A stretch of DNA of 64,000 nt from Dermatophagoides farinae (taxonomy: Eukaryota > Arthropoda > Arachnida > Sarcoptiformes > Pyroglyphidae): assembly GCF_024713945.1 (NCBI RefSeq), contig NC_134683.1, positions 374,501-438,500 of the forward strand. The letters are read 5' to 3'. The translations under genes were made by a program, and so were the position numbers. Positions 1 through 64,000 of the stretch are shown here, one piece after another. Within the stretch, counting starts at the first letter, position 1. Every line of letters begins with the position of its first letter. The notes under the pieces were generated by a model. It searched no databases and had not been told where the DNA came from. It worked only from the letters and a program-made list of their open reading frames with translations.

Positions 1-1062
1 TCTTCAATTTAAGGTGAGATCACATTTTTTTCTCTCTCTCTCCACGATTCATTTGTGGAAAATTCAATTTTACGTTTGCAAACGTTTTTTTTATTATTGA
101 TTTATGGTGGTCACACAACTGTTCTGTGGCCATTTAATTTAATTGAAATTTAAATTTTTTTTTTACCATTTTAAGACATTCAATACCAACAACAACAACA
201 ACAATACAGCAGATGTCTTTGTTGTTGTTGTTGATGTTGTAGCCATCATGGTGGCCAATTCAGAAAATCAACATGTTTTCAAAATGAAAACAAAAAAAAA
301 ATATCGCTGATGATGCCATAATGATGCGCATGTATGTTTTGAATTATTTTTTTTTTTTGAACAAAAACAAAAAAATAATTCAAAGGCATACGCCCAAAAA
401 TAAATAATATTTCGATGTCATCATCATCATGGTTACAACAACCGTTATGATCAGGTTTTTTTTTTTGGTTTTTGAAATGAAATGAAAAAATTCTTGAAAT
501 TTCATTTCGTACCACTACCACAAATTATCTTGTAATTCAAGAATTTTTTCGTTTCGGATGGTTAAATTTTTGTTTCGTCTAATTAAATTATGTTTTGATT
601 TGGATATTTACTTTGTAGCTTGTTGTTGTTGTTGTTGTTGCTGGTGATGATGGTATCATTTTATAGTATTCCGTTATGAACTTTTTTATTTTTGTTTTGT
701 TTTAGCAACGATCAAGGTCATAACATTCATCCGATCGATCCAACAACGATCTATCAATGACGTTTAACCTCGAAATAATTATCATTTCTGTTATTTGATG
801 ATAATAATTTAATTATACCAACCAGCCAGACAGATAGATAGAGTAGACATAGTGACATGTGAATAAATATACAATTGAATGGAATTCACACAATTCACAA
901 AACAAACGGGAAAAAAATTTCATTCCATTCCATTCCATTCAATTCAATTTTGTTGTTGTCTGTTGTCTGTCTGTGAACAATGATTTTTGTCTTTTATATT
1001 TATTTTCACATTTTATAATGGCAATGTTTTGTTCTTCATTTCTTTCTCTCCGTTTGTATGAT

Positions 1063-1089
<27 letters not shown>
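1063..1089. repeat. (AC)n microsatellite
   Basis: An uninterrupted AC dinucleotide run of about 13 units in non-coding DNA, followed by an AAAC-rich stretch. Confidence 0.9.
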
Positions 1090-1093
<4 letters not shown>

Positions 1094-2098
1094 AACAAAA
1101 ACGAATACAGTTTACATTGGCTTACGACCAAAAAAAAACTCGACCCGAAACGGATTCATTCATTTGATCACACGAATTCAAAAACAAAAAAAGCCAGTCT
1201 GTACGTGGTGCTGGTGGTGGTGATGGTCTTGGAAATTCGGTTTAATTGACAATTGCCAATTATTCAGGTCACACACACATGTAGTACATAGTGGCATAAT
1301 CTTCCGGTTTTTTTCATCATCATCATCATTGTCAACGAAAATTCAACGAATTTTTTTTGTTCATTTTCAACAATCTTGATTCGCCCTGATTCATATGCGT
1401 TTTATTTTATTTATTTTAAATTACGAAAAAAAATAATGCCAATTTCAAGGCCCAATCTAGTTATTTAGTTAGTTATTATTATCAATCATCAACAACATTA
1501 TTATGGTGAAAATTAACAAAAAAAAATGATCAAATATCATCATCCAGTATTTTATGTTGTGTGAATATATGGCACAAACGTAAATTGACTAATAAAAAAA
1601 AACACGCCAACGCATGCGCTTTTGTTATATGTTCTTTCTGATTATGGTGATTATGATGACGAAAAAAAAAAAATGCAAACAAACAAGTGTTTTTTTTCAC
1701 CGGCAAATTATAATGTTGACAATAACAGAATAAAAAAAAAAATTTCAAAATAGCAAGAGATTCGTGATTTGTTTTTTTTTTAATGAAAACAACGAGAAAA
1801 AGGTCAAATATAATAATTTAAAAAAAACACCCACACACACACCCACGCACACATGTCGCGAATGTAATATGGTGGTGGTGGATTTTTTCATTTGGAAAAT
1901 TTCTTGTAAATTTTCATTTTTTCTCTTGTTCAAGTTGCTGTTATTCAATAATTCTTCAAAGAAATTCTTTTCTTTTTCCATTTTTCATTATTTGATTATT
2001 GAAAAACGAACAAAACAAGCAAATCACTTAATCATTGAAGATTTTCTTGTTTCTTTTTCACAGTGGAAACAAAATTTTTTTTTTTTTTTGACATTGAA

Positions 2099-2144
2099 AT
2101 AAGTAGCCTCTGAAATTTTTTGCTTCAACCTTTAGGCTACTTAT
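2099..2144. other. Inverted repeat, 11-bp stem
   Basis: ATAAGTAGCCT at 2099-2109 is the exact reverse complement of AGGCTACTTAT at 2134-2144, with a 24-nt loop between. It stands out from the surrounding low-complexity sequence because the stem has mixed composition. There is no U-run directly after it, and function is unknown. Confidence 0.5.
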
Positions 2145-2426
2145 GAAAAAGTAAGAAAATTAATAACTTGAATCAATGAATGAATGAATGAATGGTAAAT
2201 TCCTGAAATATTTGTTATCGTTAGATTGAGAAAACTGAGGATTTTTTTCTCTCTTCATTCCATTAAATCTTTATTTTCCGGAAATTTTTTTTTTATTTCG
2301 TTCACTTTTTTTTAAATCTCCTAGAATGATTGACAATGTCAATTTTATTGATTTGGTTTTATGATTTTTTTTTGTTGTCCAAATCCGATCATTGATCTAT
2401 TGATCTGATGATCGAAACTCTGATCC

Positions 2427-2445
2427 GTGTGTGTGTGTGTGTGTG
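2427..2445. repeat. (GT)n microsatellite
   Basis: A GT dinucleotide run of about nine units in non-coding DNA. A second GT run lies at about 2661-2678. Confidence 0.9.
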
Positions 2446-2769
2446 CATGAAGTTTTTCTTCTTATTCTTTCCATCATTATTACCTTATCGATTGTTTTTA
2501 TTTCTTTCAAATCATTCAACCATCAAAAACCAAATGTTTTTTTTCTCGAAAAGAATAAAAAAAACCAATCAATTGTCTATCAATATAAGAGTCGTATTTA
2601 TTTCAATGGATGATTATTGCCATTTGATGATTGTGGTCACCCTCCTTTTAATATTTTAGTGTGTGTGTGTGTGTGTGTCCACTACAAGTATACAATTTAT
2701 CTCGCTAATCGTTTGATTGATTTCATATCTAGAAAACATATTTTTATTGTTTCTGACCATCTATTCATC

Positions 2770-2808
2770 ATCCATCCATCCATCCATTTATCTATCTATA
2801 TATCTATT
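2770..2808. repeat. Tetranucleotide repeat (CATC/TATC)n
   Basis: Tandem CATC units change into TATC units over about 39 bp in non-coding DNA. Confidence 0.85.
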
Positions 2809-5211
2809 TTATTGTGGTCAATCGATCAATGATAACCATTATTTATCAAAACAACAGCAAAAATGATTGAATATTAATTGGGCTATTTGTTTGAATATGA
2901 AAAGAACAAAAAAAAAATTATATTGATCAACCATCGATTATTAAAAACAACAGTGAAACCAAACAAAAAAAATTGACATTGATGATGATTATTAACCATG
3001 ATAATTATCTTTATTATGGAAAGAAAAATGAAATCTGAAATAAACTGATGAACAACAAACGTTTGAATTTCGTTTTTTGCTTTTCATCTATCTTTCGTTT
3101 TTTAGCCACTGAGCAGGCCTGATGTTGTGTGATGAGAATAGAAATTCTGTGTAAACGAGATGAACAACAAAAAAAAATTAATTTAAATTTTTTTTCCACG
3201 AAAAAATTACGTTGAAAAAAAAACAAAACAGAACAGAACACAGTGAAAAAAAAAGTGAAAGTTTACAAATCTATTCAAAAAACATCATTGAGGAATGTGT
3301 GTGTCTGTGTGTGTATGCATTGAATTGATGACGATGACGATGATGATGATGATCAGAATGGCAGACAGGGCGATGGCTACATATTTTTGGAATGATGTTT
3401 AGTTTGGTGGTGGTTAGTGTGTAACCTTGAAAATTTTCTTTTACTACTTTTAGCTACTAGCAATGAAATATACATAGAGCAAATGTGAATAGATTTCCTT
3501 ATTTTTATTTTTTTTTTTTTTGGTTTGATGATTATCATGGTTCTAATAATAAATTTGCGAATGACGTATTCTTTTCAGGATGAATTTTTTTTTTCTAAAT
3601 TTCAAATTTTACCGCTCTTTTTATTGATTGGCTAGTAGAAAAAAATTGCATTAACTACCACCGCTACCAAAAAAAAAAAAAAGAAAATTGCCAATAAGTG
3701 AATCATTGATAACACACACACAGAGAGACACTACATCTTTATTTCCATGGTTTCCGCATCATATGTCTTTTTCAAATCATTTCATTTCATTTTTTTTTTT
3801 TTTTTTTTTGGTTCGTCGATGCTTGTGTCATTTTTTTATTATCATTTTTTTTGTATTAATGTGATTTATGATTATCATCATTTTCATTGAAAAAAAAACA
3901 AGCATTAGTTTGTGTGTGTGTGGTAATCATTGAAAAATCATCAATGGAAAAAACATCGAGTGTCGGCAAATCATCATCAAAGAATTTTAATGCAAAAAAA
4001 AAAATAACGAAAGATGCAACAAATTTTTAAGACAAAAAAAAATTTCCCGGAAAGCAAGCAATTTTCTGGAAAATTTTTAAATTCAGACAAAAAACATTCT
4101 TAAAATAAACACGTTCAACACGTGTAACTATTAAATATTCTTTGAATGAGAAAATTGAATTTTTTTTTACTTGTTCTTGTTAATCTTAAATGTCAGAATT
4201 AGAATTTCGGTAATTTTTTTGAATGTAATCCAAAAATAACTTTTAGAATCATCATCATTATTATCAAGGCGTTAGGTGTGGAGAATTTTTCTTTTTTCTT
4301 TTTGGCAACCAGGACTTTTATTCTATCATCACATCCTGATTATGATGATGACGATGATGAAAATTTGTGACCCAGAAAAATAATGATGATGATGATAATT
4401 TTATTTCTCTCGGATTCTTGATTCAAAAAGAAAGAATTAGAGAATTGTGAAAAACAAACAAAACAGACAGATTCATCTATCCCCCACACCCCCACAAAAT
4501 GGAGTTGTTATTAACTAGAAATCTCGTAGACAAGCACAACAATTACCCCGATTATTCGATGATTATTATTACACACACACATGTTAGAGAATTCAGAATT
4601 GACGTGTTGTTCAACAGACACACACACACACACAAATGATTTTTCCAGAAACACATGTGGGTGTATTCTGGTTCTTTTTTTCCTTGTTTCAATTGGAAAT
4701 TGTTATCCTAAAATAAAACGGTTTTTTTCTATTTTTTGGTCGTCATCGACAACGATGATGGCGATGATGACGACGACAAGTTTGATTGTGATCCAATTTT
4801 TTCTTCTGGTTATTGTTGTTGTTGCTGGAACACACAGCAACAACAACAACCACTACAAATCATTCATGCATATTCGTTGGTTTGGTGTTTCATTGATTTA
4901 GACCACCAGTTTACTATGCGGTAAAAAAAATGTTGCTTCTGCTTCTTGTGCTATTCTCGCGTTCACGGTTTGTTTATTGCAATATCATGCTTTTTTTCGA
5001 ATCTTTTTTTCTGTTGTTGATCCAAATTCAACAACAACAATAATCGGATTCTATTTATGTTTTACGATTTACAGAATTTTCATAAAAAACTTGTCCTAAT
5101 ACGAAAAAAAAAATCATCATGTTTTGACAGTTTGAACGTTTTCTCCGAATAAAAACAAAAACATTTTCAATTCTAGAGATTATGTTTAAATCTAGTCAGC
5201 CAATCGATTAT

Positions 5212-5231
5212 ATCATCATCATCATCATCAT
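5212..5231. repeat. (ATC)n microsatellite
   Basis: A short pure ATC trinucleotide run. Dozens of similar ATC/GAT tracts are scattered through this window. Confidence 0.8.
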
Positions 5232-5323
5232 TGAGAAAGGTTGGTAAATTATCTCTATTCATTTTTTCATCAAGCAGCAAAAAAAAAAAAAAAATCTTCA
5301 TCGACAAGTTATTGTTGTCTTCA

Positions 5324-5351
5324 TATATAAATGTGAATGTCAGTGTCAGTT
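5324..5351 (+). promoter_or_regulatory. Candidate core promoter (TATA plus initiator-like TCAGT)
   Basis: TATATAA at 5324-5330 is followed by two initiator-like motifs, TCAGTG at 5340 and TCAGTT at 5346. The spacing to the second initiator A (24 bp) is a little shorter than the usual ~30 bp. The site is about 5 kb upstream of the giant gene's ATG and in such AT-rich DNA could easily be chance. Confidence 0.15.
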
Positions 5352-5439
5352 TGTTTACAAATAATGATCATGACGATATCTTGATGATCAAATATGATCA
5401 TCAACAATAAACAACAAGCTCAATAAAAAAAAAATATAT

Positions 5440-5502
5440 AAAAAACTGGCGCGGCAAGACAAAAAAAAAATACATATGGTAGTTGGCCACGCCAGTTTTT
5501 TG
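5440..5502. other. Imperfect inverted repeat
   Basis: AAAAAACTGGCG near 5440-5452 pairs with CGCCAGTTTTTT near 5489-5500. The stem is extended by GG/CC beyond one mismatch, and the loop is poly-A-rich, about 35 nt. The local GC patch in otherwise AT-rich sequence makes it visible. It may be a remnant of a small mobile element or a structured RNA, with no further support. Confidence 0.4.
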
Positions 5503-6676
5503 TTGTAAATTTATTTATTTCAACATTTTTTTCCGTCGAAATTTCTTCCTTTTTTCTCTCTTATTTTTTCTTCACTGGCATCCATCCATCCATGGATGGA
5601 TAAATCTTCTCGTTGTTGTTGTTGTTGTTTCGACGCCCGAAAATATTCACTGACAACAACAACAGAAACAGTGAAACGAAATAATTTGAGCCGCGCGAAT
5701 CCATACGAAGCCAAAAAAAAAACGAAACGAAACGAAACTTGATCAAAAAAAAAATCTTCAAATGGGGTGGTGTGTGTCGGTCGATGGAAGTGGCATTTAT
5801 TCATTCATTCACTCAATTCAATTCAATTCGATGCAATCATCATGAAATCATCATCATTGGTGGTAAACAGACAAGTTTTCCAAAAAAAAATTTTTGATGA
5901 TGATTCCTAGAATGTCTGCTGCTGTTTTGTTGCAAAATTCATTCATTCATTCAACCAACCAACCAAAAAAAAAACACACAATTATCATAGACATTGAACC
6001 ACTACCACTACTACTGATGTTTGATGCTTGTTGTTGATGACATTGCACAATGATCAACGATGATGATCATCATCGCCAAATTCGTAATTCTTTTGAAATG
6101 AAGAAAAAAAAACATCCCAGAAGGCAACTAGTCGCCGTCGCTGTCGTTGCCGATGATTTATTTTTTTTTTATTTTTTGGATTTTTAAATTTTTTTCTGCA
6201 ACAACAACAACGAAAAAAAAATCCTGTTTATTTGACTCGGTGTGTGATGAATGATTACCACCTTGAAAGTTTTGTTTTTGGTTAAAAAATTTAAATTCTT
6301 CTTTTGTTGTTTTGAAAAATATTCCCGTGTTTGGTTTTTGTGTCTGTGTGTGTGTGTATGTGTGGATGTGCAATTTTTAAAACAATTTTCAATGTTTATC
6401 CTTTCATCGTAGTCGAAAAATCTGAATTTTTTTTTCTTCGATTCAATACTTTTGTATGTTTTTCTTGTTTGTCTGATCTATCTCTAATTTCACCCAGTCA
6501 CCTCTTTTTTTTCTGCGTTTATCGCCCAAAAAAAAATTTGCACGATTATCGATTTTTCCAATGAATAATTGGGTCATTCGTTTCGGTTAGTTTATCATCA
6601 TCATTATGTCCTTGGATTATTGTCTTTTTTTTTGGCAATTCTTTTTCCTTCCTTTTTTTTTGCCCCATACCATGAC

Positions 6677-6684
6677 TATAAATA
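6677..6684 (+). promoter_or_regulatory. Candidate TATA box
   Basis: TATAAATA matches the metazoan TATA consensus well and lies about 3.7 kb upstream of the giant gene's start codon. No clear initiator lies ~30 bp downstream. It is reported as a candidate only. Confidence 0.15.
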
Positions 6685-8020
6685 GAATATTCTTATTTCA
6701 GATTTTTATTTATCATCAGTTCATTACTGAAATGGTTTTTATTTTCTTTTGAAAAAAAAATTCAATAAATTCGTCATTGTCTACCATTTTTGTTTACAAT
6801 CACAAAATTGTCCTTGACTAAATGGAATATTGTATTTTTTTTTATGATCATGATCATCATTCGTATTAGCATCATGTTACACACACACACTAACCATTCA
6901 TTTTATTTCATTGTTTCTACCCCTTTATTTATTAGCGTTATTTTATTGTCGTCGTCGTTGTTGTTGTTGTTGTTACCATCATTTCTCTTGTTTATTATTA
7001 TTATTGCGTTTCAAATAACACAGTGAAAAAACAAATAAACACTGAGTGTGTGTGTGTGTCGTCTCACGATCTTTGTTTGGTAGTTGTTGTCATATTTACC
7101 ACCCCCACCTTTCTTTCTCTCTCCCTCTCTCTCTCATTTGATTTGTTCAAATTTAGCATAAAAATAATCATCATCATCATTTCCTGCCCTTTATTTTCAA
7201 TTTTTGTTTATTTTTTTTTTGTTTTTTGCTTGCTTGCTTGGTTCCACCACCATAACAATTTAATTTTTTTTTTATTACAAAGAAGTGAATGATAAACACG
7301 AATATAATGATGATGATGATGCAAACAACAACAACATATTAACACTTTGTATTCCGTTTAAAGTTATGGTTATTATATTAACTTTGAAAAAAAACTTTCT
7401 TTTTTCAAAATTAACAAAAAAAAATAAAATCTCTTCAATCGATATTTAAATAATTATTGCATGTTAGCAATGTTGTTGTTCGTTTTCAAAAGATTTTCTC
7501 TCTCAGATTCTAATTTTACTTTTTTTTTCTCTCTCTCTCCCATCAATCATCAAATTTTCAAATTTTGACTTTTTTTGCATCTACTTTTTTGGCTGGTCGG
7601 CTTCATTATATTGTGGTTATCCAACAACAACAACAACAACATGTAGCAGCTATCCACCATCGTTGATATAAAAAAAAACAAAGCAGCAACAAGTTGTTGT
7701 TGTTGTTGTCGTTTTTTCTGGATGTTAAAGTGTTATTATTTGTATGGTGTGTGTCCGTGCCTGTCTATAATAAACATCATCATCATCTTTATTCAAGGTC
7801 AAGAAGTCTAAATCTGCGTAGTCTGTGTCTTTATTGGTGGAAAAGAATTTGTCTTCCAAATTAAAAACTAAAAATTCACAACAGCAGCTGTGTTTTCGAT
7901 TGTAGTGATTTGTTGGAAATAAAACAAGCGAAAAAGAACCGAAAATCGAGAAAAAGAATTCACGATTAATCAGTCAATCAAGTGTTGATCCAATAGGTTG
8001 AAAATAAAAGCCGAAAAAAG

Positions 8021-8046
8021 TCGTCATCGTCGTCGTCGTCGTCGTC
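8021..8046. repeat. (GTC)n microsatellite
   Basis: A GTC trinucleotide run with one interruption, in sequence that precedes a strong splice-donor-like site at 8217. Confidence 0.8.
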
Positions 8047-8216
8047 AAAATAAAAAAAAAATTCAGCATTTTTTTCTGTACCAATTGGATCAATCTTGTT
8101 TATTATTGTTTCTTCGTGTTAAGTTTGTCCATTTTGCAATTGTCACCACCATCAACTTTTGTTCCATCATTTTGTGCTGCCACTATTGAATATACATTTC
8201 AAAAAAATTTTTCTCG

Positions 8217-8222
8217 GTAAGT
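8217..8222 (+). promoter_or_regulatory. Candidate 5' splice site of an untranslated exon
   Basis: GTAAGT after a G matches the donor consensus fully. No coding frame crosses it, so if used it would end an untranslated leader exon of the giant gene, separated by an intron from sequence near 9945 or 10312. Confidence 0.25.
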
Positions 8223-9716
8223 TTCTTTTATTTGCAAAAAAAAAATTTTCCAAAAAATTTCTCTAATCGTTCGAAATCATGTCCAATATCCCTTTTTTCA
8301 TTTGGTTATTTGTTTTCATTAACAAAACATTGAAAATGTGAAAATCAAAAAAAAATTCAAATTCAATTACTTAATCCACATCATCAATCAATCAACATGT
8401 CAAATAAAAAAAAAATCTCGTCACATTGTTCATCAAAATTCTACATCGTGTTTATCGTGTTTTCATCAAAAACCAAAAAAAAAACTCGTCCTTGTCATCG
8501 TAGTTGAATCTTGTTTTATGAGCTATTCATTTGTAAACATCCATCGCTGAAAACAAAACAACAACAACAAAAACCAAATAATCGACAAGTATCAAATCAA
8601 CAACAACAACATATTCATTAAAAATTGCCACGAAACGGTTACCACGACAACTAAAATAAAAAAAAAGTAAAAATAAAAATTTTTCTTTTTTTTTGAAAAC
8701 AACGAAAAAAAATCACAAAACAACAACATCTACCGATCCATCGATTATTGATCAGCGAAATTCGAATTTTGAATTCAAAGTTCAATGAAAATTTTTTACA
8801 AAATTCTATTTTTAATCTTTTTTTGTGATTTTTTCATAATTCTTTTTTTTGATTGAGAAATATTCTGATTTTTTTTTGTCTGGACGTTTGTTTTTGTTTA
8901 TCCATAGATTGGTTGTTATGATACCTGAATTGTGTTGTTGTTGTTGTTGATTTGATTTGATTCGATCTACTGCTACTACTACTGCTGCTGCTTCTAATTG
9001 TGCTGTTTATCTTATTGAAAAAAGTGTTTTTTTTTGTGTGTGTAATGATGATGATGATTAATTAATTCGTTCATTAATTGTCATTCAATATTCGTCACAC
9101 ATAGACTCGTTATACACACTTACACACTCACCGGAAATTATTCAATATTCATATTTCACATAAAGTTTGATCTTATTACATAACAACAATAGTGATAGCT
9201 GATTTTTTCTTCTTCTTTTGATCTGTCATCAATCAATCAGTCAATCAAAGTCGTCAAAGTCGTCAATAGTCGTCGTCGTCATCAATGGAAAAAAAATCAA
9301 TCAGCTATTACTTCAATAACAAGATATTCATTTGATCAACCAGTTTTTTTTTTGTTTTTATTTTCATCATCTAATTCTACACACAATCCGTCCATAGTGT
9401 TTGTTTGTTTTCTGTTCACCCCCTTCTTACTATCATCACCATCATCATCATTATCGTTTATTTACAAAGTATCAATCAAGAATCACGAAAAAACCAACTC
9501 ACCAAAAACCGGAAATCCCTTGTGCAAATTTTTTTTTTGTTTTTGTTTCTGTTTTTGTTTTGTTTATCATTTTCGTTTTTTGTTGTTGTTGTTGTTTTTA
9601 TTGTTTTGTTATTAAAAATCAAGGAAAAAAAAGATTCCTGTTTATGCAAGTGTTTTTGTTTATGAGTGTTGTGTAAAATTTTCAATCAACAATCAAAATA
9701 TTTTGACGTTTTTTTT

Positions 9717-9761
9717 CATCATCATCATCATCATCACCGTCATCACCGTCATCATCATCAT
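9717..9761. repeat. CAT/CACCGT repeat tract
   Basis: Tandem ATC units are interrupted by two CACCGTCAT units. This is a compound microsatellite in the putative leader region. Confidence 0.85.
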
Positions 9762-9834
9762 TTCACAATTCAACAGACTCATTCACATTCACTCACTTGA
9801 AACCAACTGAACATTTTTTTTTGTTTTCTTTCTG

Positions 9835-9945
9835 GTAAGTAGAATCATGTCATTTCTCAAGTCTGTTTTGAATGCACGAAAATAATAAAAAAAAAATCCA
9901 ATACGATCGATCCTTTGTTTATTTAGGTTTTGTTTTCAATTTCAG
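9835..9945 (+). promoter_or_regulatory. Candidate 5' UTR intron of the giant gene
   Basis: The donor GTAAGTAG at 9835 follows TTTCTG. An acceptor with a pyrimidine-rich tract ending TTTCAG lies at 9940-9945, giving a 111-bp intron similar in size to others in the window. An alternative acceptor, TTATTATCAG, ends at 10312, 44 nt before the ATG. Transcript evidence would decide between them. Confidence 0.35.
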
Positions 9946-10356
9946 ACCAATTCTGATCGATCGAATCGATAGTTCAAGTTATTATGCTAGGCTTTTTTTT
10001 ATTGAATAATTTAAGCGTGTCGATGTTGATGTCTACCAGTATTTGAGTGTGTGGAAATTAATTTCAATTGTTTTTTTTTCATTTGTTTTTCTCTTGCTCA
10101 ATATATATTGTTCATCGTTGTCGATTGACATTTTGGTGAAAAAATTGTGAAACCAAAAAAAAAATCACTTGAAGAAATTACGCATTATTGTGGTCTATTT
10201 GTGCCTCAAACAAAATAAGTAGATTGATAATTGATTTTTAATCGAAGAAAAAGAAAATTGAATCAATCATTGTCTTTATTTTGATGAAAATACAAAAAAG
10301 CCTTATTATCAGTGAATCATTGTAAAAAAAAATCAATTAATTTTTTTATTTTCGAA

Positions 10357-13300
10357 ATGAGTAATCAACAAAAATTACCCGGAAAAATGGATGATGATGA
10401 AATTATAACCAAAACAAATGAAACAATGAAAACAACAAGTGTTAAAACGACAACAAGTCGTCAGATAACGGCAGAAGAATTGGCACGATTACCCGCTGGT
10501 TCATATACCATTTCCACCGGTAATTCTGGTGGTAGCGATGTTGGCACAACAACAACCACAACACCAGGTATCACAACAATTACTATTGAAAAACAGGGTG
10601 ATCCATTTGTTCTGGAACAATTAAATCGTAATATTTTACAACAACAAATTGATACTCATCCATCATTAACATCATCATCATTACAACAACAAGCATCTGC
10701 TATTGGAGCAGCTGCTGGAACAATAGAATCATCATCAACATCATCACGTCTTCCTAAAATGAATGAAAAAATTGTGATTGAAAGAGCCTTTGATAAACCA
10801 CTTACAAATCAACCACAAGTTATACATCAAAAAACAACAATCACAAATATAACTAGTGGTCCATTATTGATGGCTAAAAGTGATGATGATGGTGGTGGTG
10901 GTGGCGGTAATGTCATGATCGATACAACATCCACGAGAAATGGATCAGATGGTCCAATAACAACAACGCAGAAAATAACTAAAACAATCTTAGATGGTTC
11001 GAACGTAGTGACCACCACTACTACTACAACGACAACAAATGGTTCTGATGATCCAAATTTGATGAAACCAGAAGATTTTATTAATCCAGATCTTCTGACA
11101 CCAGAACAAGCTGCCATTCGTATACAAGCTGCATTTCGCGGTTATGAAGTACGAAAATCATTATCACGTGATCCATCACCAAATTCAATGGAAAATGCAA
11201 AAAATAAAAAGAAACAAAAAACGAAGCCAAAATTACTGAAATCAATTGAAAATAAACCACCGCCAGTATCATCAGTGGATGATAAAGGCAGAAAATTGGA
11301 TGATAATCTACAGATGGCAATCGATAATGCAGCTGAAACTGTTGATCAAGCAATAAAAGATGCTGAAACCGATGGAAATTTTATTGATCGTTTATTTGGA
11401 CGTAAAAAACGTTCATTGAAAAAATCAAATCGACCAGATGTTTTAAGAAAAAAACGAGATATATCAATGGAATCCGATGTTAATGTTAATGTCAATGATG
11501 ATGATAATGAATTGAAATTAAATGTTCACAATGGTGGTGGAACGGGCAAAAACAAACGAAAAAAAGAAAAATTAGCAATGACAAAAAGACATCAGACATT
11601 GGATCGGCCACCAAAAAGTCCACAAACAAAAAAAATTATTATAAAACGTAGCCATTCCCTTGATAAAAGACCTGTTGATCAGAATGATGAGATTGATGAT
11701 AGTAATGAAAAAGATATGGATATCGATCATGATGATGATGATAGTGGTGGCAATATTTTCAAAAGATTATTTGGTAGAAAAAAGAAAAAAGAGACACCAA
11801 CAAAAATATCAACAACAACAACAAGTGGTAATGGTGAACAACCAGAATTACAATGGGAATATAAAACGGGTGATATAAATGCCGAGAATGTTGTCGATAT
11901 TGGAAAATCAAAAGGCGTTGGCCTAATGAAAATTGGTTCAAAAATTAGTCCAAGTGAAACAAATATTCTACGTATTGAAACTAAATCATATTCAGTAAAA
12001 GATCGTGAAGGAAATGTCTCTGGTAATTTTATAATTGAACAAAAAACTGGTGATTTTGATTTGAGGCCTTCTGGTGATGGTAGTGGTGGTGATGGTGGAA
12101 AATGGCCCAAAATGATTGAAAGTGGTGATATAAACGCACGTAAACATGGTGAGTTATTTTTCCTGATGATCTGCTTTTTCAAATGTTTAACCATTTCGGA
12201 ATTTTTTTCTTATTCTCATTTTTTTGAATGTGAAAACAGGAAAACTTGACATGGAAATCCAAGACCCAAATTTAGATGTGAATGGAACAACAACCGACCA
12301 AACAGCTGATCGTTCAAAACGTGGAAAATCTAAAGATCGTGTCAATGTATCAGTTGGTAAAATTAAACTTGGTGGTGAAGTCATTGATTTGAAAATAACG
12401 GATGATAAAACAAATAAATTTGATAAATTCATATCGGCAAGAATGAGTCCAGAACCAGAAGACATGAGAGTAGAATCAGGCAATATTGATGTAAATGTCG
12501 ATGGATCATTTGGGCTGAAAGATCGATTTAGACGTGGAAAATCTAAAGAAAAAGAACCAAAATCCAAAAAGGAAACAAAAGATTTCGAAATAACAATGCC
12601 AAAAATTGACCTAAAAGGACCGAAAGGAGAAATATCTAGCAGCGGTATCGATGTAAATGTTGGCCATGTGGAAGTTGATGCACCAAAAGTTGAAGGTGAT
12701 TTAGATTTGTCATTGAAAAAGAAACGTGGAAAATCCAAAGAAAAAGATGGAAAAAGCTGGGAATTTGGAATGCCAAAATTTGGTTTTAAAGGGCCGAAAG
12801 TTTCTGGTCCTGATGTCGATGTCAACGTGGATATGCCTGATGTTAAATTGAAAGCGCCAAAAATATCTGGCCCTGAAGTGGATGTAAAAGGACCAAAAAT
12901 ATCTGGCGCTGATGTTGATGTGAACGTAGATTTGCCAGATGGTGAAATCGATTTGAACATAAGTCCCAAAGAAAAAGAAGGAAAAGATTGGCAATTGAAA
13001 ATGCCAAAATTTGGAATCAAAGGACCTAAAATATCAGGCTCAGATGTTGATTTGAAATTGGAAAAGCCCGAATTGGATGTAAAAGCACCGAAAGTTGAAG
13101 GAGACATTGATTTATCGATTGATGGCAAAAAACCAGAAGGCAAAGATTGGGAATTTAAAATGCCAAAACTTGGATTCAAAGGACCAAAAATCAGTGGGCC
13201 AGATATTGATATAAAAGGCACAAGTGGAAAAATTTCTGGACCTGAAGTCAATGTTGAAATGCCACAGGTTGATGTTAAAATGCCTGAACTTGAAGGTGAT

Positions 13301-16300
13301 GTTGATGTATCGTTGAAAGGCAAAAAACCCGTGAAAGATGGAAAAGATTGGGAGATCAAGATGCCTAAATTTGGATTTAAAAGCCCAAAAGTATCGGGTC
13401 CCGATGTTGATGTCAACGTAGAGCTTCCAGAAGGAGAAATTGATTTGAATCTAAGCCCTAAAGATAAAGAAAATAAAGATTGGGAATTTAAAATGCCAAA
13501 ATTTGGATTCAAAGGTCCGAAAGTATCCGGTCCTGATGTCAATGTTAATGTTGAAATGCCTGAAGTAGAAATTAAAGGACCAAAAGTTGAAGGCGATCTA
13601 GACGTCGAATTAAAAGGAAAATCTCCAGAAAAAGATGGCAAAGGCTGGGAATTTCATATGCCAAAATTTGGCTTCAAAGGTCCGAAAACCTCTGGACCAG
13701 AAATAGACATCAAAGGTCCAAGTGGAAAGATTTCCAGTCCTGAAATGGATGTCAATGTTGATTTACCAGAAGTGGATGTCAAACCACCACAAGTAGAAGG
13801 TGACATCAATTTATCATTGAAGAAAAAACGTGCAAAATCTAAAGAAAAAGATGGAAAAGGATGGGAATTTAGTATGCCTAAATTTGGTTTCAAAGGACCA
13901 AAAGTATCAGGTCCAGATGCGGATGTCAATGTTAATGTTCCGGAAGTTGATGTAAATCTGCCTAATGTTGATTTAAAAGCACCAAATGTTGAAGGTGACA
14001 TTAATCTATCCATCGATGGCAAAAAACCCGAAAGCAAAGATTGGGAATTCAAAATGCCAAAGTTTGGTTTTAAAGGACCGAAATTATCTGGTCCGGATGT
14101 TGAAGTGAAAGCGCCAAAAGTGTCCGGTCCTGATGTGGATCTAAACGTTGAGATGCCCGATGTTAAAGTGAAAGGTCCAAAAGTTGAAGGTGATATTGAT
14201 CTATCCATCGATGGCAAAAAACCCGAAGGAAAAGATTGGGAATTCAAGATGCCAAAATTTGGTTTAAAAGGACCGAAAATATCTGGACCGAATGCCGAAA
14301 TGAATGTTGAAGGTACAAAAATTGATGTCGATTTGCCAAAAGTTGAAGGCGATATCGATTTATCGTTGGATGGCAAAAAAATAGATAAAAATGACAAAGG
14401 ATGGGATTTTAAAATGCCCAAGTTTGGCTTCAAAGGTCCGAAAATCTCTGGGCCAGATATAGATGTCAAAGGATCAAGTGGGAAAATTTCTGGCCCAGAA
14501 ATCGAAATAGATGTTCCACAAATGAGCGCCCCAAAAGTCGAAGGCGATATTGATTTATCGATTGATGGCAAAAAACCAGAAAGCAAAGATTGGGAATTCA
14601 AAATGCCGAAATTCGGTTTCAAAGGTCCCAAAATCTCTGGACCGGATGTTGATTTGGAAGCGCCAAAAGTGTCGGGTCCTGATGTCGATATAAACGTTGA
14701 GATGCCCGATGTTAAAGTGAAAGGTCCAAAAGTTGAAGGCGATATTGATCTTTCCATCGATGGCAAAAAACCCGAAGGCAAAGATTGGGAATTCAAGATG
14801 CCAAAATTCGGTTTTAAAAGTCCCAAAATATCCGGACCTGAAATCGATATTAAAGATCATAAAGTTTCAAAACCAGAGGTTGATGTTGACATTGAAATGC
14901 CACAGGTTGATGTTAAGATGCCCGAACTTGAAAGTGATGTTGATGGCAAAAAACCAGAAGGTTGGGAATTCAAAATGCCGAAATTTGGTTTTAAAGGACC
15001 GAAAATATCTGGTCCAAACGTTGATGTCAATGTTGAATCACCTGATGTCAAGTTGAAAGGTCCAAAAGTTGAAGGTGATATTGATTTATCGATTGATGGC
15101 AAAAAACCCGAAGGAAAAGATTGGGAATTCAAGATGCCAAAATTTGGATTTAAGGGGCCGAAAGTTTCTGGTCCTGATGTCGATGTAAATGTAGAATTAC
15201 CCGATGTTGAAGTAAAAGGACCGAAAGTTGAAGGTGATTTGGATGTATCGATTGATGGTAAAAAACTAGATAAAGATGGTAAAGGTTGGGATTTGAAAAT
15301 GCCGAAATTCGGTTTCAAAGGTCCCAAAATCTCTGGACCGAATGTAGACGTAAAAAGTCCAAGTGGAAAAGTTTCTGGCCCCGAAGTCAATGTTGAATTA
15401 CCAGACGTGAAATTGAAAAGTCCAAAAGTTGAAGGTGATATTGATTTATCGATTGATGGCAAAAAAACTGAAGAAAAAGATTGGGAAATCAAGATGCCAA
15501 AATTTGGATTTAAAGGGCCAAAGATCTCAGGTCCTGATGTAGATGTCAAAGGACCGAGTGGAAAAATAACCGCCCCTGAAATTGATGTTAATGTACCGAA
15601 AGTTGATACCGATATTGAAGGAAATGGCAATTTTGGCCTAAAAGATCGATTTAGACGTGGAAAATCCAAAGAAAAACCAAGCATCGATATTGATGTTGAA
15701 ACCGGATTGGATAGTGCGGAAGTAATTGATTTAAATCTAGATAGCAGCAAAAAAGGTTTCGAAATCTCACTGCCATCATTCGGTATTAGATCGAAAGCTG
15801 GATCACCAGAAATTGAAACAGGAAATGTCAACATCAACTTACCAGAAGTAGACGTGAAAACAAAGAAAAAATTGAAAGATCAACATGATGGTCAAAAAAG
15901 TTTTGAATTTCATTTTCCAAAATTTGGATTCAAAGGCAAAAGTGGAACATTACCTGCACGTGGTAAAATCAGCCCAGAAATCGATGTAGATATGCCTGAT
16001 GTAAAAGTGAAAAAAGGTGGCAGTGATGTCGATATTTCAATGAAAGCTAGTGGTGATCAAAAAATTAAATCACCAAAAACTCGACGTCATTTTACATTAC
16101 CAAGATTCAAGTTTGGTATGAAAGGATCAAGTGGAAAAGTCGGTAGCTTAGATAAACCGGAAATCGATGTTGATGCTGGAAAAGTTGATGTAAACATGCC
16201 TGAAATGAATATGCCGGAAGTGCCTAAAGTTGAAGGTGACATAAATTTATCATTGAAAAAGAAACGTGGAAAATCTAAAGAAAAAGATCGTAAAACACCC

Positions 16301-19300
16301 GAGCCAAAAGAAGGAAAAGATTGGGAATTGAAATTTCCGAAGTTTGGATTTAAAGGACCGAAAATCAGTGGTCCAGATGTGGATATCAAAGCACCTGAAA
16401 TTGATGCAGATGTTGAAATGCCAAAAATTGAAGGCGACATTGATTTGTCTTTGAGCCCAAGCAAAGAAAAGGACAAGAAACAAAAGGAAGGCAAAGATTG
16501 GGATTTCCATATGCCAAAATTTGGTTTCAAAGGATCAAAAGTATCTGGACCAGATGTTGATGTAAATATTGAAATGCCTGACGTCGAAATAAAAGGACCT
16601 AAGGTTGAAGGTGATTTAGATGTATCAATTGATGGCAAAAAACTTGATAAGGATAGTAAAGGCTGGGATGTAAAAATGCCGAAATTCAGTATCAAAGGTC
16701 CTAAAATCTCTGGACCTGATGTCGATTTGAAAAAGCCAAAAGTTTCTGGACAGGATGTTGATTTGAAAGGACCAAAATTCTCTGGTCCAGATGTAGATGT
16801 TGAATTACCAGATGTTAAAGTGAAAGGTCCGAAAGTTGAAGGCGATATTGATTTATCAATTGATGGTAAAAAACCAGAAGGTAAAGGTTGGGACTTGAAA
16901 ATGCCAAAATTCGGTTTCAAAGGTCCCAAAGTCTCTGGGCCAGATGTGGATGTGAATGTTGAAATGCCGGATGTAAATGTCAAAGCTCCTAAGGTAGAAG
17001 GTGATTTGGATGTATCGATTGATGGTAAAAAACTAGATAAAGATGGTAAAGGTTGGGATTTGAAAATGCCAAAATTCGGTTTCAAAGGTCCTAAAATCTC
17101 TGGACCTGATGTCGATTTGAAAGGACCAAAATTCTCTGGCCCAGACGTTGATGTCAATGTCAATGTTCTTGATATAGATATCAAAGCGCCTAAAGTCTCT
17201 GGACCTGATGTAGATGTGAACGTTGAATTACCCGATGTGAAAGTGAAAGGTCCGAAGGTTGATATTGATTTATCGATTGATGGTAAAAAACCTGAAGGAA
17301 AAGACTGGGAATTCAAAATGCCGAAATTCGGTTTCAAAGGTCCCAAAATCTCTGGACCAGATGTAGACGTCAAAGGTCCAAGTGGAACAATCTCTGGCCC
17401 AGAAATCGAAGTTGATATTCCACAAATGAGCGCACCGAAAGTTGAAGGTGATTTGGATGTATCGATTGATGGTAAAAAACTAGATAAAGATGGTAAAGGT
17501 TGGGATTTGAAAATGCCAAAATTCGGTTTCAAAGGCCCTAAAATTTCTGGGCCTGATGTCGATTTGAAAGGACCAAAATTCTCTGGTCCAGAAGCTGATG
17601 TCAATGTTGATTTACCAGATGTGAATGTGAAAAGTCCAAAAGTTGAAGGCGATATTGATTTATCGATTGATGGTAAAAAACCAGATGGTAAAGATTGGGA
17701 ATTCAAAATGCCGAAATTCGGTTTCAAAGGTCCTAAAATCTCTGGACCTGATGTCGATTTGAAAGCGCCAAAAGTCTCAAGTCCAGATATGGATGTGAAT
17801 GTTGAAATGCCACAGGTTGATGTTAAGATGCCCGAACTTGAAGGTGACGTTAATTTGACAAGTGGTAATGAAAAATCAGATAAAGATAGTGAGGGATGGA
17901 AATTCAAAATGCCAAAATTCGGGTTTAAAGGTCCCAAGATCTCTGGACCGGATGTAGATTTGAAAGGTCCAAAAGTTTCTGGTCCTGATGTCGATTTAAA
18001 TGTTGAATTGCAGGATGTCAATGTAAAAGGACCAAAAATCTCTGGCCCTGATGTTGGTATCGATGTGAAAATGCCTGAAGTTGAAGTTGACACATCTAAA
18101 ATTGAAGGTGATATTAATTTATCATTAAAAAAGAAACGAGGAAAATCAAAAGAAAAAGATGGTAAAAGTTGGGATTTTCATATGCCTAAGTTCGGAATAA
18201 AAGGACCAAAAGTATCCAGTCCAGATGTAGATGTCAATGTTGAAATGCCTGATGTTGAATTTGACTTACCCAAAGTTGAAGGTGATGCTAATCTTTCGCT
18301 GAAAAAGAAACGTGGAAAATCCAAAGATAGAGACACTAAATCACCAGAAAAAGATGGTAAAGGATGGGATTTTCATATGCCAAAATTTAGCTTCAAAGGG
18401 CCAAAAGTCTCTGGACCAGATGTAGATGTAAATGTTGATATGCCAGATGCAGATGTTGAGCTACCAAAAGTTGAAGGCGACATCAATTTATCACTGAAAA
18501 AGAAACGTGATAAATCCAGGGAAAAAGACCGCGAAACTCCAGAACCTAAAGACAGTAAAGATTTTGAATTTCATATGCCAAAATTTGGTTTCAAAGGACC
18601 GAAAATATCCGGTCCAGATGTAGATATTAAAGGTCCGAGTGGAAAACTAACTGGTCCTGAAATTGATATTGATGCTCCACAAATGGAGGTAAAAATGCCG
18701 GAAATACAAGGTGATGTCGATAGTTCGTTGAAAGGTAAATCGCCAGAAAAAGATGGCAAAGGTTGGGATTTGAAAATGCCGAAATTCGGATTCAAAGGTC
18801 CGAAAATCTCAGGTCCAGATATCGATCTCAAAGGACCAAAAGTTTCTGGTCTTGATGTTGATCTCGAAGTTCCAAGCGGTGAAATCCGGGGCCCAGAAAT
18901 CGAAATAGATGTTCCAAAAATGAGTGCTCCGAAAATTGAAAGCGATATTGATTTATCGATTGATGGCAAAAAGCCAGAAGGCAAAGATTGGGAATTCAAA
19001 ATGCCCAAATTCGGTTTCAAAGGTCCAAAAATCTCTGGTCCTGATGTTGATTTAAAAGCGCCAAAAGTTTCTGGTCCAGACGTTGATGTCAACGTTGATT
19101 TACCAGATGTGAAAGTGAAAGGTCCGAAAGTTGAAGGAGACATTGATTTATCGGTTGATGGTAAAAAACCCGAAGGAAAAGACTGGGAATTCAAAATGCC
19201 GAAATTCGGTTTCAAAGGTCCCAAAATCTCTGGACCGGATGTAGATGTCAAAGGTCCAAGTGGAAAAATTTCTGGTCCAGAAATAGAAGTTGATATACCA

Positions 19301-22300
19301 CAAATGAGCGCACCGAAAGTTGAAGGTGATATTGATCTATCCATCGATGGGAAAAAACCCGAAGGCAAAGATTGGGAATTCAAGATGCCGAAATTCGGTT
19401 TTAAAGGGCCAAAAATATCTGGTCCTGATGTTGATTTAAAAGTTTCTGGTCGTGATGTCGATGTGAATGTTGAATTACCAGATGTGGAAGTGAAAGGTCC
19501 AAAAGTTGAAGGTAAATTAGATGTTTCAATTGATGGTAAAAAAGATGGAAAAGGATGGGATTTTAAAATGCCGAAGTTTGGTTTTAAAGGACCGAAATTA
19601 TCTGGACCTGATATCGATTTGAAAGGACCAAAAGTTTCTGGTCCAGACGTTGATGTCAATGTCAATGCTTCTGATGTAGATATCAAAACGCCAAAAGTCT
19701 CTGGTCCTGATGTAGATGTTAAATTACCAGATGTGAAATTGAAAGGTCAGAAAGTTTCTGGTCCCGATGTTGATGTGTATGTAGAAATGCCACAGGTTGA
19801 TGTTAAGATGCCCAAACTTGAAGGTGAAGTTGATTTGTCAATTAATGGTAAAAAACTTGATAAAAATAGTAAAGGTTGGGATTTGAAAATGCCGAAATTC
19901 GGTTTCAAAGGTCCAAAAATCTCTGGACCGGATGTTGATTTGAAAGGACCAAAAGTCACTGGTCCAGATGTAGATGTCAATGTTGATTTACCAGATGTGA
20001 AAGTGAAAAGTCCAAAAGTTGAAGGCGATATTGATTTATCAATTGATGGTAAAAAAACAGAAGGTAAAGATTGGGAATTCAAAATGCCAAAATTCGGTTT
20101 CAAAGGTCCCAAAGTCTCTGGACCAGATGTGGATGTTGAAATGCCAGATGTAAATGTCAAAGGTCCTAAGGTAGAAGGTGATTTGGATGTATCGATTGAT
20201 GGTAAAAAAGATGGAAAAGGATGGGAATTGAAAATGCCAAAATTCGGTTTCAAAGGTCCAAAAATCTCTGGACCGGATGTTGATTTGAAAGGACCAAAAG
20301 TCACTGGTCCAGATGTAGATGTCAATGTTGATTTACCAGATGTGAAAGTGAAAAGTCCAAAAGTTGAAGGCGATATTGATTTATCGATTGATGGTAAAAA
20401 ACCAGATGGTAAAGGTTGGGACTTGAAAATGCCAAAATTCGGTTTCAAAGGTCCTAAAATCTCTGGACCTGATGTGGATGCGAATGTTGAAATTCCAGAT
20501 GTAAATGTCAAAGGTCCTAAGGTAGAAGGTGATTTGGATGCATCGATTGATGGTAAAAAACTAGATAAAGATGGTAAAGGTTGGGATTTGAAAATGCCAA
20601 AATTCGGCTTCAAAGGTCCGAAAATCTCAGGTCCAGATGTCGATCTCAAAGGACCGAAAATATCTGGTCCAGACGTTGATGTCAACGTTGATTTACCAGA
20701 TGTGAAAGTGAAGGGTCCGAAAGTTGAAGGCGATATTGATTTATCGATTGATGGTAAAAAACCTGAAGGAAAAGACTGGGAATTCAAAATGCCTAAATTT
20801 GGTTTCAAAGGTCCTAAAATCTCTGGACCAGATGTAGACATCAAAGGTGCAAGTGGAAAAATTTCTAGCCCAGAAATCAAAGTTGATACTCCACAAATGA
20901 GCGCACCGAAAGTTGAAGGTGATTTGGATGTATCGATTGATGGTAAAAAACTAGATAAAGATGGTAAAGGTTGGGATTTGAAAATGCCGAAATTCGGTTT
21001 CAAAGGTCCCAAAGTCTCTGGGCCAGACGTAGATGTGAATGTTGGAATTCCAGATGTAAATGTCAAAGCTCCTAAGGTAGAAGGTGATTTGGATGTATCG
21101 ATTGATGGTAAAAAACTAGATAAAGATGGTAAAGGTTGGGATTTGAAAATGCCAAAATTCGGTTTCAAAGGTCCTAAAATCTCTGGACCTGATGTCGATT
21201 TGAAAGGACCAAAATTCTCTGGCCCAGACGTTGATGTCAATGTCAATGTTCCTGATATAGATGTCAAAGCGCCTAAAGTAGATGCACCTGATTTAGATGT
21301 GAACGTTGAATTACCCGATGTGAAAGTGAAAGGTCCGAAGGTTGATATTGATTTATCGATTGATGGTAAAAAACCTGAAGGAAAAGACTGGGAATTCAAA
21401 ATGCCAAAATTCGGTTTCAAAGGTCCCAAAATCTCTGGACCAGATGTAGACGTCCAAGGTGCAAGTGGAAAAATTTCTAGCCCAGAAATCAAAGTTGATA
21501 TTCCACAAATGAGCGCACCGAAAGTTGAAGGTGATTTGGATGTATCGATTGATGGTAAAAAACTAGATAAAGATGGTAAAGGTTGGGACTTGAAAATGCC
21601 AAAATTCGGTTTCAAAGGCCCTAAAATTTCTGGGCCTGATGTCGATTTGAAAGGACCAAAATTCTCTGGTCCAGAAGCTGATGTCAATGTTGATTTACCA
21701 GATGTGAATGTGAAAAGTCCGAAAGTCGATGGCGATTTAGATGTTACAATTGATGGTAAAAAAGATGGAAAAGGGTGGGATTTTAAAATGCCGAAGTTTG
21801 GTTTTATAGGACCGAAAATATCTGGTCCTGATGTTGATTTAAAAGCGCCAGAAGTTTCTGGTCCTGATGTCGATGTGAATGTTGAATCATCTGATATCAA
21901 GTTGAAAGGTCCAAAAGTTGAAGGTGAATTCGATTTGTCAATAGATAAAAAACAGGATAAAGAAGGCAAAGGTTGGGAATTTCATATGCCGAAATTTGGC
22001 TTCAAAGGTCACAAAATCTCTGGGCCAGATGTAGAAGTCAAAGGTCCAAGTGGAAAAATTTCTGGTCCAGAAATCGAAGTTGTTATTCCACAAATGAGCG
22101 CACCAAAAGTTGAAGGTGATTTAGATGTTTCGATCGATACAAAAAAACCAGATAAAGAGAGTAAAGGTTGGGAATTTCATATGCCAAAGTTTGGTCTTAA
22201 AGGTCCAAAAATATCCGGTCCGGAGGTAACTATGCCTGATGTTGATGTAAAAGGTCCAAAAGTCGAAGGTACCGATATTGATTTAACATTGTCTCCGAAC

Positions 22301-25300
22301 AAAGATCCTAAATCAAAAGACGGTAAAGAATGGGAATTTCATTTGCCTAAATTTGGTTTCAAAAGTCCAAGTGATAAAATCAGAGGGCCAGATGTTCCAG
22401 AAGCAAAACCGCTTGAAGGAGAAATTGATATTCATGGACCAAGATTAAAACGTGGAAAATCTGAAGAAAAAGATGTTCGTACATCATCATCACCATCAAA
22501 AGACAAAGAATCACGTAGTTTTCATTTTACATTACCAAGATTTCGTTTGAAAAGTAAAAGTCCAAAAGCAAAATTGACCACTTCTTCACTGTCAGCTGAA
22601 GCACCAGACATTGAATCGCCAGAAATATCTATAAAAGGAAAGAAAAAACTAAAACCAAGTGATCGATCAGCAACATTACCTGCTGGTGATATTGAAGAAT
22701 CTGTTGAAAGTAAAACTGGTACCTTAACGTTTGGTCTTCGAAGTCCATTAAGACGTGCAAAATCCAAATCCAAATCACCTGAAACAAAGAAAAAATTAGA
22801 TAATATTGAAATCGATATTGAAAGTCGAATTGATAAACCAATTGAAGTTATTGATTTGGATATTCGTGATAAACGATCAAAATCCCGTGATCGTGATGTT
22901 CAAACTTCATCACCACCAACAACAACTGATCAATCAAGTGATGGAAAAGGATTTGATATTCATTTGCCAAAATTTGGCGTTAAATCACCGGAAAAAACGA
23001 GTGAAATTAATGTGAGTGCTGGTGATGTTGATATAAAAACCGAAATCGAAAAGAAAGATCTAAAACCGAAACGTAGTAAATCAAAAGAAAAAGAACCAAA
23101 AGATAAAAAGAAAAAAGATGACGATGAAAAAGATGGTGATGAACACAAGAAGCCAAAAGATTTGGATACAGCATTCATTGAAGCGATTGAAACATTAGAA
23201 TCAGGTAGCAAAGATCGATCAACAGGATTGAAATTTCCAAAATTAAGTTTTAAACGTCGCGATAAACGTGATGCAAATTATGATGACGATAGTCGTGGTA
23301 AATCACCTACACCTGGTAAAGAACCAACAAATAATGATGAAGAAAAAGAAAAGAAAAAAACACGTAAATCAAAATCACCAAAAGAAAGAGATGTCGTTGA
23401 TCAAACTACAAAATCACAAGATTTTAATGAAAAAGTTCCCAGCATATCAACAGCTATTTATGGAAAATTTTCTGGAAAACAAAAAATTCCAGAAGGAAGC
23501 TCAGGAATAACAATGCCAGGATTGGGCCGAACAGATAAAGATAAACAAGAATTTTTAAAAGCATATCCACCAATAAAATCGGAAGATGCTGATGAAAAAA
23601 TTATCATTCGTTTTGTATTGCTGAAGTCCGGTAACAATGAACAACCATTGGAAGAAGTTCGATTGGATTCGACAAAATCTGAAAAACAAATCAAAGAAGC
23701 TATACGTTCGGCTATTCAATCTGCCATTTCGAAACCACTCACTGACCAGCAACAAACAAAAATTCTTGCCCGTGTTATTCGTGTGAAATCAGATGGTGAA
23801 AAATTTCTTAAAGAATACGAAATTGATCCAAAAAATTCGGCAGTTTTAGATGATGTACAACAGGCATTGATATCAACAAAACCAACGATGATGATGATGA
23901 TGAAACCAAGTGAATCATCAGATGATCAGACTGAAAAAATCATACTCCAGTCATTGGCAATCAAACCGAAAAATGGTAAAGAAGAAAAAATCGATAGTAT
24001 TGAATTGTCAGCGAGAAATTCAGATCAAGAAATCAAAGACATTCTTTGTAAATTGATTGAAAAATCTTTACCGAAAACTACAAATGAAGCAGATACAACG
24101 GTGGTCATAATCAGAATGATTGCCATTAAACCAAATGGTAATGAGAAAATTATGGAAGAATTTCGTTTGGAACCGAAACATTCACCCGAAGAAACAATGG
24201 AAAAAATTTCACCAAAAATTTTTAAACCATTACGAGCACTATCTATTGATAGAAAAAGACCGAATAAAATTATTCGAATCATTCTACGTAAACCAAATGG
24301 TGATGAACAAGTCGACGATCTAATTATTGATCCAAAAACTAGCGCCAAAGATATTGATGATCTTATCAAAGATAGTATCGAACGGAAATTACCACAAATC
24401 AAAAAAATTAATACAAAAATCATCACCAGAATTATTGATTTAAAACCTGGTGAAGAAGAATCAATGGAAGAATTTGAAATTCAGCCAGAAATAGCCGAGA
24501 AAAATCTTGAATGATGCAATCAAGCGGGCACCACGTATACGATCATCAAAGAAAAAAGATTCCTACGGAAGAATAATAACGAAAATTTTCAAACGTAAAC
24601 CTGACGGAAAAGAAAGTGTCGAAGAAATCATTGAAGATCCTAAAATGACTGGCAAAGATATTGGGGATGACCATCAATTCGGTATGTTTTTTGAGTAATT
24701 TTTGTTGAAAAATATTCAACAAATTTTCATTATTGCAACACAAAAAAAAACTTTCAACAGGTTTCCCAAGTTTTAGATTTAAATTGCCAGAATTTGGTTG
24801 GCAATCATTGGATAGTGTGGAAAAAGATGTGAAAAAACCAAAGAAAATCATACGTATTATATTGAAAACTCCGAATGGACATGAAACAATTGATGATCAA
24901 TATATTGATCCTGATACCGATGTGAAACAAGTGGAAAAATTGTTGATGGAAAAAATCCATTCCAAACTATCGGATGTTCCGGATTCACAAACAAAAATCA
25001 TTGGTAAAATAATTGATTTGAAACCAGGTGACAAGGAAACTATCGAAGAATTTGAACTTGATTCAGATATAGCAAAAAAAGATTTGAAAAATGTTCTCGA
25101 ACAAACGCCAAGAACAAAAACAACGAAACAAAAAGATCCATTGGGAAGAATTATAACGAAAATTTTCCGTCGAAAACCAGATGGTAAAGAAACCATTGAA
25201 GAACATCTGGAAGATCCAAAAGAAACTGGTCGTGATATTGGTGATGATACACTTGGTAAGTTCGTCTATTCAAAATTCTGATTTGAATTGACATTTGAAA

Positions 25301-28300
25301 TTTTTCCATTCTTTCAAAGGTTTTCCAAGTTTTAAAATTAAAATGCCTGAATTTGGTTGGCGATCCGATAGCGTGGAAAAAGATTCGAAAAAACCAAAGA
25401 AAATCTTGAGAATTGTTTTACGAAAACCCGATGGTAATGAAATTGTCGACGATTTGTTGGTTGATCCACAAACCAGCCCGAAAGATGTTGATCGAATGAT
25501 CAAGGAACGAATCAAAGCGAAATTACCAGAAATTAAAGATTCAAATACAATGATTATTGGTAAAGTAATCGATTTGAAACCTGGTGATGAAGAGAAAATC
25601 GAAGAATTTGAAGCCGACTTAGAATCAGCTAAAAAGAATTTGGATGATGCAATTAAACGTGCACCAAAACAGAAAACAATCAAAAAGAAAGATTCTTTGG
25701 GTAAAATTATAACGAAAATTTTTCGACGAAAACCTGATGGTAAAGAAACAATCGAAGAATTTGTCGAGGATCCTAAACAAACGGGTAAAGATATTGGTGA
25801 TGATATATTTGGTAAAGCACCGATCGTTTGAATCAAATCACGCAGAATTACTAATGTATTTTCTTTCCATTCCCCATCACGAATAGCACAACTGGATAAA
25901 TTTCGAACCGAAATACCCGAATTGATTCTACACAAACAAATAGATGATCCAAAAAAACCACGGAAAATTATTCGAGTCCTAATACAAAAACCAAATGGTG
26001 ATGAATCCATTGAAGATGTTGTTGTTGATCTGAAAACCAATCCAAAAGATGTGGATAAAATTTCAAAGGATTTATTACAGAAAAAATTGCCTGAAATTAA
26101 AGAACCAAATGCAAAAATTATTTGCAAAATAATTGATTTGAAACCTGGTGAAGAAGAAACAACCGAAGAATTCGAGACTGATACAGAAATGGCACGAAAA
26201 AATCTGGAAGATGCAATGAAAAAAGCACCACGAAAAAAAACAACAAAAAAGAAGGATCCATTGGGTAAAATCATCACGAAAATTTTCAAACGTAAACCAG
26301 ACGGCAAAGAAATGGTCGAAGAATTTGTTGAAGATCCAAAAATTACCGGTCGAGAAATTGGTGATGAAACGATGGGTAAGACTAATGAATTTTGATTATT
26401 TCTTGGTGTAAAATTTGTCTACTTTTTTGCTTAGGTGTTCCGGATAAATTCAAAATCAAAAAGCCTGAATTATTCAGCAAAAGTGGTGATGATGACCACG
26501 ATAAAGCAAAACAAAAACAACCGAAAAAAATTATTCGAATCATTTTGAGAAAACCAAATGGTGATGAACAAGTGGAAGATTTGCACATCGATCCGGGCAC
26601 TAGTGGAAAAGATGTAGAAAAAGCGATAAAAGATGAGATTCAGAAGAAATTACCACAAATCAAAGATCCTAATATGAAAATTATCAGCAAAATTATCGAT
26701 ACGAAACCTGGTGAAGAAGAATCGGTTGAAGAATTTGAAACTGATCCAGAAACAGCCAGGAAAAATCTCGACGATGCCATAAAAAAAGCACCACGAACCA
26801 AAACATCAAAAAAGAAAGATTCATTAGGGAAAATTATCACCAAGGTTTTCAAAAGAAAACCAGATGGAAAAGAAACAGTTGAAGAGTTCATTGAAGATCC
26901 AAAAGTTACTGGCAAAGATATCGGTGATGATGATACGATCGGTAAACTTCCCGAAGAATTAAAAAAAGAGATGCCGGAAGTTTTTGGGAAACCACACGAT
27001 GAAGAAAACATAAGAGAAAAACGGCCAAAGAAAATTATTCGAATCATTCTTCGTAAACCAAATGGTGATGAATCAATCGAAGATATCGAAGTCGATCATG
27101 CAACCAGTCCTAAAGATGTCGATAAAGCAATTAAAGAAGCTATTCAGAAAAAATTACCCGATATCAAAGATCCAAAAACGCAAATCGTCTCGAAAGTAAT
27201 CGACACCAAACCGGATGAAGAAGAAACGACCGACGAATTCGAAACTGACCCAGAAACAGCACGAAAAAATCTCGATGATGTAATGGAAAAAGCGCCACGA
27301 AAGAAAACAACAAAAAAGAAGGATCCATTGGGTAAAATCATCACGAAAATTTTCAAACGTAAACCAGATGGCAAAGAAACTGTCGAAGAATTCATTGAAG
27401 ATCCAAAAATGACTGGCAAAGACATTGGAGATGACGATATGCCAAAACCAATAAGTGAATCAGTGACCCGAATGACCGATCCAACTGGAAAGACAACCAC
27501 ACGAATCGTTCGTGAAATGCCTGATGGAACGAAATCCACACAAGAAATCATTGAAGAACCTGAAAAGAAAGTTACCACTGAAAAACTTGAATCTATCGAA
27601 CGGAAACCAGAAAAAGAAAAATCAGCTGCAACTGAACTTTCGAAACGACCAAAAAGTCCAAAAGATGATCCGGCTAAACAAAAATCTGCTATTCTTCGAA
27701 AATCAAAATCACCAGAAAAACCTGATGTGGATACAAAGAAAAAGAAATCGAAAAAAATAATTCGAGTCGTTCTACGAAAACCAAACGGTGAAGAATCAAT
27801 AGAAGATGTAGATATTGATCAAAAGGCAACACCAAAAGATGTCGATAAAGCAATGAAAGATGCATTGAAAAGAAAACTTTCACAAATCAAAGATCCGAAA
27901 ACAAAAATCATCACTCAAATAATTGATTCGAAACCTGGTGAAATGGAATCAATTGAAGAATTTGAGACTGATCCAGAAATTGTCAAGAAAAATCTTAATG
28001 ATGTTCTTAAAAAAGCAGTGCTAACAAAAATTACCAAGAATAAAGATCCATCAGGTAAAATTCGTATTCAAATATTCAAAAGAAAACCTGATGGTAAAGA
28101 AATTCATGAAGAATATGTTGAAGATCCAAAAGTAACCGGCAAAGATATTGGTGATGATGATACTTTGGGTAAATTGCCTGATGAATTACAAAAGAAAATG
28201 TCCGAAATCATGGGAAAATTTGATGGTAAAATCCAAGAACCTGAAAAGAAAGATGAACCTCATCATCATCCAGAGAAAGTAAAATCATCCATTCCTGAAG

Positions 28301-31300
28301 TTTCATCAAAAAAACCAGATAGTCCGAAACAAAAACCATCTACATTGCCTGAAATGTTAAAATCATCTGATGTTGCCGATGATGAACATTCGAAACAAAA
28401 GAAATCGAAAAAAATAATAAGAATTATTCTACGAAAACCAAATGGTGATGAACAAGTGGAAGATTTATTGATTGATACCGATACCAAACCAGAAGACGTA
28501 GATGAAACAATTAAAAAGGAATTGAGAAAATCATTGAATAAAATTGATGATCCTGTGAATGCAAAAATCATAACCAAAATCATCGACAAAAAACCAGGTG
28601 AAGAAGAAACAACCGAAGAATTTGAAACTGATTCTGAATCAGTGAAAAAAAATCTGGATGAAGTGATGAAAAAAGCGCCAAGAACAAAGATAACGAAACG
28701 GAAAGATCCATTTGGTAAAATTATAACGAAAATTCTGCGACGAAAACCAAATGGTGAAGAAGAAACAGTGGAAGAATTCATTGAGGATCCAAAACAAACG
28801 GGCAAAGATATTGGAGATGATGACGATATAGATCGTCTTCGTATTGAACCGAAAATATCAACACAACCAGCTAAACGTATTGATGATTCGATGGGAAAAA
28901 TGCCTAAAAAAATTATTCGAATAATTCTACGAAAACCAAATGGTGATGAATCAGTGGAACAATTGTTTTTGGATCCCAGCACACGACCTGAAGATGTTGA
29001 TGATACAATGAAAGAAGAAATTCAAAACGTAATGAATAAAATTGATGATCCAAATACACGAATTATCTTTAAAATAATTGATTCAAAACCATGTGATGAA
29101 GAATCGATCGAAGAATTCGAAACTGATCCTGAATCATTGAAAACGAACATTAATGAAGCGATTAGAAAATTGCCGCGAACAAAAACCAATCGCAAAAAGA
29201 ATCAAATGGGTAAAATTGTTACGAAAATTTTTCGACGAAAACCAGATGGTAAAGAAGAAATTATCGATGAATTTGTTGAAGATCCAAAACAAACTGGTAA
29301 AGATATTGGCGATGACGACATTCCGAAACCAATTATTGAATCGATGAGCAAATTGGTCGATCCAACAGGCAGTCGTCCACTTGATTCCGAAATGGCTAAA
29401 ATGCCTGAAATATTAAAACGTTTTGATGTAAAAGAACAAAGAGAAAAACGACCAAAGAAAATTATTCGAATCATCCTTCGTAAACCAAATGGGGATGAAT
29501 CAATCGAAGATGTTGAAATCAATCCTGCAACCAGTCCTAAAGATGTCGATAAAGCAATTAAAGATGCCATTCAGAAAAAATTGCCCGATATCAATGATCC
29601 AAAAACGCAAATCGTCTCGAAAGTAATCGACACCAAACCAGGTGAAGAAGAAACGACCGAAGAATTCGAAACTGACCCAGAAACAGCACGAAAAAATCTC
29701 GATGATGTAATGGAAAAAGCGCCACGAAAGAAAACAACAAAAAAGAAAGATCCATTGGGTAAAATCATTACGAAAATTTTCAAACGTAAACCAGATGGCA
29801 AAGAAACTGTTGAAGAATTCGTTGAAGATCCAAAAGTGACTGGCAAAGACATTGGTGATGACGCCATGCCAAAACCAATAAGTGAATCAGTGACCCGAAT
29901 GACCGATCCAACTGGAAAGACAACCACACGAATCGTTCGTGAAATGCCTGATGGAACAAAATCCATACAAGAAATCATTGAAGAACCTGAAAAGAAAGAT
30001 GAATTAAAACCAAAGAAAATGGAAGGCCGGCATGATGAGAAACCTTCACCGAAAGATACTGTTGACAACGTTTTAGGTCAATTTTCTGATCAACCATCGA
30101 AAGAGACCATTAGAACGTTGGAAGAGTTATCGAAACCATTACCAGATGATATTCGTGAAGGTAAATCGATTTTCATTTATGATTCAATCAAACAATGAAC
30201 ATTTTAATTTTAGGTGAACAAAAATCAACAAAAACAACACCAACTGCAGTTATGGAGAAACCATTTGGATCAATAACAATGTCCACTGATCATCCATCAC
30301 AATTACCATCATTTGAACCAATGGATACCAAGGCAACTACTAAAACATCATCAATTGACAAACCTACTAAAAGTGCAACAGCAGCTCCAACATTGATCTC
30401 GCCACAGAAACCGATCATCGACGATAATAAAGGTAGGTTGCCTGATTTTATTTATCGTGCTTCAAACTTTCCAAAAAAATACTTTCCTTTTAAATGCTAA
30501 TTCTGATTCCACAAAAATACAAACACAACAGTGATAGGGAATAATCATTTCAATTTAATAATAGAAAATAGTGTTAGAAAATACAAAAAAAAAGAATTCA
30601 AAATTGCTAAAACAAAAAAATTTTTACAGAACAAAAACAAGTTACACAATCGATGCTGCCAGATGTAGAGAAATTTGCCGATCCAGATAAAATGATTATC
30701 GTTGCTGAACAAAAAGAACCACAAATTCAACAAAAGAAACACGCAGAACAAACGAAAGAATTACCTCGACAATCATCAGCTATAACTGGTGACGATGATG
30801 ATGAATGGATTAAATGTTTACAATCTGAAATCGTGCATGAGGATATTGAAAAAGAAAAGGTTAAAAAAGTGATGGAAACTGCTTCAAAACCATTGGAGAA
30901 GAAATCTGTAAAAGTTGTACTTATGAAACCAGATGGCCAAGAAACAATGGAAGAAGTGGAAATTGATTCCCACACTGATCCACGTGATATGAATGAAGCT
31001 GTCAAAAAAGTTTTACAAAAATTATTGCCCAAAGCCAAGGAAATACCAATGACCAAAATTGTTGCACGGCTTTGTCGACAAAAATCTACTGATGAATGTA
31101 TTGAAGAATTCGAAACTGATGTTGATAATTTGAACAATATTGAAAATTTCGATGAAATCATCAAGAATATACCGAAAACAACGATCAAACGAATTAAAGA
31201 TCCACGTGGAAATATCATCACTAGAGTGATAAAAGAAGATCCTGATGGTACAAAATTGATTGAAGAATCTATTGATGATCCAAAAACACCAGCCGGGCAT

Positions 31301-34300
31301 ATTGATCCGGTTTGTGAAGAAATTATTCGACCAAAACGTTTTGTACCAAAATTTTATGATGATAATGATGAAGGAATATTGAATCCAATTGTAGAAGAAT
31401 TGCCTATGGATGAAGAATCGGACAAACGAATATTCGATGAACCTTCGAAGAAACCAGACATGAAAGAATCATCGTCTGTAAAACCAGCACCAAAACCAGA
31501 AGATACAAAAGATGATAATAAAGAATCTGAAACAAAACCGATTGATGAAAAAGCTGTACCAAAAGATTTATCCGTTTCAGCAGATATAAAAGAGCCACAA
31601 AAACTTGTTGCTGGAGTTATTTATGATGATGATGACAATGAAGAGAAAATAGAAAAACCAATAGATGACATTGGTAGTAGCAAACATTCAGGTGATATAA
31701 CAACTGATCAACATCCTGAAAAAGTAGAAACGCAAAAAGCAGATAACTTAATTGAAAAAGATCAAAAATCGTTGAATGATGATGGATCAATAAGCATGAA
31801 ACCAGAAAAAGAATCTTTTATTAAACCAGATAATCAAACTAAACCTGGAGATAAAACTATTGTAACTGGTATATCAACAACTGAAAAACCATTGAATGAT
31901 CAGACAGCCACTACTGCTCAACCTGATGATAAAAAATCAAGTAATCTGTTGAAACCTGGTGATGACAAAATATCATCATCAGAATTGTCAAAGAAAGCTG
32001 TCGATGAAATGATGAAACCTTCTGATAAGCCTGAAGATCAAATTCATTTAAAACCAATGGATGATGTGAAAGAATCAACGAAAACTAAACAAGAAAAATT
32101 TGAAGAAATTAAAGTTTCAAAATCTGAAAATAAAAAACCTGAAATATTGGATAAACCAGAAGAAAAGACTGAATCAGCCGATGATGATGTTAAACCAATT
32201 GATGATGGGAAAAAGCTTGACAAACCTAAAGATGAACACGCCAAACAACCAACAAATCAAATAAAAACGACGGATAAACCATTCATTGATGACAAAAAAC
32301 CCGATAGCATTGAAATTCAATCAAAAGATTTGATTTCTATACCTAGTGATGATGAATCAAGAAAAAAACCAGCTGACGACAAACCAACAAAAGCTGATGA
32401 GGAGAAACCAAAAAAACCAGATGATAAATCTGATAACAGCAAATCGATATCGCAGCCAATTGTTGAAACCATTGTTGCAGACCAAAAACCAGTAAAAGAT
32501 TTCAGTAAGGTGTCATCAAAAACAGGTGAGCAAATTTTATCAAAAACAATTGATCATCCAGTGGTATTAGTTAGTGAACAAACAAAACCAACAAAAGAAC
32601 AACATGATGATGTAATTACAAAATCACAAATTTCACCAGCAGATACAAAAGACATACCAGATACCAAAACAGAACAAACAACAACACTAGACACGATTAC
32701 AGAAGACACACATCACAAACCAGACGAAACAAAAGACACGCCAAAAAAATCCATAGATTCATTGGATAAATCTGATCAAAAAACTGATGAAATCAAAAAA
32801 CCGTTGGATTCTGAGAAATCTGAAGGAATCGCTGAGAAATCAATGGAAAAAGATCAACACGAAGATGAAACGATTGGTGAATTCAGTATTGATCCTAAAC
32901 AGCCGGAAAAAATTGCAAATGAAGTTATGGAAAAGGCAATTAAACCAGAAAAAGCTAAAAACGATGCTGAAAAACAACAAAAAATTGTCTTACGACTGAT
33001 CATCATCAGACCAGATGGTAGTGAACAAATCGAAGATCATGAAGTAGATTACGAAAAATCCGATAAAGATATTGATGAAATCGTTAAAGATATTTTACGA
33101 CAAACACCTAAAAAATTGAAAGATCCAAAAGATCGACCAATTCTTAAAATTTTACGCAGAAAATCGAAACAAAAATCAACGACGGAAAATATACTGAAAT
33201 CACCAACAAAACAAGAACCAGATGATGATAAGGATGAACATAAACCAAAAATGAATGAAAAAAATTTATCTGACAAGCCAACGATAAGTGATGACGATAA
33301 ACAACCACAGCAATCGCAACAACAACAGAAAGACAGTGGTGGTTCATCGAAACCGTCTGATGATGAATCGCTGAAGAGTAGTAAAGATGAAGAAACAGAA
33401 ACGATTGGTGAATTTAAAATTGATCCAAAACAATCACCAGAAAAAATGGCTAAAGAAATAATGAAAAAATTTATCAAATCCCCAAAGAAGAAAATGAAAG
33501 ATACGAAACATGATAATCATCAGTATGTTTTCCGATTTCTCAAACCAGATGTCAATAATGATGAATCATTGGATGATGAGGAACACGTCATTCAAACGAA
33601 TAAATCAGATAAAGATGTTGAGAAGAAAATCAAAGAACTACTGAAACAAGTACCGAAGAAATTTAAAGATCAAAAAATTGTTTTCAAAATTTTTCGACGT
33701 CAAAAATCTTTGAAACCAGAAATCATGCCCGAAGAAAAAGAAGTTGGCAAGTCATCTATTGATGAGCAGAAGAAACCGAGCGATGTAAAAACAAAATCTC
33801 TGGATGAACCAAAAGAAACAGATAAACCAGAACAATCGCCAATCGATGAAGTTGAAAAACCTTCCAAAGATGAAAAATCAGAAGAAATGAAAAGACAAAA
33901 AGTTGTGGAAGAAATATTCCAACCTAAACATGTTGACGATACAGAATTATCATTGAAATTACCTAAATCATTGGATAAACCAATACAAGAACTTGGTGCG
34001 ATTCTCAAAGATAATGCAGCTAAAGTTCTTGATGATTTGTTGAAAAAATCATCACAAATTGATGATAAAAATGATGAAAAACCAATCGATGATCAAACGA
34101 AGAAATGCTCACCATCATCAACGACAAGTGATGAAATGCAAAAAGATTCAAAAAAATCCAATGATGAAAAAGCTGATTTTGAAAAAGTTTTCAATGAAAG
34201 TGTCGATGCATTGGGTTCAGTATTGAAAACAAATATTGGAAATATGTTGAATCAATTTATTGATACAAAGCCTGAAGAATCTAATAAAAGAGATGTTGAT

Positions 34301-37300
34301 GATAACAAAAAACAATCGGATGATCCAATTAAGCCACCTGTTGATATCGGTGAATCGAAACCGGATAAAATATCAAAACCTGAAGTTCATGATTCTCAAA
34401 AGCTTGGTGATCAGACCAAACTGACAGACAAGCCATCGAAGCCTGAAAATGAATCAAAGAAGTTAGATCAAATCAAGCCAGCAGACAAAGTAATCGAACC
34501 GGATGACAAATCTAAATTACCTAAGGATGATGAACAAATCAAATTGGCGGATAAAATTGAACCGAAAACCATGGTAACCGAACCGAAAGATGAATTTCAA
34601 AAGCCTAGTGATGTGATAATCGAATCGGCTTCCAAAGAAAAAGATCTACCTGTCGAAGATCTTTCTAAATCCATCGCTGATGAATATTCGTCAACAGAAC
34701 AAAATAAACTGTCCGCTGATGATAGTACAAAATTACATAAATCTTTGCCAAAAGATGAAGCACAAGTTACAAGAGATAAACGTTTACTTACTGAAGAAGA
34801 ATTGAAAGACAAAGACAAAAAACCAAATGATCAAAAAGTTGATGATGTAGCTAAAAAACCAACATTACCAGCTACTAAATTAAGTGACACTGAAAAATCA
34901 GCTGATGAAACTAAAAAACATCATGAATTGCAGTCAAGCGATATTGTTAAAGAATCGACGAAACTTGATGATCAAATGAAACCAGATGAAATCAAATCAT
35001 CAAAAGACAAGGCATTCAAACCGGAAGATGATTTGAAAAGACCTGTCGATCAAGTCCAACCAAAAGATGAAAAGAAGCCTGAAAATGAATCGAAAAAAAT
35101 TGTCGATCAATTCAAAACAGTCGATATGACCAAACCGACAGAAGAAGCATCAAAACCCAAAGATGAACACAAAAAATCTGATGATCAAATGAAACCAGAA
35201 GATAAATCTGAGTCAAAAGATAAGCCATCAAAGCATGAAGATGAATTAAAGAAACCTGTTGATGAAATCAAACCAAAAGATAAGGTATCTAAGCCGGAAG
35301 ATGACTCGAAAAAAACTGGTGATCAAATCAAACCAATCGATATGACCAAATCTTCGGAAAAAACATCAGAACCTAAGGATAAATCCAAAAAATCTGATGA
35401 TAAAGTCAAACCAGGCGATGAAGTTGAACCAAAAAATGAGATGCCTGAAGATACATCAAAGAAACCTGATGATCAAATCAAGTTAGACGATGTGGCCAAA
35501 TCGAAGGACAAAAAATCAGATTTCGATGATAAATCAAAGAAACCAGAAGAAAAGATTGAACCAAAAGAAAACGTATCTGAGCTAAAAGATGAATTAAAAA
35601 TGCCAGATGATCAGGTTAAACCAATGGATAATGTATCACAATCAGAAGATGAATCAAAGAAACCTGATTCTGAAACCAAACAAGAAGATAAAAGTGAGCC
35701 AAAACAAGAGCTATTCAGTTCTAAAGATGACAAAACAGATGATAAAAAACCGAAAAAATCAAAAGAAGTTGAACCAAATGAAAAAGAAATAAAATCTTCT
35801 CAAAAGCTTATTGATGAAATTCAGCAAACAGAAATTCCAAAAATGGAAAAGTCAGAGTCAACGAAACCGAATGATGTTTTGGGTGAAAAATCGGATAAAG
35901 TCGAACCGTCTGATAAAACAAAAAAACCAGATGATGATGTATCAGCCTTCTTAAAACCACTAACTGTTGACAATCAGAAACCGATGGATGAAACAAAAAA
36001 ACTAATTGATGACTCGAAAGACCAAGTTTCAAAATCCATCGATGATGACAATAAAGTGCCAATAAAAATAACAGATGAACCATCGAAAAAACCTATGGAA
36101 AAAATCTTTGAACAAGAAGATAAGAAACTCAAACAATCAACACCAGAAAAGAAACCAGAAGAAAAAGAAAAGCCTATTGAATCATCGGAAACAAAAGATA
36201 AACCGATCATTACAAGTGGCGAACCTAAAGATAAAACTAAATCATCAGGTGATACTCAGAAACAACCGAAAACCGAATTAACTGATGATGCAAAGAAATT
36301 GGTTGATGAAATCAAACTAAAAACAGAAGAGGATAAAAAACCGCTTGATGATACAAAAATGAAACCAGAAACCGAAGTTAAACTAATGGAACAACTCAAA
36401 GAACCGAAATCAGATGATAAAAAACCAATAACGGTAGATGATGAACCTAAAAAAATGGAACTATTAAAGACAACATCGACAAAACCGGAGGATAAAACTG
36501 ATGGTACCGTAAAACCAAAAGAATCAAAACCAGACGACAAACCAGAAAATAAATCAGAGAAACAAAAACCAATAGTAGAAATGCCAGAAGATAATGTTGA
36601 GGCTAAAAAACCAGATGAAAATAAATCGGAATCCAAAATTATAATTGAAAAATCTCCTACCGATCATCAATCTACAGCAAAAGCAAAAGATCCATTGACC
36701 AATGTCATTGATCAATCTATCGATAAGATTGGTTCGTTGATTAAAGATAATGCCAGTGATTTGCTGGGAAAAGTTTTCGGAAAACCACCACAAGAAGTGA
36801 CCGAAGAGAAAATCATCCCAGTGTTTAAAGATTGTGATCTGGATCTAAAACCAATTTCTGAGGTGACCAAATCCGATAATGAAATAAAACCCAAAGAAAT
36901 TGAGGAAATAAAACCACCGGAAAAAGAAAAAGACCAGAAAAAATTAGAAAAATCAACAAAATCAAAAGATGGCAAACCAGATGGCGAAAAATCATCGAAA
37001 ACCACCGATAATAAATCTGATGACAAAAAATCAAAAGATTTAGATCCAAAATCAGAACCAGAAAAAGTGTCTGATAAGAAAATAAAATCAGAAAGTAGTA
37101 TGCCATCAATATCTGATATTGAACAACAACAAAAACAACCAACATTGATTCTAAAAGCAGATGATGATGACAGTAAACCTCAACAACAACAACAACAATT
37201 ACAAGGTAAAATATATCACCATTATTGTAGATTACAGCAGTAGTAGTAGTAGTAACATTAGTTGGTAGATGATTTAAATGTCCATTTATCATCATCATCC

Positions 37301-40300
37301 CGTCATCAACGTTTCCCCAAATTCATCATCATTATATAGTTATGTGTGTAATTTTTATGTGACAATTACAACCATCATCCATCCATTCATTCATAAATCG
37401 ATTTGTTTTATTCAATTGATTCTTGTGTGTTTTCGCTACTACTAATCAATAATTTGTATATTTTGTTTTTCATAAAATTCATTCATTCATTTAAATGAAA
37501 ATTCAATTTTTAAAATTTACAAAATTATTAATTGAATTCTCATCATCACATCACCATTGTCACCAGAAAAAAAAATTTATTCATGAAAAAACGCCCACAT
37601 TTCCAATTTTAAACGAAAAAAATTTTGTATAGTGATGCCCCCACATTAATATTCATTCATTATCATTTTTTCCCATTCATTCATTTCTCATCTCATCTTT
37701 TTCATCATTTTTTTTCATTTTCATTTCACATTTCCATCTTTTTTTTCTCATCATTTTTCTAATTTGATTTATTTGCAAAAGATTTTTTTTTCTAAAATTT
37801 TAATTTTATTCTCCTTGTATAGTTAAAGATGAACCAAAACAAATAAAATCAGATGAGCCATCCATTGGTCATGATGATGGTGATAAACGTAAACCATCAA
37901 AACAATTGGAACAGCCTGAAATTATCAAACGTACAGCATTGAATGAACCAGAACAGCTAAAGAAACAAGAGCCAATTAGTAGTGATGGTCGACAAATTGA
38001 TCCAAAATCTTTGAATGAATTCAAAGATGTTTTTGATGAAATGGCCGGCAAAAAACCTCAATCATGTATACCTCAGCAAACATCCCGATCAAGTCCAGAA
38101 AGTGAACCATCGGTAACACAACAATCGGATACAACAACAACAAAACCTGGTGTTGTTGTCAAAGATTACAAAGGTAATATTGTCTGTGAATATATGGGTA
38201 AGCCTGGTGACATTGATGTCAAACCTGTGAAAACAATCGAAAAAGAAGACTCGACAATTACACGGGCATTTAGTCCTGATAAAGATGACAAAGATGATCT
38301 AATTAAAATACAAGTGAAACCATTTGAAGAAAAAATTACCCGTGCATTTAGTCCAGAAAAACAGGAGAAATTATCGATTGAAAAAACAATTGAACCAACA
38401 TCGAAAGTATTGCAACCTGTTGATGACAAAATTACCCGTGCTTTTAGTTCAGAAAAGGATGACACTGAAAAAGATGATTGGATTGAAGGTTTAAAATCCG
38501 ATATACTACCATCCACCGATGAAGATGAAACAAGTAAAAAATCACCGAAAAAAGATGATCCATCAAAAGAAAGATTTAGTCCAACAAAATCACCAATCGA
38601 TGATAAAATTGGTAAACGAGATGAGCCTTCTGATCAACCTGATGATGACGATGATGAACCGGTTGAAGAAATGACCATTGATCCAAAACAGCCACAAAAA
38701 CAAGCTAATGATATTGTCGCAAAAACTAAAAAAGCTAAAGATCCAAACAAACGTCTTATCATCCGTTTCATTATACGACGACCTGATGGTGAATCAATTG
38801 AAGAGATGGATATTGATCCACAAACACCCGATGAAGATATTGATCAAATTATTCGCGATCTTTTACAAGATATGCCATCTAAGATTAAAGATCCGAAAAA
38901 AGATAAAATTACCTTCAAAATTTTTAAACGTCGACAACATGAACCAACAGAAGATGAATCGATTGGTGAATTTGATATTGATCCAAAAAATCCGGAACGA
39001 ATAGCTGACGAAATTATTACAAAGACAATAAAACCGGAAAAAGCCCAATCAAAGAAAGATCAAAAACAAAAGATTGTACTACGATTTGTAATCGTTAAAC
39101 CGGATGGTAGTCAAGCAATTGAAGATCGTATCGTTGATCCCTCTGCATCCGACAAACAAGTTGATGAAATTGTTCGTGAAATACTACGGCAAGCACCGAA
39201 AAAACTGAAAGATCCGAAAGATAAACTAAAGTTCAAAGTTCTTCGACGAAAACCAAAAATTAAAAATGATCAACAAATGATTGGATCGAAAACAACAGCT
39301 TCGGATCCATTGAGAAAAGATAAACCAGAAACTCATCGATCTGAACTAGCAGATTTGATGAAATCAGCTGATGATGAAGATGAACTGGTAGATGAAATTG
39401 ATATTGATCCAAAACAACCAGAAAAAAATGTCGATGAAATTATTAAAAAGACAACAAAATCAAAAGAACCAAATAAACGTATTGTAATTCGTTTTGTTGT
39501 AAGATCATTGGAAGGAACATCAATCGAAGAAATGGATATCGATCCAGAAACACCTGATGAAGATATTGATCAAATTATTCTTGAACTTTTACGTGATGCT
39601 CCGACACGCGTTAAAGATCCAGAAAATGATAAAATTTCATTTAAAATTCTTAAACGTAAACAAAGTGCACCGACCGAAGATGAACAAATCGGTGAATTTG
39701 ATATCGATCCGAAAAATCCAGAACGAATAGCTAATGAAATCATCAAAAAGGCAATAAAACCGGAAAAAGCCCAATCAAAGAAAGATCCAAAACAAAAAAT
39801 TGTACTGCGATTTGTAATCGTTAAACCGGATGGTAGTCAAGCAATTGAAGATCGTGTTATGGATCCTGATACATGTGATAAAGATGCTGATGAAATTATT
39901 CGAGAAATTCTTCGGCAAACACCGAAAAAATTACGTCATCCAAACGATCGATCAATTTTCCGTGTTCTTCGACGAAAACCAATCAAAGATGTATCTGATG
40001 CTACAAAACCGGAACCGAAATCGGCTGAATCTAAAATTCTAATGAAAAAAGATGCGAAAAAAACAATGGAAAATCAAAAATTTCCCAAACAAGAGCTTGA
40101 ACAAGAAGTGGAAGAAGAAATAGAGGAGGAAGAAGGACCAACTGACGATGAACCAGTTGAAGAATTCGATATCGATCAAAAATCACCAATGAAAAATGTC
40201 GCTGAAATTGTAGGTAAAACAATAAATGCGAAAGAACCAGGCAAACGTGTTGTTTTACGTTTTATAATTCGTACACCTGATGAAGGTGATTCGATTGAAG

Positions 40301-43300
40301 AGATGGAGATTGATCCAGAAACATCGGATGAAGATTTAGATGAAATTATTCGGGAATTATTGAATGATTCTCCATCAAAAATACAAGATCCAAAGAAGGA
40401 TAAAATTATTTTCAAAATAATGAAACGTACACCAAAAGATCAGGAACCTACAGAAGATGAACAGATTGCGGAATTTAATATTGATCCAAAATCACCGGAA
40501 AAAATTGCTAAGGATATTATTTCGAAAGCAATTCAACCGTTAACATTGAAACCATCAAAAGATCCACGAGAAAGAATTGTTCTTCGTTTTATTGTACGTC
40601 GTCCTGATGGCAGTGAATCGATTGAAGAATTAGTCATTGATCCACGTATGACCGATAATGATATCGAGGGTGTTATCCGTGATATTCTCAGACAAACACC
40701 AGGAAAACTTCGTGATCCTCGGGATAAAACAATATTGCGAGTAATAAATCGCCAACCACAACAAAACAAACAACAACCAAAACCTCAGATTGACGATGAA
40801 CAACAAAAAATCACCAGACCAACATCAAAACCAATGAGTGAAACACAAAAACCATCAAAATCACGTATGAACGACGAAGAAGAACCAGTTGGTGATTTTG
40901 AAATTGATCCGCAAAAACCAGAGAAAGATATTGATCAAATTATTCAGAAAATAACATCACGTGCACGTGATCCAACAAAAAAATTGATTCTTCGTTTAAT
41001 ACGTCAAATTCCAGATCGATCAGATTTGGTTGAAGAACATTTAATTCAATCAGAAACTCCTGAAAGTGATATTGCCAAGATTCTTGGTCAATTACCAAAA
41101 AAAGTAACCGATACACGTGAAAAAACATTGATAAATTTCGTTTTAAAACCACGTGACAATCATCGTTCACCCGATGATCTGCCATTAACACGTGATCCAA
41201 ATGATAATGTTATCATACGTATTGTGGTTCAAAAACCAAATAATGAACGTTCGATTGAAGAATTTCAATTACCAACTGGCTCATCGAAAAAAGATATTGA
41301 AAATCTGATCCGACAGGTGAATCAATCAACAACACCAAAAATTAAAGAACCAAACACACAAATCATTACTCGGGTAGTGAAACAAACACCAGATGGTCAA
41401 GAATCGATAAAAGAATACCATGTTGATCAACGTACAGCACCCACTGATATTGATGAAATAATTAGAAAAAATATTCGACCAAAACAACGGCGTATAATTA
41501 CCAGGGTAGTGATACGTAAACCAGATGGCACTGAAACAGTGGAAGAAATTGAAATTGATCCAGATGAAGAAAATATCGACGAAGTTATTCGCCGTAAACT
41601 TGGTGAAACAGCGTCAAAAATTACTGGTCCTGCAAAAATTTCCACTAGATTAATACGACAAAAACCAGATGGTAGTGAAGAAGAAGAAGAAGATCTGGAT
41701 CTATATCCAGAAGATAATGAATCTGATGACGATAATTACGATAATGATGAACAATTGGAAGAATTTGAAATTGATCCAAAATCACCAGAAAAAATAATCG
41801 ATAGTATTGTTAATCGAATGTTGAGATCAAAAGTTCCTGATCGACGATTAGTTATTCGTTATGTAATTATTCGACCAGAAGAAGGTGAATTAATTGAAGA
41901 AATGATTGTTGATCCAAGAACAACAGATGGTGAAATCCGTGAAATTATTCATGAGATATTGATGGAAACACCATCGAAAATTAAAGATCCACGAGATCGT
42001 GTTGTATTTCGAATTATTCATCGTCCATCGAAACATGAACAACAACAACAAACAGCAGAAGATCAAGATGAAACAATTGGTGAATTTGAAATTAATCCAA
42101 AATTTCCAGAAACAAATGCTGATGAAATAATTCATCGTGCAACAACAAGTCAACAACGTCAACCTAAAGAACAAATCATAATTCGTTTTATAATCATTCG
42201 TCCTGGATTCGGAGAACAAATTGAAGAACTTGAAATTGATCCACAATTAGATGACGATAATATTGGTCATATAATACGTGATATGTTACGACAAGCACCA
42301 GCGAAACTACGTGATCCCCAGGACCGAATTGTTTTTGCTATCGTAAAACGAAAACGTAAACAAAAACAACAAAAAACACGTGATATTGATGATATGATTC
42401 GTCAAGCTATACGTTCATCAGTACCGAAACCAAGTTGTCGATTGTCAACAACAGGTGCTGAAGAAACGATTGGTGAAATTGAAATTATTCCTGAAACAAG
42501 TCAACAAGCAATCGGTGATTTTGTTCGTCGTACTATACATTCACCTAATTCACGAATTGGTGATTCAAATAATGTTCGTATTATCATACGAATTTTATCA
42601 CGAAAATCAACAATTGGTGATGTTGATGATTTAATTGAACAATTCGAAATGAGTCCAGCAACAGGTGAAAAAGATATTGATGCTGTTGTACGAAAAATTT
42701 TAAGAACAATTACAACAAGATCACCAGAACCAAATGAAAGAATTATATTACGAATTATAAAACGTCGACAAGGTAGTCAAGATTCATTGGATGATGAACC
42801 AGAATCAGCTACCGGTGATGATATTGATGAAATTATACGGAGATCATTGAAAACACAAACATCAACTATTCGTGATCCAAGTGGTAAAATTATCACACGG
42901 GTTGTACGGTTAAAACCTGGTGGTGAAGAACCGGTGAAAGAAGTAGAAATGGATCCAAAATGTACCGAGGGTGATATTGATGAAATCATACGTGAAGCCA
43001 TTCAAACAAGTCGTAATAAATATCCAAGTGGTAAAATGATCACACGGATTATTCGTATGAAATCTGGTGGTGAAGAATCGATTGAAGAATTGGCTATGGA
43101 TCCAGAAACGCCACAAGTTGATCTAGATGATATGATACGTAAAGCTGTTCGTACAACAATATCAAGAATTAAAGATTCGAATAGTAAAATGATTACACGA
43201 ATTGTACGGCTTAAACCTGGTGGTTCTGAATCAATTGAAGAATTGGAAGTGGATCCAGAACTGCAAGAAGAAGAAAACGGTGATAATAATGATATTCGAG

Positions 43301-44756
43301 AAAAAAATCGTCAACATTTACCATATACGAAAATCATTACACGTATAGTTAGACAAAATGCCGATGATCGTGAAGAAATCTTGGAAGAATTTGAAACTAT
43401 ACCGGAATCTGCTGATTCCGATATTGATGATGCAATACGTGAATCAATATTATCGGCCACATCATTAATACAGGATCCAAATACAAAAATTATTACACGT
43501 GTAATTCGGTTGAAACCTTGTGGTGAAAAATCCATTGAAGAATTTGAAATGGATCCTGAATGTTCGGATATTGATTCCGATATTGATGATGCTATACGTA
43601 AAGCAATACGTACACGATCATTGACGATAAAAGATTCAACTGGGAAAATAATAACACGTGTTGTGCGAAAAAAATCTGACGGACAAGAATCGATTGAAGA
43701 TTTGGATGATGAACAACAGCAATCAGCAAAAACACATGAACAGCCTGAAGGTATTGGACAATATGTACGAAAAACTATTCGTGATACAATTTCGCCAGTA
43801 AAAGATAAAGCTGGAGATTTAATATCTCGTGCATTTAAACAACAACAACATCAGATGACGACGACTACATTGACAACAACACAAACAGCTGGAATAAAAC
43901 ATCGACCAGCGACAAAAACAACAACAAATGAATCATTTGGTTTTATGCGTAAAACGTATAGTTCAGCTGTGAAAGAACAACCTAGAGATATGAAAGGAAA
44001 AAGTCCACCATTCCGTGCTGGATTACCAACTCGTGACATTCATGGTAATATTATTCCATCGACAACAACAACAACAACAAGAATTTCGAAACCAACAACC
44101 ACACATTCGATTACTGCTGAAGCAAGACGCCCTGAACCACGAAATACTAGTCTATCAATTCAGGAACGTGTTGGAAATAAATTTGGAAAGTTTGTCACAC
44201 CATCCTCATCATCGGCATCATCATCATCATTATCGTCACGAGATTCACGTTCTAAATCGAAAACACCACCCACGGCTGATAATCGACCACGAATGACATT
44301 CAGGTAGACTAAAGTTTGATTTTTTTGAAATAATTTTCTATAATCACCTATTTTCAATTTAGTTTGAGATCAACACCTGAACGTGAATCACAAACTGGAC
44401 AAACGAAAATTTCACGGCCATCCATTCAAATAAAAGTATGATGAATTATAAATTCAGATGAATCTTTGAATTTAAATTTAACTTTTTTTTTCTTAAAAAT
44501 ATAGAAATCCAGCGATTCAAAAGGATTCATCAAAGTAGATGAACAGCAGCAACAACAAACTCAGCAACATGGTACCCGTATACCAGTGTTTACTAGTCCC
44601 GGTGGTGGTGGTGTTTTAAAAGATTCCACATCATTATCACCAAAAGCAATACAACAGGAAATTGGTAATGATTTCGATAGCAGTAATCCGAAAACAAGAC
44701 GACGTAATAATCGTACAACGACGACGACGACGACAAATAAACAACAGAAGAAATAA
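10357..44756 (+). CDS. Giant AHNAK-like modular scaffold protein, ~11,011 residues, 11 coding exons
   Basis: Exons (all GT...AG): 10357-12148, 12240-24681, 24761-25255, 25320-25811, 25887-26375, 26435-30160, 30214-30432, 30630-37205, 37823-44303, 44363-44435, 44505-44756. Frames join at every junction. The only break is one surplus base near 24510 that makes a TGA at 24512. Without it the sum is 33,036 nt. The first in-frame ATG (10357) follows stop-rich leader sequence. Order of domains: Thr/Ser-rich N-terminus, IQ motif (residues 256-266), AHNAK-like repeats (about 715-3970), a Lys/Ser linker, an unrecognised ~50-residue module array (from about 4380), a charged disordered exon (about 6550-8743), a second module array (about 9025-10700), and a Gln-rich basic tail. 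No signal peptide or membrane segment is present, so a cytoplasmic or cortical scaffold is inferred by analogy with AHNAK/desmoyokin. True orthology is unproven. It is tail to tail with the ZYG11-like gene. Confidence 0.88.
11122..11154 (+). other. IQ calmodulin-binding motif (exon 1 of giant gene)
   Basis: The residues IQAAFRGYEVR match the IQxxxRGxxxR consensus at residues 256-266, within an Ala/Arg-rich helix preceded by TPEQAA. In other proteins this motif binds calmodulin or EF-hand light chains, usually without Ca2+. It is the only IQ motif I see in the protein. Confidence 0.85.
11380..11790 (+). other. Paired basic LFGRKK motifs in giant protein exon 1
   Basis: RLFGRKKR (about 11390-11415) and RLFGRKKK (about 11755-11785) repeat a hydrophobic-basic sequence about 120 residues apart, each followed by Lys-rich residues and preceded by acidic stretches. 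They could be membrane-phospholipid binding or nuclear-localisation segments. This is inference from composition. Confidence 0.5.
16915..17650 (+). repeat. Internal segmental duplication, copy A (partner 20998-21733)
   Basis: About 735 bp here recur nearly unchanged at 20998-21733, with a constant offset of 4083 bp (1361 codons). I checked the offset at 16981, 17281 and 17581. The few differences are mostly single bases. The frame-preserving offset shows multi-unit duplication or gene conversion inside the AHNAK-like array. Confidence 0.85.
20998..21733 (+). repeat. Internal segmental duplication, copy B (partner 16915-17650)
   Basis: Second copy of the ~735-bp multi-repeat segment, 4083 bp downstream of copy A and in the same reading frame. 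It differs at scattered positions, for example in a GASGK versus GPSGT stretch. Confidence 0.85.
24506..24514 (+). other. Apparent +1 frameshift producing a premature TGA
   Basis: The frame reads AEKNL then GAA TGA. In the sister blocks the same place reads AAT CTT/CTC GAT GAT (NLDDA or NLDDV). Here it is CTT GAATGAT, one A more than expected, and the frame continues seamlessly one base later as DAIKRAPR. No splice signals explain it. The coding frame is otherwise intact for 20 kb downstream, so an assembly or sequencing indel or a recent mutation is likelier than an old pseudogene. Confidence 0.8.
24761..26375 (+). repeat. Three tandem equal-sized phase-1 exons (exons 3-5)
   Basis: Exons 24761-25255 (495 nt), 25320-25811 (492 nt) and 25887-26375 (489 nt) are each bounded by phase-1 introns. 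Each encodes about 163-165 residues and carries one three-part module block ending in a GKDIGDD- or GREIGDE-like sequence. Exons 3 and 4 both start (G)FPSF followed by (L/M)PEFGW. This is the signature of tandem exon duplication, and any one exon can be skipped without changing frame. Confidence 0.85.
27013..27568 (+). repeat. Internal duplication in exon 6, copy A (partner 29440-29995)
   Basis: A ~555-bp module block plus its ISESVTRMTDPTGKTTTRIV tail recurs at 29440-29995, with a constant 2427-bp (809-codon) offset checked at both ends. Identity is very high. Confidence 0.8.
29440..29995 (+). repeat. Internal duplication in exon 6, copy B (partner 27013-27568)
   Basis: Second copy, 2427 bp downstream of copy A. 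Besides scattered substitutions, the end differs: copy A leads into VTTEKLES, copy B into DELKPKK. Confidence 0.8.
31400..37205 (+). other. Charged Lys/Asp/Glu/Pro/Ser-rich disordered region of giant protein
   Basis: Most of exon 8 encodes loosely repeated short phrases such as KPEDDSKKPDDQIKPKDK. It is almost free of aromatic residues and Cys and has near-balanced charge. Composition resembles PEVK-type elastic or entropic-spring segments, with fewer Val. Two diverged modules (about 32960-33170 and 33510-33700) and three short helix motifs interrupt it. A flexible spacer between the two module arrays is inferred. Confidence 0.65.
33950..36800 (+). repeat. Three copies of a ~30-residue amphipathic helix motif
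   Basis: Within the disordered exon, three hydrophobic islands share the pattern (I/V)xxLGx(I/V)LKxNxxxxLxxx(L/F). They are PIQELGAILKDNAAKVLDDL (about 33975-34035), SVDALGSVLKTNIGNMLNQF (about 34200-34260) and SIDKIGSLIKDNASDLLGKV (about 36715-36775). The heptad-like spacing of Leu/Ile/Val suggests amphipathic helices able to pair or to bind a partner. Confidence 0.65.
37206..37822 (+). other. Largest intron of the giant gene (617 bp)
   Basis: Donor GTAAAA after ...TTACAAG, acceptor TTGTATAG before TTAAAGATG. It joins phase 1 (G|TT, Val). The intron is T-rich with ATTCATTC runs and is the only intron above 200 bp in the gene. Confidence 0.85.
38250..38470 (+). other. Three ITRAFS(P/S)(D/E)K short motifs
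   Basis: ITRAFSPDK, ITRAFSPEK and ITRAFSSEK occur at about 38257, 38335 and 38431, spaced about 26-32 residues apart in an acidic linker. A related ISRAFK lies near 43830. The SP core could be a proline-directed phosphosite. The function is unknown. Confidence 0.6.
38660..43710 (+). repeat. Second array of ~50-residue modules (exon 9)
   Basis: Tandem relatives of the first array with a different consensus: (I/V)(I/V)(L/I)RF(I/V)I(R/V)(R/K)PDG, then SIEEMDIDP, a DxDIDxI(I/L)RE(L/I)L helix-like stretch, and P.K(I/L)KDP. Toward the 3' end they become simpler KIITR(I/V)VRLKPGGEE-SIEE-LEMDPE units ending near 43710. Divergence between units is much greater than in the first array, suggesting that this array is older or less homogenised. 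Confidence 0.8.
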
Positions 44757-44770
44757 AGAATTTCGATAAA

Positions 44771-44806
44771 AATAAATCAACGACGACGATGATGACAAAA
44801 AATAAA
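44771..44806 (+). terminator. Candidate poly(A) signals of giant gene
   Basis: AATAAA at 44771-44776 (15 nt after the TAA stop) and again at 44801-44806. Either could direct 3'-end formation, giving a very short 3' UTR. The AT-rich background makes chance matches common. Confidence 0.4.
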
Positions 44807-45180
44807 AAACGCCTTTTTTCGGATGACGACTATATATCATTGACGATTATTCAATACCTGTTGTATTCATCATACATTTATAAATATAGAATCTTTGTAT
44901 CATTTTCATTCTCCAACAACCACCACTATACTCATCTTATCATTTTTTTTCACACGATTTTCATCATTTTCATTCCATCATCACTATATTTTCTCTTTGT
45001 TTTTATTTTTGCCTTTTTTCATTTCTTGTACTGAATTATTATTATCTATTCTATATATAAAAGAATTTGAATGAACATTAATTCATGTTCGCTGTACATT
45101 CAAAGTTGATGTCCAGTTGATGCCTTGTAGATGTCCAGTTTAAGTATTGGCAATGATCAATGTCAATTTACTTTTTTTTG

Positions 45181-45312
45181 AACCAAGTGCTGCCATCCAT
45201 TGATATTAAAAATAACCAGAATTCTGAGGTGCCGAAAGTGGCGGTTCCTAGCGGATTTACACTGAACTAAATTTCACAAAAATATGGCCAAAATAGATGG
45301 CAGCACGTGTTT
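45181..45312. mobile_element. MITE-like element, copy 1
   Basis: A ~132-bp unit beginning AACCAAGTGCTGCCATC and ending with a slightly decayed inverted copy of that 17-mer (GATGGCAGCACGTGTTTT). It has no coding capacity. It is almost identical to copy 2 but in opposite orientation: 122 of 126 aligned bases match between arms 45181-45306 and 45338-45463. Confidence 0.75.
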
Positions 45313-45331
45313 TAAAAAAATTGTAAAATTG

Positions 45332-45463
45332 AACCAAGTGCTGCCATCTACTTTGGCCATATTTTTGTGAAATTTAGTTCAGTGGAAATCCGCTAGGAAC
45401 CGCCACTTTCGGCACCTCAGAATTCTGGTTATTATTGATATCAATGGATGGCAGCACTTGGTT
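45332..45463. mobile_element. MITE-like element, copy 2 (inverted)
   Basis: A ~132-bp unit with perfect 17-bp terminal inverted repeats (AACCAAGTGCTGCCATC at 45332 and its complement ending 45463). It lies in inverted orientation, 19 bp from copy 1. The GC-rich core (CGCCACTTTCGGCACC) is unlike the surrounding AT-rich DNA. No target-site duplication could be recognised because the flanks are T8 and A8 runs. Confidence 0.75.
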
Positions 45464-45793
45464 TAAAAAAAATAAATTTGCAGATTTGATTTAATAGTCA
45501 TAATTGATTTTCATCATCATAAATTTAACAATCTTAACGATCTTTATTTTTTTTAAAGAAAAGAAACGAGAAATTAAATAAAATTTAAATGAAAAAACAA
45601 AAAGAAACGAAAAAGAAACAAAAAAATAAAATAAAAGAATTAAAATCCAAATCACCAAAAGCCCGAGAAATAAAAATGTGAAATATTGCAAAATTTACAT
45701 AATATAAATGAGATCGACGATAATGAATTATGAATACGAAAAAATCGCAAAAAAAAACATTGAACAAATGAATAGGCTCCAATGAAATCATCA

Positions 45794-48700
45794 TCATAGT
45801 TTGAGCGGTATTGGTGAGAAACAATGAAATGATTTCAATATGATTGATGATAATCGTATTAATGGATCATTATCCAACCAATATTTAAGTAAACAATCAC
45901 ATTCATCAACTAGTGTGGCAGGTTTTTTTCCAGTTGATAAAATCGGTGTTTTACATTCCAATAATCGATTATTATCATTTGTTGAAGATTTTTTTTCAAT
46001 AATAATATTCCATTGATTACGTTCATGACAATTCCAATCGGTTTGGGCTTTACATAAAATTTGAAATTCATCATCCGTAATAGTTACTAGATTAATTAAA
46101 CGTCTAGATAATTTGCTTTGTTGTTGTTGACATTCGATACGATATTCACGTTGTAAACGTTCAATAAGAATTCGGATAATTTTTGTAATACATTTTTCAT
46201 CAAATAACATTCGACAATATTTATTTGCTAAACAAACGAAACAAAAACAAGTCAAATAAAACAAATCAAAATTCAAAAAACTTTTTCAAACTTACGATTT
46301 TTCGTACAAACATGATGTATAGCCCATAATGCCCATAATGAAATTGATTCATGTCGATCATTTGTTAACAATGACATGAATGGTTCAAATGAACGATAAG
46401 CAACCATTTCAAATGATGGATTTGGCCACGATTGTATTTGATTCAGCTATTTTCATGAAATGAATGAATGAGTTAAACATCAAGAAACAAATTGGATTAT
46501 ATAGACCTACCATTTGTTGCAGCATTTGATCCATATCAAAATTTTCGACCTTTGACCAATTTAAATTATTGTCAGATGCAAGCTGTGCTAGGATTCCAAT
46601 AGCAAAATAGCTTACATCGATTTGATCTGAATAAATTAGTTTTCTTTGATATAGGAGAGAACAACAAACGAGAAAAAACAATGGTCAAATATTAACAAAA
46701 AAACAACAACAACAACAACGTTTGTTTAATCATACCTTAACTGATGTAACAATTTTGGTTGTATTAAATGTCGTCGTAAATATATTACTTCAGCAATATT
46801 ATTTAAAAGCCCGAGGATTTTCGTTTCAATATTGTTTTTACCTTGAAATAGCTGTGAAAAAATTAAAAACAAAAAAAATTGAACAAACAAAAACAAATTT
46901 TTTTCCTCAATACTTACAATCAATGTATTAACATAAAGTTTAATACCATTATGTTTGATGAATGTTTCACATGTTTTCGGTGCATCATCTGTAAAATTCC
47001 ATAATGCTGATAATGATAATTTCAATATAATTTCACTATTTGGTGTGTTGACACAATAACTTTCTGATACAAGATCAAGTAATTTTTTCAGATAAACAGA
47101 TTGTGAACCCATTAATGCATTCTCTACGGTTGGTATTTTAGCTGCCAATATGGCACAGATACCGAGAGCAAGACGATTTACAGATAAATCACTAAAAGTA
47201 AACAATGTATCCATAACCAAACGAATGCAGCTATAACGATCAAATGTTATATCTTGCAATATACGATCTGAACACATTGTCAATAGAATATTTTTGATGA
47301 TTTGATATTCCGTTGAATAATGTTTCATGGTTTCAATACAAATATTTACGACTTTACGTAGAATGAATGGATGCAGATTTGAATTATTTTTCGTTAAATT
47401 ATAAAGATTACCAGTTGAAAAAAGAATCAGCTGTTGATTTTTCATATGCCTATCCATTATATCAACAATCAATACGACAAGTGATGATCGATATGGACGA
47501 ATTTCATTCGGCTGTAAACGGCTTTCAGCGGCTAATATTTCTCGACTATCCATAGTATCGTCATATTCATAATTATCATCATCATAATCATCGTTGTTAT
47601 TGTCGAGAATATTCGGATCAAATATATCAATTTCTTGTTCCAGTAATGGTGGTTGTTGTTGTTGTTGTTGCTCAATCAATAGAATATTATCGGAAAATGT
47701 ATATTGACATAAACAATTCAATGCTTTCTGTATGAATGTTGCACGATTTCGATATCGAAGTAATGATTGTATAACATGAATTAATTTTCCCGTTCCAGCA
47801 ATCATTAAACGGCCATGTGTTCGTGTATCCAGATCAAACATTTCGGTGAAATTGAATTCCGTTGACATAAGACCAATAAATTTTAATGGACGAAATCGTG
47901 GATTTTCTTTATGTTCCAATAATCGTTGTCGTATTAGTTGACAAACTAATGATGCTGACACACGACGTCCAGAAATATCCAATTCCGTTAAACGTTCAAA
48001 TTGAATAAATTGTGGAAAAAATTCAGCCAAATGATCATAGACAACATATCTTTCGGGTTCGATAGCAAAACGATCATCCGATATATCGAGATATTCAAGA
48101 TTTTTTAGTTCACCTAAATTATTTTCATCTTTACAAGTGAGTGCAACATTATGCAAATGTAAACGATTCAATTTTTCTAGTTTTCTCAATGGTTTCAATA
48201 GGGTTAATTTGGTGGCCGTTAAATCCAACGATCTCAAATTGACCAGATGATCGGTTATTATTTCTAAACATTGATTATTGAATGATGTATATGAAACATC
48301 CAGATGTACAAGATTAGTTAATCTTGTCAATGATAAAATGATACAAATTTTATTGAATTTTGTTAGCGAACAATGTGGAACACTAAATGATTCCAGATTC
48401 CAAATAGACCAAGGTGATAGATTGTTAATCAACTCGGTAATCGTACAATTCATTAGATGTGCCATTTTCAAACGAATTAAATTATGTTTTTTCAATACTT
48501 TTAATCCATCCACAGTGATCAATGTTGCATTTTCAATTCGAAACGTGGTTATTGTATTAACATCACCATCAAACAATGGAAATGACAATGTACGATCATT
48601 CATTTTATATAATTGTTGAAATCTATCGATAATATCTTGACAGATATTTTCAGATAGTCTATAATAAAGCTGGATTGCTGATAATTCATCATCATCATCA

Positions 48701-49260
48701 TCTTCATCATTATTTTGTCGTTGTTGTTGTCTGGATAGATGTTGCTGTTGTCTAATGGTTTCTTCTTCCAATGATTCTAAGGATTTACGTCCAAAGAATG
48801 TACCAATTAAATTATGGCAAGATTTTTTAAATGAACTTAATTTATCATCAACATTATTATTGTTGTGGCCATTATTATTGCTATTAAAAGCAGCAAGATT
48901 GTCAGTAGATGATGGCCGCGATGATAATACCCATTGTGGTGTACGTGCATGTAAACTTGAAAATATTAGATTTATTGAATGTTGTTCACGTGCTATTAAT
49001 CGTGACCATGATTGATTATCATTATTATTCTCGTTGTTATTGCTTAAATTATTGGCACTGTTGTTGTTGTTGTTGTTGATATTTTTATTTCCACCGCCAT
49101 TATTCAAATGGTTGTTTAATTTATTATTTTGATGACCGGCACGATTGTTGTTGATAATCGATGAATGATGTTGAGGTTGACTCCATCTATATAATGATTC
49201 ACAAAATACATTCAATGCTATTTCATATAACGATAATGGTAACATTTCTTTTTGCGTCAT
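45794..49260 (-). CDS. ZYG11-family protein, CUL2 E3 ligase substrate receptor
   Basis: Five exons read downward: 49260-46918, 46851-46736, 46643-46511, 46446-46296, 46227-45794, giving 1058 residues. ZYG11/ZER1 proteins recruit substrates, notably proteins with exposed N-terminal Gly, to cullin-2 ubiquitin ligases. Seen here: an N-terminal LSLYEIALNVFCESL segment in the place of the family's cullin-binding box; leucine-rich repeats (about residues 255-470, LDVSYTSF, LDLTATKL, LDISDDRF, LDISGRRV); then armadillo-like repeats with the family signatures CSDRILQD, LSALWNFTDDAPKTC, LGLLNNIAEV, VSYFAIGILAQL and EMVAYRSFEPF. It is longer than the vertebrate proteins (about 750) because of an Asn-rich, low-complexity insert (about residues 40-170) and an acidic loop. 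Exon joins restore family sequence exactly. The first ATG (49260) was chosen; a second Met lies six codons on. Confidence 0.93.
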
Positions 49261-50611
49261 TTTTATTTCGTTCTTTCGAAATGTTGACAATGATGAAATT
49301 GGATCACTTTGTGTAGTATTGAATTATGAAAATTTTTTTCAAACAAAAATCAAGACAAAACGATGATGATGATGAACAAAAAAAAAATCCGAATCGAATC
49401 TTGAGGAAAAATTTGTCAAAAAAAACTGGAAAAATTATCAGTTAGCATTGTCATATCGAAATCGGAAGCAGTGACTGATTTAATCAACGTAATTTACGTA
49501 GTTTTTTTTATTGTCTTGAAATTTTTTTTTAAACAAAACAAAACAAAATGTGACTAGATTGTTGTTATAATGGAGATAAATAAATTGTTATTGCTGTGTT
49601 ATAATTGCTAAATAACAGACAAAAAAAATTGACTTGATTCGACGAACACACAAGTATTTTCATGTGTGTGTCATTGAAATCAATTAAATCCAAATTTGAT
49701 CACCGACATTTTATCACTTTTTTTGCGAGTTGAATACAGGGGTTGTATCTGATGAATTAAAACTTTTATTAATATTTCATATTCAAATACACATGTACAA
49801 ATTAATTGATGATGATGATGGTGATTTCAAATCAAACAAACTTACTTTCTCTCTTTTTTCTCATTTTCTCTTTTTTACATGAATTATCAATGAAAATTCA
49901 ATTAATTTTGTTTCAATAACAAATATGTTGTTGTTTTTGTTGTTGATGATGTTTCTCTCAATCGTCCCTGCAGTGTTTATGTTATTCGATTCGAGCACTT
50001 TAACAAACGTATTGAGCATGTCAATGAAACAAGGATAGCCTCCCACATTTAAATGCTACTACTACTAATACAGTAAAAGTATAGAAGGTGTGTGTGTCAG
50101 TGTACATGTAGAATGTAAAGAATTTAAATATACACATGAATGAATGAATGAATGAATGACACTATCGATTGTTTTGTAAAAAAAAATTAGTCGTTCATCG
50201 TTTGATTTTTAAAAGGTTTTATATAGAATTAAAAATTCAATTAGTTTTTTTATTTTCACATAGAAATTTCATCAACAAAAACAGCAAAAAAAAAACAACA
50301 ATGATAAATCAGAATTTTATTTGAGAGTATCCACCACCATCAAATCATCAGCAATTATTACTATAGTCATGTACAGATCAAAACCAATATGGATATTTGA
50401 CCCATAGATCGAGTAGATTAAATTTTCTCGGCTTTTCCGTATGACGAATGTTGCTAATTTTTTTTATAGTGAATAAAAAATGAAATTTCATTATCGATGC
50501 CTGAGATAATTACATATAGAGAAAAAAAGTAATTTTTGCAATGAATTTTTTTTTTTTAAAAGCAATGATTTTTTTTATCTGGCGAACAGGAAAAAATAAC
50601 ATTCACAATAC
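49261..50611. other. Intergenic, no gene recognised
   Basis: AT-rich spacer upstream of the ZYG11-like gene and downstream of the zinc-finger ORF, containing GATGAT and (ATGA)n tracts. An acceptor-like ACTGCAG on the minus strand near 49970 could belong to the zinc-finger gene but leads quickly to a stop. Nothing else can be supported. Confidence 0.6.
50137..50158. repeat. (ATGA)n microsatellite
   Basis: Five to six tandem ATGA/GAAT units in non-coding DNA. Confidence 0.85.
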
Positions 50612-50887
50612 TCACATCATTTGATAGATTTTATAATTATCAAAATCACCCTGTAGAACACGTCCTGGACATTGTTTTTGATGTGTAACCAATTCCCAAC
50701 GATGTGTGAATTTTCGACAACAATCTTTAAATGGACATTTAAATAATTTACGATCTTGATGTTGTTGCAATGATTTACGTGTTTCAAAACGTCCATAACA
50801 TTTATCACATTGAAACAAAAAACGTTCAGGATCAGTACGACGTTCATGCATCAATTTTGCTAAACGTTCATCACCATTTGTATTCAT
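50612..50887 (-). CDS. Small zinc-finger protein (91 residues) or first exon of a larger one
   Basis: Starts MNTNGDERLAKLMHERRTDP and contains two C2H2-type units. The first (about residues 27-45) has CDKC, the Phe and Leu core and one His (HQDRK) but no second zinc His in the usual place. The second (about 51-73) is C-x4-C-x12-H-x3-C, a C2HC variant (CPFKDC ... HQKQC). Composition is clearly coding-like. The frame stops with TGA at 50612-50614, but a perfect donor GTGAGT overlaps the last codons (starting at 50615), so it may instead be a 5' exon whose later exons I could not find. The nucleic-acid-binding role is a family expectation. Confidence 0.6.
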   Translation of the reverse strand: MNTNGDERLAKLMHERRTDPERFLFQCDKCYGRFETRKSLQQHQDRKLFKCPFKDCCRKFTHRWELVTHQKQCPGRVLQGDFDNYKIYQMM

Positions 50888-52362
50888 TGTTATCGATTAT
50901 TGTGTTGTTTACGTTCCAGAATCAAATTGATTGATTGATCGACAAATTTTCTAAAGACTGGCGTGTGTGTGTTTGTGAGCAAAAGAATTCAAAGTCAAAT
51001 TCTTCAAGATATGGTGAAAGCGACTGACGAAAAAAAACAAACAAACAATATTCTTTCGTATGATAATTGTAAAGAATTCATCATGGTTGACACATCTACA
51101 AACAATAATTTTCAGGCCAAAAATAGACATGAAAGAATGAATATTGGATAAACTCCGCCTACAAGAATTAAAGAAGAATTCATGATCAACGATTACAAAG
51201 CCAACAGGCAACATTATCATTTCGGATTCCAGTGACAAACAACAACGACAGAATTGATGTCAATGTCTTTTAGTTTTGTCAGTTTTTTTTGGCAAATGAA
51301 AAAGTTTTTGAATTATAAATATTCAAAAGATGGAGCCATGTTGTAATCGATAATAATAAAATGAGAAATGAGAAAGTTAATTTCAAATTCAGCCTCATTT
51401 AATGATGATGATAATAATGATAATGATCACGAAAGCAAATATATTTTGAATTAATCGATTAAAAAGCCCATATGGTTTGTAATCCTTTCATTACTTGAAT
51501 TACATTAATTGTTGGCCTACATTCAAATCAAATCGCACAACAATTATATGGACATGGATGATGACCGAAATAAATAAAAATTTCAAACATTAAAAATTGA
51601 CAACAATTAGAATGTCTCAAATAATTTATTGCTTAATTGAAAATTTAAATTTTTTTTTTTCATCGCCCATTTCGATCATAAATCGATGATGATGATGTTG
51701 ATGATGGTCATTGAATGAATTATTCATTATTGATTGATTCACTTGAAATCAATCAAGAAAGGCTAGGCTATATAGAGAAATTAGAGAAAAAAAAACCATT
51801 GATTCATCGTTCATTGATCACTGATGAAATAAAGGAGAAAAATTTCAGTCAATTTCACTTCAGTTCAAGTAATACAATTTCATCATTCATTGTAAAACGT
51901 TTTTTGTGATCAAAGTGTAAACTATTTTTTCAAGTGCTGTTGTTGTTGTAATTTTTTCAGATGTTTTCTCACATATATTTTATAATGAGAAATGAAACCA
52001 AAAATCCGATAAACCGAAATCAAAACAAAAGCCAGCCAAAAAATTGTATCGCCATATGTTAAACAAACAAGAAAACCTGGAAAACAATAAAATAATCAGC
52101 TTTTAATGATTCTCGATTCCAGTGTGTGTGTTCCATATCAGAAATATCAGAGATAAGCTTCACAAACACAAACACACCTGTTTATGTAAACATCAGAAAA
52201 AAAAGGTTTATTCGACAGCACAATGTTTGTTCCAAATGACGAACACAGACGATGATTTTGTCCTGTTTTTTTTGAGATTACAATTTATTGTTCGAAAAAA
52301 AAAAATTTTTTCTTTTCATTTTGTCATTTCTCTACAGCTGTACATCGAATAAAATTATTGTT

Positions 52363-52470
52363 ACACACACACACACACACAGTTGATTACATCTTCTGTG
52401 TGCTTAATCATCATCATCAATTTGTTCTCATTATATAATCGTTTAGGCGTGTTTGTGTGTGTGTGTGTGT
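52363..52470. repeat. (AC)n and (GT)n microsatellites
   Basis: A pure AC run at about 52363-52381 and a GT run at about 52454-52470. They are complementary in sequence and about 75 bp apart, so they could pair as a hairpin in RNA or single-stranded DNA. Confidence 0.8.
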
Positions 52471-52863
52471 CATTCATTGTTCCATTTTCTGTTGATTGTT
52501 GTCCCCGAATTCATATTTTGACATTGACATTTTTTTTGTGTTGTGTTGAATGTAACATCTTGAAATGACGCTGGTCGTGGTGAATGGGAAAAACAAATTT
52601 TTTGTCGAAATTTATTGGGTTTTTTTCCTTATTTTCTATAACGAAAAATTTTTCGCTTTTATTATGAATTTGAATTGCCGCTTTTCAACAACAACAACAA
52701 CAACGAAAAATCCACCAAAAACATTCCACATTCGAATAAATTTTTTTTTTGTTTTGTTTTTCACCCAATTCTTATTTTTCTGCACTGACATTTTGTTTAT
52801 AAAAATTTGATTTGAAATGTAATTCAAATTCTCTTATTTTGAAAATCCATCAATCGGCAGCTA

Positions 52864-52900
52864 TGACGACGACGATGACGATGATGATGATGATGATGAT
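52864..52900. repeat. (GAC/GAT)n microsatellite
   Basis: GAC units change into GAT units over about 37 bp, about 350 bp upstream of the four-TM gene's start. Confidence 0.85.
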
Positions 52901-53250
52901 CTCTGTTCTTCTGTTGTGGGTGGCATGAAAACATGAAAAAAATGTATCAAAAAAGATTGATTTCTGTGAAAAAAAAGAGTAAACTGTTTTTGTTTTTTGT
53001 TGTTGTTTGTTTTACATCATCATCATTAACACTTTTTTTTTGTTTTTCCACTTCTTTCATTCGTTCCAGATTCACATCGATTGACATCATCAACCACATA
53101 GAATCCAATGAACAAACAGGCCAACACCAGACAAACAAAATTCTTATTCTGGCCTGGTTATTCTGTGTGGAAAAAAAATTCTGTTTTTTTTCATATTTAA
53201 ATTTCAGTATTCACATAATCATCATCATCTGTGAATGAATCGATCAAATA

Positions 53251-54051
53251 ATGATGGATCGTACATTTTCAATACAATCAAATGATCAAACCAACAACGA
53301 TTTTGCTGTAGAACAATCAACATATGATTCAACGATTATGACCATTAATCGCCAAAATCCATTCAATAATCATCATTATCATCATCATCATCGAAAAAAA
53401 CGATTATTTTTCGGTCATCAATTACCATCAAATTATTTGCTGATAAAATGGATACTGATCATATGGCTAATCGGTGGTATAGCGCTTTATTTATTGGATA
53501 TTTTCTTGTTCCGTGTATCATCCACCATTCAAGATATTGTAAATTTACCATCAGATTTAATATTCCTGTTTGCCATTTGTAATAATTTCTCATTGATAAT
53601 TGCCATTTTGATGGAATTACGGCCATTATTAATTGTATCGATATTTGTTGATTGTTTACTACTTGTTGCAATACCAGCATTAATTGTTGAAGTTGTTCCC
53701 AATCTATTTACATATGCATCATTAATGATATCGATAATTTTATCCATTTATTATGGTGTACTTTATATGCGTTATCCATTATTCTATATTGATAATACTA
53801 ATCATCCATACGACAACATGATGATCGGTAATAGAAATCGATCAAATCTACCTTATGATTATTTTAGCACAATGACTGCTGCTGCTAATTCCACACATAG
53901 ATTTTCATTCAATTCTTCACCACCACCACCACAACAACAACAGCAACAACGACAACAACAACCACAATCACCACTGCAATCACAACAATCAACAAATGAA
54001 TGTTTGACCATTTCTGGCCAATTACAACCTAGACGTTCATGTCAATTTTGA
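53251..54051 (+). CDS. Unknown four-pass membrane protein (266 residues)
   Basis: A single exon. The hydrophilic N-terminus has a His-rich stretch (about residues 41-48, HHYHHHH) and a basic KKR. It is followed by four hydrophobic segments at about 62-87, 103-122, 125-149 and 152-173. The cytosol-like C-terminal tail is rich in Ser, Pro and Gln, with a polyQ tract (about 228-245). Short loops and a tetraspan arrangement resemble small membrane adaptor families, but the tetraspanin CCG motif and large loop are missing, so I do not assign a family. The start could be either of two adjacent Met codons. It is tail to tail with the next gene, 59 bp apart. Confidence 0.75.
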   Translation: MMDRTFSIQSNDQTNNDFAVEQSTYDSTIMTINRQNPFNNHHYHHHHRKKRLFFGHQLPSNYLLIKWILIIWLIGGIALYLLDIFLFRVSSTIQDIVNLPSDLIFLFAICNNFSLIIAILMELRPLLIVSIFVDCLLLVAIPALIVEVVPNLFTYASLMISIILSIYYGVLYMRYPLFYIDNTNHPYDNMMIGNRNRSNLPYDYFSTMTAAANSTHRFSFNSSPPPPQQQQQQRQQQPQSPLQSQQSTNECLTISGQLQPRRSCQF

Positions 54052-54110
54052 AAAAAACTGATTTTCTTTATTCAAAAAGAATAAATAAGTAGATAAAACC
54101 AAAAAAAAAA
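54052..54110. terminator. 59-bp convergent spacer with opposed poly(A) signals
   Basis: AATAAA at 54080-54085 serves the plus-strand gene (stop at 54051). TTTATT at 54067-54072 is AATAAA on the minus strand for the gene whose stop is at 54111. The two signals cross each other, so the transcripts' 3' ends must overlap. Confidence 0.6.
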
Positions 54111-55648
54111 TCATCGTCTATAATCAAGTATTGGATCTTCATCAACATCATGAACATTTGAATCTTCGTCATCATCAACATTGGATTGTAAATGTTGAAT
54201 GTCCGCCATAGTTTTATCCATTATCTTTTGATCTTTGTCTTCGGTGGTCATAACACCATCATCATCATCATTATTATTATTCTGCCTTTCAATACCAGTT
54301 TTATTTTTACGATAAAATTGTAACGATAAACGTTTTGATGATGGTGCAAATTTACAATGGAAAAATAATTGAAAAAAATTTTCCGTTTTCCATTGATCAA
54401 TATTAATGACCAAATTATTCATAATACGATATTGTTTTCGAATGTATTCCAATTCAATGCTGATTACTTGATTATCAGCCACCACTGCATACAATGTTTC
54501 ATTCAATTCAACAAATGTAACAAAATTATAACGTTGTGTACAAAGTTGGATGTATGGTTTATTTTTTATCGGTATCATTATGGCACAATTCATTGATAGT
54601 TCTGATTCAAATGTAGCCATTGTGGATGGATACCATGCTATGAACAATCCAAGGCCATTCGAGAATAAAAACCGTACATTATGATGATCCAATAATGATT
54701 CTGGTGCTAAAGATTGAAGTTGATTCTGATGATGAAGTTTTAATGTCAATATACTATTCTGGATATATTGATCCAATACATCACGTTTATGATCATTACG
54801 GACTGAACTAAACACTGGCCGTATAATGGACATTGAAAAATCATCCGAACGTATGTTGATCATACGATAAACATCAATATTTGATGCAAGATTCGATTGT
54901 GTTGGCGATGGATCAATAATGGCCACAACCCGAAACAAGTAATTAACGATTGGATGAAAACGACAAAATTGACTTGTAGGCGGTATGTAAAGCCATTTTT
55001 GTTGACAACCATAACGAAGTTGATTACGTGTGGAAAAATACAAAATCGACGGTGTTTGTGATGATGTATTATTACCACCAAACTGGTTGGATTTTGACAA
55101 TGATTTTCCCATTATATCTACAGTGGAAAGAAAACAAAACATAAAATCAATCAATCAATCAATCAATTAATTAGCTAAACAAATGGCAAACCTTTAAGAA
55201 AACTATTTCCAAAACCACCAGCAGCACCATCAACATTTGTATATAATGGTGACATTGTAGGAAAATGAAATACATTCGTGAAACGACGACGTGTTGTATC
55301 AAATTCAAATATTCTATTATCAATTGAATTCGTTGAATCATCTTTATAGTGTACGATATTCACATAGATGATGTTATTTAATGTCCAAATATCGGTGATT
55401 AATTTATCTTCAGATGAATCACAAACATATTTTTCAGCTGGTGCTGCATCAACCATAATTGATGATAATGTTGTTGTCGATGTTGTTGATGTTTGTTTTG
55501 ATCGATTTGTCACCGCTATTATTGATTCACGATTTTGTTGTCGTTTTAATCGACTACTATGATGATTAGATGATGATTTTGAATGTTGGCCCAAAGTGGC
55601 CACCAATACTAGACCCAATGATGTAACGATTATTGTTCGAGCAAACAT
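54111..55648 (-). CDS. Unknown secreted protein (487 residues)
   Basis: Two exons: 55648-55192 and 55117-54111, joined phase 1 (LK|DIMGKSLS) across a 74-bp intron (donor GTTTGC, acceptor CTGTAG). An N-terminal signal peptide is evident (MFARTIIVTSLGLVLVATLG, about 1-20), followed by a Ser/Thr/basic stretch with a dibasic-like RLKR. The body alternates short beta-like stretches (e.g. DIWTLNNIIYVNIVHY, FVTFVELNETLYAVV) with paired Cys, suggesting an extracellular beta-rich, possibly propeller-like fold. The C-terminus is strongly acidic (Asp/Glu/Asn-rich). No family signature was recognised. It is tail to tail with the four-TM gene and just downstream of the SLC38-like gene on the same strand. 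Confidence 0.78.
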
Positions 55649-56023
55649 TGTGGATGATGATGATGGCTATGAATCGAATGGATGTATGAATGAATAAAAA
55701 TGGCCAACATATCATCATTATTATCATCATCATCAAACACTGACATTTCACTCAGCATTCAAATGTTAATAAAAACAGTCACAAGCACTCAAAAAAAACC
55801 CTCCACACACACACAAAAAAAATTTGGGTGAATGACACACACACACACAAGTATACATAGATATAATTTAATTATTTTTTTAATTGTTTTTCGTTTTCAT
55901 TTCTATAGAAATTATTTACAAAAAATTTTTCATTTGTTTTTTAATGCGAAGAAAAAATAGATTATTGTGTTTTGTAGATCCAATGTGTATGTGTTTGATC
56001 TGTATCGTTGACACGGAACGGAA
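55649..56023. other. Intergenic spacer
   Basis: 375 bp between two minus-strand genes, holding the promoter region of the secreted-protein gene and the 3' end of the SLC38-like gene. It is AT-rich with (AC)n runs near 55802-55850. No coding sequence was seen. Confidence 0.6.
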
Positions 56024-58059
56024 CTAGGAAATGTAATTTGAACTGTTGCTGCTTGTACTGACGCTGGCACTGGTGGTGGTGGCTGTTGTGTTATTTGTAT
56101 TTTTATTTTGAATCATTGAAACTAAATCACAAACAGCACCATGTTCAGATTGTTGTTGAAAATCATGATAAACTTGTATTAGAATTATAATAAACATAAT
56201 GATTCCCATCATAATTATGAATAATGCATATGCTAAAAGGATATTCTGTAACCATTGTTTTTGTAGATTAAACCAATTGGTGAACCATGATGATCGTCTA
56301 GTTTGATTGGTCATTGTATCAATTTCATCATCATCATCGTCGTCCACAACGACACCATATTGAACAGGCAATTGAACGGATGTTGTATTATCAATAAATT
56401 TAGACTGTTGTTGATGTTGATGGCCAAATTTTCGATATCTTTTGATTAATGAAAACAAGGCTATACCTGGAAATATGAAAACATTACATGATGCAAGTGA
56501 TCCAAGAAATCCGATTGCAATCGTTATGTTTGGTATAACTATAGCCAATACAAGTACAGCTACATTCCATATAGTAGTGATGATTATATTCCAACGACGT
56601 TCATAACGTTCGAATGTATTTTCTGGTGATTCTATTCCACCATTATCATCACTGGAAATACATTCATAACCGGAACGATATTGTTGTCCATAATAACGGC
56701 TTAAAACGATACGAACAATTGTATCACGACCACAGAATACAACTGGCGGATATGTTGTAATCATTTTCACTATTAATGCTACAATACCAGCCAATACAAT
56801 TGGATCATTTGCATTATACATTAACATTATATCTGGTGCAACATTCGATCCAAATGTCAGATAACCAAATGAACCAGCTAAACAATACAGTACAAGTAAC
56901 GATGCCATTGATACCAGTATGGATTTGGAGAAATTTTGAATATTTTTCTCGGACATTGAATCATAAACAGGAATGACAATTTCATGTGTTTGATATGCAA
57001 AAAACACCACTGGTAATGCAGCAATAAATTCTAATGCCGATTCAGGGCTAGTACGTATTTCATACGTATGAAATGGATCACGTTCATGATTATAGTAGGA
57101 ATAAATATTCAAGAATATTATATAAAAACTAGCTATAACACCCAATACATTGATATGACGAAGGAAATCTAATCTTCGAAAATAACACATTGGCCATGTA
57201 ACCATGATAGCTGTAATGGACATAGTGAAAAAACGATTTGCCCACCAATAACGGCAAAATTCACGTCCAATATACGTTGCAAATATCCGATCAAATTGAT
57301 CACCAATAATTATGACAAATGTTACACAAATCCCAAAACAAGTTATAGCAATTGATGCGGCGGATATACGCATCACTCGCGGTCCGCACATCGTACGCAT
57401 AACACCGTGATAAGAATCTTCATTATTAATTTGGGCACAATAAATCAATATCAGAATAGTGGTCATCATTAAAACTGCCGCAAACATTTGGATGATCGTC
57501 GCATAAACAATACCACCAAGACGATCATATGCAACCGGATAATTAAGTAAACCAGCACCAAGAGCTGCATTTATCAATAAAAATGCACCCATTATCCAGG
57601 TAATTTTACCACCACCACCATTACCATTATTTTGGCGAGAACTATTTCGACTTGAACCATTATTGGGATCAATAAAATCATAAGATTGATTCGATGAACC
57701 ATTAGATCGGTTAGAAATCTTTGTTGTTGTTGCTGTTGGATTTAAATATGTAGAATTTATCGATGATGATGATGTCAATAATGTTGATGATGATAGCGAT
57801 GATGAAGATGATGGTTGTTGTTGTTGAGATGTAGAATCATTCACATGATTATTATGATTATTACGAATTTTTGGATAAAATGAGGAACTTGATGATGATT
57901 GTTGTTGTTGTCCATTTAATAATGGTTCCCTTATTGTTGTTGTATCATGATTTGCAGTTAAAATGGATGTATCAAATCCTAATAAACTAGAAAACAAAAT
58001 TCATTAAAATCAATAATAAATTTTCAATCATCATCATACCTTTTGAATGTGTCGACCAT
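56024..58059 (-). CDS. SLC38-type sodium-coupled neutral amino-acid transporter (SNAT7-like)
   Basis: Two exons: 58059-58040 (20 nt, MVDTFKS) and 57986-56024, joined AG|T across a 53-bp intron, giving 660 residues. SLC38 proteins move neutral amino acids such as glutamine with Na+; SNAT7 acts at the lysosome. Seen: a long Ser/Gln/Asn-rich cytosolic N-terminus with EPLLNG (acidic-dileucine-like), then about 11 membrane segments from about residue 135. TM1 carries INAALGAGLLNYP, matching the family's NxxxGxGxLxxP motif. HGVMRTMCGP, FAYQTHE and YGV/FGYLTFGS also match family positions. Vertebrate SNAT7 is about 460 residues, and the extra length is terminal low-complexity sequence plus a loop near residues 425-450. 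The SNAT7 subtype is likely but not certain. Confidence 0.88.
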
Positions 58060-59814
58060 TTTTTCGTATTTTTAAAAACACACACAAAGAGAGACAGACA
58101 TAAAAATGATGAGAAAATCAAGTCTAAAAACACGATTGATATGTTATATGTTTATGGGATGGTAATTGAAGAAAACAAAATTTTTTGTCAATGTCAAAAA
58201 ATCAATCAATCTGTAACCATATTTAAGTGGATCATCATCATGGTCGAGAAAATTGTGAGAAAAAAAAATTTATACTTTTTTGCACAAAAACAACAAATGT
58301 TAACCACACACGCACAACAAAAAAAAATCGACAATCAATCAATCAATCAATTAATCAATCAGAAATCAATCGTACTTTTTTTCGATTATATAATTGATCA
58401 ATTATAGTGAAAAAAGGTGATGAAAATGGCCAAAAACAAACGTCCAGATCATGGATTAAGTCAAACATTTTTTTTTTGTTGATAAAAATTGTTTTTTTTT
58501 GAGTTTTTGTTCACAACAAATTTCATTTCAATTATTATTACTATTACTATATAGTAGCAACAATCATCAATTTGATCAACACATTGATCATCATCGATCA
58601 TGGCAATGATCGCGAGGTGTAGATGTGTGTCTGTCTGTTTTTGTGTATTTTCAATTTCAAATAAAAAAAAATGATGATAATTTAATGGAATTGGACTGTG
58701 TCAATAGAAGCAACAACAAAAAAAACGATATGCTACACACATGGTAGTACATGAATACAAAACTTGTGACAAATTTCTTCAAACACTGAGATTTGTACGA
58801 TAAAAATTCGCCGGGTTAAATGATAATTTTTTCTTTTCTTTTTGATTAGATTTGATTCGATGATGATTGATTGATTGAGTGATGTTTTTTTCAATGAATG
58901 AATCAAAAAAAAATTGGGAATTTCTTTTTTGGTAGAAGAAAAAAAATTTCATTCAAAGATAACACACACACACACGAGAATCACGAGTATTTTGAATTCA
59001 TTTTTTTCTGTTGTTTTTTCAAAAAAAAAGAATTTGACCGATTTTTTCGAAACATAAAAATGATGAAATTGGACACGAAAAAAAATGATACGTATGTAAT
59101 ATATGAGATGATGAAAAAAACGATATCAAATTTCACTGGTGGTCATAATAACACAACCTATCATCATCATCGTTTGATTTGATTTGGTTTTTTTTCATTC
59201 AAGAAAAAAAATTCATTGACTTTTTTTTGATGATTCTTTTTATCATTCACTTTTGGTTCTCGTGATCGATCGATTGATTAATCATGCCAATCTTTTTCTT
59301 CCATTTTGTTTGGTTATTTTTAGAGCACAATAACAACATGTGATTTTTTTGGGCCTTTTATAGTGAAGAGAAAAAAAATTGATTGGCATGATATGATGAT
59401 GCGTGGATTTTGGTCAAATCAAATCAAATCAAATCGAATCGATTGATTTTGATAAGATTATTTATTCATTGATCCATTACGATTTGCTTGTTCCAGATTT
59501 TTCTTGCTTTTTCATCACCAATAACGTCATCTTATCCGGAAATTTTTTCCATTTATTTAAACAGTCTTCTTTTTTTTGTTTTGTTTTGTTTTCTGGTACA
59601 AAAATGGGAAAAAAATCTAATTTTCAAACAAAAATAAATCATATGATGATGATACATACATGGTTAGATGGCGTTGCTGTGAGATCGAAAAAAAAATCGA
59701 ATTTCGAAATTTCCAATTCAACAAGAATGGTGAATGATTCGATTGAAATTTCGATGATTTTGGCCAAATAATTCCAAAATAGCAAATGGATTTGATTGAT
59801 TGATCGATTGATTG
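58060..59814. other. Intergenic between divergent genes
   Basis: 1.75 kb of AT-rich DNA with ATCA and CA repeats and poly-A/T, between the start of the SLC38-like gene (-) and the start of the single-TM gene (+). It should contain both promoters, but no distinct element can be supported. Short open frames here are low-complexity. Confidence 0.6.
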
Positions 59815-60555
59815 ATGGTGGTCATGTCCATATTTGGTATATTTTTATTTCTGATTATTGGTTTTACATTGATCGTAATCATTTTGTTGCTAATGTATCG
59901 TTATGGTTATTATACAAATATCTGGCCATTAAACACCAGTTGGTTTGATCAATTTGCCCGTAAACTTCACATTGATCGTCAAAATACACTAGATTTCAAT
60001 TATTTTCTGGAACAATTATGGCCAATACGTACAATACGGAATTTATCGATAAGAATAAAACGATCACCAAAACGGGTGATTGGCGGCACAGTTGATGAAA
60101 TATCTATACCAGCAACAACAAAATCATTATCATTATCATCGTGGCCATCATCGAAATTAGGATCAGATTATCATCATAATAAAAGTAATTCATCATCATC
60201 ATTAATTGAATCTAGCCATCAATCATCATTAGCATCTATAATCGATGATATTGATAAACAACAACGAAATGAAAAATCATTATTTGATATACAAGAATTA
60301 TCAACATCATTATTACCACAACGTTCATTATCACGTTCGTTGTCTGAAAAGATTGAAATAAAGATAAAAATACCGAAAATACAAATGAAAAGAAAATTAA
60401 TTCATCATCATCCACAACAACAACAACAAGAAAAACAACTGTTAAAATTTACATCAAAATTCGTACAACAATTAAAAACATCATTCGATATTGAAAAACA
60501 GAATTTAATAAGCACGACACCGGCGCCATCTAGCGTAGTCAATATGAACAAATAG
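59815..60555 (+). CDS. Unknown single-pass membrane protein (246 residues)
   Basis: A single exon. The very hydrophobic N-terminal segment (about residues 5-28, GIFLFLIIGFTLIVIILLL) is followed by YRYGYY, consistent with a signal anchor. Next come an aromatic/Trp-containing stretch (WPLNTSWFDQF, LEQLWPIRTI), a basic region, a Ser-rich low-complexity middle (about 95-140) and a Lys/Ile-rich tail with polyHis-Gln. First ATG chosen (59815); a second Met lies three codons on. No family was recognised. Tail to tail with the riboflavin-transporter gene, 84 bp apart. Confidence 0.65.
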   Translation: MVVMSIFGIFLFLIIGFTLIVIILLLMYRYGYYTNIWPLNTSWFDQFARKLHIDRQNTLDFNYFLEQLWPIRTIRNLSIRIKRSPKRVIGGTVDEISIPATTKSLSLSSWPSSKLGSDYHHNKSNSSSSLIESSHQSSLASIIDDIDKQQRNEKSLFDIQELSTSLLPQRSLSRSLSEKIEIKIKIPKIQMKRKLIHHHPQQQQQEKQLLKFTSKFVQQLKTSFDIEKQNLISTTPAPSSVVNMNK

Positions 60556-60639
60556 CTTGTTAATGAAAAAATTTTTTATTCAATAAAAAAAATATATTAA
60601 TCAATCATTCGATGAAGATATTTACAAAATGAAAATAAT
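60556..60639. terminator. 84-bp convergent spacer with abutting opposed poly(A) signals
   Basis: TTTATT at 60575-60580 (AATAAA for the minus strand) sits one base from AATAAA at 60582-60587 (plus strand). The plus-strand stop is at 60555 and the minus-strand stop at 60640, so both transcripts probably run through each other's 3' UTR. Confidence 0.6.
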
Positions 60640-62279
60640 CTAATTAATCTGATAACATTGATTAAACCAATGGGTATAATTAATCAACAGAAATGCAATT
60701 GAAGCACCAATTGCCGATCCGAATTGTGTTTGCATTCCAACCCAAAACATACCGTTCATACGGTTATAATCACAAATCACCAATGTAATCATTGTTTTCG
60801 CATATGATGCAATTGTTATGAATGCGGCCCAAATTGCAACCATGATCCATGCGGCTATTGTATGCCATTGTTCACTATGAACCAAAGGTGGTGATGGACT
60901 CATCAAAGCTGATATCAATATATAAACGGCTAAAATTGTTGCCACCACTGTTAACATGGTAATCATTCGTATAGAACGATGTTCGACGAGCATTCCATAG
61001 AAACAACCAACTGGATATGAAATTGATGCTAAAATGACGACATAATGTAATGTATCGGCACTGTATGGCATTGCGGAAAATGGCTGCAACGAAAAAAATA
61101 AACATAAAGATGAATTGAATTGTCAATGAAAATCAATGAATAAATGAATCTTCAAACCTGTAATGGTGGCATAAATCCGAATGTTGTGAAACTATTCCAA
61201 AACATGAGACCAAGTAGATAGAAATATATCGAACGATTAATTTCGAATGTTTTTCCATTCGAATTCATTTCATTATGATGATGATGATGATTATTCAATG
61301 ATTCATCATTACAATCGTCATCATCATCGAGCGATAGTTCTACATAATTATCATCATTTAAATTGATTGACTTTTGTTGTCGTTGTCGTTCATCATTGAT
61401 GTTATTGTTGTCATCATTATTACTAATTGTTTTATCAAACAAATGCAAACGTTTTATACGTCGTTGTTCATGTCGTGCAAATGGTATGAATTCTAATGAT
61501 AAAAAAGCCAGATAGCTAATAATTAATGTAATGAATAATGATGTGAAAAATATTTCCACAGAAAATCTTGGTTCAATCAACGATGGTAATTGTAGCGATG
61601 ATGATGATGATACAATTGGATCAAGGATTGAGGATGATGAAATATTGCTAGAAATTTCCTGGGAATTTAACAATAATTCAGCTGATTTTGTTGTTGTTGT
61701 TATTGTTGGACATGAATCTTCATCCATTGATCCTATTGTATGACCAACACCTTGAATTAAAACAACCAAGCTTGGAATGAAACCACTAAGACCTTCACCA
61801 ACAAGATATGGTGTCATAAAACTGGAATCAAAACGTGCCATAAATGGTAAAAATGTAACGGATGATGTACAATCCACGAGAGCTAAGCCAAACGTAAAAA
61901 TTAATAAAAATATTGAATGTTCACCGCCGAAAATACAAATGGTTCGTTGCCAGAAACCAATCAACATCAAACAGGAAATTAGACCGATCAACATTTGTAT
62001 ATGTGTGGCTGAGATGTCATTCACAAAACGATTTTGTTTCATAATCCAATACAATAATGGACCGATATTTGCCAATTGTATCATCATATTTAAATGTGAT
62101 GCAAGTGTCCATCCTTCTGGTAATTGTTGCAACAATAATGGCATTTCTAACCACAAACCGGTTAATGCAATCCATGAACCTGTACCAAATAGCATTGCTA
62201 ATATTGATATTGGAACAACAGCCTTTGGATTCGTATCAATCATTTCGGTCATTTCGCCAATAAATGATTGTTGAGCCAT
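60640..62279 (-). CDS. Riboflavin transporter, SLC52A family
   Basis: Two exons: 62279-61158 and 61083-60640, joined in phase 0 (PPLQ|PFSAMPYSADTLHY) across a 74-bp intron, giving 521 residues. SLC52A proteins import riboflavin at the plasma membrane. Seen: about 11 membrane segments; the first carries the family sequence FGTGSWIALTGLWLEMPLL; LPEGWTLASHLNMMIQLANIGPLLY follows in the second; CTSSVTFLPFMARF and YLVGEGLSGFIPSLVVLIQG match the region before the central loop. That loop (about residues 255-350) is enlarged with Ser, Asn, Asp and His low complexity. The C-terminal half matches the family at YSADTLHYVVILASISYPVGCF. The length is close to the vertebrate ~450 plus the loop insertion. 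Confidence 0.93.
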
Positions 62280-64000
62280 GATGATGATGATGATGATGAT
62301 GATTTACACCGGATGGATCATCTATTCAGCAGGTTTTGGCAGAAAATATATTCGATGATTGAAAATTAAATCAATATTTTATCGTCGTCGTGATGTTTTG
62401 TATGTTTATGATAATTATGAGAGAAAAAAGTTTTTTCTGATCGATTTATTAATTTAATTAGGTGTTAATTGATGATGGCCATCAATTAGCAACGACAACA
62501 ACAACGGCAATGTCATAAATGTCTCTGTTAGTGTATATGCTACATGATCTTTGTTTTTCCAATCAATCAATTTTGAATTAATCAATTTTTCTTTTCTTTT
62601 TTTTTGTAGATAAGAAAGACAGAAATGTATCGGAAATGACAACAACAATGTTTGGCCATTGATTGATTTTTTTTTTGGCAAAAAATTTTTTTAATTCATC
62701 AGTTTAATTTATGTGTAAAGTAAACCATAGTTGGCACCATCATTTTATGAATAGAATGGAATCATTATCGTACTACTGCGTTTATTTTTCAACAACAACA
62801 AAAAAAACATCAAAGTTATTTTTATCACACACACAAATACCACACCCATCTTGAAAAATTACTTGATGCAACAAGCACACACACACACACAAATAAGCAA
62901 CAAACGAACAACGAAACAGCCAAAAAAAAAATCTTGAATTTCTAATCATAAAATCCTGGCAAAGAATCAGTAGAAAAAAAACAACGAGAAACAAGCAGAA
63001 TAATCTAGGGATTTTTCATGTTGTTGTTGTTATTAATTACATTGTCCATCAACTTGTAAAGCATTAAAATGTTGCCCATGTTTGGACGATTTCTGAAACA
63101 AAAACGAAACGAAAATAATCAAAATTCCAAGAAGAAAAAAAATTATAATGATGATAGCATTTGATAATCTCTTTTATGTTTTTTTTTTTGTTTTTTGTTT
63201 TTCTTCTAATAATTAATCAACTACGATCATTATGGCCAAATTTAGCAAATTCATTCACAGTTTTTTTTTGTTTCGTGTTTTAATGATGCTTGAAATTGTG
63301 TGTTTGAAATTTCGAAGGTCACTCGACCATCCAATGAATTCTTGAATTATCAATGACCGCGATATTTGCCAATATAAGATGTTTCCCGATGGAAACGATG
63401 ATTCAGTAAATGAGATAATACAAAAAAAATTCCTATGTTGTTATGAAATAGTTTTGTTTTTGTTTACCAATAAAAAACAGATGGTTGTAATTATAGAAAT
63501 ACTTCCGCTTCGAATTTCCCTCCACCACCTCCCCCCCGTAAACACACACACACCACAAACGCAAACACAAAAAAAAACATGTTATTTATACGCAGGAGGA
63601 AACGCAAAATGAATGTTAACAAACAACAAAAAAACCACCAACACAACATTGTATATTTTTTTTCGTTGCTGTACTAGTGGTTAATAATTTAGTTGTGAAA
63701 CGTTATTTTTATATGTTTTCTTCCATGGTGAAACTTCATCATCATCATCATCATTATTATTCAGTGTGTCACAATGGAAAAAAAATTCAATGAATGAATG
63801 AATGTGAAACATTTATGATTTTGTTGTTGTGTTATGGATCTGTTCATCTTCATTATCATTCAAGCTACAGTTACGTTTGGTTGGTTACATCAAATTAAAC
63901 TTAACTGAAAACTAGTTTGTTGTCAATCTGCCAGGTGTGTGTGTATATATCAGTGTTGTTATTATCGTGAATCGAAGCAAAACAAAAAAAAAAAAAATAA
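62280..64000. other. Upstream flank of the riboflavin transporter, mostly non-coding
   Basis: AT-rich DNA with (ATG)n next to the transporter's start codon, CA runs near 62825-62895 and a C-rich patch near 63520-63560. Apart from the possible last exon at 63033-63092 (minus strand), I see no coding sequence. Confidence 0.6.
63033..63092 (-). CDS. Possible terminal coding exon of a minus-strand gene leaving the window
   Basis: On the minus strand a pyrimidine-rich tract ending TTTTTGTTTCAG is followed by 60 nt of balanced composition reading KSSKHGQHFNALQVDGQCN and then TAA (frame assumed phase 0). The mixed residues contrast with the homopolymeric translations around it. A phase-1 reading would also be open for 27 residues, ending in Asn repeats. 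The upstream exons would have to lie beyond 64000, across an intron of more than 900 bp. Protein identity is unknown. Confidence 0.3.
   Translation of the reverse strand, partial: KSSKHGQHFNALQVDGQCN

Follow-up and report, generated by a model that had tools for sequence, protein, structure and literature searches.

We identified one apparent very large gene in a 64,000-nt stretch of the Dermatophagoides farinae genome (contig NC_134683.1, positions 374501–438500; hereafter, the window). It occupies positions 10357–44756 of the + strand, and its reading as a single gene on the scale of titin or AHNAK, as a preliminary description of the locus had proposed, is well supported by the arrangement of its repeats. 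One module family spans exons 2–9, a single exon houses both the AHNAK-like array and the first modules, and AHNAK-like cores stand at the beginning of exons 3 and 4.

The five biggest + strand frames between 10.3 and 44.3 kb measure 653, 4,107, 1,269, 2,210 and 2,167 residues from stop to stop, an exceptional length given DNA of 31–38% GC. Exons were placed by chaining open frames at GT–AG splice sites, which arrived at the same 11 exons and the same sum of 33,037 nt (a multiple of three plus one base) as the preliminary description. The predicted protein of about 11,011 residues was likewise recovered, as 11,011 when the two-piece reading carries an X at the frame change described below. All ten introns (53–617 nt) have GT–AG ends, with introns 1–8 in phase 1, intron 9 in phase 2 and intron 10 in phase 0, and the third codon position has the lowest GC in 11 of 11 exons. 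The ten introns contain no AATAAA or ATTAAA (300 dinucleotide shuffles gave a mean of 5.5 and never reached 0), an absence that applies to introns only, given that the A-rich exons contain 39 AATAAA. The first poly(A) hexamer 3′ of the stop codon lies at 44771.

Exon 1 (10357–12148; 1,792 nt) holds the start codon, a Ser/Thr/Gln-rich N-terminus, an IQ motif (AAIRIQAAFRGYEVRK; 11110–11175, + strand) and two RLFGRKK segments. The one IQ motif claimed previously does match Pfam PF00612 (E = 0.0022), but its 18 bits fall short of the Pfam cut-off of 20.3, making it a sub-threshold match. Together with two DRFRRGKSKEK segments in exon 2, the RLFGRKK segments make four short basic stretches. Against the PDB, exon 1 gave a best sequence match of E = 0.79. 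GAP-43 (neuromodulin) and insect igloo, membrane-associated proteins with an IQ motif and basic sequence, likewise carry the IQ near the N-terminus, with Lys/Ser-rich sequence after it; the mite protein is far bigger, and the likeness is stated for the IQ plus Lys/Ser-rich stretch.

Exon 2 (12240–24681; 12,442 nt) contains the AHNAK-like array, a basic Ser/Lys region, the first six modules and the frame change. Defined by the extent of matches to one 200-residue stretch, the array runs from 12467 to 22540 (+ strand). Its main period is 65 residues, and residues 600–4200 contain 53 cores of MPKFGF type. It scored 264 against an approximate AHNAK unit. Shuffling the unit 300 times gave a mean of 64 and no score above 105, reversing it gave 105, and 100 shuffled arrays reached at most 102; with a unit that is only approximate, the score offers a lead and does not test descent. 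The other parts of the mite protein scored 45–58 with the same unit. By sequence, the best PDB match of an array stretch was phycoerythrin alpha (E = 0.036). AHNAK-like cores also open exons 3 and 4, so that the module half holds four of them (mean 0.33, maximum 3 in 500 shuffles), although this control flatters the result because the core pattern was widened after the starts of these exons had been seen. In the predicted protein, these cores tie both kinds of repeat together 3′ of the frame change.

The second kind of repeat is a module with a 39-residue core, for which a hidden Markov model (HMM), grown from ten seeds on the same protein against which it was scored, found 73 matches in residues 4384–10713. 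Every match had a domain E value of 4.1e-6 or better with this HMM grown on these copies; 20 shuffled proteins gave none and the reversed protein gave three at E ≤ 0.01. Six matches lie in exon 2 and three in each of exons 3 (24761–25255; 495 nt), 4 (25320–25811; 492 nt) and 5 (25887–26375; 489 nt), each of which comprises a single three-module unit. Exon 6 (26435–30160; 3,726 nt) has 20 matches, arranged as six three-module units and two partial modules. The modules probably multiplied by exon duplication, given that the three-module units sit between phase-1 introns. Exon 7 (30214–30432; 219 nt) is a Thr/Ser/Pro-rich linker. In exon 8 (30630–37205; 6,576 nt), seven matches (30911–33643) are accompanied by a Lys/Asp/Glu/Ser/Pro-rich charged spacer that makes up the remainder. 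Exon 9 (37823–44303; 6,481 nt) carries 31 matches (38647–43731) and then a Ser/Thr-rich basic tail, followed by exon 10 (44363–44435; 73 nt) and exon 11 (44505–44756; 252 nt), which ends in the stop codon TAA; all exons are on the + strand. The preliminary description had distinguished two arrays of an unrecognised module. The module does go unrecognised in the databases searched, but a single HMM finds both arrays, which rules out two unrelated modules and leaves one family.

The predicted structure of a three-module unit was of good confidence (pLDDT 88.9, pTM 0.79), and its strand–strand–helix pattern recurs in a low-confidence model of a seven-module stretch (pLDDT 67.9, pTM 0.37). No family stood out and no clear match emerged when the three-module model was compared with the PDB by fold, and the best PDB match of the module profile by sequence had E = 0.61. 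No Pfam match to the module exceeded a shown cut-off: 18 module members matched 36 families at E ≤ 1, with YbaB the best among the 25 listed without cut-offs (0.00048; three members), and both matches of the first member were below cut-off. We took these weak matches as chance because they are scattered over unrelated families. All listed Pfam matches to the exons were likewise under their cut-offs, and NCBIfam, applied to three pieces of the protein (P0001, P0003 and P0005), returned one match, to RimP (E = 2.2e-5; 24.3 bits against a cut-off of 188). Three scans of prokaryote and viral contigs gave 115, 11 and 28 pattern stretches, none of them confirmed, and a fourth gave 0. Judged by these comparisons, the module arrays and the architecture appear to lack a counterpart in Pfam, NCBIfam (three pieces), the PDB and prokaryote or viral contigs, and to that extent the earlier statement that the combination matches no known protein stands; relatives may be present in eukaryote protein databases as predictions that bear the AHNAK name.

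Within the 62.4-Mb genome, matches at E ≤ 0.01 to the exon-9 module stretch (at least 41), the array stretch (at least 37) and exon 1 (at least one) all fall in this gene (41/41, 37/37 and 1/1), the counts being lower bounds given that only the best candidates were scored. Among the nine three-module units, pN was below pS in every one of the 36 pairs. The same held for 662 of the 666 pairs formed by 37 AHNAK-like units (from 48 intervals between 49 cores, after dropping 11 with spacing outside 48–70 residues) and for 87 of the 91 pairs formed by 14 hand-chosen exon-9 modules (medians 0.58 and 0.41). Synonymous divergence was near saturation in all three sets.

The preliminary description had placed the surplus base of the exon sum by repeat alignment. 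The whole model changes frame once, by one base, at an in-frame TGA (24512–24514, + strand) within exon 2 and inside a module. We kept this site unmended, as in the assembly, and entered it as X in the protein. The interrupted module is recognised across the TGA once the two sides are translated in their respective frames, both flanking modules are intact and 6,322 residues follow downstream without a further stop. Either an erroneous base or an allele in the assembly is the likeliest cause of the frame change. A recent truncating mutation, real and fixed, would instead limit the product to the first 4,688 residues, with the downstream exons in decay. The stop is indeed present in the assembly and its site lies outside any long homopolymer run, but the 6,322 downstream residues have not acquired a second stop and the downstream units show pN < pS, albeit as a reflection of past selection, making truncation very unlikely. 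An unseen intron bypassing the TGA was rejected: there are 20 candidates of 45–350 nt, and all 12 listed (163–349 nt) delete conserved module sequence. The four candidates with the best donors score 4/6 and have 3–5 pyrimidines in the 15 positions before the acceptor, compared with donor scores of 3–6 and 6–13 pyrimidines for the ten introns of the model. The RNA fold just 3′ of the TGA is nothing unusual (z = −0.37) and lends no support to programmed frameshifting; +1 frameshifting past the TGA, in which only a fraction of ribosomes would make the full giant, is a remote possibility.

The same TGA could mark the border between two or more adjacent genes. An AHNAK-like gene would stop there (~24.51 kb) or within exon 8, and a gene of modules would start downstream, for example from intron 8, which is the longest intron (617 nt) and has a TATA-type hexamer at 37333. 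Modules are nevertheless found on both sides of the TGA, with the interrupted one resuming in the other frame, and exons 3–6 are alike in boundary phase and in their place in the repeat. At the downstream candidate border, the coding composition of exon 9 starts at its acceptor, 218 nt 5′ of the first in-frame ATG, and the lack of AATAAA and ATTAAA in the introns also speaks against separate genes. We consider such a division quite unlikely and retain the single 11-exon gene.

Several features surround this gene. The ~10 kb on its 5′ side (1–10287) has no frame of ≥150 residues and several simple repeats, and might be an extended regulatory or 5′ region. Opposite the AHNAK-like array, the − strand carries long open frames (12187–21981), the largest of 744 residues, probably a shadow of array codon use. 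On the 3′ side, the sequence around GAACCAAGTGCTGCCATC (45180–45400) resembles an inverted repeat to the eye and is possibly a small mobile element. The adjoining gene on the opposite strand (46726–49323, −) encodes a ZER1-like protein with leucine-rich repeats and a ZER1 C-terminal domain, and farther along are an Aa_trans family amino acid transporter (56024–58000, −) and an SLC52 family riboflavin transporter in two open pieces (60640–62303, −). The genome also holds a relative of group-2 allergens that is similar, though not identical, to Der p 2 and Der f 2.

Proteins of the AHNAK/periaxin family have an S100A10/annexin A2 binding segment at the C-terminus. Their defining part is an N-terminal PDZ domain, according to passages of two papers (PMC10682155 and PMC7072810). 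The genome yielded 67 PDZ matches at E ≤ 0.001, none of them in the window, and Pfam scans of the exons revealed none; a weak PDZ in an exon farther upstream is possible. Given that no PDZ was found at the locus, we do not file the gene as AHNAK, and the earlier label of an AHNAK-like array finds support in the repeat motif (264 versus ≤105 with the approximate unit) but does not extend to the PDZ. The apparent likeness to the vertebrate giant scaffolds AHNAK, AHNAK2 and periaxin consists of a long Pro/Lys/Asp/Gly/Val-rich repeat array with MPKF and GPK/GPD motifs. As a passage of PMC10682155 describes for the family, the array sits in one giant exon (here exon 2, 12,442 nt) between non-repetitive ends. 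The mite protein differs in its main period, 65 residues as opposed to about 128 or 165 in passages on AHNAK, and in its IQ segment, dozens of modules and downstream charged spacer. A true AHNAK/periaxin orthologue acting, as AHNAK does, at calcium channels, in membrane repair and in annexin/S100 complexes would account for the similarity to the approximate unit beyond composition and for the single giant exon. It is nonetheless unlikely in view of the PDZ matches elsewhere in the genome, the different period and the passages of AHNAK literature, which do not mention such module arrays. Giant AHNAK-like scaffolds are an already known kind. Among arthropods, a passage of PMC9391574 describes a transcript of the crayfish Pacifastacus leniusculus, from a haematopoietic-tissue cell cluster, whose annotation is neuroblast differentiation-associated protein AHNAK. 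A locust paper (PMC6881432) has a single mention of AHNAK, and no statement on AHNAK in arthropods was found in PMC2923515 or PMC11573180. Among the titles and abstract openings listed, none linked AHNAK to mites including Dermatophagoides, and none described a mite gene of this kind.

The elastic muscle giants titin, twitchin/projectin and sallimus resemble the mite protein in scale and in combining small folded units with a charged spacer of Pro/Lys/Glu type, but no Ig, Fn3 or kinase domain of theirs was matched in the mite protein by Pfam. Neither Ig nor Fn3 appeared at E ≤ 1 in pieces P0001, P0002, P0003 and P0005, or at E ≤ 0.1 in the final part of exon 2 and in exons 3, 4, 5, 7, 8 and 11. 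The gene is therefore not filed as titin either, and it may function like AHNAK or like titin.

Pfam scans recognised no catalytic domain and no actin-, membrane- or cytoskeleton-binding domain, and reading the predicted protein by eye revealed no signal peptide or membrane span, suggesting a cytoplasmic location. A cytoskeletal or cortical scaffold may reasonably be inferred from the sequence, and we give roughly even chances to the fuller proposal that this one 11-exon gene encodes a cytoplasmic giant of ~11,000 residues acting as a Ca2+-sensitive elastic tether or scaffold. In such a protein, the N-terminal IQ segment would bind calmodulin or a light chain, and the four basic segments (RLFGRKK and DRFRRGKSKEK) would anchor the protein at an acidic membrane or the cortex. 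The AHNAK-like array could present an extended surface for multivalent binding, the three-module units may serve as small folded beads, able to engage partners or to give way under load, and an entropic spring might be provided by the Lys/Asp/Glu/Pro spacer. The whole would form a long elastic tether or scaffold, sensitive to Ca2+, beneath the membrane of muscle or epithelium.

Automatic annotation easily splits giant genes, chiefly where one base disrupts the frame. Huge proteins themselves are not rare, with >41,000 proteins over 5,000 residues in UniProtKB according to the abstract of PMC11573180. We tentatively suggest, at distinctly less than even chances, that the strand–strand–helix module represents a new domain family, born and multiplied inside this gene in a mite lineage and joined to a pre-vertebrate AHNAK-type array, giving an elastic scaffold of a class distinct from both AHNAK and titin. 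If the locus is transcribed as one unit, the mite has a scaffold of 11,000 residues whose module exceeds none of the Pfam cut-offs shown. This makes it possible to ask whether AHNAK-type arrays beyond vertebrates reflect descent or convergence, and which folded spring units other than Ig and spectrin domains arthropods employ.
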